From an uncultured bacterium (GTDB lineage Bacteria > Myxococcota_A > UBA9160 > SMWR01): a stretch of 34,408 nucleotides of DNA. The stretch covers positions 1 through 34,408 of the forward strand of contig CALDCK010000331.1 of NCBI GenBank assembly GCA_937937315.1. Direction: 5' to 3'. Position 1 is the stretch's first letter, and the number at the start of each line of letters is the position of its first letter. The position numbers were made by a program, and so were the translations under genes. Positions 1-34,408 of the stretch are shown piece after piece. Below the pieces are notes generated by a model. It ran no database searches, was not told where the DNA came from, and worked only from the letters and a program-made list of their open reading frames with translations.

Positions 1-42
1 GCCGACGACAAGGCCCGACTCGAAGCGACGCTCGGCGCCTGA
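1..42 (+). CDS. C-terminal end of an unknown gene (partial)
   Basis: Frame 1 reads 13 codons (ADDKARLEATLGA) and then TGA, stopping 15 bases before the convergent stop of the acyltransferase gene. The composition (alternating charged and Ala/Leu residues) and G/C third positions look like the helical end of a real protein, but 13 residues cannot be assigned to a family. The call rests on the open frame and the neat convergent spacing. Confidence 0.35.
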   Translation, partial: ADDKARLEATLGA

Positions 43-57
43 AGGCCGAGACCCGGA

Positions 58-1527
58 TCAGGGACGAGAAGCGGCGCTCGCTCGCTTCGCGCGAGGACGC
101 CGAGGGCCGACCAGGGGCTGCTCGAGCTTCACCCCCGCCACATCCGCCAGCTCGGTGAAGGAGTCCACGATCGCCTCGAGGAAGAGCGGCAGGTCCGGAA
201 CCAGGTCGTAGTCCGCCGTGAAGCCCCAGTGGATCCGCCCGTCGTAGGAGAGCAGCGCGACTCCGAGCCCGACGTTCTCGAGCAGAACCACCTGCGGCAC
301 CAGCGCCAGCAGTCGCGCGCCCAGCATGTAGAGCGGAAACTGCGGTCCGGGCACGTTCGTCACGATCGAGTTGATCGGCCCCGACGCCAGGCTCGCGCCC
401 ATGGACACGATGCCCGTTGGCGCCCACTCGGCAGCGCTCATCAGCGTCTCGATTCCGAGGGCACTGCGCGACTCCTTCAATCGACGGGTCTCTGCGTGGA
501 TCGCCTCGAGCTGCTTGCGTCGGTCCGCCTCGCCGATGGGGAGCTCGACGATCCAGGTCGAGACCCGGTTGCCCATGTCGCTTCGTTCGCCCTCGCTCCG
601 GACGCTCACCGGCGCCGCGACGCGAAACACCAGATCCTCCGGGCGGACCTGCCGCTCGCTCAGAAAGGCGCGAACCGCTCCCGTCACCGTCGTCAGCACC
701 ACGTCGTTGATGGTGCAGCCGAGGGACTTGCGAATCGCCTTCGTATCGGCGAGGGAGACGTCGAGCCAGTCGAAGCGGCGGTGGGGGCCGAGGGGGCCGT
801 TGATCGGGGTCTCCGAGGCGCCGCTCGTACTCAGCCCGACCAGCTCTCCCAGAGCATTCAGCCGTGCGCCGACCTCCGCGCGCACATCGCTGGTCTCGCG
901 CCACACCTCGCTCAGCTGGCCTACCGCGCGCAGCGGTAGAGATCCCCAACGCATCGCCTCGTCGCGCAGCAGGCGCGTCGGGCTCGGAATCGAGCGGGGC
1001 ACGAACTCGCGAGGCTCCGCAGGGCGTGCGGCCGGATCCGGCGAGAGCAGGATCTGCGCCATCTCGACCCCGGACGAGCCGTCGATCATGCAGTGGTGGG
1101 TCTTCGCGATCAGGGCGAAGCGATCGTTCTCGAGCCCCTCCACGATCCAGATCTCCCAGAGCGGCTTCGAGCGGTCGAGGTGGTGGGAGATCACCCGCGA
1201 GGTGACCGCCCTGAGCTCCTCGACGCCGCCGGGCTGGGGCAGGCTGACGTGTCGCACGTGGTAGTCGAGATTGAAGTGCGGATCGTCGACCCACACCGCC
1301 CGACTCGCAAAGGGGATCCACTCGATCTTCTGCCGATAGCGCGGGATGCGGTGCAGCACGGCCGTGTAGGCCCGACGGATCGCGTCGGCGTCGATGCCGC
1401 CGTCGTCCTTGCGGAGAGGGCCGGCCTCGAAGATCTCGAGCGCCGAGACGTGCATGGGCGTCGTCGGCCCCTCGGTCAGGAGGAACATGTTGTCCTCGGC
1501 CGAGAGACGGTCGTAGCTTCCGGACAC
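58..1527 (-). CDS. WS/DGAT-family wax ester synthase / diacylglycerol acyltransferase
   Basis: 489 residues, typical for the family. The N-terminal half carries the acyl-CoA O-acyltransferase signature HHCMIDG at residues 144-150 (HHxxxDG), preceded by LSAEDNMFLLTEGPTTPMHV, a typical WS/DGAT opening. The C-terminal half has the companion domain (NDVVLTTVTGAVRAFL, later SIVTNVPGP). The family transfers acyl groups from acyl-CoA to fatty alcohols or diacylglycerol to make storage wax esters or triacylglycerol at the inner membrane. The GTG start at 1527 is preferred over the upstream in-frame ATG because AGGGAGGAT lies just before it and homology begins at once; the extra 92 residues upstream are low-complexity Arg/Gly/Pro. 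A sigma-54-type promoter lies 35 bases upstream, so control by an RpoN activator is likely. Substrate preference cannot be read from sequence. Confidence 0.93.
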   Translation of the reverse strand: MSGSYDRLSAEDNMFLLTEGPTTPMHVSALEIFEAGPLRKDDGGIDADAIRRAYTAVLHRIPRYRQKIEWIPFASRAVWVDDPHFNLDYHVRHVSLPQPGGVEELRAVTSRVISHHLDRSKPLWEIWIVEGLENDRFALIAKTHHCMIDGSSGVEMAQILLSPDPAARPAEPREFVPRSIPSPTRLLRDEAMRWGSLPLRAVGQLSEVWRETSDVRAEVGARLNALGELVGLSTSGASETPINGPLGPHRRFDWLDVSLADTKAIRKSLGCTINDVVLTTVTGAVRAFLSERQVRPEDLVFRVAAPVSVRSEGERSDMGNRVSTWIVELPIGEADRRKQLEAIHAETRRLKESRSALGIETLMSAAEWAPTGIVSMGASLASGPINSIVTNVPGPQFPLYMLGARLLALVPQVVLLENVGLGVALLSYDGRIHWGFTADYDLVPDLPLFLEAIVDSFTELADVAGVKLEQPLVGPRRPRAKRASAASRP

Positions 1528-1561
1528 GCGGATCCTCCCTGCGCCGCCCCAGCATAGACCG

Positions 1562-1577
1562 TGCAAGGTGGGTGCCC
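1562..1577 (-). promoter_or_regulatory. Sigma-54 (-24/-12) promoter for the WS/DGAT gene
   Basis: Minus strand reads GGGCACCCACCTTGCA, against the consensus TGGCACG-N4-TTGCW. The invariant GG and GC are separated by exactly 10 bases and the -12 box is perfect; the -24 box differs at its first and last bases. The predicted start is near 1551, giving a leader of about 24 bases containing the AGGGAGGAT ribosome site. This is the weakest of the four sigma-54 calls, but its position is ideal. Confidence 0.65.
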
Positions 1578-1669
1578 GGGGAAATTCACGACCCCGACGC
1601 GCCGAAGGGGCGCGTCGCCCCAAGCTCGGGGCAGGCGCGGGGCAGGATCGCCCGCTATTCGTGAAGGGG

Positions 1670-2494
1670 ATGACTCGTCGCTCCGATTGGAGACCCCGCC
1701 CTCCGGGGCGACAGTTCGAAGACACGCGCCGCGCGAATCCGAGATGGCCATTGGTCCTGGCCGAGGGCGATTCGTGGTTCGCCCACCCCACCGAGTGGAA
1801 CATCCTCTACCACCTCTCCGACCAGGGGGGCTATTCGATCCGTCGGTTGGCCTCGATCGGCCACACCCTGCGTGACATGGTGCGCGAAGCGCCGGGGCGG
1901 GTTCCCCAGTTCGTGCGCCAGCTCGAGCGCCCGGTTCCCTGGGAGCTGATGCTCTTCAGCGGTGGGGGCAACGATCTCCTCGGAGACCGGCTCCCCGACA
2001 TGCTGCGCCACCGCCGCGAGGTGTCCCGGGGCTGGCGCGGACTCATCCGAGACGAGGTCGTCGACGCAGAGCTGGCGAGCATCCGTCGCGCCTACGAACG
2101 GGTCATCTTCCGTACCGCCGAGCAGCGTCCCGAGTGCGAGATCCTGGCTCATGGCTACGACCACCCCCACCCGCGAGATCGAGGGGCTGCCCTCTTCTGG
2201 GGACGTCTCACGGTCACCGGACCGTGGATGCACCCGGTGATGGCGGGCGAGAAGGGAATCCGCGACGGCGAAATCCGCTACAAGCTGGCCCGCGAGCTCA
2301 TCGACCGACTCAATCGGACCCTCCGGGAGCTCTCGAAGAGCCACGCACGCTTCCACCACGTCGACCTGCGCGGGACCCTTTCCTCGGTCCGCCAGTGGAA
2401 GGACGAGATCCACCCGAAGAGCGCAGGATTCCGCAGGATGGCCCGGACGTTCCGGCGGGCGATGGACGCGGTGATCGAGGGACGGTCTGCATGA
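1670..2494 (+). CDS. SGNH/GDSL-like hydrolase
   Basis: About 274 residues from the ATG at 1670. The SGNH hydrolase blocks are visible: LAEGDSWF (nucleophile Ser in GDSW) about 30 residues in, LFSGGGNDLLGD (block III Asn), and WKDEIHPKSAG near the C-terminus (Asp/His of the triad). These enzymes hydrolyse esters or remove acyl groups from lipids, glycans or xenobiotics; the substrate is unknown here. No signal peptide is evident from this start, so a cytoplasmic location is likely. The start is uncertain: AAGGGG lies very close to the ATG, a GTG at 1661 is in frame, and the frame stays open to an ATG at 1568, but the sequence before 1670 is Arg/Gly-rich and does not resemble the family. It is divergent from the WS/DGAT gene and convergent with the PEP-CTERM gene. 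Confidence 0.85.
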   Translation: MTRRSDWRPRPPGRQFEDTRRANPRWPLVLAEGDSWFAHPTEWNILYHLSDQGGYSIRRLASIGHTLRDMVREAPGRVPQFVRQLERPVPWELMLFSGGGNDLLGDRLPDMLRHRREVSRGWRGLIRDEVVDAELASIRRAYERVIFRTAEQRPECEILAHGYDHPHPRDRGAALFWGRLTVTGPWMHPVMAGEKGIRDGEIRYKLARELIDRLNRTLRELSKSHARFHHVDLRGTLSSVRQWKDEIHPKSAGFRRMARTFRRAMDAVIEGRSA

Positions 2495-2535
2495 CATGCG
2501 CCGTCGTCGGCGCCCCGATCGCTCCGCTTGCCGCG

Positions 2536-3327
2536 TCAGTCGCGACGCGCCCGGCGCAGAAGCGAGAAGCCGACGAGCCCCGCGATGATCAGCGAGAACG
2601 ACGCCGGCTCGGGCACCACGTGCGCCCACTCCTCGAATCCGGCCCCCGAGCGCTCGGTGTCGCCGAAGCGCGAGTAGAGGATCACGTAGTCGTCAGGTGA
2701 GACCCCGGCGAAGACCGAGGCCGGCAGGGTCAGCAGCATGTCGCTGACGCCGCTTCCGGGCGCGTTGTTGAAGTCCAGAATGACCACGCTGTCGCTGCCG
2801 GCATCGAGATCGTAGATCAGCGTTCCGAGATCGCTGAGAACGCTCGTATTCTGGCCACCCGTGTCGGAGATGTAGATCTGGAGAGCATCGAGGGACAGGA
2901 GTGACTGACGCTCTCCGGCCGGCTCGTTGATGTCGAGGGCGAAGAGGAAGCTCCCCGCGGTCTGCATGAGATCGCCGAAGCGCAGATCCCGGGTGAAGCC
3001 ACCCGGCGGCGGGACCTCATCGAAGGCCGGATCGGGGTTGTCCGTGTTGTACCCCTCCTCGTTCCTGCTGGCGCGGATCCGCAGGAACGACTGCACCTTA
3101 CCGGTGCCGAAGGGCTGCTGATCGTCGAACTCGAAGAGCGCTCCGTTCACCGTGCCCGAAGATCCCTCTCCGGGAGTCAGGTCGACCATAGTGGCCGACG
3201 CCGATCTCTCTCCGAGGGAGATCGCAGCGGCTGCCATGCACAGGCAGACCCAGAAGGCCCGGCTCCGGATCGTCTTCCGCAGTCTGCACGCACCCCGGCC
3301 ATCTCTGCAATCGGTCTCACTCTGCAC
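2536..3327 (-). CDS. PEP-CTERM sorting-domain surface protein
   Basis: About 263 residues: an N-terminal signal segment (RSRAFWVCLCMAAAAISLG, cleavage probably after SASA), a beta-rich extracellular body with no recognised enzymatic motif, and a classic C-terminal sorting signal (VPEPASFSLIIAGLVGF, then LLRRARRD). PEP-CTERM proteins are secreted by Sec, cleaved or anchored by an exosortase, and often become part of exopolysaccharide/biofilm matrix; no exosortase gene is in this window. The start is set by AGGAG (minus strand, 3339-3335) followed by GTG GTG at 3330/3327; the upstream in-frame ATG at 3414 lacks such a site and would bury the signal peptide. The gene is preceded by a sigma-54 promoter and a terminator-like hairpin, leaving a leader of about 190 bases, which suggests transcriptional control at two levels. 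Confidence 0.9.
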   Translation of the reverse strand: MQSETDCRDGRGACRLRKTIRSRAFWVCLCMAAAAISLGERSASATMVDLTPGEGSSGTVNGALFEFDDQQPFGTGKVQSFLRIRASRNEEGYNTDNPDPAFDEVPPPGGFTRDLRFGDLMQTAGSFLFALDINEPAGERQSLLSLDALQIYISDTGGQNTSVLSDLGTLIYDLDAGSDSVVILDFNNAPGSGVSDMLLTLPASVFAGVSPDDYVILYSRFGDTERSGAGFEEWAHVVPEPASFSLIIAGLVGFSLLRRARRD

Positions 3328-3473
3328 CACGATGCTCCTGTCGAGCCGCAGTGGGACCGTCGCCACCGGAGGGTCTTCGCCGATCGAAGACACACGGGGA
3401 GCCTTGGCCCGCACGCGGGCCCCTTCCCCTCGAACCGGCGCCGGAAGACGCCAACGGAATGCGCGAGAAGCGC

Positions 3474-3513
3474 AAAAAAAAATGGAAGGAGCCGCCCCAA
3501 GGGGGCCCCTTCC
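3474..3513 (-). terminator. Terminator-like hairpin and U9 tract in the PEP-CTERM leader
   Basis: On the minus strand, positions 3513-3484 form a 10-bp stem (GGAAGGGGCC pairing with GGCTCCTTCC, one G-U pair) with a 10-base loop, followed after one A by nine consecutive T (3482-3474). This is the textbook form of a Rho-independent terminator. No minus-strand gene ends here: it lies between the sigma-54 promoter (predicted start near 3516) and the PEP-CTERM start codon, so it would act on that gene's own leader at about +4 to +43. It may be an attenuator, a source of a short RNA, or a 5' stabilising structure. It is the only long A/T run I noticed in the window. Confidence 0.7.
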
Positions 3514-3526
3514 GCCCCTCCAGTGT

Positions 3527-3542
3527 AGCAGGACTCGTGCCA
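3527..3542 (-). promoter_or_regulatory. Sigma-54 (-24/-12) promoter for the PEP-CTERM gene
   Basis: Minus strand reads TGGCACGAGTCCTGCT: a perfect TGGCACG -24 box, exact GG-N10-GC spacing, and CTGCT against TTGCW at -12. The predicted transcription start is near 3516. RpoN with a PrsR-type activator is known to control PEP-CTERM genes in some bacteria, so this fits the gene downstream. Confidence 0.85.
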
Positions 3543-3553
3543 GGAATCGGGAA

Positions 3554-3574
3554 CTAACAATTTCAAGGGGTTAG
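3554..3574. promoter_or_regulatory. Inverted repeat upstream of the sigma-54 promoter
   Basis: CTAAC-N11-GTTAG lies 12 bases upstream of the -24 box and within a locally AT-richer patch (about 3550-3640) that is unlike the surrounding DNA. A short palindrome CTCGCGAG follows about 15 bases further upstream. Either could bind an enhancer-binding protein or a regulator of the divergent DUF4336 gene. Half-sites of five bases are weak evidence. Confidence 0.3.
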
Positions 3575-3686
3575 CGCGGAAGCGGCTCCTCGCGAGAGAA
3601 AAGTTTCGCCGCGGATTGGGCAAAGGTTTTCTCGAATCCGTCGATCGCACCCACTCCCTTGCCGGACCGCATGCGATGATGGCGTC

Positions 3687-4385
3687 GTGCTGAGGGCATT
3701 CGGCGAGGATCTCTGGATCGCTGACGGGCCGCCCGTGCGCTTCCTGGGACAGTTCGACTACCCGACGCGCATGGCGGTCGTACGCCTGACGGACGGCGGT
3801 GTCTGGATGTGGTCCCCCATCGCGTGGAGCGCCGAGCTCTCGGAGGCAGTCGCGGCGATCGGACCGGTGCGGCACCTGGTGGCGCCGAACAAGATCCACC
3901 ACCTCAACCTGGGCCCTTGGGCTGCGGAGCATCCCGAGGCGCGACTCTGGGCGGCTCCGGGCCTCGCGCGGAGGCGCCCCGACCTGACCTTCCACGGCGA
4001 GCTCGCGGACACGCCGGCCCCGGCATGGTCCCAGGACCTCGATCAGCTCGTCTTCCGCGGCAGCGTCTTCATGGACGAGGTCGTCTTCTTCCACCGGGCG
4101 TCCCGCACTGCGCTCGTCTGCGACCTGATCCAACGCTTCGACCCGGCAACCCTCTCGGGCTGGCGCGGTGCCCTCATGCGCCTCGACGGGCTGGTCGGTC
4201 CCGAGGGCAGCACGCCCCGCGAGTGGCGCGCCAGCTTTCTGCGACGCAGCGCCGCCCGGATCGCTCTCCAGCGTGCGTTGGACTGGAGTCCAGAGCGCCT
4301 GGTAATCGCCCACGGCGATCTCCCCCTCGAGTCCGGTCGCGATGCCCTCGCACGCGGGCTGCGCTGGCTAGGTCCCCCCGGTTGA
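3687..4385 (+). CDS. DUF4336 domain-containing protein
   Basis: 232 residues, full length for DUF4336, a family distantly related to metallo-beta-lactamase folds but without an established function. Recognisable features are the opening LWIADGPPVRFLGQFDYPTRMAVVRL, the HLVAPNKIHHLNLGPW segment, and the late IAHGDLP motif, where His/Asp could hold a metal. It starts at GTG 3687 without a clear ribosome site. It is followed after 55 bases by the aldo/keto-reductase-like gene in the same direction, so the two probably form an operon. No signal peptide is visible, so it is likely cytoplasmic. Confidence 0.8.
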   Translation: MLRAFGEDLWIADGPPVRFLGQFDYPTRMAVVRLTDGGVWMWSPIAWSAELSEAVAAIGPVRHLVAPNKIHHLNLGPWAAEHPEARLWAAPGLARRRPDLTFHGELADTPAPAWSQDLDQLVFRGSVFMDEVVFFHRASRTALVCDLIQRFDPATLSGWRGALMRLDGLVGPEGSTPREWRASFLRRSAARIALQRALDWSPERLVIAHGDLPLESGRDALARGLRWLGPPG

Positions 4386-4440
4386 CGCCCCCATCGACAG
4401 CGGGGGACACTGCTCACCGACCGCGAGAGGACGCTCCGTC

Positions 4441-5292
4441 ATGCCCGACTTCCGCACGCCCGTTCCCCTCGGTCAGACCGGCCTCGAGGTGTCGCGGCTC
4501 GGCATCGGCTCGAGCTTCACCGGTGACCCACGCTTCATCGAGGAGGCCGTCGACCAGGGGGTGAACTACCTCTACTGGGGCTCGATCCGACGGCCGGCCT
4601 TCGGCCGTGCCATCCGCCACATCGCGCGACGTAAGCGCGAGAGCGTCGTGCTGACCGTGCAATCCTACTCACGGGTCGCGGCGCTGATGGCGCCCTCCAT
4701 CGAGCTTGCGCTGCGACGCACAGGCGTGGACTACTTCGACTTTCTGCTCCTCGGCATGTGGAACCAGCGGCCGTGGCCCAAGTTGTTGGACGCGGCGCGA
4801 AGCCTGCGCGAGCAGGGCAAGGTGCGCCACCTGATGCTGAGCACCCACAACCGCCCCTCGCTACGAGGCCACTTCGAGGCCTTCGAAGCCGGCGAGAGCC
4901 CCTTCGCCGCCTTCATGCTGCGCTACAACGCAGTCCACCGCGGTGCGGAGAAGGATGTATTCCCCTTCCTGCCGGAGACACGACGGCCGGGCATCGTCAC
5001 CTACACGACCACCCGCTGGGGCCACCTGCTCGACCCGGCGAAGATGCCCCCGGGCGAGACCCCTCCCCGAGCGCGTGACTGCTACCGCTTCGCGCTCTCC
5101 CACCCGGACGTCGACATGGCGCTTTGCGGCCCCGCGAATCGCGAGCAGATGCAGGAGGCGCTACGCGCCCTCGACGCAGGCCCCCTCGACCCGGAAGAGA
5201 CGAAGCGCATGGAACGGATCGGTGCACACATCTATCGGCACAACAAGCCGAAGTTCGCCGAGGGGGGCGACGCGAAGGGCACCGCCGTCTGA
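4441..5292 (+). CDS. Aldo/keto reductase-fold protein with a changed catalytic tetrad
   Basis: 283 residues. The AKR (beta/alpha)8 signature opens the protein: VPLGQTGLEVSRLGIGSS, then VDQGVNYLY, DYFDFLLLG and REQGKVRHLMLS. Aligned by eye with normal AKRs, the usual catalytic Asp is Tyr45 (NYLYWG in place of NFFDTA), the Tyr is Arg50, the Lys is Gln74 (VVLTVQS) and the His is Gly105 (LLLGMW). All four tetrad positions therefore appear altered, which argues against ordinary NADPH carbonyl reduction; a different reaction or a binding role is possible. The C-terminal part (PDVDMALCGPANREQMQEAL) keeps the family's cofactor-side pattern. The ATG follows GAGAGG. It is probably co-transcribed with the DUF4336 gene upstream. 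Confidence 0.85.
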   Translation: MPDFRTPVPLGQTGLEVSRLGIGSSFTGDPRFIEEAVDQGVNYLYWGSIRRPAFGRAIRHIARRKRESVVLTVQSYSRVAALMAPSIELALRRTGVDYFDFLLLGMWNQRPWPKLLDAARSLREQGKVRHLMLSTHNRPSLRGHFEAFEAGESPFAAFMLRYNAVHRGAEKDVFPFLPETRRPGIVTYTTTRWGHLLDPAKMPPGETPPRARDCYRFALSHPDVDMALCGPANREQMQEALRALDAGPLDPEETKRMERIGAHIYRHNKPKFAEGGDAKGTAV

Positions 5293-5474
5293 TCCCCGGT
5301 CGGCTTGGCCGCACACCTCGGCAGCCCGCCGGGAGGTCGGCCTTCGGCGTCGTAGAGCGCGGCGATCCGCGAGAATCCGTGGGCGCCTCCCACGAGCCCC
5401 ACCTTCGGATCGCGTCGTAGGTGTCCGGCGCCCGAGCGGGCGTCATGGGCATCGCCGCCTCGGAGATGACGTCT
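5293..5474. other. Convergent intergenic stretch with a coding-like tract
   Basis: This separates the converging AKR-like and alcohol dehydrogenase genes. On the minus strand, in the dehydrogenase frame beyond its stop, codons from about 5424 down to 5300 show strong G/C third positions and read a plausible peptide (VGLVGGAHGFSRIAALYDAE). No start with a ribosome site is seen and I do not recognise the peptide. It may be a gene remnant or chance. Confidence 0.25.
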
Positions 5475-6578
5475 TCACGCGAGATCGGCGTCGAGGACCA
5501 CTCGCGGCCGGACCGCGCTCCCCGAGGCCAGGGCCTCGAAGGCGTCGGCGACCCGGTCGAGGGGGAAGTCGGGCCCCGACATCTCCTCGAGTCGCAGCTC
5601 ACCCGCCATGGCGAACTCGAAGAAGCGGGGAAAATCGCTCTGCGGATCCGCAGAGCCGTGGATGGAGCCACGAAGCGTCTTGTCGAGGAGCAGGGCCACC
5701 ATCGGGATGCGAACCTCGGCGTCGAAGCCGGTCAGCCCCACGACCACGGCGCGGCCCCCCGGCGCCAGGGCGTCGAAGGCCTCGCGGGCAACCGCTGCGC
5801 TGCCGACCGACTCGATCGCAAGGTCCACGCCCCCCTCGGTGAGCTCCCGGATCGCCGCCACCGCTTCGGCGCCGGTGACCGACAGGAGATGCGTCGCACC
5901 GAGACCCTCGGCGAGGGCGAGCCGGGCCGGATTCGGGTCGACGGCGATGCGGATCGCCGCTTCCGCAATGCGCGCCCCCTGGATGGCCGACAATCCGACG
6001 CCGCCGCAGCCGAACACGGCAACCATCTCTCCTCGGCCAGCCTCACCGGACAGCATCGCGGCGCCAAGGCCGGTCGTCACACCGCAGCCGATCAGACACG
6101 CCAGGCGGAGAGGCAGCGCGTCGGGCACGGGGACGACGCTGCTCGCAGCGACGACGACACATTCGGAAAGACCCGAGACGCTCATGTAGCGACCCAGGGC
6201 CCGGTCGCCCCGGGAGAGCGACCCGTCGTTCGCGTCGGTTCGACTCGCCGCACCGACGTGGAAGCGCCCCGCGAGGCAGGCCCGACAGCGACCACAGCGC
6301 GGCACCCAGGACAGCACCACCCGATCTCCCTCCACGAGGTGCTCCACACCCGGGCCGAGGGCCTCGATCACGCCCGCCGCCTCGTGGCCGAGCACGGCGG
6401 GAAACTGGATGCCCTCTCCCGTGCGCCACACATGGAGATCACTGGCGCAGATGCCGCAGGCCGCAACCCTCACCCGCACCTCGCCCTTCCGAGGAGGGCG
6501 CACCACGACCTCCTCGATCCGCGGAAGCGCACCCGGCTCGTCGACCACCGCCGCGCGTACCCGGACCGCCTCGTTCAC
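5475..6578 (-). CDS. Zinc-dependent alcohol dehydrogenase (MDR superfamily)
   Basis: 367 residues. Catalytic zinc ligands fit the family: Cys41 (CGICASDLH), His65-Glu66 (LGHEAAGV) and the later IGCGVTTGLGA cysteine. The Rossmann motif is VFGCGGVGLSAIQGA, and the following acidic residue (AVDPNP) favours NAD(H). The structural zinc loop has Cys95, Cys98 and Cys101 (CGRCRAC), but the expected fourth ligand at about residue 109 is Gly, which is unusual. The enzyme probably oxidises primary or aromatic alcohols, or reduces the aldehydes; the substrate is unknown. GTG at 6578 is chosen because GAGAGGGG precedes it; the longer frame to 6848 overlaps the malic enzyme gene and is Arg/Gly-rich. It lies 256 bases downstream of the malic enzyme gene on the same strand, so it probably has its own promoter, which I could not identify. 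Confidence 0.92.
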   Translation of the reverse strand: MNEAVRVRAAVVDEPGALPRIEEVVVRPPRKGEVRVRVAACGICASDLHVWRTGEGIQFPAVLGHEAAGVIEALGPGVEHLVEGDRVVLSWVPRCGRCRACLAGRFHVGAASRTDANDGSLSRGDRALGRYMSVSGLSECVVVAASSVVPVPDALPLRLACLIGCGVTTGLGAAMLSGEAGRGEMVAVFGCGGVGLSAIQGARIAEAAIRIAVDPNPARLALAEGLGATHLLSVTGAEAVAAIRELTEGGVDLAIESVGSAAVAREAFDALAPGGRAVVVGLTGFDAEVRIPMVALLLDKTLRGSIHGSADPQSDFPRFFEFAMAGELRLEEMSGPDFPLDRVADAFEALASGSAVRPRVVLDADLA

Positions 6579-6834
6579 GTCACCCCTCTCTTGCCCCGGT
6601 CCGGGGCCTCCGGTCCGGCCCGCTCTCCGTGATCCCCGGCCGTTGGCGGACCGGCGGCCAATCCCGCAGTGAGCCCGCCCCCGGAAGCTCGGCGCGTCGC
6701 GACTCCTCTCGAACTTCGCAGCTCGCACCATACCATCTCGAGCGCGGCCGAATCGTCTCGCTCTCCAACAGCACTTCTCGCCGCGAACTCCACCCGCTCC
6801 GAGGTCGACGCGGTCTCGCGTGGCGTGGGGCCGG

Positions 6835-8574
6835 TCAGCCGGACTCACCAGGCGTCGGCGCGGGTTTTCTCGGAAGGATCGGCACGTAGCGCGGGAACCA
6901 CATCGACTCGCGCACGACTCCCTCCACCTCGGCGTCGGGCACCGGACGGCCGAGCCTGCTCTCGCCGGCGTAGCGGATGACCGCGGCGGCTACCTTCGCA
7001 CTCGCCTCGCGTAGATCCGATGGGTCCGGGTAGAGCGCTCCCAGCAGCAGGCGCTCGTCGTCGACGCTGTCGGCGAGAGCCCTCGCCGCGGCGTAGAAGA
7101 CCTCGTCGGGCACCTCCTGCATCTGCGAAAGGATCACACCGAGGCCCACTCCGGGAAAGATGAAGACGTTGTTCCCCTGTCCGATCACGTGCCGGACGCC
7201 GTCGTGCACGACGTCCGCGAAGGGGCTCCCGGTCGCGACGATGGCGCGACCGCCGGTCCACTCGATCGCCTCCTTGGGCGAGCACTCGGACTTGCTATTC
7301 GGATTCGAGAGCGGCATCACGATCGGCCGTTCCACGTGCCTTGCCATCTCCTCGATCATCGTCCTGTGGAACATTCCCGGCGTCGCCGTGGCGCCGATCA
7401 GGACGGTGGGCTTCACCCGAGCGATCACCTGCTCGGGAGTGGGGTCGTCGATCCCATCGAGGCCGTAGTGGCCGAGCACGGCCCGACTCGCCACCAGGCC
7501 CTCCTTGTAGGGCTCACGTACGGGAATGCCCTCCCGCAGCAGACCCTTCCGGTCGAACAGGAGGTGCGCGCGGGCGATCACCTCTTCCTCGACCCCCTCG
7601 GCCCGCATGGAGGCGCGGGCGAGCTGGCAGATCCCCGTGCACGCCTCGCCGGCGCCCATATAGACGAAGCGCTGGTCTCGGAGCGACTGGCCGGTGATGC
7701 GCAGCCCCGCCAGGACGCCAGCCACCGCCACGGCCGCGGTGCCCTGGATGTCGTCGTTGAAGCAGGGAATCCGCCGGCGGTACCGGGCGAGGATCTCGAA
7801 GGCGTGGTCCTTGTGGAAGTCCTCCCACTGCACGACGGCCCTCGGGAACACCTCGCGCACCCCCTCCACGAAGGCCTCGATGAAGGCGTCGTACCCCGCA
7901 CCGCGCAGACGGCGTCCGGGGTGCCCCATGTAGAGCGGATCGTCGAGGAGCTCCGGGTTGTCGGTACCAACGTCGAGGCTGATCGGCAGGACCTTCGAGG
8001 GATGGATGCCTGCACCGGCGATGTAGAGCGCCAACTTGCCGATGGGAATGCCCATGCCGCCCGCACCCTGATCGCCCAGACCGAGGATGCGCTCGTTGTC
8101 GGTCACGACGATGAGGCGGATGTCCTGAAGGGGATACTCCCGCAGACGCTCTGGAATCCGGTCGATGTCCGCCGGGGTGAGCCAGATGCCGCGTACGCTG
8201 CGTTGGATGTGGCTGTACTTCTGGCACGCGAGACCGACGGTGGGCGTGTACACGATCGGCATGAGCTCGGCGAGATGCTCCACCAACACGCGATGGAAGA
8301 GGACCTCGTTGCGATCCTGGAGGACCGAGAGCCCGATGTACTTCTCCAGGGCGTCGGGCTTCGCCCGCAGGTGCTCCATCTCGAGCTCTACCTGCTGCTC
8401 GATGGAGAGGATCCGCGGGGGCAGGAGGGCGCTCAGTCCGAGGCGATCGCGCTCTTCCTGGGAGTAGGCGAGCCCCTTGTTGGTCGCGGGATTCTTCAGC
8501 AGCCAGAAACCCCGCTTGCTCGTTCGAATGACGTCTGGGCCCCGAACCACGCGCGGATCCGTGTCGCCCGGCAC
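6835..8574 (-). CDS. maeA: NAD-dependent malic enzyme
   Basis: 579 residues, close to the 565 of the large bacterial NAD-malic enzyme. It converts malate to pyruvate and CO2 with NAD(P)H formation in the cytoplasm. Visible signatures: PIVYTPTVG (catalytic Tyr), LIVVTDNERILGLGDQGAGGMGI (catalytic Lys follows in PIGKL), the metal site in QWEDFHKDHAF and CFNDDIQGTA, and the nucleotide fold in YMGAGEACTGI. The GTG start at 8574 lies one base after the upstream gene's TAG and has GGGAG eight bases before it; a start at 8613 would overlap that gene by 38 bases. It forms a two-gene operon with the BCAM0308-family gene and so probably answers to the sigma-54 promoter at 9071-9086. Terminal residues show nothing abnormal. 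Confidence 0.95.
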   Translation of the reverse strand: MPGDTDPRVVRGPDVIRTSKRGFWLLKNPATNKGLAYSQEERDRLGLSALLPPRILSIEQQVELEMEHLRAKPDALEKYIGLSVLQDRNEVLFHRVLVEHLAELMPIVYTPTVGLACQKYSHIQRSVRGIWLTPADIDRIPERLREYPLQDIRLIVVTDNERILGLGDQGAGGMGIPIGKLALYIAGAGIHPSKVLPISLDVGTDNPELLDDPLYMGHPGRRLRGAGYDAFIEAFVEGVREVFPRAVVQWEDFHKDHAFEILARYRRRIPCFNDDIQGTAAVAVAGVLAGLRITGQSLRDQRFVYMGAGEACTGICQLARASMRAEGVEEEVIARAHLLFDRKGLLREGIPVREPYKEGLVASRAVLGHYGLDGIDDPTPEQVIARVKPTVLIGATATPGMFHRTMIEEMARHVERPIVMPLSNPNSKSECSPKEAIEWTGGRAIVATGSPFADVVHDGVRHVIGQGNNVFIFPGVGLGVILSQMQEVPDEVFYAAARALADSVDDERLLLGALYPDPSDLREASAKVAAAVIRYAGESRLGRPVPDAEVEGVVRESMWFPRYVPILPRKPAPTPGESG

Positions 8575-8575
8575 C

Positions 8576-9043
8576 CTAGCGCTCCCAGAGCACCCGGAGG
8601 ACGCCCCCCTCATCCGTGTAGTGATAGTCGAGCTTCCCGTCGTAGGCGTCGTGGAGCGCCGTGCCGAGATTTCTCGCGAGAGCGGCCTCTGTGGTCTTCA
8701 CCGTCACCTCTCCCTCGCCCTCGACGACCGACATGATCCGTTTCTGCGGATGACGTCGCGTCTCGCGGTCCTCGACGTTCCGCACCAGACCGATCACCTC
8801 CTCGCGATGTCGGAGATTGAACTCGCCCCGGAGCGTCAGGACTCCAGCCGGATAATCGTCCCGCACGCGCTGGCAGGCCGGACAGATCACCCGGGCGGCC
8901 TCCGCCGGGGCGGCGGTCCACTCCCAGCGGCCTTTGTGGTACCTGGCCCCGCAGTCGCCGCAGGCGGCAGGCTCGTGGAGCTTCTGCCGGAGCTTGTAGG
9001 GATCGTGCTCGCGCTCGCGAATCAGGCGGTCTCGACGGGTCAT
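8576..9043 (-). CDS. BCAM0308-family zinc-ribbon protein
   Basis: 155 residues. The opening TRRDRLIREREHDPYKLRQKL and two CxxC pairs (Cys28/Cys31, Cys54/Cys57, the latter as ICPAC) mark the BCAM0308 family, a small zinc-ribbon protein of unknown function. The rest (about 65-155) is an alpha/beta domain with alternating charged strands. The namesake gene lies, as I recall, in the low-oxygen-activated (lxa) locus of Burkholderia cenocepacia, so a role in low-oxygen or stationary-phase survival is a reasonable guess only. ATG at 9043 follows AGGGAGGG. A near-perfect sigma-54 promoter lies just upstream, and the stop is one base before the malic enzyme start, so translation of the two is likely coupled. 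Confidence 0.85.
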   Translation of the reverse strand: MTRRDRLIREREHDPYKLRQKLHEPAACGDCGARYHKGRWEWTAAPAEAARVICPACQRVRDDYPAGVLTLRGEFNLRHREEVIGLVRNVEDRETRRHPQKRIMSVVEGEGEVTVKTTEAALARNLGTALHDAYDGKLDYHYTDEGGVLRVLWER

Positions 9044-9070
9044 CGGCGGCCCTCCCTACTCCGAGGAGGG

Positions 9071-9086
9071 AGCAATCCACGTGCCA
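9071..9086 (-). promoter_or_regulatory. Sigma-54 (-24/-12) promoter for the BCAM0308-maeA pair
   Basis: Minus strand reads TGGCACGTGGATTGCT, a complete match to TGGCACG-N4-TTGCW with GG-N10-GC spacing. The predicted start is near 9060, giving a 17-base leader that holds the AGGGAGGG ribosome site. The remaining 245 bases up to the divergent zinc-finger gene hold no gene and are very GC-rich, with several short inverted repeats; an activator site could lie there. Confidence 0.9.
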
Positions 9087-9331
9087 GGATGAGGCACCCT
9101 GCGAGCGCGTAGCGGCGGCTCGAGGCCCCCCACCTTCTCGACACGAGGCGATTCGCCTCAGTCGAGCCGACTCGGGTGTCCCAGGCACCCCTGGGCCCCG
9201 GGTTCCGGGTTCCGGCGCGCCGGGGGGAGCGGGCCCGGCCCGGGGCGGCCCTGCCAGGCGCAGGTGGTTGTTCGATGCCTCAGGGTGGGGAAACCTCCCG
9301 CTCGGGCCCACTACGGGCCAGGGAGGTGGTG

Positions 9332-9649
9332 ATGGCCGATCTCGGCGTCGTAAAGAAGAGGCTCGAAGACCGGCTGAGGCAGCTCGCGCCGCGCCTCGCG
9401 CGCATCGAGGGACACCTGCGCACTCCCGGAGATCGGGACTGGCCGGAGCAGGCGAGCGAGGCGCAGAACGACGAGGTGCTCGAACGACTCAGCGAGACCG
9501 AGCGCAGTGAGGTCGAGGAGATCCAGGGCGCGCTCGGCCGCATCGCATCCGGTCGATACGGTCACTGCATCGGATGCGCCGAACCCATCGCGGAAGGGCG
9601 CCTCGAGGCCCTGCCCTACGCGACCCACTGCATCGATTGCGCGGACTGA
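9332..9649 (+). CDS. TraR/DksA-type C4 zinc-finger protein
   Basis: 105 residues: an N-terminal helical coiled-coil-like part (LEDRLRQLAPRLARIEGHL, then DEVLERLSETERSEVEEIQGALGRI) and a C-terminal zinc finger, Cys-x2-Cys-x17-Cys-x2-Cys (CIGC to CIDC), with GRYGHCIGC and LPYATHCIDC as in DksA. Such proteins bind RNA polymerase through the secondary channel and modulate transcription, often with ppGpp. It is shorter than E. coli DksA (151) and lacks the usual DxxDxA coiled-coil tip in readable form, so its effect may differ. ATG at 9332 follows AGGGAGGTGG; the in-frame upstream ATG at 9176 would add a Pro/Gly/Arg-rich extension. It is divergent from the BCAM0308-maeA operon. Confidence 0.85.
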   Translation: MADLGVVKKRLEDRLRQLAPRLARIEGHLRTPGDRDWPEQASEAQNDEVLERLSETERSEVEEIQGALGRIASGRYGHCIGCAEPIAEGRLEALPYATHCIDCAD

Positions 9650-9708
9650 CTCGTGTCACGGCACGCATCCGCGTGGTGCGCCCGATCCACCACTCCAGGG
9701 ACTCGTCC

Positions 9709-10794
9709 ATGACGGGGCAGCGTTTCGGTGCCTGGACCCGACGTGGGATCCTCGGCCTCGCGATCGCAACCTCCCTGACCGTCGCCGGGACCTCCCGCGG
9801 CGACGACACGGCGACGTGGGGCCCCGCGCACTTCGACGGCCACGAGGTCGGCGTCGGCACGAAGGCCCGCCTCTCCTTCGCGACAGAGCGCTCCTTCACC
9901 CAGGACTCCCTCGACGTTCCCCTCCTCGTGGTGCGCGGCGACGCTCCCGGTCCGACCCTCTGCCTCACGGCAGCCCTCCACGGGGACGAGGTGAACGGCG
10001 TCGAGATCGTTCGCAGTGTCTACGACGCCCTCGATCCCGAGAAAACCTCGGGCACCGTGCTGGCGCTCCCGATCGTCAACCTCTGGGGCTTCCGAAACGG
10101 AAGCCGCTACCTGGCCGACCGGCGCGACCTCAACCGCGCCTTTCCGGGGAACGCCGAGGGAAGCACCGGCGCCCGGATCGCCCAGCGCGTGTTCCAGGGC
10201 CTGGTGCGCCGGTGCGACGCCCTGATCGACCTGCACACGGGCTCGAATCAACGGGCGAACGTGCCCCAGGTGCGGACGGATCTCGGCCACGGCGGCGCAA
10301 CGGAGCTCGCCCTTCACTTCGGCGTGGGCATCGTGATCGACGGGCGCGGACCCAAAGGCTCCCTGCGCCGGGAGGCGATGGACGCCGGCATCCCGGCGCT
10401 CCTCTACGAGGCCGGCGAATCGCTGCGCTTCCAACGAGACGAGGTGGCCCGGGGCGTCGAAGGGGTTCGCAACGTGATGGAGCAGCTCGAGATGCTGCCC
10501 GAAGCGCCGCCCCCGGGCGACCCCCAGCGTGTCTTCCACCACACCCGTTGGGTGCGCGCCACGTGGGGCGGCATCTTCGTCACCGAACGCCAGCTCGGCG
10601 AACGCGTCGCAGCCGGCGAGTCGCTGGGACGTGTCACGGATCCGATCTCGGGCGACCAGGTCGAGATCCGCAGCAAGGACGCCGGGACCCTGATCGGCAT
10701 GGCCGTTCCCCAGGTCGTCCTGCCGGGATTCGCGCTCTTCCATCTCGCCCGGCAGGACATCGATGGGCCGGTCGAGGCCTCCGAGGCGGAGTAG
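9709..10794 (+). CDS. Exported succinylglutamate desuccinylase/aspartoacylase-family (M14-like) hydrolase
   Basis: 361 residues. An N-terminal signal segment (WTRRGILGLAIATSLTVAG) carries twin Arg and resembles a Tat leader. The zinc site is His91 and Glu94 (HGDE) with His176 in DLHTGS; RRDLNRAFPGN is the family's substrate/zinc-adjacent motif. The C-terminal part (about 300-350: GIFVTERQLGERVAAGESLG, then AGTLIGMAVPQVVLPGFALF) is the usual barrel-like lid. Family members cleave N-acyl amino acids or C-terminal residues; here the enzyme is probably periplasmic. ATG at 9709 follows CCAGGG; upstream in-frame sequence overlaps the zinc-finger gene and is not family-like. It lies 59 bases downstream of that gene in the same direction and converges on the copper-binding gene. 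Confidence 0.88.
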   Translation: MTGQRFGAWTRRGILGLAIATSLTVAGTSRGDDTATWGPAHFDGHEVGVGTKARLSFATERSFTQDSLDVPLLVVRGDAPGPTLCLTAALHGDEVNGVEIVRSVYDALDPEKTSGTVLALPIVNLWGFRNGSRYLADRRDLNRAFPGNAEGSTGARIAQRVFQGLVRRCDALIDLHTGSNQRANVPQVRTDLGHGGATELALHFGVGIVIDGRGPKGSLRREAMDAGIPALLYEAGESLRFQRDEVARGVEGVRNVMEQLEMLPEAPPPGDPQRVFHHTRWVRATWGGIFVTERQLGERVAAGESLGRVTDPISGDQVEIRSKDAGTLIGMAVPQVVLPGFALFHLARQDIDGPVEASEAE

Positions 10795-10800
10795 CCGGGC

Positions 10801-11148
10801 TCAGGGGGCCGACTCGGCCCCCGAGGAGACGGCGCCTGCGACCTCGATTGCCGTCACGGTGTAGACACCATTCTCGTGAGTCACCCGGAAGTCCACCTCG
10901 ACGCCCGCGCCGATTCCCTCGAGAGACACGCCCGGGGCGACCTCGAAGGTCATCGTCATCGCCTTCATCAGACCGGGAATGTCCTCGTGGTTCAGCGACA
11001 CCGTGCGGGCCGCGGCATCCACGCCTTCGACGACTCCCCGCCCGGGAAACCCGTCGGCGGTCGAGCCCCCACAAGCGGCCATCGAGACCCCCAGAGCGAT
11101 CAGCGCCAGGACCATCACCAGAACGCGCCGTCCTTCGAAACCTCTCAT
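10801..11148 (-). CDS. CusF-like copper-binding lipoprotein
   Basis: 115 residues. The signal peptide ends in SMAAC, with lipobox Cys26, so it is probably a lipoprotein facing the periplasm. The CusF_Ec-type beta-barrel follows: GVVEGVDAAARTVSLNHEDIPGLMKAMTMTFEV. His54, Met64 and Met66 correspond to the copper/silver ligands of CusF; the stacking Trp of CusF is replaced in GLMKAMTM, where Met61 is extra. The role is to bind Cu(I) and pass it to an efflux or assembly partner, but no Cus or Sco gene lies nearby. The start at 11148 is fixed by AGGAGG six bases upstream; the earlier in-frame ATG at 11163 sits directly on that ribosome site. Confidence 0.87.
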   Translation of the reverse strand: MRGFEGRRVLVMVLALIALGVSMAACGGSTADGFPGRGVVEGVDAAARTVSLNHEDIPGLMKAMTMTFEVAPGVSLEGIGAGVEVDFRVTHENGVYTVTAIEVAGAVSSGAESAP

Positions 11149-11205
11149 GTCGAACCTCCTCATGCTGGACGTCGGATGGTAGACGAGAGCGGGCGCCGAG
11201 GGCAC

Positions 11206-12534
11206 TCAGCGGTGCGCCTCGGCTCGCCTGCGAGGCGGAAGCCGACCGGCGAGGGCCCGCCAGAGATCCGGAATCGATTCCACCACGAGGTCGGCCTCGG
11301 GCAGAGCCGTCGTGTCGTCGTGCCGCGCGGAGAGACGCGCGGTCTGCATCCCCAGCCCGCGAGCGCCGGCGACGTCCGTGCGGCGCAGGTCACCCACGTG
11401 GAGCGCCCGATTCGGCGCGACGCCCAGCGGGTCGAGGGCGGCGCGGAAGGTGCGCGGGTCGGGCTTCGGAACGCCGACCTCGTCCGAGAAGGCCTGCACC
11501 TCGAGGAACTCGAGCAGCCCCAGCCGCTCCAGATGTCGTCGCACGACGCGCCCGGGCGTCAGGCCCGTGTCGCAGACGAGCGCGCAGCGAACTCCCGAGG
11601 CGCTCAGGTCGCGAAGGGTCTCCTGCGCCCCGGGCAGCGACTGGACGCGACTCGTGTGGGAGGCCTCTTCGAAGGCCTCGACCAGATGTTCGAGCTCGGC
11701 GTGGGGGCGGCGCAGGCCGAGGGTTCCGAGGGCATCCCGGGCCACCTCTCGTGACCCGGTCGCGAGCCCCTCGGACCATAGCCGCATGTGGCGCTCCCAC
11801 GCCCCGGAGAAGGCCGCATCCGCTTCGCCGATCGTGGTGGTCCGGCCCGCTTCGAGGGCGGCCCGGGTGAGAGCCCCGACCCGCCGAGCATGGGCCTCGT
11901 CCCAGTCGGGCTCGAAGAGCAGGGTGTTCCAGCAGTCGAAGGTGACGGCCTGGAGCGGCTGGTCGCGCACCGGGACCCGAGCCGCGACCCGGGCGTCGAG
12001 CGCCGCGAGGGCGTCGCCCAGGGCGCGGCCCGTGTCGAGCACCAGGCGCTCGTCCGGAGCGAGCGCGTCGCCTTCCTCCCAGCGGGCCGCCAGGCGGTCG
12101 GAGATCCAGTGCCAGCCGCTCCCGTCCTCGGCCTCGCGAGCCGCCAGTCGCGCCCGGATGACCTCCGGCTCGGCACGGCACTCGATGAAGAGGAAGGGCG
12201 CGCCGTGCTGACGGGCGAGGGAGCGCGCGGCTTCGCGCTGCTCGGTCCGCGCAAAGCACCCATCCAGCACGATGGATCGGCCGGCCTCGAGCTCGGCGCG
12301 ACCCCGGCGCAGCAGGTCTCCATAGACCCGCGGCTCGAAGCCCGGCCAGAACGCCATCTTCGAGGGCCCGTCGCCGCCGCCCGGGGCCTCGGCGTAGAGC
12401 AGATCTTCCCGCAGACGATCGGACTGGAGGCAGCCCGCGCCGAGCCGTTCGGCCAGCGCCCGCGCAACGCTGCTCTTCCCGACGGCGACGCGGCCGCCCA
12501 CGGCCACGACCCAGGGGACAGCAGAAACAGACAT
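11206..12534 (-). CDS. P-loop kinase - HAD phosphatase fusion protein
   Basis: 442 residues with two enzyme domains. Residues 8-188: a zeta-toxin/gluconokinase-like P-loop kinase with Walker A GRVAVGKSS (14-22), SDRLRED after the second strand, and SIVLDGCFA. Residues 196-425: a haloacid dehalogenase hydrolase with motif I FDCWNTLLF (nucleophile Asp200; Trp at +2, as in the Dx[WY]xT subgroup), motif II VCDTG, Lys in GVPKPDP, and motif IV HVGDLRRTD. The kinase-then-HAD order recalls phage T4 polynucleotide kinase-phosphatase, but the sequence does not show that substrate; a metabolite kinase with a linked phosphatase is equally possible. ATG at 12534 follows AGGAG. It is divergent from the GCS2 gene and shares a 115-base intergenic region with it. 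Confidence 0.88.
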   Translation of the reverse strand: MSVSAVPWVVAVGGRVAVGKSSVARALAERLGAGCLQSDRLREDLLYAEAPGGGDGPSKMAFWPGFEPRVYGDLLRRGRAELEAGRSIVLDGCFARTEQREAARSLARQHGAPFLFIECRAEPEVIRARLAAREAEDGSGWHWISDRLAARWEEGDALAPDERLVLDTGRALGDALAALDARVAARVPVRDQPLQAVTFDCWNTLLFEPDWDEAHARRVGALTRAALEAGRTTTIGEADAAFSGAWERHMRLWSEGLATGSREVARDALGTLGLRRPHAELEHLVEAFEEASHTSRVQSLPGAQETLRDLSASGVRCALVCDTGLTPGRVVRRHLERLGLLEFLEVQAFSDEVGVPKPDPRTFRAALDPLGVAPNRALHVGDLRRTDVAGARGLGMQTARLSARHDDTTALPEADLVVESIPDLWRALAGRLPPRRRAEAHR

Positions 12535-12649
12535 CCGAACACTCCTGCCCCTCGCGGGAACGACGATCCTCCCGAACAGTTCGACACGTCGAGACCGAAT
12601 GCAAGGGCGTTACACTCCCCCCCGATCGGAGAGGTGGGGCCGGGAGCGG

Positions 12650-14125
12650 ATGGGACTCGAGATCACGAAGGAACACTTCGGCGAGGTGGACTACGAGCGC
12701 TTCTCCCAGCGGCTCGACGAATCCCTTGCGGTCCTGACCCAGCTCCTCGCGCGGCCGGGCTTCGGCGAGGGTCCGGCCAGCCTCGGGGCCGAGATCGAGG
12801 CCAGCCTGGTGGACCGCTCGGGTCGGCCGCTCCCCATCAACACCGAGGTCCTCGCCCGGACCGACGACCCGCGCCTCACCTTCGAGCTCGATCGCTTCAA
12901 CCTCGAGGGCAACCTGCGTCACGGCCCCCTGGTGGGTCGCCCCTTCGAGTCCCTGCGAAGCGAGTTCGACGGCGCGCTCCATGAGATGCGCCGCGCCGCT
13001 GGGCCCCTCGGCGCGCGCATCGCGCTGATCGGGATCCTGCCGACGCTGCGGGCCTCCGACCTCCAGTCTCACGTGATGACCGACAGCCGGCGCTACCGCG
13101 CCCTCTCGGCCGGCCTCCGGAGACTGCGGCACGGCCCCTTCCGCCTGAACATCCACGGCGACGACGTCCTCGACGTCGAGTGCGACGATGTCACCTTCGA
13201 GGGCGCAGCCACCTCCCTCCAGGTCCACCTCCGGGTGGCGCCGCGGCGCTTCCGCCAGGTCTACAACGCGATCCAGCTCGCCACTCCCGTGGTGCTCGCG
13301 GTCAGCGGCAACTCGCCGACCTTCCTCGGGCGGCGCCTGTGGGAGGAGACGCGGGTCGCTCTGTTCAAGCAGGCCGTGGACGGCCGTAGCGAGTTCACCC
13401 TCCAGAGCCCGGAGGCGCGAGTCTCTTTCGGACGCGCTTGGCTCGAGGAGGGGCCCCTGGAGCTGTTTCGCGAAAACGTGAAGCTCCACACCCCGCTGCT
13501 GCCGGTGCTGGACGAGGAGCGGCCCTCCGAGGCCCTCGCTGCCGGGGCGATTCCCACGCTGCGGGAGCTGCGTCTCCACCAGGGCACGGTCTGGCGCTGG
13601 AACCGCGCGATCTACGATCCCGCGGACGAGGGCCACCTGCGCGTGGAGATGCGATTCCTACCCGCCGGCCCGACGATCGAGGACATGCTCGCCAACGTCG
13701 CCTTCCTGATCGGGCTCGCCCTGGCGATGGCGCCCGAGGCCGACGAGACCGCCGCTCGCCTGCCCTTCGAGGCCCTCCACCACGGCTTCTACCGCGCAGG
13801 GCAGAGCGGGCTCGACGCCGAGCTGCCCTGGCCCTGCGACGGCTCCCGATCGGCGAGGGATCTGGCCCTGCGGCTCCTGCCCAAGGCCCAGGCCGGTCTC
13901 GACTCTGCCGGCGTAGATCCCGAAGACAGCGTGCCCCTGCTCGAGATCATCCGGGAGCGCGTCGAGTCCGGCCGCACCGGAGCGCGCTGGCAGCGGCGCA
14001 CGCTCGAACGCCTCGAGGCCAACGCGTCGCGGGAGGAGGCCCTCACCGCCATGTTCGCGCGCTACCTCGCCCACTCCGAAGAGGCGCTACCGGTCCACCG
14101 CTGGCCCTGCGGCGATGAGGCGTGA
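12650..14125 (+). CDS. GCS2-family carboxylate-amine ligase (glutamate-cysteine ligase-like)
   Basis: 491 residues. Motifs of the glutamine-synthetase-like amidoligase fold: LGAEIEASL (metal Glu48, Glu50), LTFELDRFNLEGNL, SLQVHLRV and HLRVEMRFLPAGPTIEDMLANVAF near residue 350. The best-known members form gamma-glutamylcysteine from Glu and Cys with ATP, the first step of glutathione; others join amino acids to peptides or amines. A glutathione transferase is encoded 3.4 kb away, but no glutathione synthetase is in view. ATG at 12650 follows GGGAGCGG; the in-frame ATG at 12599 lacks a ribosome site. The stop overlaps the next gene's start (GTGA), so both are probably translated together. Confidence 0.87.
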   Translation: MGLEITKEHFGEVDYERFSQRLDESLAVLTQLLARPGFGEGPASLGAEIEASLVDRSGRPLPINTEVLARTDDPRLTFELDRFNLEGNLRHGPLVGRPFESLRSEFDGALHEMRRAAGPLGARIALIGILPTLRASDLQSHVMTDSRRYRALSAGLRRLRHGPFRLNIHGDDVLDVECDDVTFEGAATSLQVHLRVAPRRFRQVYNAIQLATPVVLAVSGNSPTFLGRRLWEETRVALFKQAVDGRSEFTLQSPEARVSFGRAWLEEGPLELFRENVKLHTPLLPVLDEERPSEALAAGAIPTLRELRLHQGTVWRWNRAIYDPADEGHLRVEMRFLPAGPTIEDMLANVAFLIGLALAMAPEADETAARLPFEALHHGFYRAGQSGLDAELPWPCDGSRSARDLALRLLPKAQAGLDSAGVDPEDSVPLLEIIRERVESGRTGARWQRRTLERLEANASREEALTAMFARYLAHSEEALPVHRWPCGDEA

Positions 14126-15210
14126 GCGCGTCCCGATTGCGCACCGTCGACGCGCCGCGGCCCGCCGACCTGCCCAGCACGCCGACCGCCTTTCTGGCCG
14201 GACTCGGGCGCCCCACCCTGCTGCGCATTCCGGGGCGAGATCGTTCCCGGGTCCGGGTCGTCACCACACTGCTCCACGGCAACGAGCCCTCGGGGCTGCG
14301 CGCGCTGCACGCCTGGCTGCGCAGCGACCCGGCGCCCGCCGTCGACGTGATCGCGATCATCGCCGCCGTAGAGACAGCGCTGCACGGCGACGGCTTCGTC
14401 CATCGCGCGCTCCCCGGGCGTCGCGACCTCAACCGCTGCTTCTTCGGCCCCGCCGACGATCCCGAGGGCTCCCTTGCCGCTGCCATCCTCGAGGCCCTGC
14501 GCGCCGCCGCGCCCGAGGCGGTGATCGACATCCACAACAACACGGGTCACAACCCCGCCTACGCCGTCGGGCCCCACGCGGGAGAGCGGGAGCTCGCGCT
14601 CTGTGCCCACTTCGGCGACCGATTCGTCCACAGCACGCTTCGCCTGGGAGCGCTGGTCGAGGCGACGATCGGGTTCGCGCCCAGCGCCACCATCGAGGTC
14701 GGGCGTGCAGGCGATCCGGCTGCCGACCGCACCGCCCTGGCCGGACTCGAAAGCTACGTCGCGGCCGATGACCCGACCGCGGCGCCGGAAGGCGATCGAA
14801 CGATGCAGGTCTACCAGGACCCGCGGCGCGTGAGCCTCCGGCCCGGGTTCTCCCTGGCCTTCGCCGACGCACCAGTGGAGGGCGCCGACCTGACGATCCG
14901 AGCCGACGTCGAGCGGCACAACTTCGTGACCGTGGCCGCCGGCGAGCCGATCGGCTGGGTTCGGGCCGACGTCGAGCGGCCCCTGGAGGTGCGCTGCGCC
15001 GACGGGCGCGACCACACCGACGACTCCTTCGCGATCAGCGAAGGCCGCCTCGCCCTCCGGCGTGGCGGCGTCCCCATCATGGTGACGACGAATGCCGACG
15101 TCGCGCGCAGCGACTGTCTCTTCTACCTGGTGCAACCCGTCGCGATGGAGACCTCGAAGCGCCGCCCCGAAGACGCCGACTCGTCCCAGGATCCTGCGTC
15201 GCAGATCTGA
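14122..15210 (+). CDS. AstE/AspA-type (succinylglutamate desuccinylase-like) zinc hydrolase
   Basis: 362 residues, no signal peptide, so cytoplasmic, unlike the exported relative 4.4 kb upstream. Zinc ligands: His52 and Glu55 (HGNE) and His138 (DIHNN); GRRDLNRCFFG near residue 100 is the conserved family stretch. The C-terminal region (about 220-345) is the beta-rich domain. It probably removes an acyl or amino acid group from an amide, possibly the product of the ligase encoded immediately upstream, with which it overlaps by four bases (GTGA). The residues after about 345 (SKRRPEDADSSQDP) form a charged disordered tail. It converges on the UbiB-like gene. Confidence 0.87.
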   Translation: MSASRLRTVDAPRPADLPSTPTAFLAGLGRPTLLRIPGRDRSRVRVVTTLLHGNEPSGLRALHAWLRSDPAPAVDVIAIIAAVETALHGDGFVHRALPGRRDLNRCFFGPADDPEGSLAAAILEALRAAAPEAVIDIHNNTGHNPAYAVGPHAGERELALCAHFGDRFVHSTLRLGALVEATIGFAPSATIEVGRAGDPAADRTALAGLESYVAADDPTAAPEGDRTMQVYQDPRRVSLRPGFSLAFADAPVEGADLTIRADVERHNFVTVAAGEPIGWVRADVERPLEVRCADGRDHTDDSFAISEGRLALRRGGVPIMVTTNADVARSDCLFYLVQPVAMETSKRRPEDADSSQDPASQI

Positions 15211-15246
15211 GCACCCAGGGGGCGGCAGCTCCCGGGGGCGGACGAC

Positions 15247-16614
15247 TCAGCCCTCGGATTCCAGCGGAGAGGTGTCGCCCCGCGCCTCGAAGCGATCGAG
15301 CTCCTCCTCGAGCAGGCGCCGCGCGTCGACCCGTGCCCGCAGCCGAACGCAGAGCAGGAAGGTGCCGGCCAGCTTGCGCTGGAGGAAGAGGGTCGGAGGC
15401 GGCGGCGGCCGCAGGAACCCGTGCTCGAAGACCAGGGCCATGGAGGCCTCACGGGCGCGAGCGGGCAGGTCGGAGCTCCCGAAGTCGTAACCCTCCGCAT
15501 CGTGGAAGGGCTCCGTCGCCAGGGAGATCAGGTCCAACACGCCCTCGGCCCCCGCGGCGGCGTCCTCGGGTGTGACGAAGCCGATCTCCTCGGCCACGCG
15601 GCGCATGGCCACGCGGTCGCCGTCGATCGAAGCGCGAAAGAGTCGGGCGTAAGCGGCGCACAGGCTCTGGCTCGGCTCGTAGCCCGCACCGAGATCGATG
15701 AGTCCGATACGGCCGTCGTGGAGCAGGAGGTAGTTCGCGAAATTCGGATCGGACTGAATGAAGTGGAAGTCGAAGAACTCGCGGAGTACGAGCCGCAGGA
15801 GCAGAGTCGCCGCGCGATCCCGCTCCCGATCCGGGTGCTCCGGGCCGCATAGGTCTTCCAGCGGAACTCCGTGCAGCCTGTCCATCGCCAACACGTTGGC
15901 CGTCGTGAAATCGTCGTGAACCTTCGGCACGACCACCTCGGACTCGGAGGCGAGCAGCTCCCCATAGCGGCGCAGGTGCTCCGCCTCGGTCGCGTAATCC
16001 GCCTCGTCGCGCAGCTGACGCTTCGCCTCCTCGATCAGCGGGTCGAAGTCCACGTCGCCCGGGAGGATCTTCGCCAGACGCAGCGCCGCCGCGAGGTTGT
16101 TCACGTCACTGTCGATGCTGCGCGCGACGCCCGGATACTGGATCTTCAACGCCAGCTCACGGCCGTCGGTGGTGGTCCCGGCGTGGACCTGACCGATCGA
16201 GGCGGCCGCCATCGGCTCGAAATCGAACTCCGCGAAGCGCCCTTCCCAGTCGGGTCCCCAGGACGCGCGAAGCACGCTGCGAAGCTGCGCCTCGGGCATG
16301 GCGTCGCCGGCGTCGCGCAGGGTGGCGAGCGCCTCGGCAGCCTCCGGCGGGAGGAGGTCCTCCGCCTCGAGGGACAGGAGCTGGCCGAGCTTCATCGAGG
16401 CGCCGCGCATGGAGGACAGGGACCGGGCGAGGCGACGCGCGTTCGCACCACTGAGCAGCGGATTCCCGGCGCTCGGCCCGACCCCGCTCGCCCGCCGCAG
16501 GCCCTCGGCAGCACCGCCGATCGCCATCCGTCCCGCGAGCCAGCCGAGATGCACCAGTCGCTCGGCGCGCCCCGAGGGCACGCGTGACTGGCGCAGGTCC
16601 TTCCGCTCCGTCAT
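15247..16614 (-). CDS. UbiB/ABC1 (AarF) family atypical kinase
   Basis: 455 residues. Family motifs in order: KLGQ (75-78, the KxGQ motif), AAASIGQVHAG (Ala-rich nucleotide loop), LALKIQYPG (catalytic Lys), a late DPNFANYLL (catalytic-loop Asp/Asn) and IDLGAG (metal Asp). UbiB/ADCK proteins have ATPase activity and support quinone biosynthesis or lipid handling at membranes. The pair of C-terminal membrane helices of E. coli UbiB is not obvious; the C-terminus is Arg/Glu-rich (LRARVDARRLLEEELDRFE), so this may be a soluble ADCK-type member. ATG at 16614 follows GAGGGGGG. It is unlikely to be UbiB itself, as no ubi gene is nearby. Confidence 0.9.
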   Translation of the reverse strand: MTERKDLRQSRVPSGRAERLVHLGWLAGRMAIGGAAEGLRRASGVGPSAGNPLLSGANARRLARSLSSMRGASMKLGQLLSLEAEDLLPPEAAEALATLRDAGDAMPEAQLRSVLRASWGPDWEGRFAEFDFEPMAAASIGQVHAGTTTDGRELALKIQYPGVARSIDSDVNNLAAALRLAKILPGDVDFDPLIEEAKRQLRDEADYATEAEHLRRYGELLASESEVVVPKVHDDFTTANVLAMDRLHGVPLEDLCGPEHPDRERDRAATLLLRLVLREFFDFHFIQSDPNFANYLLLHDGRIGLIDLGAGYEPSQSLCAAYARLFRASIDGDRVAMRRVAEEIGFVTPEDAAAGAEGVLDLISLATEPFHDAEGYDFGSSDLPARAREASMALVFEHGFLRPPPPPTLFLQRKLAGTFLLCVRLRARVDARRLLEEELDRFEARGDTSPLESEG

Positions 16615-16678
16615 CTCACCCCCCTCGGGAGCCTAGCCTTCTGGAGGGGTGGGCACCCAGACAGACGGGATCCGCTCG

Positions 16679-17380
16679 TCACGCATGATCGAGGAGCATC
16701 AGCTCCCCGGGGTGAGGCTCGAGGAACGGCTGGCCCTCGAGAGCCCCGATTCGATGGATGCGAACGTGATGGCGGATCAGGGAGATCGGCACCACCCGGG
16801 GAACGAGACCGCAGAGATCGTCGCGAACGAGCTCGGCCATCTCCCTCCGCGACGCAGGATCCAGCTGCTTCGCGAGTTTCCGGGCCGCGTGCTGGAGAAC
16901 CTTCGCGCTGCGCCCGCGCGAGGGCATTCGCCCGAGGGCTTGCATGAACTCGCGCTCGTAGGACTCGCGAAACCCGGTCCGGGGAGTGTCCTTCAGCGCC
17001 GCGACCGGACGTCCGAGCTCGCGGCAGGCCTCGGGTGAGTGCGCCATCAGCTGTAGCTCGTGGGCCGCGTGAAAGACCTCCACACGGGGCCTCGTCCAGC
17101 GCCCGCCGAAGAGCGCCCGGATGCGCCAGTTGCCGAACAGCCGAACGATGAAGTTCTCGCGCACGCCCGGATCCTCGAGCCGCCTCTCGTCCTCGACGGG
17201 CAGGTTGGGCCAGGCCTCGATCAGACGCGCGGCGTAGACTCCCGGGCCGTCTCGCCGCAGCGCGCCCATCTCCGTAAACACCTTCACGCGAGTCGATCCG
17301 CAGCTCGGCCAGTCCCTCTTCAGGACGTAGCCGCCGAGGTCGAGAGCCCGCAGCGGACGCTCCTCGATCGGCGCCGTCAT
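16679..17380 (-). CDS. DUF523/DUF1722 (YbgA-like) protein, DUF523 N-terminally truncated
   Basis: 233 residues from the ATG at 17380. The first 90 match the second half of DUF523: GYVLKRDWPSCGSTRVKVF, GVYAARLIEAWPNLPVEDE, then RLEDPGVRENFIVRLFGNWR. Residues about 95-225 form a complete DUF1722 (VFHAAHELQLMAHSPEACRELG). The usual DUF523 opening with SACLLG and CPE cysteines is absent here and in the other two minus-strand frames up to 17560. No ribosome site precedes 17380, and the upstream 176 bases hold no gene. Either this is a shortened but working protein that keeps only one of the DUF523 cysteines, or the 5' end was deleted. DUF1722 proteins are often found near photolyase and other DNA-repair genes; none is seen here. 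Confidence 0.7.
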   Translation of the reverse strand: MTAPIEERPLRALDLGGYVLKRDWPSCGSTRVKVFTEMGALRRDGPGVYAARLIEAWPNLPVEDERRLEDPGVRENFIVRLFGNWRIRALFGGRWTRPRVEVFHAAHELQLMAHSPEACRELGRPVAALKDTPRTGFRESYEREFMQALGRMPSRGRSAKVLQHAARKLAKQLDPASRREMAELVRDDLCGLVPRVVPISLIRHHVRIHRIGALEGQPFLEPHPGELMLLDHA

Positions 17381-17556
17381 GGGCGGGCCACGCGAGGTCC
17401 GAGCCGATATGATGCGACGACCTCGCCCTGCCCTTCGGCCTCGAGAGAAGTTCGAAGGTCCCATGGCTGCGAATCCGTGGGTGCAAACACGATGGCGAGC
17501 ATGACGACGGATGGATCGACCCCGGAGCCGTGGGTCCGAATACTGGAATGGGAGCC

Positions 17557-18189
17557 ATGAGACTCTACTTCTTTCCCATCGCACCGAACCCGACGAGGGT
17601 GAGACTCCTGCTCGAGGAGAAGCGCAGCGCAGGTGCCGAGATCTCGATCGAAGAGGTTCCGGTGGATCTCTCCCAGGGTGATCAGCGCCGGCCCGAACAT
17701 CTGGCGCGCAATCCCTTCGGCAGTCTACCGGTACTGGAGCTGGACGATGGAGGGCACCTGATCGAGTCCGAGGCGATCCTCGAGTATCTCGAGGATCGCT
17801 ACCCCGACCCCCCGCTGCTCGGCCGGGACCCGGAGGACCGGGCGCGCACGCGCCAGCTCGAATTCATCGCCTTGCTGCGGGTCCTGATGCCGATCGCCCG
17901 CCTCGTCCACGCCACTCGCTCCCCCCTCGGCCGCCCGCCGAACGAGGAGCTGGCGAAGGACGCAAGGGCGTCGCTTCCCGCCGGCCTGGGCTTCCTCGAT
18001 GACGCCCTGTCCGATGGGCGGAGCTTCGTCGCCGGAGCCCGCCCCACCGTGGCCGACTGCACACTCGCCGCGGCGCTCCAGGTCGCGCGCTTCGGCGGGG
18101 TCGAGATCGATCCGAGCCTGCGACACCTGGATCGCTGGAGCCGGGAGTTTCGCGAGCGGCCCAGCGCGAAGACGGTCCTCGTGCTCTGA
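17557..18189 (+). CDS. Glutathione S-transferase family protein
   Basis: 210 residues. The thioredoxin-fold N-domain (about 1-80) shows MRLYFFPIAPNPTRVRLLLEEK, NPFGSLPVLELDDGGHLIESEAILEYLEDRYP (cis-Pro in LPVLE, Glu-Ser glutathione contact). The all-helical C-domain includes FVAGARPTVADCTLAAALQVAR with the conserved N-capping Asp. The active Ser/Tyr/Cys is not certain: Ser and Cys are absent from the first loop, where PNPTRVR has Thr. It conjugates or binds glutathione in the cytoplasm; the substrate is unknown. ATG at 17557 follows GGGAGCC. It is divergent from the DUF1722 gene and convergent with the sensor kinase gene. Confidence 0.9.
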   Translation: MRLYFFPIAPNPTRVRLLLEEKRSAGAEISIEEVPVDLSQGDQRRPEHLARNPFGSLPVLELDDGGHLIESEAILEYLEDRYPDPPLLGRDPEDRARTRQLEFIALLRVLMPIARLVHATRSPLGRPPNEELAKDARASLPAGLGFLDDALSDGRSFVAGARPTVADCTLAAALQVARFGGVEIDPSLRHLDRWSREFRERPSAKTVLVL

Positions 18190-18204
18190 GCCGTCGGCGG
18201 TCGT

Positions 18205-20082
18205 TCAGGCCCCGAGGCTCTCCGGATCCGGCGCGACGATCGGAAGCAGCACTTCGAAGCGCGCACCGTGCCCCGGCTTGGACTCCACGCGGATCTCGCC
18301 GCCGTGGGCGCGCACGATCTCGTAGGAGATATAGAGGCCGAGGCCAGTACCCTCTCCGACCGCCTTGGTGGTGAAGAAGGGGTCGAAGATCCGCTCGCGG
18401 GCCACGGGGTCGATGCCCGGACCGTCGTCCTCGATCCGGATCGCGGCGCGCGATCCGAGGTCCTTCGTCGTCACCCGCAGCGTCCCCGTCTCCCCCATCG
18501 CCTGGAAGGCATTCACGACGAGGTTCAGGATGACCTGCCCCAGCTGGCTGGCGATACAGGAGATGGGCTCGATCGGTGCGTAGGCGCGCTCGACGACGAT
18601 GCCTGCCGGACGCTGAACCTCGGCGACACGCAACGCTCCGTCGATCAGCTCCGAAAGATCGAATCGCTCGAAGCGGGTATCGCTCGCCCGGGAGAACTCG
18701 CGCACCTCGCGCACGATCGCGATCGCCCGGTCGACGCCCTCGAGGGAGTCGTCGATGAGCTCCTCGCACTCGCCGAGGTTCGCCGTCAGCGGATCCGGCC
18801 ACCCCGCCTTCTCGGCGTCCGCCGTGAGGGCGCCCCACTCACGCCGCAAGGCGCCGAGGTTCGAGCGGACGTAGGCCATCGGATTGTTGATCTCGTGGGC
18901 GATGCCCGCGGCGAGCTGCCCCACGGACTCGAGCTTCTGCGACTGTCGGATGCGCTCCTCGAGTTCGATTCGCTCCGCGACCCGACCGACCTGAAGGCCC
19001 GTGTCGGCGAGGACCCGGATCATCCGCTCGTCGATGGGAGTGGCGTCGCCGCCGAAGAACTCGAGAATCGCGACCACCTCGTCGGCCGAAGGCACCGGGA
19101 TCGCAACGACCGACCGCAGCCCGAGCTCTGCGGCACAGCGCCCCCGCGGCGAGTCCGAGGTGGCGATGCGGCCCTCGGTAGCCCACACGGGGCGGCCGGA
19201 TTCGACGACCCTTCTCAACGCGTTGTCGCCGGGCCCCAATCGGGTCTCCAGGGTCAGCCGCCTCAGAGGTGCGTAGTGCACCGAATCGTCGTCGAGCCAC
19301 ACGGGGCCCGAGACGAGATCGCCGGAGCCGTCGACAGCGAGCGACCAGACGTGGGCCACGTGCCAGCCGCTGGTCTCCATCGCCCGCCGCGCAAAGCCCT
19401 CGAGCGCACTCTCGAAGGTGCGAGCCTCGTTCGCGGCCACGGCGGCATGCTGCAGCAGCTTGACGCAGGCCGCCTCCCGCGCCAGGTCCCGGTGACTCTC
19501 CTCGAGCTCTCGATCGGCGTTCCGCTGGCTCACGACGAAGCTCGTCGAGAGCACCGCCAGACCGGCGATCGCCGTCAGACGATTGAAGAGCGCCTGGGCC
19601 TCCATCGATTCCGCCGGCACCAGGTTCGGCACCACGATCCCGTAGGAGGGAAGCAGCCAGAAGACCACGGTGCTCACCATGGCCACGGCCGTCCAGGCCC
19701 AGCTGCTGCCGAGCCCGAGCAGGTAGGCGGCGGCCACCGGAATCGTGTAGAGCCAGGCGAAGTTGGGATCGTAGAAGCCGCCGGTGGACGAGAGCGAGAG
19801 CAGAAGCAGCGTGCAGTAGAGGCCGATGGCGAGATTTCCGGCGCGGCGCGTGCGCCCTGACCGGCGCAGCCACACGAGGTTCGCTCCGCAGGCCGCCATC
19901 GTGATCAGCAGAGCACCGGTGAGGCTCGGGACGCCCAGGGCCCAGTAACGGAAGGCCGTTGGGATGCCGATCGTGAACATCCCAAGGGTGCCCAGCTGAA
20001 TCGCCCGCGCCCGCCGCTCGTCGTCGGCACGCAGCCGCGTAGACCGGGCGATTCCGGCGCCCGCCGATTCCAAGCGCAGCAT
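18205..20082 (-). CDS. Membrane-bound sensor histidine kinase with GAF domain
   Basis: 625 residues. Residues about 28-190 hold five or six membrane segments (e.g. LTGALLITMAACGANLVWL, AVAMVSTVVFWLLPSYGIV). A coiled linker (RNADRELEESHRDLAREAA) leads to a GAF domain (about 230-370; SVVAIPVPSADEVVAILEFF). Then come the dimerisation/phosphoacceptor region with His396 (IAHEINNP), and the ATPase domain with N box (QVILNLVVNAFQAM), G1 (DDGPGID), F (FDPFFTTK) and G2 (GEGTGLGLYI). No receiver domain or adjacent response regulator exists, so it is an orphan kinase and its partner is elsewhere. The HEINNP type with ATPase is common among kinases that feed sigma-54 activators. The start at 20082 follows AGGGA; a longer frame to 20286 runs into the divergent symporter gene. 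Confidence 0.92.
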   Translation of the reverse strand: MLRLESAGAGIARSTRLRADDERRARAIQLGTLGMFTIGIPTAFRYWALGVPSLTGALLITMAACGANLVWLRRSGRTRRAGNLAIGLYCTLLLLSLSSTGGFYDPNFAWLYTIPVAAAYLLGLGSSWAWTAVAMVSTVVFWLLPSYGIVVPNLVPAESMEAQALFNRLTAIAGLAVLSTSFVVSQRNADRELEESHRDLAREAACVKLLQHAAVAANEARTFESALEGFARRAMETSGWHVAHVWSLAVDGSGDLVSGPVWLDDDSVHYAPLRRLTLETRLGPGDNALRRVVESGRPVWATEGRIATSDSPRGRCAAELGLRSVVAIPVPSADEVVAILEFFGGDATPIDERMIRVLADTGLQVGRVAERIELEERIRQSQKLESVGQLAAGIAHEINNPMAYVRSNLGALRREWGALTADAEKAGWPDPLTANLGECEELIDDSLEGVDRAIAIVREVREFSRASDTRFERFDLSELIDGALRVAEVQRPAGIVVERAYAPIEPISCIASQLGQVILNLVVNAFQAMGETGTLRVTTKDLGSRAAIRIEDDGPGIDPVARERIFDPFFTTKAVGEGTGLGLYISYEIVRAHGGEIRVESKPGHGARFEVLLPIVAPDPESLGA

Positions 20083-20227
20083 CAGACCGATCCCTGCCCC
20101 ATCGGATCCACCCCTCCTTCTATCGGTCCGCCCGGGGTGCCGATGAAGAAGGTCCCGATTGCAGCCCCAGCGGAGCGCTCCACGCCGCGCCTGGCGCGCA
20201 TCCGAGACGAACCGCAAGCTGGGGCGG

Positions 20228-22159
20228 ATGCCCCCCCAGGTTGATCCCATTCGCGGCGCCCTCACCGGACTCGATGCGCTGATCATCCTCGCCTTTGCGG
20301 CCTACGCCCTCACCGTGGGCTGGCGGGCGCGCAAGAAGGCGTCGAGCGGTCTCGAGTCCTACTTCCTGGCGTCGCGAAGCCTCAGCGGCTGGAAGGCTGG
20401 GCTCAGCATGGCGGCGACCCAGTTCGCGGCGGACACGCCGCTGCTGGTCACGGGACTGATCGCCACCGCCGGGATCTTCTCCCTGTGGAGGCTCTGGATC
20501 TACGCCCTCGCGTTCCTGCTTCTTGGCTTCCTGCTTGCGCCGAGCTGGCGGCGCGCACGGGTGGTGACCGACGCGGAGCTCGCCGAGATCCGCTACGGCT
20601 CGCGAGGCGCCGCATGGCTGCGCGCCGCGAAGGCGCTCTACTTCGGCACGGTCTTCAACTGCGTAGTCCTCGCCATGGTCTTCTGGGCCGCGAAGGAGAT
20701 CGCGGAGCCCTTCCTGTCCTGGCACGACTGGTTGCCGACCGCGGTCTTCGAGCCAGTCCGGACCGTGGTCGCGTGGGTGGGCGTCCCCTTTGCGAGCGTC
20801 GGGAGCGGAGGAGCGGAGACCTGGATCCGCTCTGCCGACAACCTCATCTCCCTCGCGCTGCTGCTCGGCGTGACATTCCTCTACTCCGCAACCGGAGGAC
20901 TCCGGGGTGTGGTGCAGACCGACGTCGTCCAGCTCGCCCTGATGCTGGGCGCGACCGCGCTCTACGCCGGAATCGTCCTGTTCGAGACGGGAGGCCCCCA
21001 CGCCCTCGCGACGCAGCTCCGGGAGACCTACGCCGCGGGAGGGCCGGGGGGCATCCGACCCGACGAGATGCTCGCATTCACACCCTCACGCGCGAATGAC
21101 GCGGGCCTGGCACTGCTCGCGGTGTTCGGACTCCAGTGGCTGGTGCAGATGAACGCGGACGGGACGGGCTACCTCGCACAGCGCACGATGGCCTGCCGCA
21201 GCGACGCCGATGCCGTGCGCGCGACCCTCGTCTTCAGCGTCACCCAGATCCTGGTGCGCAGCCTGCTCTGGCTGCCGATCGGCGTGGGTCTGCTCGTTCT
21301 CTTCCCCGCGGAGCCTGGTGTGATGGGGGCAACGCTCGTCGCCGAACGCGAGGCGACCTTCGTCCGGGGAATGGCGGAGCTGCTCCCCACGGGCGTCCGA
21401 GGCGCGATGCTCGCCGCCATGCTGGCGGCTCTCGCCTCGACGATCGACACCCACCTGAACTGGGGGGCGTCCTACTGGTCCAACGACCTCTACGGCCGCT
21501 TCTACTGCAGCTGGCGCGGACGACCGGCTCACCCACGCGAGCTCGTACGCGTTGCGCGCATCTCGAGCGGCCTGATCCTCCTCATCGCTTTGGCCGTGAT
21601 GACTCAGCTCGCCTCGATCCAGGCGGCGTGGCACGCGAGCCTGCTGCTCGGAGCCGGTATGGGGGTGCCCCTGGTGTTGCGCTGGATCTGGTGGCGCGTC
21701 ACGGCCTGGGGAGAGCTCGCGGCGATCCTCACCTCGACGGCGCTGGCGCCCGTGCTGCTCCAGGTCACGGACCATGAAGCGCTGCGTCTGCTTGCGATCG
21801 CGGCAGCCTCGACGATCGCAGCGGTGGCGACATCCCTCATCGGCCCGACCGAGCCCCGCGCGCAGCTACGAGTCTTCTACGTCCGGGTCCGACCTCCGGG
21901 CTTCTGGCGACCCATAGCCCGGGAAGCATCCGGGGCGGCCGACGACGGCCCGCGCCGGCTCGCAGGCGCGCTCGCGGCCACCGGACTCACCGCCCTCTGC
22001 CTCTTCTGCACCCTCACGGGCCTCGGATCATGGCTGGTCGAAGGTACACCCCCGAGCTGGCTCCCGGACCGCAGCACCTGGATCGCCCTGCTGCTGGGGC
22101 TCGCTGCGGCCCTCGCGCCCCTCGCCTGGCGCTTCGCGTCCCCCTTCGTGCGCCGCTGA
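20228..22159 (+). CDS. Sodium:solute symporter (SSS) family transporter
   Basis: 643 residues with about 13-14 hydrophobic segments. SSS-family marks: an early helix (LDALIILAFAAYALTVGW), then ESYFLASRSLSGWKAGLSMAATQFAADTPL (TM2-TM3 substrate/sodium region), FLYSATGGLRGVVQTDVVQLALML and AAMLAALASTIDTHLNWGASY (the Na+-binding helix with Ser/Thr). It imports an organic solute with Na+ at the inner membrane; the solute cannot be named. The C-terminal 100 residues carry two more helices and a short tail. ATG at 20228 follows GGGGCGG. It is divergent from the sensor kinase, so a shared control region of 145 bases lies between them, and it ends one base before the convergent transporter's stop. Confidence 0.9.
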   Translation: MPPQVDPIRGALTGLDALIILAFAAYALTVGWRARKKASSGLESYFLASRSLSGWKAGLSMAATQFAADTPLLVTGLIATAGIFSLWRLWIYALAFLLLGFLLAPSWRRARVVTDAELAEIRYGSRGAAWLRAAKALYFGTVFNCVVLAMVFWAAKEIAEPFLSWHDWLPTAVFEPVRTVVAWVGVPFASVGSGGAETWIRSADNLISLALLLGVTFLYSATGGLRGVVQTDVVQLALMLGATALYAGIVLFETGGPHALATQLRETYAAGGPGGIRPDEMLAFTPSRANDAGLALLAVFGLQWLVQMNADGTGYLAQRTMACRSDADAVRATLVFSVTQILVRSLLWLPIGVGLLVLFPAEPGVMGATLVAEREATFVRGMAELLPTGVRGAMLAAMLAALASTIDTHLNWGASYWSNDLYGRFYCSWRGRPAHPRELVRVARISSGLILLIALAVMTQLASIQAAWHASLLLGAGMGVPLVLRWIWWRVTAWGELAAILTSTALAPVLLQVTDHEALRLLAIAAASTIAAVATSLIGPTEPRAQLRVFYVRVRPPGFWRPIAREASGAADDGPRRLAGALAATGLTALCLFCTLTGLGSWLVEGTPPSWLPDRSTWIALLLGLAAALAPLAWRFASPFVRR

Positions 22160-22160
22160 G

Positions 22161-23030
22161 TCAGCTCTCCGGCTCACGGCGGCGCCACCACAGGACGGCG
22201 ATCCCCGCCAGCGGATAGCCAACCGCCACATAGAGGCCGCCAAAGAAGGTGAGGTCGAGCCGGTCGAGGCCCGAGAGTGCGATGATGGTCGCGACGGCGA
22301 CGTTCCGGGCCGAGAACTCGACCAGGAAGGTGAAGCGATCCGGGGCGGAGAGCCGCAGGAGGACGGCCATGCCCCAGCCGATCGCCATCGCCGACAAGGT
22401 CCAGACCCCGGCGGCCAGGAATCCGATCCCGAGGTCGTCGAAGCCAACCTGCATGTCCTCCTCGTCACTGAAGACGATGGACAGGGCGACCAGCACTGCG
22501 ATCGCGATCATCGCCCAGCGTTGGATCCGCGGGGCGTAGCGATGGGCGAGATCCGGACGACGCGCGCGCACGAGCATCCCGAGCGCGATGGGCAGGAGCA
22601 GTGCGAAGGCGAGCTGGAGGGTGAGCACGCCGACCGGCACGTCCACGACGATACTGTCACCGAGGAAGACCCGGACCCCGAGCGCCGCGACCACGGGCAG
22701 GGTCGCGACAGAGAGCACCGAGGCCACCCCGGTCAAGGTGACGGAGAGAGCCGTGTTCGCGCGTGCCAGGGCGACGAGGATGTTGGAGATCCCGGCACCG
22801 GGCGACGCCGCCACCAGGATCGCACCCGCACCGAAGACCGGCGGCACGTCGAGCAGCGCCACGACGCACCAGGTCATCAGGGGCAGCAGAAGGAGCTGCG
22901 CGAGGGTGCCGCCGACCACCGCCGCCGGCGCCCGCATGACCCGGTAGAAGTCCGCCGGCGTCAGCTCGAGCCCGACGATCACCATCAGGATGAAGAGCAC
23001 GACGGGGCCGACGAGCTGGGTCTCGGTCAT
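22161..23030 (-). CDS. Bile acid:sodium symporter (BASS/SBF) family transporter
   Basis: 289 residues with eight to ten hydrophobic helices. The family marks are visible: VGLELTPADFYRVMRAP (the crossing loop after helix 1), ILVAASPGAGISNILVALARANTALSVTLT (the discontinuous helix with Na+-binding residues) and FSARNVAVATIIAL (second crossover, the ARN-x-A motif). It imports organic anions with Na+, for instance keto acids or sterol-like acids. ATG at 23030 lacks a good ribosome site, but the helix 1 start fits. The family's N-terminal helix looks slightly short. It is convergent with the SSS gene. Confidence 0.9.
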   Translation of the reverse strand: MTETQLVGPVVLFILMVIVGLELTPADFYRVMRAPAAVVGGTLAQLLLLPLMTWCVVALLDVPPVFGAGAILVAASPGAGISNILVALARANTALSVTLTGVASVLSVATLPVVAALGVRVFLGDSIVVDVPVGVLTLQLAFALLLPIALGMLVRARRPDLAHRYAPRIQRWAMIAIAVLVALSIVFSDEEDMQVGFDDLGIGFLAAGVWTLSAMAIGWGMAVLLRLSAPDRFTFLVEFSARNVAVATIIALSGLDRLDLTFFGGLYVAVGYPLAGIAVLWWRRREPES

Positions 23031-23220
23031 GGGATCGATGGGGCCTTCGGCGGGGCGCAGGGAATCGCCAGTGTGACGCCAACGCCCTTTCGGCGCGAAC
23101 CCCCGGCACTGCTCCGACCTCCGACCCGGTCCGCCGGATGATCGCGAGAACGTCTCGGGGCCGCAGTACGTTCGTCACAATCCGGACCGATGCTTCCTCC
23201 GAACAAGAAGAGGAAGAACG

Positions 23221-23436
23221 ATGAAGATCGAGACTCGACTGTCGGGGACCACGACCGTCCCCATCCGAAAGAGCGGTGGTGGCTACGCCGCCGAGGGTCC
23301 GGGGTTCTACATCTGGGACGAGGATCCCCAGGAGGTCTTCCGCGTCGCGCGAGTGCTCGAGGGCGGAAGGACCCGGATGCGACCGACCACGCGCCTCCTG
23401 GTGATGCGCTCGGATCTGGAGATCACCCCGTCCTGA
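23221..23436 (+). CDS. Small protein of unknown function
   Basis: 71 residues (MKIETRLSGTTTVPIRKSGG to SDLEITPS). The ATG sits eight bases after a purine-rich AAGAGGAAGA site, and codons keep G/C at the third position. No signal peptide or membrane helix is seen; predicted strands suggest a small beta-rich or Ser/Thr-rich fold with a central GPGFYIWDEDPQEVFRVARVLE. I do not recognise a family. It is divergent from the BASS gene and the upstream 190 bases have no other gene. Confidence 0.6.
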   Translation: MKIETRLSGTTTVPIRKSGGGYAAEGPGFYIWDEDPQEVFRVARVLEGGRTRMRPTTRLLVMRSDLEITPS

Positions 23437-23806
23437 GGAAGGGCCAGGGGGGATCGGAGACCGGGCGACGAACGATTCTCGGGTGCAGCCACCCGGCTCG
23501 CCCACGCAGCAACAGTCGGGAACGGCCAGCGCGTGTCTTCCGCTCGACATTGCGCCCCACCCCACGTACGCCGCCGCGGTCGCCGACCTCGTGAAGCGGG
23601 CTCCGAGGAGCGAGAGGGCTCCCTCGAGCTGGGCGACTGGAGCGCTGGCGCCTGGCTCGTCCAGACGACGGGGCCGAACCGACCCACCGGAAGGGTCTTC
23701 TCTCCGAGCCGGCTCGAAGCTGCAGTTGGTGCGCTGCACGCAGGCCGGGACCTGCGGCGCAGCCACCCTGCTGGAGCCGCCCCGGGCCGCTTCGGGCTTC
23801 CCATGC
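23437..23806. other. Non-coding region upstream of the DUF4389 promoter
   Basis: About 370 bases with no convincing gene. Open frames here are Pro/Arg/Gly-rich, lack ribosome sites and show no family. It ends directly at a sigma-54 promoter, and promoters of this type need a remote activator site, so this may hold an enhancer. A cluster of short inverted repeats (CTCC/GGAG, CTCGAG) lies around 23600-23640. Confidence 0.4.
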
Positions 23807-23822
23807 TGGCACGGCCTCTGCA
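23807..23822 (+). promoter_or_regulatory. Sigma-54 (-24/-12) promoter for the DUF4389 gene
   Basis: TGGCACGGCCTCTGCA: a perfect -24 box, GG-N10-GC spacing and CTGCA at -12. The predicted start is near 23833, giving a 39-base leader with AGGAGG at its end. Confidence 0.88.
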
Positions 23823-23871
23823 TTCTGTCGGGGGAATCGAAGACCCTCGCATCCCGCAACAGGAGGACACC

Positions 23872-24261
23872 ATGGCCGAAGACCTGCGAGCCGAAGCCCG
23901 ACCCCATCCGGATGAAGTGATCGAGCGCCGCGACACGGGACTCCGGATCCTGCTCACACTCCTGTTCCTGCTGATCGCGGCGGTGATCGAGAGCGTCCTC
24001 GCCCTGATCGTGATCTTCGAGCTGCTCTGGGCCCTCGTCACGAAGGAGGTGGCGAGCCCGAGAGTCCGCGACCTGGCCAACCGGATGATCGCCTACTACT
24101 ACCGGGTCGGGCGGTACCTCACCTACAACGATTCGCAGGTGCCGTTTCCCTTCTCGGACTTTCCCGGTCCCGTCGAGCCCGGCGGCTGGCGGGGCGGCAG
24201 CCCGGAAGCCGACGCCCTTGGCCTCGCCAACCTCGAGGATTCCCGCAGGCCCGGCGTCTAG
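23872..24261 (+). CDS. DUF4389 membrane protein
   Basis: 129 residues. A charged N-terminus (MAEDLRAEARPHPDEVIERRD) is followed by one long or two tight hydrophobic segments (LRILLTLLFLLIAAVIESVLALIVIFELLWALV) and the conserved stretch VRDLANRMIAYYYRVGRYLTYNDSQVPFPFSDFP, which defines DUF4389. Function is unknown; the protein is an inner-membrane one. ATG at 23872 follows AGGAGGACACC, a strong ribosome site. Transcription probably depends on the sigma-54 promoter at 23807-23822. The stop TAG overlaps the stop TAG of the giant gene on the other strand within one CTAG (24258-24261). Confidence 0.88.
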   Translation: MAEDLRAEARPHPDEVIERRDTGLRILLTLLFLLIAAVIESVLALIVIFELLWALVTKEVASPRVRDLANRMIAYYYRVGRYLTYNDSQVPFPFSDFPGPVEPGGWRGGSPEADALGLANLEDSRRPGV

Positions 24262-27200
24262 CCCTCCCGACTTCCCGGGCGAGGCGAACCAGAACGCCTC
24301 GCCCGACGTCGCGCCAGGGCTCCGAGGCCGATGAGTCCGGCCAGCAGGCCCTCGGCCCCCGGCTCGGGCAGGCGGATCGTGGTGACCGAGGCCGAGCCCT
24401 CGGCCCCGTGACTGTCGATCGAGGTCGCGGTCACCTCGTGGGTCCCGATCGAGAGCGTGGACGTGGTGAAGCTCACTCCGGCACCGATCGCGCCGTCCAG
24501 GTTCGAGCTCCAGAGGAGGCCCCCGCTCAGATCACCGTCCTCGGCGTCGAGCGCGCTGCCGGTGAAGGTCAGGGGCGTGCCCGACTCGGACGACGAGCCC
24601 TCCGCGGGCGCATCGATCGTCACCTGGGGTGCGGTATTCGCGTTCACGGTCAGCCCGATCGTGGCGGAGCCCGGCGCACCGTGGGCGTCTACCACCGAGG
24701 CCGTGATCACGTGGGGACCCACCGACAGCACCGAGGTCGAGAAGGATACGCCGCTGCCGATCGGTCCATCGACATCCGAGCTCCAGGCCAGACTCGCGCT
24801 GAGGTCGCCGTCCTCGGCGTCCGTCGCCGAGCCTGTGAACGTGAGCGAGTCCGTCGCGATCGAGGTCGATCCATCGCCCGGGGCGCTGATCGTCACCGCC
24901 GGTGCCGTGTTCGCATTCACTGTCACCGTGATCGCTGCCGAGCCCGGTGCACCGTGGGAATCGATCACCGAGGCCGTGATCACGTGAGCTCCCACCGACA
25001 GCGCCGACGACGCGAAGGATGCGCCCGCGCCGATGGCGCCGTCCAGACTCGAGACCCAGGAGAGGCTGCCGCTCAGATCCCCATCCTGGAGATCGCTTGC
25101 ACTGCCCGAGAAGGTGACCGGATCCGTTGCAACGAACACCGAGCCGTCCGCGGGTGCAGAGATCGAGACGCTGGGCGCCGTGTTCGGGGCGACCGTGATC
25201 GTGATCGATGCAGAGCCCGGGGCCCCGTGGCCATCGACGACCGAGGCCGTGATCTCGTGGGCTCCGATGGACAGGGTCGAGAGGGAGAACGAGGCGCCGC
25301 TTCCGATCGGGCCGTCGACGTCCGAGGTCCAGAAAAGGCTCCCCCCGAGATCCCCGTCCTCGTCGTCCGTCGCCGAGGCCGCGAAGCTCAGGGAATCGGT
25401 CTCGATCGACGCGGCGCCGTCTCCGGGCGAGGTAATCGTCACCACCGGCGCTGCGTTGGCATTCACCGTGACGGTGATCGACGTCGAGCCCGGCGCCCCA
25501 TGGCTGTCGGTCACCGACGCGGTGATGACATGGGTGCCGATCGAGAGGGCCGCGAAGGGGAAGCTCGCACCGCTGCCGATCGGGCCGTCCACATCCGACT
25601 CCCAGGCGAGGCCCGCTGAGAGGTCGCCGTCCTCGGTGTCGGTCGCCCCAGCGCTGAAGGTCAGGGAGTCCGTGGCCGTGGCCGTGGACCCGTCCAGGGG
25701 AGACGAGATCGTCACCTGGGGCGCCGTGTTCGCGTTCACCGTGACGCTCACCGTCGCGGCGGCGCTGTTGCCGTCCCCATCGGTCGCCGTCGCCGTGATC
25801 GTGTGGGTCCCTACCGAAAGGTTGGAGATCGAGAAGCCGGCCCCGCTACCGATCGCGCCATCCAGGTCCGACGTCCACAGCAGGCTGGCCGTCACATCGC
25901 CGTCCTGAGCGTCGATGGCCGTACCCGCGAAGCCCAGCAGCTCCGCCTCGATCGCCGTCGCCCCGTCCGTCGGCGCCGTGATCGTGACGTCCGGCCGGAT
26001 CGGCGTGAAGTCGACGTGAAGGATGGGAGCGTCCTGGGGCGACCCGTCGTGGGCCGTTGCGGTGCGGTTCGTTGCCAGATCGAGGGCGCTGATGATGAGG
26101 GTCATCGCGGCCCCTGGCGTCCAGCCGGCTCGATCCACCACCTCCTGGATCACGCCAGAGAGGTCCGAGGTCCTTTGACGGGCGCTGGTCTCACCGATGT
26201 CGTTCCAATCCGGCGGCGACCAACCGGCCCAGGACGAGGTGCGCACCCGCGAGGAGATGTCGCCGAGCCCGGTGGTGAGCGGAGGCGAGTCGTCGGAGGC
26301 CTCGGCTTCGATCATCAGCGAGGCCGGCCCCGGATCTTCCTCATCCGCCTCGAACTGGAGATACGCGCGATGGATCGTGGCCCCCCGGGAGATCGGCAAG
26401 CCCCGGAAGCGCAGCCCCACCTCGACCAGGTCCCCGCTGTTCAGGACCATGTCGAGGTCGGAGCTGGTGAGAGTGACCTCGCCAGTCTCTTCCGTCTCCT
26501 CGGCATCGTCGGCGTCGCTCTCGATCTGGATGTCGAGCGGGCTTCCCACCGACGCACAGACCCCGCCCGTACCGTCGTCGAGACAGGCGTCGCAGACGTC
26601 ACCGACTCCATCTCCGTCTCCGTCGTCCTGGGTCGGATTCCAGAGCGCCGGACAATTGTCGGCGCAAACCCCGTCGCCGTCCGGATCGACATCGATCGTC
26701 GCGCTGGCCGGGCACACGTCGCAGACATCGCCGGTGCCGTCGGCGTCGACGTCCTCCTGACCCGGGTTGAAGATGGCCGGACAGTTGTCAGCCCCATCAC
26801 ACGCGCCATCGAGATCCGGATCGAGGCCCGGAGCACAGGCGTTCACCGTGAAGGTGATCGACGCGGAGCCGAGTGAGCCATAGCTGTCGGTCACCGAAGC
26901 CGTGATCGCGTGGGTCCCGGGGGAGAGGGTCGCGAGGGCGAAGGTCGCGCCTCCACCGATCGAACCGTCCAGGTCGGAGACCCAGGCGAGGCTCTCGCTG
27001 AGGTCGCCGTCCTCCGTATCCGGCGCCGAGCCGGTGAAGGTGACCGAGGCCCCCTCCCCTGTGCTCGAGCCGTTCGCGGGCGAGGAGATCGTGACCGCCG
27101 GCGCCACGTTCGCATTCACCGTGACCGAGATTCCGGAGAAGCCCGTCGCACCGTGGCTGTCGGTCACCGAGGCCGAGATGACGTGGGTGCCGACCGAGAG

Positions 27201-30200
27201 GGTCGAGAGAGAGAAGCCCGCTCCGGCACCGATCGGCCCGTCGAGGTCGGAGCTCCAGGCCAGTGCTGCGCTGAGATCACCGTCCTCGCCATCCAATGCC
27301 GTCGCACTGAACTCGATCGGGTCGGTCTCGGTAACGGCGAGGCCATCGACCGGGGACGTGATCGCCACCACCGGCGTGCCGTTCGCACTCACGCTGACCC
27401 GGACCGCAGCGACGCCCGGGTTGCTGGCGCTGTCAGTCGCCGTCGCAGTGATCGTATGGGTTCCGACAGAGAGGGTCGAGAGGGAGAAGCCCGCTCCGCT
27501 GCCGATTGCACCCTCGAGGTTCGAGGTCCAGAGAAGGCTCGCCGTGACGTCGCCGTCTTCGACGTCGCTCGCCGTCGCGGCAAAGACCAGCGGGTCCGTC
27601 TCGACGGCGCTCGAGCCATCAGCGGGTGCGGTGATGACGACACTCGGCGCGCCGCCCGCGTTCACGGTCATGGTGATCCCAGCCGAGGCCGGCGCACCGT
27701 GGGTATCGCTCACCGAGGCCGTGATGACGTGGGTGCCCAGGGAGAGCGTGGAGAGAGAGAAGCTCGCCCCACTTCCGATCGGGCCGTCCAGACTCGAGAC
27801 CCAGGCCAGGCCTGGGCCGAGATCTCCGTCCTGGGCGTCCGGCGCCGAAGCCGCGAAGAGAACCGATGCGCCCTGGACGGAGGTCGAGCCACCGGCCGGG
27901 GCCGTGATCGTCACGTCCGGAGGCGTATTGACGTTCACCGTCACTCCGATGACGGCGGAGCCCGGCGCACCGTGGCTGTCGCTCACTGACGCGGTGATCG
28001 TGTGAAGCCCCGGCGAGAGGGTGGAGAGAGAGAAGAACCCACCACTCCCCATCGGGCCGTCCAGGCTCGACGTCCACGAGAGGCTCGCGGCGAGGTCACC
28101 ATCCTGCCCATCCGACGCTGTGGCGCTGAAGGCGAGAGAGTCCGTCTCGGTCGAGGTCGTGCCGTCGGCGGGTGAGGTGATGGTCACCACCGGCGCCGTG
28201 TTCGCGTTCACCGTCACCGAGATCGAGGCCGCGCCCGGCGCTCCGTGGGTGTCCGTCACCGAGGCGGTGATCGTGTGGATCCCCACGGAGAGCGTCGTCA
28301 GCGGGAAGGTCGTCCCGGTTCCGATCGCACCATCGATACTCGAGGTCCAGGACAGGCTTCCGCCGAGATCACCGTCCTGTCCATCCGTTGCCGTCGCAGT
28401 GAAGGTGAGGGAGTCCGTCTCGGTCGAGGTCGTGCCGTCGGCGGGCGCGGTGATGGTCACCACCGGCGCGGTGTTGGGGTTCACCGTCACCGAGATCGTG
28501 GCCTGGCCCGGCGCGCCGTGGCTATCGGTCACCGAGGCCGTGATCGTGTGGCTACCCACCGAGAGCGTCGTGAGCGGGAACGTCGCCCCGTTCCCGATCG
28601 CTCCGTCCAGGTTCGAGACCCAGGACAGACTGCCAGCGAGATCGCCGTCCTCGAGATCCGCCGCCGTGGCGGAGAACGCGAGGGACTCGGTCTCGATCGA
28701 GCTCGACCCGTCCGCGGGAGACGTGATGGTCACCACCGGGGGGGTATTGGCGGCGATCGTGATCGCGACCGTGGCGCTCCCGGACACCCCGTGGCTGTCC
28801 GTCACCGCCGCCGTGATCACATGGCTTCCCACGGAAAGGGTCGAGAGCGAGAATCCTGCCCCGCTGCCGATCGCTCCGTCCAGGTCCGAGGTCCAGGACA
28901 GGCTGCCGCTGAGATCGCCATCCAGGTCGTCCGTGGCAGATCCGCCGAAGCTGATGGGGTCCGTCTCGGTACCACTCGCCCCCTCGGTCGGGGATGCGAT
29001 CGTCACCACCGGCGCGGAGTTCGGATCCACCACGATCGTGATCGAAGCGGAGCCCAACGCTCCGTGGGCATCGGTCACGGCCGCAGTAATCGTATGGCTA
29101 CCGATCGAGAGGGTGGAGAGGGAGAAGCTCCCGCCACCGCCGAGGGCACCATCGATGTTCGACGTCCAGGCCAGACCCGCCGTCAGGTCTCCATCCTCAT
29201 CATCTGCTGCCGAAGCCGCGAAGCCCACCGGATCGGTCTCGATAGAGCTGGACCCATCAGCCGGCGCGGTGATCGTCACCACGGGTGCCGCGTTCGGATC
29301 GACCGTCACCGTGATTGCCGCTGACCCGGGCGCCCCGTGGCTGTCGGTCACGGCTGCCGTAATCGTATGGCTCCCCACCGACAGGCTCGAGAGGGCGAAG
29401 CTGGCACCGGTCCCGATCGCGCCGTCCAGGCTGGACGTCCAGGAGAGGCTCGCAGCGAGGTCGCCGTCCGGATCATCCGTGGCGCTGGCCTCGAAGGTGA
29501 TCGAGTCGGTCTCGGTCGAGGTCGCGCCATCCAGCGGCGAGACGATGGACACCACCGGCGGCGCGTTCGCGCTGACTGTGACGCCGATCGTCGCGGCACC
29601 GGGCGCGCCATGGCTGTCGCTCACCGAGGCCGTGATGACGTGTCCGCCCAGCGAGAGGCTTGAGACCGAGAAGGAGGCTCCCGTGCCGATCGGGCCGTCG
29701 ATGTCGGAGGCCCAGGACAGGCTCGCGCTCAGGTCTCCGTCCTCGCCGTCCGAGGCGGACCCGCTGAAGGTCAGCGAGTCGGTCTCGACCGAGGTCGACC
29801 CGTCCGCGGGCGTGACGATCGACACGACCGGAGGGGTGTTGACATTCACCGTGACCGAGATCGACGCGGATCCGGGCGCTCCCCCGCCGTCGCTGAGGGA
29901 CGCCGTGATGAGGTGTGTCCCCGGAGAGAGGGTCGTGAGCGAGAAGCTCGCGCCGCTGCCGATGGCTCCGTCGAGACTCGACGTCCAGGCGAGACTCGAC
30001 GAGAGGTCGCCTTCCTCGGTGTCCGTCGCGGACCCGGTGAAGGTCACCGAGTCGGTCTCCGTCGAGATCGCACCATCTGCCGGCGCGCTGATCGCCACCA
30101 CCGGCGGCGAGTTGACGCCCACCGTGACCGTCACGTCGGCCGTTCCCGCGGCGCCGTGGCTGTCCGTCACCGAGGCGGTGATGACGTGGGTGCCCTCGGG

Positions 30201-32918
30201 CAGGTTGGTGAGCTCAAAGGTCCCCCCGGTTCCGACCAGGATGCTCGGCGGCAGGGTCCACGAGATCGATGCAGTGAGGTCACCGTCCTCGTCGTCGCTT
30301 GCGCTTCCCGTGAAGGTGATCGACTCGGTATCCGTGAACACGGACCCGCTCGTGGGAGCCGTGATCACGACCACGGGCTGCGCGTTCGGGTTCACGACCA
30401 CCGAGATCCCGGCGGAGCCCTCGTTCCCATCGCCGTCCACGGCGGTGGCGACGATCCCATGAGTCCCCACCGAGAGGCTCGAGAGGGAGAAGCCCGCACC
30501 GCTGCCGATCGGTCCGTCGAGATCCGACACCCAGATCAGGCTCGCCGTCACGTCCCCGTCCTGGGCATCCGTCGCGGAGCCCGCAAACGTCACCGGGTCC
30601 GACTCGACAGAGCTCGATCCTTCTGCAGGAGATGTGATCTCCACCACGGGGCGAATCGGCGTGTACTCGACGTGGAGACGCGGCGCATTTGCGATCGACC
30701 CGTCTCGGGTGTCGGCCACCCGCGTCGACGCCAGGTCGAGAGCGCTGATGAGCATCGTCATCGCGGAGCCCGACGTCCAGCCCGGGCGGTCTACGATCTC
30801 CTGAACCACCTCGGACAGATCCGAGGTGCGCTGCCGCACTCCCGCGTCTCCCACCGCGAGCCAGTCGAGGGGCGACCAGCCTGCCCAGGCCGCGGTGCGC
30901 GTTCGGATCGACAGATCGAAAGAATCGGTGGTCAGTGGCGGGGAATCATCGGACGCCTCCGCCTCGATGATCAACGACGCCGGGCCCGAGTTCGCCTCGT
31001 CCGCCACGAACTGGAGATACGCCCGGTGCACTACCGAGCCCTGAGGGATGTCGATGCCCTGGAATCGCAGTCCCGCCATCTGGAGCTTCGCGTTGTCGTT
31101 CACCAGGTCGAGGTCGGAGCTCGTGATCGAGATCACTCCACTGGGAACCTTCTCCTCGCTGTCGTCCTGATCTTCGGAGATCGGCGCGTCGTAGACGTTC
31201 CCGAGGGGCGCACAGCTTCCTCCGGTGCCGTCGAGTTCGCAGGGATCGCAGACGTCTCCGACGCCGTCGCCGTCCGCATCCTCCTGGCCGGCGTTCCACA
31301 CGGCCGGGCAGTTATCCGCGCAGACTCCGTCGCCGTCGGGGTCCGAGTCGAGGGTCGCGCTCGCGGGACAGATGTCACAGGCATCGCCGAACCCGTCCCC
31401 GTCGACGTCCTCCTGGCCCGGGTCGAAGTCGATCGGACAGATGTCGATCCAATCGCAGACCCCGTCGACGTCTCCATCGAAGCCGGCGGGGCAGGCGCCG
31501 CATTGGAGGTCCGCCGCATCGACGGCTCCGTCGCAGTTGTTGTCGACCGTGTCTCCGCAGTTCTCTGCGGCCACCGGATCCGGGCTGGTCGCGGCATCCG
31601 CGTCGTCGCAGTCCTCTCCAGCGTCATAGCCATCGCCGTCCACATCCGGATCGCAATCGTCGCCGAAGCCATCGCCGTCGGTGTCGACCTGACCCGGGTT
31701 CACGAGTGCGGGACAGTTGTCTACGTCATCGCTCGCACCATCGCCGTCTGCGTCTCCGCCGGAGGTCCCCCGCGCCAGCACGAACACATCGGAGTCGGAG
31801 ACGGAAGCTCCATCGTTCGCCTCGAGCCGCAGCTGATAGGTCCCCGGGAAGCTGAAGGTCCCCGTCGTCGAGAGCGCCGAGGGGCTTCCGAGGCCCACGG
31901 GGCCCGGACCGGCGATGATCGACCAGGCGGTGGTCAAGGTCGCGGCCGGAACGCCATCATCGCTGGCCGAGCCCTCGAGGGGCGAAGGAATCCCGACATC
32001 GGTGATGAAGTCCGGGCCGGCGTCTACGCAGGGCGGACGATCGAGAGGCGTCGAGCCGGCGGGCCACGGGTCCCGCTCCACCACGAAGGTATTCGCGGGA
32101 TTCACGTCCATGGTCACGGTCACCCGAATGGGGGGCTCGAGCAGGGTGCCTCGCTCGAGCTGGATGCGGGTGACGTTGGGCTCGAGGAAGGGGTGATTGA
32201 GCTTCCAGTCGCGATTGTCCCCATGGATGTAGGCCAGGGGCTTTCCGAAGGTCGCTGCGGCGGTGCGAAACCCGCTCTCGAAGGGCTCGACCAGGGGCGA
32301 TTCGTGGGAGAAGACGACCGCAGCGCGAACGACACCGGCCTTCGCCAGAAGCTGCTGCGAAACCCAATCCGCGTCGTCCTGAAGCCGGGCCACCTGCTCG
32401 ACCGGGTCCTGGTTGATCCCGCCTACATGGTGGATGCCGACGAAGAGCACACCGTTCTGGACGAAGACGAAGTTCTCGGGCCGGGAGGCCTGGAACTCGA
32501 CCGTCGGCGCGCCACAGAAGTTCTCTTCGAAGCGCAGGAAGTAGGCGTTCCAGCGACTCCAGCCGAGGACCTTGTCGTCACAGTCGGCCCACTCGTTGTC
32601 TCCGGGGACCACGAAGGTGGGAACGGCGAGAGCGCCCAGGATGCTCGCGGCCGCTGCATAGTGCGCCTCTGCGCAACCCAGCTCGTCGGGCTTGAGATCC
32701 CCGAGATGGACCAGGAAATCGGAGGAGCTGTAGAGGTTGTGGTCCGCCACGTGCTGGACGAGGTCGGATTCCTCGGCGCCGCTGTAGGGCACATCGCTGA
32801 CCACGGAGAAGTCGATCGGACTCCCCTGGCTCCAGGCTGGTGCCGCGCTGGCGAGGGCCACGAGGGCGGAAAAGAGAGAGAGATGGACGAATCGGGCCGA
32901 TCGGTTGGTGAATCGCAA
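24258..32918 (-). CDS. Giant exported PEP-CTERM protein: phosphoesterase-like head, calcium-binding repeats and 20 Ig-like repeats
   Basis: 2886 residues in one unbroken frame. Signal peptide 1-31 (cleavage after AWSQ). Residues 32-265: metallophosphoesterase-like domain (HLGDLKP 71-77, VPGDNEW 104-110, FSHES 203-207, IHGDNR 231-236). 296-385: PKD-like. 387-562: thrombospondin type 3 Ca-binding repeats (DxDxDG) around a MopE-like motif (DCDDADAATSPD then DTVDNNCDGAVD, about 436-467). 575-752: a beta-rich module (HRAYLQF, VVQEIVDRPGW). 756-2027: 14 Ig-like repeats. 2028-2307: second TSP3 plus module. 2308-2850: six more repeats. C-terminus: LPEPGAEGLLAGLIGLGALARRRARR, a PEP-CTERM anchor. Probably a long calcium-stiffened surface stalk with an enzyme or binding head. 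The TTG start at 32918 is used because GAGG precedes it and the signal peptide begins there. Antisense frames are open but are shadows. Confidence 0.92.
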   Translation of the reverse strand: MRFTNRSARFVHLSLFSALVALASAAPAWSQGSPIDFSVVSDVPYSGAEESDLVQHVADHNLYSSSDFLVHLGDLKPDELGCAEAHYAAAASILGALAVPTFVVPGDNEWADCDDKVLGWSRWNAYFLRFEENFCGAPTVEFQASRPENFVFVQNGVLFVGIHHVGGINQDPVEQVARLQDDADWVSQQLLAKAGVVRAAVVFSHESPLVEPFESGFRTAAATFGKPLAYIHGDNRDWKLNHPFLEPNVTRIQLERGTLLEPPIRVTVTMDVNPANTFVVERDPWPAGSTPLDRPPCVDAGPDFITDVGIPSPLEGSASDDGVPAATLTTAWSIIAGPGPVGLGSPSALSTTGTFSFPGTYQLRLEANDGASVSDSDVFVLARGTSGGDADGDGASDDVDNCPALVNPGQVDTDGDGFGDDCDPDVDGDGYDAGEDCDDADAATSPDPVAAENCGDTVDNNCDGAVDAADLQCGACPAGFDGDVDGVCDWIDICPIDFDPGQEDVDGDGFGDACDICPASATLDSDPDGDGVCADNCPAVWNAGQEDADGDGVGDVCDPCELDGTGGSCAPLGNVYDAPISEDQDDSEEKVPSGVISITSSDLDLVNDNAKLQMAGLRFQGIDIPQGSVVHRAYLQFVADEANSGPASLIIEAEASDDSPPLTTDSFDLSIRTRTAAWAGWSPLDWLAVGDAGVRQRTSDLSEVVQEIVDRPGWTSGSAMTMLISALDLASTRVADTRDGSIANAPRLHVEYTPIRPVVEITSPAEGSSSVESDPVTFAGSATDAQDGDVTASLIWVSDLDGPIGSGAGFSLSSLSVGTHGIVATAVDGDGNEGSAGISVVVNPNAQPVVVITAPTSGSVFTDTESITFTGSASDDEDGDLTASISWTLPPSILVGTGGTFELTNLPEGTHVITASVTDSHGAAGTADVTVTVGVNSPPVVAISAPADGAISTETDSVTFTGSATDTEEGDLSSSLAWTSSLDGAIGSGASFSLTTLSPGTHLITASLSDGGGAPGSASISVTVNVNTPPVVSIVTPADGSTSVETDSLTFSGSASDGEDGDLSASLSWASDIDGPIGTGASFSVSSLSLGGHVITASVSDSHGAPGAATIGVTVSANAPPVVSIVSPLDGATSTETDSITFEASATDDPDGDLAASLSWTSSLDGAIGTGASFALSSLSVGSHTITAAVTDSHGAPGSAAITVTVDPNAAPVVTITAPADGSSSIETDPVGFAASAADDEDGDLTAGLAWTSNIDGALGGGGSFSLSTLSIGSHTITAAVTDAHGALGSASITIVVDPNSAPVVTIASPTEGASGTETDPISFGGSATDDLDGDLSGSLSWTSDLDGAIGSGAGFSLSTLSVGSHVITAAVTDSHGVSGSATVAITIAANTPPVVTITSPADGSSSIETESLAFSATAADLEDGDLAGSLSWVSNLDGAIGNGATFPLTTLSVGSHTITASVTDSHGAPGQATISVTVNPNTAPVVTITAPADGTTSTETDSLTFTATATDGQDGDLGGSLSWTSSIDGAIGTGTTFPLTTLSVGIHTITASVTDTHGAPGAASISVTVNANTAPVVTITSPADGTTSTETDSLAFSATASDGQDGDLAASLSWTSSLDGPMGSGGFFSLSTLSPGLHTITASVSDSHGAPGSAVIGVTVNVNTPPDVTITAPAGGSTSVQGASVLFAASAPDAQDGDLGPGLAWVSSLDGPIGSGASFSLSTLSLGTHVITASVSDTHGAPASAGITMTVNAGGAPSVVITAPADGSSAVETDPLVFAATASDVEDGDVTASLLWTSNLEGAIGSGAGFSLSTLSVGTHTITATATDSASNPGVAAVRVSVSANGTPVVAITSPVDGLAVTETDPIEFSATALDGEDGDLSAALAWSSDLDGPIGAGAGFSLSTLSVGTHVISASVTDSHGATGFSGISVTVNANVAPAVTISSPANGSSTGEGASVTFTGSAPDTEDGDLSESLAWVSDLDGSIGGGATFALATLSPGTHAITASVTDSYGSLGSASITFTVNACAPGLDPDLDGACDGADNCPAIFNPGQEDVDADGTGDVCDVCPASATIDVDPDGDGVCADNCPALWNPTQDDGDGDGVGDVCDACLDDGTGGVCASVGSPLDIQIESDADDAEETEETGEVTLTSSDLDMVLNSGDLVEVGLRFRGLPISRGATIHRAYLQFEADEEDPGPASLMIEAEASDDSPPLTTGLGDISSRVRTSSWAGWSPPDWNDIGETSARQRTSDLSGVIQEVVDRAGWTPGAAMTLIISALDLATNRTATAHDGSPQDAPILHVDFTPIRPDVTITAPTDGATAIEAELLGFAGTAIDAQDGDVTASLLWTSDLDGAIGSGAGFSISNLSVGTHTITATATDGDGNSAAATVSVTVNANTAPQVTISSPLDGSTATATDSLTFSAGATDTEDGDLSAGLAWESDVDGPIGSGASFPFAALSIGTHVITASVTDSHGAPGSTSITVTVNANAAPVVTITSPGDGAASIETDSLSFAASATDDEDGDLGGSLFWTSDVDGPIGSGASFSLSTLSIGAHEITASVVDGHGAPGSASITITVAPNTAPSVSISAPADGSVFVATDPVTFSGSASDLQDGDLSGSLSWVSSLDGAIGAGASFASSALSVGAHVITASVIDSHGAPGSAAITVTVNANTAPAVTISAPGDGSTSIATDSLTFTGSATDAEDGDLSASLAWSSDVDGPIGSGVSFSTSVLSVGPHVITASVVDAHGAPGSATIGLTVNANTAPQVTIDAPAEGSSSESGTPLTFTGSALDAEDGDLSGGLLWSSNLDGAIGAGVSFTTSTLSIGTHEVTATSIDSHGAEGSASVTTIRLPEPGAEGLLAGLIGLGALARRRARRSGSPRPGSREG
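24372..25997 (-). repeat. Ig-like repeat block B (6 copies of about 273 bp)
   Basis: Six in-frame tandem units of about 91 codons ending just before the PEP-CTERM tail. Each reads about PxVTIxxPxDGS, then DxEDGDLSxSLxW, SxLDGxIGxGxSF, LSxGxHxITAS and VTVNAN. The first unit has DGDGN in place of DSHGA. Confidence 0.9.
25998..26837 (-). repeat. Second copy of the TSP3 plus AYLQF-module cassette
   Basis: Encodes residues about 2028-2307: TSP3 repeats (NCPAIFNPGQEDVDADGTGD) then the module with HRAYLQFEADEEDPGP, DDSPPLTT, WAGWSPPDW, RQRTSDLSGVIQEVVDR. It matches 30654-31448 and 33801-34408 in order and motif, so it is a duplicated cassette. Confidence 0.85.
26838..30653 (-). repeat. Ig-like repeat block A (14 copies of about 273 bp)
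   Basis: Fourteen in-frame units (1272 codons, mean 90.9) with strict 273-base register. Unit 2 (30383-30111) is the outlier: TLPPSILVGTGGTFELTNL replaces the SxLDGxIG segment. Units 9 (28472-28200) and 10 (28199-27927) are nearly identical at DNA level over one stretch. Confidence 0.92.
30654..31448 (-). repeat. First copy of the TSP3 plus AYLQF-module cassette
   Basis: Encodes residues about 491-755: TSP3 repeats (DIDICP type, VDGDGFGDACD), then HRAYLQFVADEANSGP, DDSPPLTT, WAGWSPLDW, RQRTSDLSEVVQEIVDRPGW. It is the parent-like copy next to the MopE-type motif. Confidence 0.85.
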
Positions 32919-33156
32919 GGGAAGCCTCAGACAGCAGTTCCATCAGAGGTGCACGCCGCCCCCTGGTGGGCTGCGCAACACACTTGACGGCAGGCTATCC
33001 GGTGAGTGACCCGCGATCGCCGCACGTGACGAGTTCTACGGTGGAATGCGCACATCGCCATCACGAGCACGCATCATTCCATCGCATTGCGGCAGGAAGG
33101 AATCTCGGGGCCGATCGAACGCGGATCGTCGACTCGATTCGAGGTGCAGGACGCGG
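32919..33156. other. Intergenic region between the two giant-protein genes
   Basis: 238 bases with no gene. On the minus strand a partial sigma-54-like match, TGGAATGATGCGTGCT (33066-33081, GG-N10-GC), would place a start near 33055 and a leader of about 135 bases; three box mismatches make it weak. No hairpin with a U tract is seen, so transcription from the upstream paralogue could also read through. Confidence 0.3.
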
Positions 33157-34408
33157 CTAGCGATTCGCTCTCGAAGTCCACCGCGCGCGCCGATGTCGGG
33201 CCAGCGCTCCGAGGCCCAGCAGCCCCGCCAGCAGGCCCTCGCTCCCGGGCTCGGGCAGGCGAATGGTCGTTATCGCAGCGGATCCCTCGAGGCCCTGGGC
33301 ATCGAGGGCGATCGCGGTCACGACGTGGGTTCCCTGCGGAAGCGTGGAGATCGTGAAGTCCGTACCGGTCCCGATCGGTCCGACCAGGTTCGAGCTCCAG
33401 CTGAGGGTGGGCCCGAGATCACCGTCCTCGGCGTCGCTGGCACTGCCCGCGAAGGCAAGGGGAGCCCCGACCAGCGAGCTGGAGCCGTTGAGCGGCGCCG
33501 TGATCGTCACCTGGGGCGCCGTGTTGGGATCCACTGTGACGCCGACGTTTCCAGATCCGACGTTTCCGTCCCCATCGATCGCGGTCGCCGTGATCGTATG
33601 AGCGCCCACGGAGAGCGTCGAGAGCGCGAATCCAGCGCCGGTCCCGATCGGACCGTCGAGATCCGACGTCCACACGAGGTTCTCCGTCACGTCGCCCTCC
33701 TGGGGATCGACCGCAGTCCCCGCGAAGACCATCGAGGTTCCCTCGATCCAGATCGAGCCATCGGCGGGTGCACCGATCGTCACGACCGGCTCGGGGCGAG
33801 TGAACTCCACGTGCAGAGACGGCGCACCGGGCCCTGCGACGTCCGTGGACTGGGCGGTGCGGTTCGACGCCGCATCCAGGGCGCTCACGAGGATCGTGAA
33901 CGCCGATCCCGAGGTCCAGCCGGGACGGTCCACGATCTCCTGAACGACGTCGGAGAGATCCGAGCTGCGCTGCCTCGGACCCTCCTCGCCGATCTGGAGC
34001 CACTCCGGCGGTGACCAGCCCGCCCAGGCGGCGCTTCGCGGTCGGCTCGAGAGATCGCCTGGCGCGGAGGTCAGCGGCGGTGAGTCGTCGGAGGATTCGG
34101 CCTCGAGGATGAGTGAGGCCGGCCCCGTGTCCAGCTCGTCGGCGCGAAGCTGGAGGTACGCCCGGTGAATGATCGCCCCCGGCGGAATCGCGAGACCCGG
34201 GAAGCGCATCCCGGCGATCACCAACTCGCCACCGCTCAGCGTGAGGTCGAGGTCGAGACTGACCAGAGTGACGACCCCCGTCTGCACCTTCTCTTCCGCG
34301 TCGTCACCGGAATCCACGAGGGTAGTATCCAGCTCGTCACCGAGCGGCGTGCAGACCCCTCCCGTGCCATCCACCGCGCATACGTCGCACGCATCCCCCA
34401 CGCCGTCG
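33157..34408 (-). CDS. Paralogous PEP-CTERM protein with TSP3, AYLQF module and Ig-like repeats (5' partial)
   Basis: The last 416 codons of a gene whose start lies beyond the window. From the 5' side: a TSP3 end (DGVGDACDVC), the AYLQF module (HRAYLQLRADELDTGP, DDSPPLTSAPG, WAGWSPPEW, RQRSSDLSDVVQEIVDRPGW; about 34350-33801), two Ig-like repeats (the first with DGDGNVGSG), and the anchor LPEPGSEGLLAGLLGLGALARHRRARW. The tail is nearly the same as in the downstream giant protein, but only two repeats lie between module and anchor, against six. Likely a surface protein exported and sorted the same way. Its head domain cannot be seen. The same-direction order and shared parts point to tandem duplication. 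Confidence 0.9.
   Translation of the reverse strand, partial: DGVGDACDVCAVDGTGGVCTPLGDELDTTLVDSGDDAEEKVQTGVVTLVSLDLDLTLSGGELVIAGMRFPGLAIPPGAIIHRAYLQLRADELDTGPASLILEAESSDDSPPLTSAPGDLSSRPRSAAWAGWSPPEWLQIGEEGPRQRSSDLSDVVQEIVDRPGWTSGSAFTILVSALDAASNRTAQSTDVAGPGAPSLHVEFTRPEPVVTIGAPADGSIWIEGTSMVFAGTAVDPQEGDVTENLVWTSDLDGPIGTGAGFALSTLSVGAHTITATAIDGDGNVGSGNVGVTVDPNTAPQVTITAPLNGSSSLVGAPLAFAGSASDAEDGDLGPTLSWSSNLVGPIGTGTDFTISTLPQGTHVVTAIALDAQGLEGSAAITTIRLPEPGSEGLLAGLLGLGALARHRRARWTSRANR
33240..33800 (-). repeat. Two Ig-like repeats of the paralogue
   Basis: Two in-frame units of about 91-93 codons of the same type as blocks A and B. The first (RPEPVVTIGAPADGS, AIDGDGNVG) matches the first unit after the module in the other two cassettes; the second runs into TTIRLPEPG. 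Confidence 0.85.
33801..34408 (-). repeat. Third copy of the TSP3 plus AYLQF-module cassette (partial)
   Basis: The same order and motifs as at 30654-31448 and 25998-26837; the upstream TSP3 part is cut by the window edge. Confidence 0.8.

Follow-up and report, generated by a model that had tools for sequence, protein, structure and literature searches.

Whether four sequences resembling the −24/−12 promoters of sigma-54 (RpoN), each lying before a gene in one contig of an uncultured bacterium, form a single local regulon or a set of separate switches is the question raised by the locus described here. The stretch analysed (the window, 34,408 nucleotides) is a complete contig of a 4.26 Mb draft assembly comprising 486 contigs and estimated to be 84.5% complete. 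A preliminary description had placed all four sites in one local RpoN regulon, and in the current study this proposal was examined through scans of the window and the genome, comparison with related genomes and analysis of candidate enhancers and activators.

Probable sigma-54 promoters in the window and the genome

The four sequences were verified at their positions and strands, and all retain GG-N10-GC: site 1 (GGGCACC-N4-TTGCA, positions 1562–1577, minus strand), site 2 (TGGCACG-N4-CTGCT, 3527–3542, minus), site 3 (TGGCACG-N4-TTGCT, 9071–9086, minus) and site 4 (TGGCACG-N4-CTGCA, 23807–23822, plus). Compared with TGGCACG-N4-TTGCW, site 3 has no mismatch, sites 2 and 4 have one each and site 1 has two; on a matrix with a maximum of 19.2 they score 13.3 (site 1, the weakest), 16.3, 19.0 and 16.4, respectively. 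As had been described, each precedes a gene, the start codon lying 34, 199, 27 and 49 nt beyond the end of the −12 box for sites 1 to 4, respectively, and the window yielded zero further intergenic matches at the threshold of 12.5.

The assertion that such matches are not expected by chance fared less uniformly. In the window alone it did not hold, as five matches with up to two mismatches were found where the expectation was 2.93, and five or more also arose in 18 of 100 shuffled sequences. Genome-wide, the reversed pattern was almost as frequent as the true one (37 versus 44 matches at no more than one mismatch), a result that, like the window test, is what chance matches in GC-rich sequence would give; a better control in which only the spacing is changed was therefore required. 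Motif matches were sorted into genic and non-genic with a custom-made codon-usage gene caller applied to sampled contigs. By this measure 41 of the 44 TGGCACG-N4-TTGCW matches are non-genic and 32 lie directly upstream of a gene on the same strand, whereas the same half-sites at N5 spacing gave 14 matches, 12 of them inside genes. Because twenty of the contigs in the matrix scan had been picked for carrying hits, the test was rerun on 480 kb of unpicked contigs, where four upstream matches scoring at least 12 were found at N4 spacing against a mean of approximately 0.6 at other spacings. It is thus spacing and placement across the genome which uphold the assertion, and these controls, together with conservation across genera and the linked enhancers described below, render chance a scarcely credible explanation of the sites; for site 1 alone it may yet apply.

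The genome encodes one RpoN (PF04552, E 7e-63) and has about 13 strong matches to the enhancer-binding activator domain PF00158. Since these genes accompany the bias in spacing and placement, the motif behaves, as judged from sequence, like a functioning promoter class in this genome with at least 40 strong members, three of which lie in the window along with one weaker site. It is very probable that three or more of the four sites are genuine sigma-54 promoters, this reading being supported for sites 2, 3 and 4 and plausible for site 1, where conservation lends no support. A candidate upstream enhancer is clear at site 4 and fits moderately at site 3, while the search yielded none at site 1 or site 2, either individually or in common.

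Site 4 and a proposed phage-shock-type operon

Site 4 precedes a gene for a DUF4389 membrane protein (23872–24261, plus strand, starting with ATG 23872; PF14333, 62.5 bits; cut-off 25). Orthologs in several genera and families have the −24/−12 site upstream as well, and a search of named genomes added more examples; a recognisable site is absent in four of at least 14 relatives. The named relatives are mostly metagenome assemblies assigned to Myxococcota or 'Deltaproteobacteria', and widening the search to the entire order returned the identical 80 genomes. A motif-free dyad search of ten ortholog promoters identified TGCAG-N8-CTGCA (here termed enhancer A) in nine of the ten at no more than one mismatch, with a p value of 1.8e-18 before correction for the approximately 13,000 dyads tried. 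In the window an exact copy occupies positions 23721–23738, 68 nt ahead of the −24 box; a degenerate copy, CGCAG-N8-CTGCG (23739–23756), follows it in tandem at an offset of 18 bp as against mostly 19–20 bp in relatives. In the 909 kb of sampled sequence there are two exact copies.

Two exact copies of enhancer A also accompany a sigma-54 site (score 16.4) at the promoter of an operon on another contig of the same genome, C46, in which a histidine kinase with a 2TM domain, a second kinase, an NtrC-type regulator and PspA (PF04012, 66.8 bits) are encoded in one direction. The only other occurrence noted at a promoter of this genome is a copy with one mismatch, 161 nt before the promoter of a stress gene on contig C59. 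Across the class, enhancer A combined with a −24/−12 site was found in 34 of 91 genomes, compared with three matches in total for the reversed pattern. At 30 such loci examined the commonest downstream gene, in about half, is the histidine kinase with the 2TM domain, and the remainder include genes for DUF4389 and for small DUF5683-like membrane proteins; one locus precedes a secreted protein similar to a sigma-54 target on contig C153 of the present genome, whose own promoter lacks enhancer A. The regulator adjoining the kinase in relatives is 73–78% identical to the C46 activator over the part compared, and an arrangement of one or two kinases, regulator and PspA behind enhancer A and a sigma-54 promoter was present in each of the 17 relatives whose sequence extended far enough.

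We infer that C46 carries a phage-shock-type operon, a two-component system acting via sigma-54, and that the DUF4389 gene of the window, with which it has an operator in common, is an output of this system. The observed promoter and enhancer sequences, their placement, their conservation and the operon content suggest a scheme whose binding events, signal, direction of control and protein functions are all predictions: envelope stress, the presumed signal, would lead the kinase with the 2TM domain to phosphorylate the C46 regulator, which would bind TGCAG-N8-CTGCA upstream of the −24 box and activate both its own operon (kinases, regulator and PspA) and the DUF4389 gene, the product of the latter being a presumed membrane-protecting partner of PspA.

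A Psp system in the broad sense consists of a PspA/IM30 protein under the control of an envelope-stress regulator; the C46 operon encodes the PspA protein, and its regulator would be a putative regulator of this kind. Classical PspF-type membership, defined by an AAA+ domain and a Fis-type HTH without a receiver domain and by a score above the PspF model cut-off, was considered for the C46 system and rejected on account of the regulator's receiver domain and of its score, 284, which lies below the cut-off of 443.6. What the system would have in common with the PspF/sigma-54 Psp response of Enterobacteriaceae (PMC9239133) is control of PspA by an NtrC-family AAA+ activator acting at a sigma-54 promoter. 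It differs in that the activator here possesses a receiver domain and is encoded in the operon beside one or two kinases, the first of which has a 2TM domain, and in that it is predicted to serve an unlinked DUF4389 gene as well. Kinases near pspA are mentioned in the portions of two Psp surveys matched by keyword (PMC11237479, PMC9239133), and those portions make no mention of DUF4389 or of the kinase-regulator-PspA arrangement. The proposed membrane-stress switch of site 4 is widely conserved and apparently undescribed. We hold with reasonable confidence that it represents an undescribed phage-shock pathway, occurring widely within the class to which these uncultured Myxococcota-like bacteria belong, in which kinase(s), an NtrC-type regulator and PspA are self-activated via sigma-54 and tandem enhancers, with DUF4389 and small DUF5683-like proteins as dispersed outputs. 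The proposal amounts to a phage-shock response of two-component, sigma-54 type for which the enhancer is defined. A literature search found no functional study of the DUF4389 family, for which the proposed role would, if true, provide the first regulatory context.

Site 3 and a candidate protoglobin kinase system

Site 3 precedes a BCAM0308-family gene (8576–9043, minus strand, starting with ATG 9043; NF040826 lxa_BCAM0308, 193.8 bits; cut-off 100). The malic enzyme gene maeA (6835–8574, minus, boundaries from the gene caller; PF03949 288 bits, PF00390 227 bits) follows directly and presumably belongs to the same operon. Of the BCAM0308 copies found in relatives, roughly half have an N4 site scoring at least 12 upstream, and none has one at N3 or N5 spacing.

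A candidate for the activator is encoded on contig C66, where the genes for a protoglobin histidine kinase (PF11563, 132.6 bits) and an NtrC-type regulator are adjacent and neighbour those of two CBS proteins; the regulator gene and one CBS gene are each preceded by a sigma-54 site. The equivalent regulator gene of relatives has a sigma-54 site 12–16 nt upstream in most of those read, and around it lie CBS, universal stress and other genes, a good number of which have sigma-54 sites of their own; in two relatives BCAM0308 itself adjoins the protoglobin kinase or lies within about 3 kb of it. From 15 regulator promoters of this type a palindrome, aTGTGgCAtaaTGcCACAt, was learned, which also matches universal stress and CBS promoters outside the training set and the C59 stress gene of the present genome (p 0.003), and has no match to speak of at DUF4389 promoters. 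In the window it fits moderately (p 0.018) a palindrome containing GAGGCGATTCGCCTC at positions 9143–9161, the candidate enhancer of site 3, which lies 56 nt ahead of the −24 box.

Site 3 is probably part of an oxygen regulon headed, like Nmp of Myxococcus, by a protoglobin kinase and an NtrC-type regulator; in it the C66 kinase and regulator would switch on BCAM0308-maeA when oxygen is short, together with the universal stress and CBS proteins. Control of BCAM0308-maeA by some other activator is a less probable reading, yet one to be taken seriously: the fit at site 3 is only moderate, the palindrome is missing from several BCAM0308 relatives and, in the two genomes in which BCAM0308 lies beside the protoglobin kinase, one promoter lacks a recognisable copy, while four of ten BCAM0308 promoters have instead GWGGC-N5-GCCWC in common. 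Against such an activator stand the gene neighbourhoods, which link BCAM0308 with protoglobin kinase, CBS and universal stress genes, and the combined p of about 1e-4 (Fisher sum) for the C66-type motif over the ten BCAM0308 promoters. The palindrome at 9143–9161 is also the only intergenic GWGGC-N5-GCCWC in the 909 kb sampled; as a BCAM0308 enhancer in its own right this pattern was judged suggestive only (about 1.8e-3 after correction) and was not adopted.

The closest known counterpart of the C66 system, whose parts resemble NmpU and NmpR, is NmpRSTU of Myxococcus xanthus (PMC11841059). Both combine a protoglobin kinase with an NtrC-like regulator and sigma-54 promoters; self-activation and targets among the CBS and universal stress genes, both of them predictions for C66, are further points in common. 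They differ in the operator, which is GCGCA-N5-TGCGC in Nmp and TGTGgCA-N3-TGcCACA at C66-type loci, and in circuitry, Nmp being a multi-part relay through NmpS/NmpT whereas kinase and regulator lie side by side at C66; neither the Nmp operator nor the relay was found at C66-type loci. The Nmp study makes no mention of BCAM0308, a part of the low-oxygen-activated (lxa) locus of Burkholderia, for which CRP-family proteins are the putative regulators (PMC4981469). BCAM0308 is common to that locus and the one described here, as are, in relatives, neighbouring genes for universal stress, CBS and ribonucleotide reductase proteins; the promoter here is by contrast of the sigma-54 type. The control proposed for site 3 would extend Nmp-like oxygen regulation towards BCAM0308.

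Two further observations concern the BCAM0308 protein: it weakly matches the Pfam model of NMD3, a ribosome export adaptor (28.2 bits against a cut-off of 24.9), and at one relative's locus (L105) a ribosome-hibernation-like gene adjoins BCAM0308. Together these hint at a possible ribosome-related role.

Sites 2 and 1

Site 2 precedes a PEP-CTERM protein gene (2536–3327, minus strand; PF07589, 22.1 bits, above cut-off), for which the start codon GTG 3327 is proposed from an AGGAG 7 nt before it and a signal peptide. Control of PEP-CTERM genes by RpoN was correctly cited as known in the preliminary description: sigma-54 sites with long leaders before such genes are an established target class (PMC1569441) and the RpoN dependence of the PEP-CTERM gene pepA has been demonstrated by experiment (PMC9850573). 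In the present genome 4–5 of 20 PEP-CTERM genes have a sigma-54 site; one clear relative of the site 2 gene was found in a search for orthologs, and it lacks one. Between site 2 and the gene lies a feature resembling an intrinsic terminator (3474–3513, minus), consisting of a hairpin (3484–3513; −24.5 kcal/mol, z −2.66) that begins within about 14 nt after the site and is followed by nine T (3474–3482), a structure of a kind seen in 4 of 150 background upstream regions.

Either this leader attenuates or much of the transcription from site 2 would stop at the hairpin. The position of the hairpin and T-run immediately after the predicted start and a leader longer than at the other targets are consistent with site 2 yielding a transcript of about 40 nt, the gene itself having another promoter. 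Weighed against the long leaders of this known RpoN target class (PMC1569441), and against the other PEP-CTERM genes of this genome that have a site and no such hairpin, this is a minority possibility of some weight; the preferred reading is that site 2 would drive the PEP-CTERM gene, possibly with attenuation at the leader terminator. The 16-mer of site 2 is repeated exactly on contig C145, before an unrelated, uncharacterised protein and with no leader hairpin.

Sigma-54 sites before PEP-CTERM genes (here site 2 and 3–4 others) are a feature in common with the PrsK/PrsR system. The present genome differs in the terminator within the leader, in the lack of a common enhancer, a search for a shared motif among PEP-CTERM promoters giving EM scores barely above those of shuffled sequence, and in the lack of a PrsR-level match, the best score against TIGR02915 being 439.7 (cut-off 502.6) among the eight of about 13 activators scanned in this incomplete draft genome. 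Beside the DUF4389 gene, at 24258–32918 (minus), the window also encodes a 2886-residue protein with many bacterial Ig-like/PKD repeats and a PEP-CTERM-like tail (LPEPGAEGLLAGLIGLGALARRRARR), before which there is no sigma-54 site scoring 12.5 or more.

Site 1 may drive a WS/DGAT acyltransferase gene (58–1527, minus strand, starting with GTG 1527; PF03007 230 bits, PF06974 98 bits), in front of which it is well placed. No convincing recurrence of an equivalent site was seen upstream of close WS/DGAT homologs, and we incline, with some reserve, towards regarding site 1 as a real promoter. A perfect GC-rich palindrome, GGGGCGCGTCGCCCC, at positions 1590–1608 could be an operator or a hairpin; it lies about 29 nt ahead of site 1, within the divergent stretch that precedes a plus-strand gene at 1751.

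One regulon or separate switches

The occurrence of four good sites within 34 kb is above the genome average and is the principal argument for one local regulon under one activator. At 41 sites in 4.26 Mb, 0.33 are expected per 34 kb and three strong ones have a probability of about 0.005 for a single window; genome-wide, however, about 0.6 windows with three strong sites are expected, and the three found here amount to a mild cluster, expectable somewhere in such a genome. Among the four sites enhancer A occurs only before site 4, the C66-type motif is without a copy at DUF4389 promoters, and the target genes differ in kind. The different enhancers at sites 3 and 4 therefore point to different activators, and because of this difference a single shared regulon was dismissed as highly improbable. 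In place of the local regulon of the preliminary description, the sites belong with 40 or more promoters spread over the genome.

The explanation we favour, and consider probable as a whole, is that the four sites would be sigma-54 promoters drawn from this RpoN set and connected to different activators, site 4 being of phage-shock type, site 3 of oxygen type and site 2 of the PEP-CTERM class. Sigma-54 promoters adjoining one another need not form one regulon, and in bacteria without genetics the sighting of a motif may in this manner be converted into testable links between activator, operator and target.

Other sigma-54 sites in the genome

Strong sigma-54 sites were also observed before lpxC, a second PspA-like gene, a type IV pilin gene and a Flp-like pilin gene (contigs C318, C367, C406 and C180), which would place outer-membrane and pilus genes under RpoN. 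An Rfam scan of the window and of two sRNA-like loci gave zero matches. These two loci, L252 (contig C434, 3039–3145, plus strand) and L094 (contig C272, 12300–12410, minus), each have a perfect sigma-54 site with no gene after it, followed by a near-identical strong hairpin and a T-rich end that would delimit an RNA about 85 nt long, with fold z values of −4.5 and −6.0. The two loci also have in common a GTGAC...GTCAC palindrome lying upstream and a bulge rich in C, CCCCUCCC, and may possibly encode twin sigma-54-dependent small RNAs.

Follow-up and report, generated by a model that had tools for sequence, protein, structure and literature searches.

The window analyzed here, which is the whole 34,408-nucleotide stretch of DNA, carries on its minus strand a gene for a PEP-CTERM protein, the product of which matches PF07589 at 22.4 bits (cut-off 20.7). 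The features upstream of this gene, and its divergent neighbour, are as follows.

3542-3527, minus strand: sigma-54 -24/-12 element TGGCACGAGTCCTGCT, located by the strict pattern in a strict genome scan
3513-3484 (+4 to +33), minus strand: terminator-shaped hairpin GGAAGGGGCCCCCTTGGGGCGGCTCCTTCC, from RNA folding and a terminator score
3482-3474 (+35 to +43), minus strand: T9 tract TTTTTTTTT, read from the sequence
3395-3430, minus strand: second leader hairpin region, from the leader fold, with no U tract after it
2536-3327, minus strand: PEP-CTERM protein gene, with a GTG start at 3327 and a Shine-Dalgarno sequence AGGAG at 3339-3335
3687-4385, plus strand: divergent DUF4336 gene (PF14234), from a profile match

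Because the DUF4336 neighbour is divergent, the hairpin ends no upstream gene, and its interpretation as a gene-end terminator was ruled out on this ground. Elsewhere on the minus strand of the window, an open frame of 2886 codons (24258-32918) follows an ORF (33157-34401) that has Big_7/HYR domains and ends in a weak PEP-CTERM-like tail; together, these probably constitute a large surface protein region.

The promoter element conforms to TGGCAC-N5-(T/C)TGC, with its GG and GC 10 bases apart, and the gene combines a PEP-CTERM tail with this upstream sigma-54 site. Counting from the GC at -13/-12, transcription is predicted to start at 3516, giving a leader of 189 nt to the GTG at 3327, with about 150 bases between the T9 tract and the start codon. 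The first-pass annotation had placed the start, the hairpin and the T9 tract at these same positions, and correctly so. A promoter scan revealed no sigma-70-like promoter between 2500 and 5000. When the proteins of 89 genomes of the class were searched for relatives of the PEP-CTERM protein, a single clear homologue emerged (42% identity, E 5e-27), from another genus of the family (G006), with a sigma-54 site TGGCACGGGAATTGCT directly upstream, a ribosome site GGGAAGGTGG and an ATG at approximately +15. Since this homologue retains the sigma-54 promoter, that of the PEP-CTERM gene is probably real. A pilA-like pilin gene elsewhere in this genome is also preceded by the strict sigma-54 pattern and, together with the strict site itself and its retention in the only clear homologue, this supports the earlier proposal that the PEP-CTERM gene is under sigma-54 control. 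In other bacteria, pilA is well known as sigma-54 dependent.

RpoN control of a PEP-CTERM gene has been established experimentally in Aquincola, where the pepA start was mapped to TGGCAC/CTGCTT (PMC9850573). The TGGCAC/CTGC -24/-12 element is common to RpoN-dependent PEP-CTERM genes of this kind (Aquincola pepA; PrsK-PrsR) and to the locus described here. However, the Aquincola gene has an upstream region of roughly 85 nt and a terminator after pepA, with none mentioned in its leader (PMC9850573), whereas the putative terminator discussed here lies within the leader. In this genome, which is 84.5% complete, no protein scored above the NCBIfam cut-off for PrsR (best 439 versus 502.6 bits); the PrsR-type response-regulator model yielded 12 genome matches at E≤1e-40, all under that cut-off.

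Three bases, GGC, lie between the predicted start and the stem. The hairpin itself occupies 30 bases, its arms and loop reading GGAAGGGGCC CCC TTG GGG c GGCTCCTTCC, and a lone A (3483) separates it from the T9 tract. Folded in isolation, the 43-nt RNA forms one hairpin with a minimum free energy of -24.5 kcal/mol (z -2.59; 3 of 200 dinucleotide shuffles were equally good), which remains intact when a 217-nt leader is folded. The d'Aubenton-Carafa formula assigns it a terminator score of 34, where values above 0 are terminator-like. Intrinsic terminators pair a GC-rich hairpin with a U tract 0-2 nt further on, as is the case here, and the terminator shape and position proposed earlier are supported by the fold, the score and the T9 tract alike. 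The stem does have defects, namely a bulged C and the A ahead of the U tract, and a simple terminator scanner did not call the hairpin at 3513-3484, an omission probably explained by the bulge. No Rfam family matched the window at its gathering score, the best weak match being suhB with 19 of 41 bits. Within the leader, the 11-mer GGAAGGGGCCC occurs twice on the minus strand (3513-3503 and 3427-3417), each time as the 5' arm of a hairpin; a direct repeat of equal length arises in about 1% of shuffles. A mobile or repeated element was rejected, the region matching only itself in this genome. We also considered whether slippage on the T9 tract could fuse a TTG ORF (TTG at 3500, SD-like GGAAGGGG) to the PEP-CTERM gene, into whose frame one extra T puts that ORF, and rejected this reading because the fused product would be without a sensible N-terminal signal peptide.

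A terminator-shaped hairpin at a sigma-54 start is unusual for this genome, which has a GC content of 68-70% and very few T runs. A sample of 963 kb out of its 4.26 Mb, taken in stretches partly chosen for sigma-54 sites, holds on both strands together 19 runs of T5, three of T6, one of T7 and one of T9, the tract at 3482-3474 being the only run longer than seven. The same sample contains 20 hairpins with T-rich tails scoring above 15; most of the tails are short and of the TTTC type, and among these hairpins only the hairpin at 3513-3484 has a run of more than six T. Setting one to two runs against 21 x 31 positions, for the 21 strict sigma-54 sites of the sample, post hoc arithmetic puts the chance of a run of at least seven T at this distance from a sigma-54 site at approximately 0.0003-0.0007. 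Across the whole 4.26-Mb genome, this strict site alone has T6 at that distance (reversed-pattern control, 0). A comparison with the leaders of other PEP-CTERM genes, suggested in the first-pass annotation, located a sigma-54-like site at one of 29 loci, namely this one, in stretches that may end short of the promoter for long genes; a leader shared across a PEP-CTERM regulon was rejected on this basis.

Comparison with relatives further narrows the distribution of the hairpin. None follows the sigma-54 promoter of the homologue in G006, and the hairpin is probably specific to its lineage. GGAAGG occupies +4 to +9 in both leaders, serving as the ribosome site in the homologue and as part of the 5' arm of the stem here; as a conjecture, the stem may have grown around an ancestral ribosome site. 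When genomes of the order were screened for strict promoters with T6 downstream, a stem not being required, a strong hairpin appeared only at this site and on contig 15 of a genome from another family (G039; JAGSPS010000267.1; L026/L092). The latter combines a TGGCACGGCGGTTGCT sigma-54 site with a hairpin CGGGAAGG..CCTTCCCG (stem arms also given as CGGGAAGGGGACCGC..GCGGTCGGCCTTCCCG) starting at +6, a T7 tract and a score of 47. The coding sequence beyond that leader ends with a tail of MYXO-CTERM/PEP-CTERM-like type (18.7 bits to TIGR03382, for which the cut-off is 15.85). The gene itself (L026:819-1347, plus strand) contains two apparent frameshifts, its signal peptide being encoded in one frame and its tail in another, and seems to be a frameshifted pseudogene or an assembly error. 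A same-strand ORF ends about 180 bases upstream of the G039 hairpin, which could be an ordinary gene-end terminator. Both stems contain GGAAGGGG and CCTTCC, a likeness that 7.8% of shuffles match equally well and that is not significant alone; we thus claim no homology between the two hairpins. No convincing common motif for an upstream activator site emerged among this promoter, that of the homologue and the G039 case.

Wider searches yielded little more. Convincing cases of the layout number two in 90 genomes of the class, and relaxing the promoter pattern across the class gave no clear excess over a reversed control. In a sample of the phylum, sigma-54 sites with T6 occurred at about twice the frequency of the reversed control, with strong hairpins mostly absent. 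Among approximately 85,000 GTDB species genomes, the combination of a GGAAGG/CCTTCC hairpin with a sigma-54 site produced ten matches, of which only the G039 contig (L092) came from a GC-rich Deltaproteobacterial genome; the remainder, mostly from lower-GC Clostridia and similar, were read as chance.

The explanation we consider reasonably probable is an intrinsic terminator close to the sigma-54 promoter of the PEP-CTERM gene, at which most RNA would end at around 42 nt while readthrough feeds the gene. An enhancer-binding protein would fire the promoter, and the stem would form almost immediately on the nascent RNA. With the polymerase at U7-U8 (+41/+42), the base of the stem would lie 8-9 nt behind, which is the geometry of intrinsic termination; the majority of transcripts would stop there, and the minority reading through would continue into the structured 189-nt leader and on to the GTG. 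We infer both the termination itself and its strength from the sequence, as well as a role in which a surface protein is throttled to a small fraction of the promoter output. Counted against this explanation are the absence of the hairpin from the homologue, the rarity of the layout, and the bulge and additional A of the stem.

Whether such a terminator could be regulated is constrained by its position. An attenuator would require upstream RNA able to pair with the 5' arm of the terminator, but transcription is predicted to start at 3516 and the stem at 3513. Because just three bases precede the stem, no antiterminator fold can compete, and RNA transcribed beyond the U tract, such as the second hairpin with its copy of GGAAGGGGCCC, appears too late to do so. 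The geometry thus excludes attenuation of the classical kind, in which an alternative RNA fold competes; of the earlier suggestion of attenuation stacked on RpoN control, the RpoN component alone is supported. In the absence of such a fold, readthrough would be either a fixed fraction or dependent on a protein that acts on the stem or on the polymerase; any control would require such a protein or a modified RNA polymerase. Control by an RNA- or polymerase-binding factor that passes the sigma-54 polymerase on a signal, such that expression needs two conditions, strikes us as unlikely. Two-layer control does have a precedent in nitrate assimilation, where nitrogen-regulated (Ntr) initiation of nas operons is combined with a leader terminator governed by ANTAR proteins such as NasR (PMC5424462, PMC3369936), and the repetition of the 5' arm of the first hairpin in the second could be taken in its favour. 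In Klebsiella nasF/NasR and Paracoccus nasA/NasT, as predicted here, initiation is under Ntr/nitrogen-type control and a terminator lies in the leader, ahead of the first gene. However, the control elements of known leaders lie upstream of the terminator, the P1/P2 hairpins of nasF and nasA preceding it, whereas here the terminator comes first, from +4. ANTAR leaders carry P1/P2 hairpins with A1 and G4 in their loops and P2 overlapping the terminator; none of this is seen here, where the loop is a 3-nt UUG and 3 nt precede the stem, and, as noted, no Rfam family reached its gathering score. In a narrower form, a factor acting on early polymerase would overcome the +4 terminator with no alternative fold, placing an exosortase substrate under two-key control, which we regard as very improbable.

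The 42-nt hairpin RNA might instead be the functional sigma-54 product, readthrough being secondary. Sigma-54-driven, self-terminating hairpin RNAs seem to be present in this genome (C272, C434; see below), and Myxococcus Pxr, also self-terminating, is apparently transcribed from a sigma-54 promoter (PMC5568312). Pxr, however, is a stand-alone RNA of approximately 108 nt with three stem-loops, whereas the RNA here would be of about 42 nt within an mRNA leader, nearly all of it stem or U tract with no obvious seed, and its sequence is conserved in one partial match only, the homologue having no hairpin. We view a small-RNA gene as quite unlikely. A rather improbable alternative is that the hairpin does not terminate and instead stabilizes the mRNA: decay that depends on the 5' end of an mRNA can be blocked by a hairpin at its very tip, but this would leave a T9 unexplained in a genome nearly devoid of T runs. 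We are similarly doubtful that the structure is a non-functional product of chance or drift and that a different promoter, situated downstream of 3474, drives the gene. The homologue without a hairpin and the scarcity of relatives sharing the layout are compatible with drift, while the post hoc chance (<0.001), the fold z of -2.59 and the lack of a sigma-70-like promoter in 2500-5000 argue against it. On balance, a fixed or passive throttle is favoured over both regulated readthrough and a functional small RNA.

Should the hairpin act as a terminator, it would be an unusually early one for a sigma-54 transcript, too early for the textbook antiterminator fold, and would add a second layer of control to a PEP-CTERM (exosortase) surface protein. 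It would also offer a test of how polymerase passes a stop while near its enhancer-driven promoter. The exact layout, in which a strong terminator begins at +4 on a PEP-CTERM transcript under sigma-54 control, did not turn up in a limited search of open-access papers. If the hairpin does no more than throttle expression or serve as a 5' cap hairpin, it would be a minor curiosity.

Several other candidate sigma-54-driven RNAs were encountered in the course of this analysis. A probable sigma-54-driven small RNA occurs in three copies: L130:12384-12294 (minus strand; C272) and L212:3061-3151 (plus strand; C434) in this genome (G000), and L171:5346-5437 (plus strand; C266) in G003. Each has a strict sigma-54 site, a hairpin GCCCGGGCCGGC-TGCCCCTCC-C..G-AGCCGGCCCGGGC and a U-rich tail; the upper stem shows compensatory changes, an anti-Shine-Dalgarno-like UGCCCCUCC bulge is exposed, and there was no Rfam match. 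In C272 and G003, a homocysteine S-methyltransferase gene lies immediately upstream of the RNA. A candidate sigma-54-driven non-coding RNA (L132:6356-6575, plus strand; C342 of this genome) combines a strict sigma-54 site with a strong terminator hairpin about 190 nt further on; no convincing gene separates the two, and an RNase D-like gene on the minus strand (6601-7827) is convergent with this RNA. Finally, a large genome of the phylum (G372) contains at L071 and L085 (approximately 1501-1580) what looks like a pair of paralogous sigma-54-driven small RNAs, each with a strict sigma-54 site, a CCTNCCCCCCCAGG-loop hairpin and a T6/T7 tract.

What the first reader, a model, noticed from the sequence alone, without database searches (positions are those of the whole stretch)
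24372..34408. A cassette (TSP3, module, Ig-like repeat) duplicated three times across two genes
The same order occurs at 31448-30654, 26837-25998 and 34408-33801. In all three the first repeat after the module has DGDGN where later repeats have DSHGA, and in both genes the last repeat runs into TTIRLPEPG. Position-specific likeness shows the cassette moved as a unit while the internal repeats multiplied separately (14, 6 and 2 units).
Basis: seen in the sequence. Interest (0 to 1): 0.5.

Follow-up and report, generated by a model that had tools for sequence, protein, structure and literature searches.

The report
Repeated sugar-binding-like modules on surface stalks
Two neighbouring bacterial genes encode long surface proteins in which a block (calcium-binding-type repeat, sugar-binding-like domain, first stalk domain) is repeated three times by old gene duplication; the parts are of known kinds, and the repeat count looks old rather than rapidly changing.

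Summary
The cassette is a TSP3 block (97 aa), a 184-aa module and a 91-aa Ig (Big_7) repeat. It occurs twice in gene 24258-32918(-) and once in the cut gene 33157-34407(-). Copies align without gaps (TSP3 68/97, modules about 59%, first Ig 55-59 of 91). The arrays hold 14, 6 and 2 repeats.

Separate multiplication of the internal repeats is not shown. LPEPG is a PEP-CTERM sorting tail: other genes carry it and the genome has three exosortase matches.

The N-terminal half of the second gene probably lies at the end of contig C100, aligning without gaps to gene 1 over 466 aa at 62%. The two genes are then old whole-gene paralogues. The module has no Pfam hit, but its confident model (pLDDT 90.9) matches the polysaccharide-binding modules 8WAB and 7VBO/CBM96 (Z 15.1 and 13.0).

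Best reading: exosortase-sorted, phosphoesterase-like surface proteins on Ig stalks carrying CBM96-fold modules. This is a new member of a known kind.

The parts
24258..32918 (-). gene 1, 2886 aa, TTG start: phosphoesterase-like N-terminus, PKD-like domain, TSP3/acidic repeats, two cassettes, 14 + 6 Ig repeats, PEP-CTERM tail
32031..32831 (-). N-terminal metallophosphoesterase-like domain (distant; motifs LGD, GDNEW, SHE, HGDN read by eye)
   Evidence: tblastn 22.8-29.8% to 8 plasmid records, 1 of them annotated metallophosphoesterase; no Pfam or PDB sequence hit
31764..32030 (-). PKD-like domain, 63% to C100
31494..31763 (-). TSP3 / acidic double-disulfide-type stretch before cassette A, 68% to C100
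31203..31493 (-). cassette A: TSP3 block, 97 aa
30651..31202 (-). cassette A: module, 184 aa, CBM96-like fold
30378..30650 (-). A01, first-type Ig repeat of cassette A
26838..30650 (-). array A, 14 Big_7 Ig repeats (A01-A14), period 273 bp
27648..27920 (-). A11, groups with A14 (the repeat before TSP3 block B) with moderate support
27375..27647 (-).
26547..26837 (-). cassette B: TSP3 block, 97 aa, 68/97 identical to A
25995..26546 (-). cassette B: module
25722..25994 (-). B01, first-type Ig repeat of cassette B
24357..25994 (-). array B, 6 Ig repeats; B06 runs into TTIRLPEPG
24258..24371 (-). PEP-CTERM-type tail of gene 1 (LPEPG, hydrophobic stretch, arginines)
33157..34407 (-). gene 2, 3' part (416 aa), cut by the contig end; the 5' part is probably C100:4798-6237 of the same genome
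34342..34407 (-). cassette C: last 22 aa of the TSP3 block
33790..34341 (-). cassette C: module
33517..33789 (-). C01, first-type Ig repeat of cassette C
33244..33516 (-). C02, last Ig repeat, groups with B06
33157..33258 (-). PEP-CTERM-type tail of gene 2

Best explanation
The two genes are old tandem paralogues. Each encodes a secreted, exosortase-sorted surface protein: an N-terminal phosphoesterase-like domain and a PKD-like domain, then TSP3 repeats, a CBM96-fold module, a stalk of Ig (Big_7) repeats, and a PEP-CTERM tail. Gene 2 probably keeps the short layout (one cassette, 2 Ig repeats). Gene 1 gained a second TSP3-module-Ig block by internal duplication, and its Ig arrays grew by register-keeping exchange between 91-aa units. 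One such exchange probably placed a first-type repeat, A12, in the middle of array A. Likely working (inferred): the C-terminal tail is processed by an exosortase and leaves the protein at the cell surface; the Ig array acts as a stalk, perhaps stiffened by calcium at the TSP3 blocks; the modules bind a polysaccharide, plausibly the cell's own or surrounding exopolysaccharide; and the phosphoesterase-like domain is held at the far end. Shown here: anatomy, homology, relative likeness, predicted module fold, sorting-tail context. Inferred: ligand binding, activity, surface location, order of duplications.
For: Gap-free cassette alignments. Exclusive module clade, 99/100. First-type clade with A12 in four tree runs and the only quadruple of 7315 with six near-diagnostic columns. 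B06 + C02 pair, starred in two of four runs and 94/86 and 94/92 in the others. C100 ORF 62% over 466 gap-free aa to gene 1 and ending inside the same TSP3 block where gene 2 begins; about 70 aa (210 bp) would be missing between them. PEP-CTERM-like tails on 12 further ORF ends (counted by eye among 29 places) and three exosortase matches over cut-off. Module model pLDDT 90.9; best PDB matches are two polysaccharide-binding modules, 8WAB Z 15.1 and 7VBO Z 13.0. In Sinorhizobium chiapasense plasmid pA, neighbouring genes independently pair the module with other repeats and with a metallophosphoesterase-like or propeller-like domain (domain names by eye).
Against: First repeats are not unusually alike in columns 1-33, next to the module. 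No synonymous trace of descent is left: same-codon fraction among first-type repeats 0.495 against 0.528 for all pairs and 0.479 expected from usage. Order of the three cassettes unresolved (MB+MC 75/75; other pairings not rejected, p-AU 0.10 and 0.19). Window modules have no Pfam CBM96 hit. The phosphoesterase-like domain has no Pfam, NCBIfam or PDB sequence hit, and its metal motifs look altered by eye. No read evidence joins C100 to the window.
Confidence: 0.66

Rival explanations
1. The first repeats look alike not by shared descent but by convergence: each abuts a module, so the same contact residues were selected independently.
For: Synonymous sites carry no shared signal, and likeness is limited to columns 34-80.
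Against: A12 has all six signature residues without a module next to it. The signature does not lie in the third of the domain that adjoins the module in sequence. The modules and TSP3 blocks also align without gaps.
Confidence: 0.17
2. Array A is two arrays fused: a fourth cassette once stood between A11 and A12 and lost its TSP3 block and module, leaving a last-type repeat (A11) next to a first-type repeat (A12).
For: A12 is first-type; A11 groups with A14, the repeat before TSP3 block B (95/86 starred, 75/82, and 87/82); unusual linker NAGGA at the A11 end.
Against: The clade A11+A14+B06+C02 is not recovered in protein trees (not rejected either). A deletion restoring the exact 91-aa register is less simple than an exchange between repeats.
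Confidence: 0.22
3. A rapidly varying 'periscope'-type stalk whose repeat number changes between strains.
For: Tandem Ig stalk on a tail-sorted surface protein.
Against: Repeats are only 53-80% identical in DNA with near-saturated synonymous sites and no exact repeat of 40 bases; periscope proteins have highly identical repeats (PMC8201768, passages read).
Confidence: 0.06
4. Assembly artefact: repeat copies misjoined in a short-read MAG.
For: The contig ends inside a TSP3 repeat; MAG of 486 contigs.
Against: No exact repeat of 40 bases or more in the region; one continuous frame of 2886 aa with constant register.
Confidence: 0.04

Closest known systems
Fibrillar-adhesin-like multidomain surface proteins (stalk repeats plus binding domain; PMC8286594)
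   Same: Long secreted protein, tandem Ig-type stalk domains, distinct non-stalk domains.
   Different: No known adhesive Pfam domain was found; sorted by a PEP-CTERM-type tail; binding-fold modules repeat inside the stalk; enzyme-like N-terminus.
CBM96 / DNRLRE modules (7VBO, PMC9971899) and the chondroitin-sulfate-binding module 8WAB
   Same: Predicted fold of the module: Z 13.0 over 154 residues and Z 15.1 over 162 residues.
   Different: 14-17% identity; no Pfam CBM96 hit in the window copies; ligand residues not tested.
Domain-repeat expansion by blocks of several domains (PMC1553488)
   Same: Block-wise duplication and growth in the middle of the array.
   Different: Here the block mixes three domain types (TSP3, module, Ig) and is repeated across two neighbouring genes.
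Periscope proteins (PMC8201768)
   Same: Tandem stalk that would set the distance of an N-terminal domain.
   Different: Repeats are old and divergent, so fast length change by recombination is unlikely.

Membership tests
Big_7 bacterial Ig repeats (PF17957) | Profile match over the Pfam cut-off | tested here: met
   P0001 208.5 bits, 20 stretches; P0002 25.4 bits against cut-off 24.1. Some single repeats fall below the cut-off in the six-frame search.
Thrombospondin type 3 repeats (PF02412) | Profile match over the Pfam cut-off | tested here: met
   P0001 25.9 bits against 25.0, 4 stretches. P0002 holds only 22 aa of the block and was not hit.
PEP-CTERM / exosortase sorted proteins | C-terminal PEP motif, hydrophobic stretch, basic end | tested here: met
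   Read directly. NCBIfam PEP-CTERM models match only below cut-off: TIGR02595 15.1 bits against 16 for gene 2; gene 1 tail best at other PEP-CTERM families, E 0.006-0.07.
PEP-CTERM / exosortase sorted proteins | Exosortase encoded in the same genome | tested here: met
   Three PF09721 matches over cut-off.
CBM96 | Sequence match to PF24517 | tested here: not met
   No hit for window modules; 1 of 46 relatives hits at E 8.7e-4.
CBM96 | Fold of the founding member 7VBO | tested here: met
   Z 13.0, rmsd 3.4, 154 aligned; Foldseek E 1.3e-5. Typical best Z without a clear match is 7-8 according to the tool.
CBM96 | Glycan binding | not testable with these tools
   Needs a binding assay.
Metallophosphoesterases | Sequence match to the family | tested here: inconclusive
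   22.8-29.8% to 8 plasmid records, one annotated metallophosphoesterase; no Pfam, NCBIfam or PDB sequence match.
Periscope proteins | Highly identical tandem repeats | tested here: not met
   53-80% DNA identity over 80 codons, longest exact repeat under 40 bases.
Periscope proteins | Repeat number differs between strains | not tested
   No close relative with the array among the genomes searched.

The most novel reading that the evidence does not exclude
A surface phosphoesterase-like protein in which glycan-binding-fold modules are set at two fixed heights along an exactly registered Ig stalk, so that it is threaded into the exopolysaccharide layer at defined distances; a paralogue with the same head, one module and two Ig repeats works at short range. 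The spacing, not only the domains, would be the selected trait, which would explain why every one of the 19 repeats followed by another keeps exactly 91 residues after synonymous sites have saturated.
Probability: 0.2. Interest if true: 0.5.

Novelty: new member of a known kind. Interest (0 to 1): 0.28.

Why it matters
It documents, in an unnamed environmental genome, how a mixed-domain block (TSP3, binding-fold module, Ig) can be copied as a whole while the edge repeats stay recognisable and internal repeats blur. It links a widespread domain family that no Pfam model covers here (97 relatives found in viral contigs, more in Sinorhizobium plasmids) to the CBM96 fold, which makes its ligand testable. 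The phenomenon itself, domain-block duplication in surface proteins, is well known.

Tried and rejected
Module by sequence: Pfam and NCBIfam gave nothing for the window copies. PDB sequence searches gave only chance-like hits to designed propellers and antibody chains. PHROGs: 1 of 46 members, a family without a name.

First structure job (module + first Ig, 20 rows): the module part was poor (mean pLDDT 56.7), so the module-Ig interface could not be judged. Only the second, deeper job (46 rows) was used for fold searches.

Chimera test of A12 (5' part internal-type, 3' part first-type): not decidable, because the first repeats themselves share nothing special in columns 1-33.

'Last-type' clade A11+A14+B06+C02: suggested by columns 17-18, not recovered in protein trees, not rejected (in DNA the held tree scored higher than the free search); kept only as a rival.

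Of the 97 genomes, five have Ig matches at E 1e-15, the window's own included; among the 30 matches listed (79 genomes) no other genome shows module and Ig matches in one frame, apart from one module match in G017 that runs some residues past the module. The nearest kin held are of the same family, not the same genus.

Neighbours of the module elsewhere: 7 loci read by eye show no TSP3 + Ig. A pattern scan of 80 viral-contig loci (of 97 found) gave 0 with TSP3 or Ig, but the patterns also miss the Ig repeats of gene 2, so that zero is weak.

Paper searches for the combination: PEP-CTERM + Ig-like + thrombospondin type 3 and PEP-CTERM + phosphoesterase + Ig-like list one and the same ice-binding-protein paper, not opened. 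A search for a paper on 8WAB gave none that I used.
Full report
WHAT IS THERE. The window is the whole of contig C331 of a metagenome-assembled genome (4.26 Mb, 486 contigs, 84.5% complete). Gene 1 (24258-32918, minus strand, 2886 aa) and the cut gene 2 (33157-34407, minus strand, 416 aa) lie head to tail. Gene 1 holds 14 + 6 and gene 2 holds 2 Ig repeats of the Big_7 type. Every repeat that is followed by another, 19 of 22, is exactly 91 aa long. Tandem Repeats Finder sees a 273-base period over 26883-30182.

THE CASSETTE. Each cassette is a TSP3 block of 97 aa, a module of 184 aa and a first Ig repeat. Copies A and B align without gaps: TSP3 68 of 97 identical, module 109 of 184, first Ig 58 of 91. 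Copy C shows 16 and 15 of 22 for the remaining TSP3 piece against A and B, 108 and 109 of 184 for the module, and 55 and 59 of 91 for the first Ig. In its own genome the module occurs only here, and so do these Ig repeats. Modules A, B and C form one exclusive clade (99/100) against seven outgroup modules, with the order inside unresolved.

Trees of the 22 repeats under two protein models and one DNA model, and a further protein tree with six outgroup repeats, all recover a starred group of A01, B01, C01 and also A12 (99/96, 100/97, 98/95; 96/95). The three firsts alone are a branch in two of the four trees, with weak support (47/54 and 84/77), and are not rejected in the other two. {A01, A12, B01, C01} is the only one of 7315 quadruples with six near-diagnostic columns; the next has two. 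By plain mean identity this quadruple ranks 8th of 7315 in protein and 55th in DNA, because the internal trio A08-A10 is more alike. In a search with module B + B01, A12 is the best Ig match outside the cassettes (69%).

RESULTS AGAINST A SIMPLE 'UNIT' STORY. The first-repeat likeness lies in columns 34-80 (0.70-0.77 against 0.55 to internal repeats), while columns 1-33, next to the module, show none (0.52-0.58 against 0.54). Synonymous sites are close to saturation (median pS 0.55; same-codon fraction 0.528 against 0.479 expected from usage). The events are therefore old and cannot be ordered. Internal repeats do not separate by array: identity within A 0.640, within B 0.677, between 0.635, with 305 of 1001 splits as high. 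Leaving out the divergent A02 gives 53 of 715 in protein and 11 of 715 in DNA. All of A as one clade is rejected in two of three trees (p-AU 0.018 and 0.019) and not in the third (0.067); the internal A repeats alone as a clade are not rejected. 'Multiplied separately' is thus possible but not shown.

HOW IT PROBABLY AROSE. A search with the TSP3 region found contig C100 (6237 bases), whose last ORF (4798-6237) runs off the contig end. Its translation aligns without gaps to residues 15-480 of gene 1 at 62% (phosphoesterase-like 60%, PKD-like 63%, acidic stretch 68%). It stops five residues into the TSP3 block (aa 480 of gene 1), and gene 2 in the window starts at the counterpart of aa 551. The simplest inference is that C100 and the window flank a gap of about 210 bases in gene 2; there is no exact overlap and no read evidence. 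Genes 1 and 2 would then be whole-gene paralogues. Gene 1 carries an extra internal copy of TSP3-module-Ig, and the gene ends correspond (B06 with C02). A12 is best explained by an exchange between a late repeat and a first repeat that kept the 91-aa register. The rival is a lost fourth cassette between A11 and A12 (A11 groups with A14 at moderate support).

THE SORTING TAIL. LPEPG followed by a hydrophobic stretch and arginines is a PEP-CTERM-type tail. A search with the gene 1 tail gave 29 places in the genome. Reading the frames, 12 places outside the two genes end in a V/L-PEP tail of this kind (counted by eye). Three exosortase matches exceed the Pfam cut-off. NCBIfam PEP-CTERM models are reached only below cut-off. 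The shared ending is thus mostly a common signal, while TTIR and EGLLAG are shared by these two genes only, within the tails seen.

THE MODULE. No Pfam or NCBIfam family matches the window copies. Relatives exist in 6 of 96 other genomes, in one Saprospiraceae contig, in 4 plasmid records and at 97 places in viral contigs. A model built on 46 rows has mean pLDDT 90.9. Its best solved matches are the chondroitin-sulfate-binding module 8WAB (Z 15.1, rmsd 3.3, 162 aligned) and the alginate-binding CBM96 founder 7VBO (Z 13.0, rmsd 3.4, 154 aligned), followed by TGF-beta-family prodomains (Z about 9-11). One of 46 relatives reaches the Pfam CBM96 model at E 8.7e-4. The same prodomain likeness is told for 7VBO itself in PMC9971899 (passages read). 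So the fold is CBM96-like, membership by sequence is not met, and glycan binding is an inference.

HOW IT PROBABLY WORKS (inference). Secretion, then exosortase processing at the C-terminus, leaves the protein at the surface. PMC11980579 (passages) says that exosortases and related enzymes appear to leave substrates on the cell surface. TSP3 repeats bind calcium in other proteins (recalled). The Ig array then serves as stalk, the modules as glycan-binding sites, and the phosphoesterase-like domain sits at the far end. Its motifs depart from the textbook set (GDNE where GNHE/D is usual; recalled), so activity is uncertain. In Sinorhizobium chiapasense plasmid pA, neighbouring genes join the module to other repeats and to a metallophosphoesterase-like or propeller-like domain (names by eye), which suggests the module is a general accessory of extracellular enzymes.

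COMPARISON WITH THE KNOWN. Growth of domain repeats by blocks of several domains, often in the middle of the array, is described in PMC1553488 (abstract and section 9 read). Long stalk-plus-binding-domain proteins are described as fibrillar adhesins (PMC8286594, passages). Periscope proteins have highly identical repeats and fast number change (PMC8201768, passages), which does not fit 53-80% DNA identity and no exact repeat of 40 bases. I therefore file this as a new member of a known kind.

Noticed in passing
G000:C100:4798-6237 (locus L091): ORF running off the contig end looks like the missing N-terminal half of gene 2, 62% identical and gap-free to gene 1.
   Followed up: partly
window 27647-27375: A12: first-type Ig repeat in the middle of array A without a module; A11 before it resembles A14.
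   Followed up: yes
window 30377-30105: A02 is the most divergent repeat (40-57% aa identity to all others).
   Followed up: no
window 2536-3414 (-): Another ORF with a PEP-CTERM-type tail (VPEP, hydrophobic stretch, RRARR) in the same window (L068).
   Followed up: no
L094 (Sinorhizobium chiapasense plasmid pA): At least three neighbouring ORFs each carry the module with tandem repeats of another type; two also carry a propeller-like or metallophosphoesterase-like domain.
   Followed up: partly
L016, L018, L019 (genomes G034, G049, G047): Module-bearing proteins of relatives end in a Cys-Gly tail with hydrophobic stretch and arginines, resembling a MYXO-CTERM-type tail, rather than PEP-CTERM (by eye).
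   Followed up: no
L021 (genome G013, same family): Module preceded by a PKD-like domain similar to that of gene 1 and a propeller-like region (by eye).
   Followed up: no
window 58-1803, 6835-8613, 9574-10794, 15247-16614, 18205-20286, 22161-23030: Neighbouring ORFs: wax ester synthase/DGAT, malic enzyme, AstE/AspA-type deacylase, ABC1 kinase-like, histidine kinase, bile acid symporter family; no evident link to the surface genes.
   Followed up: no
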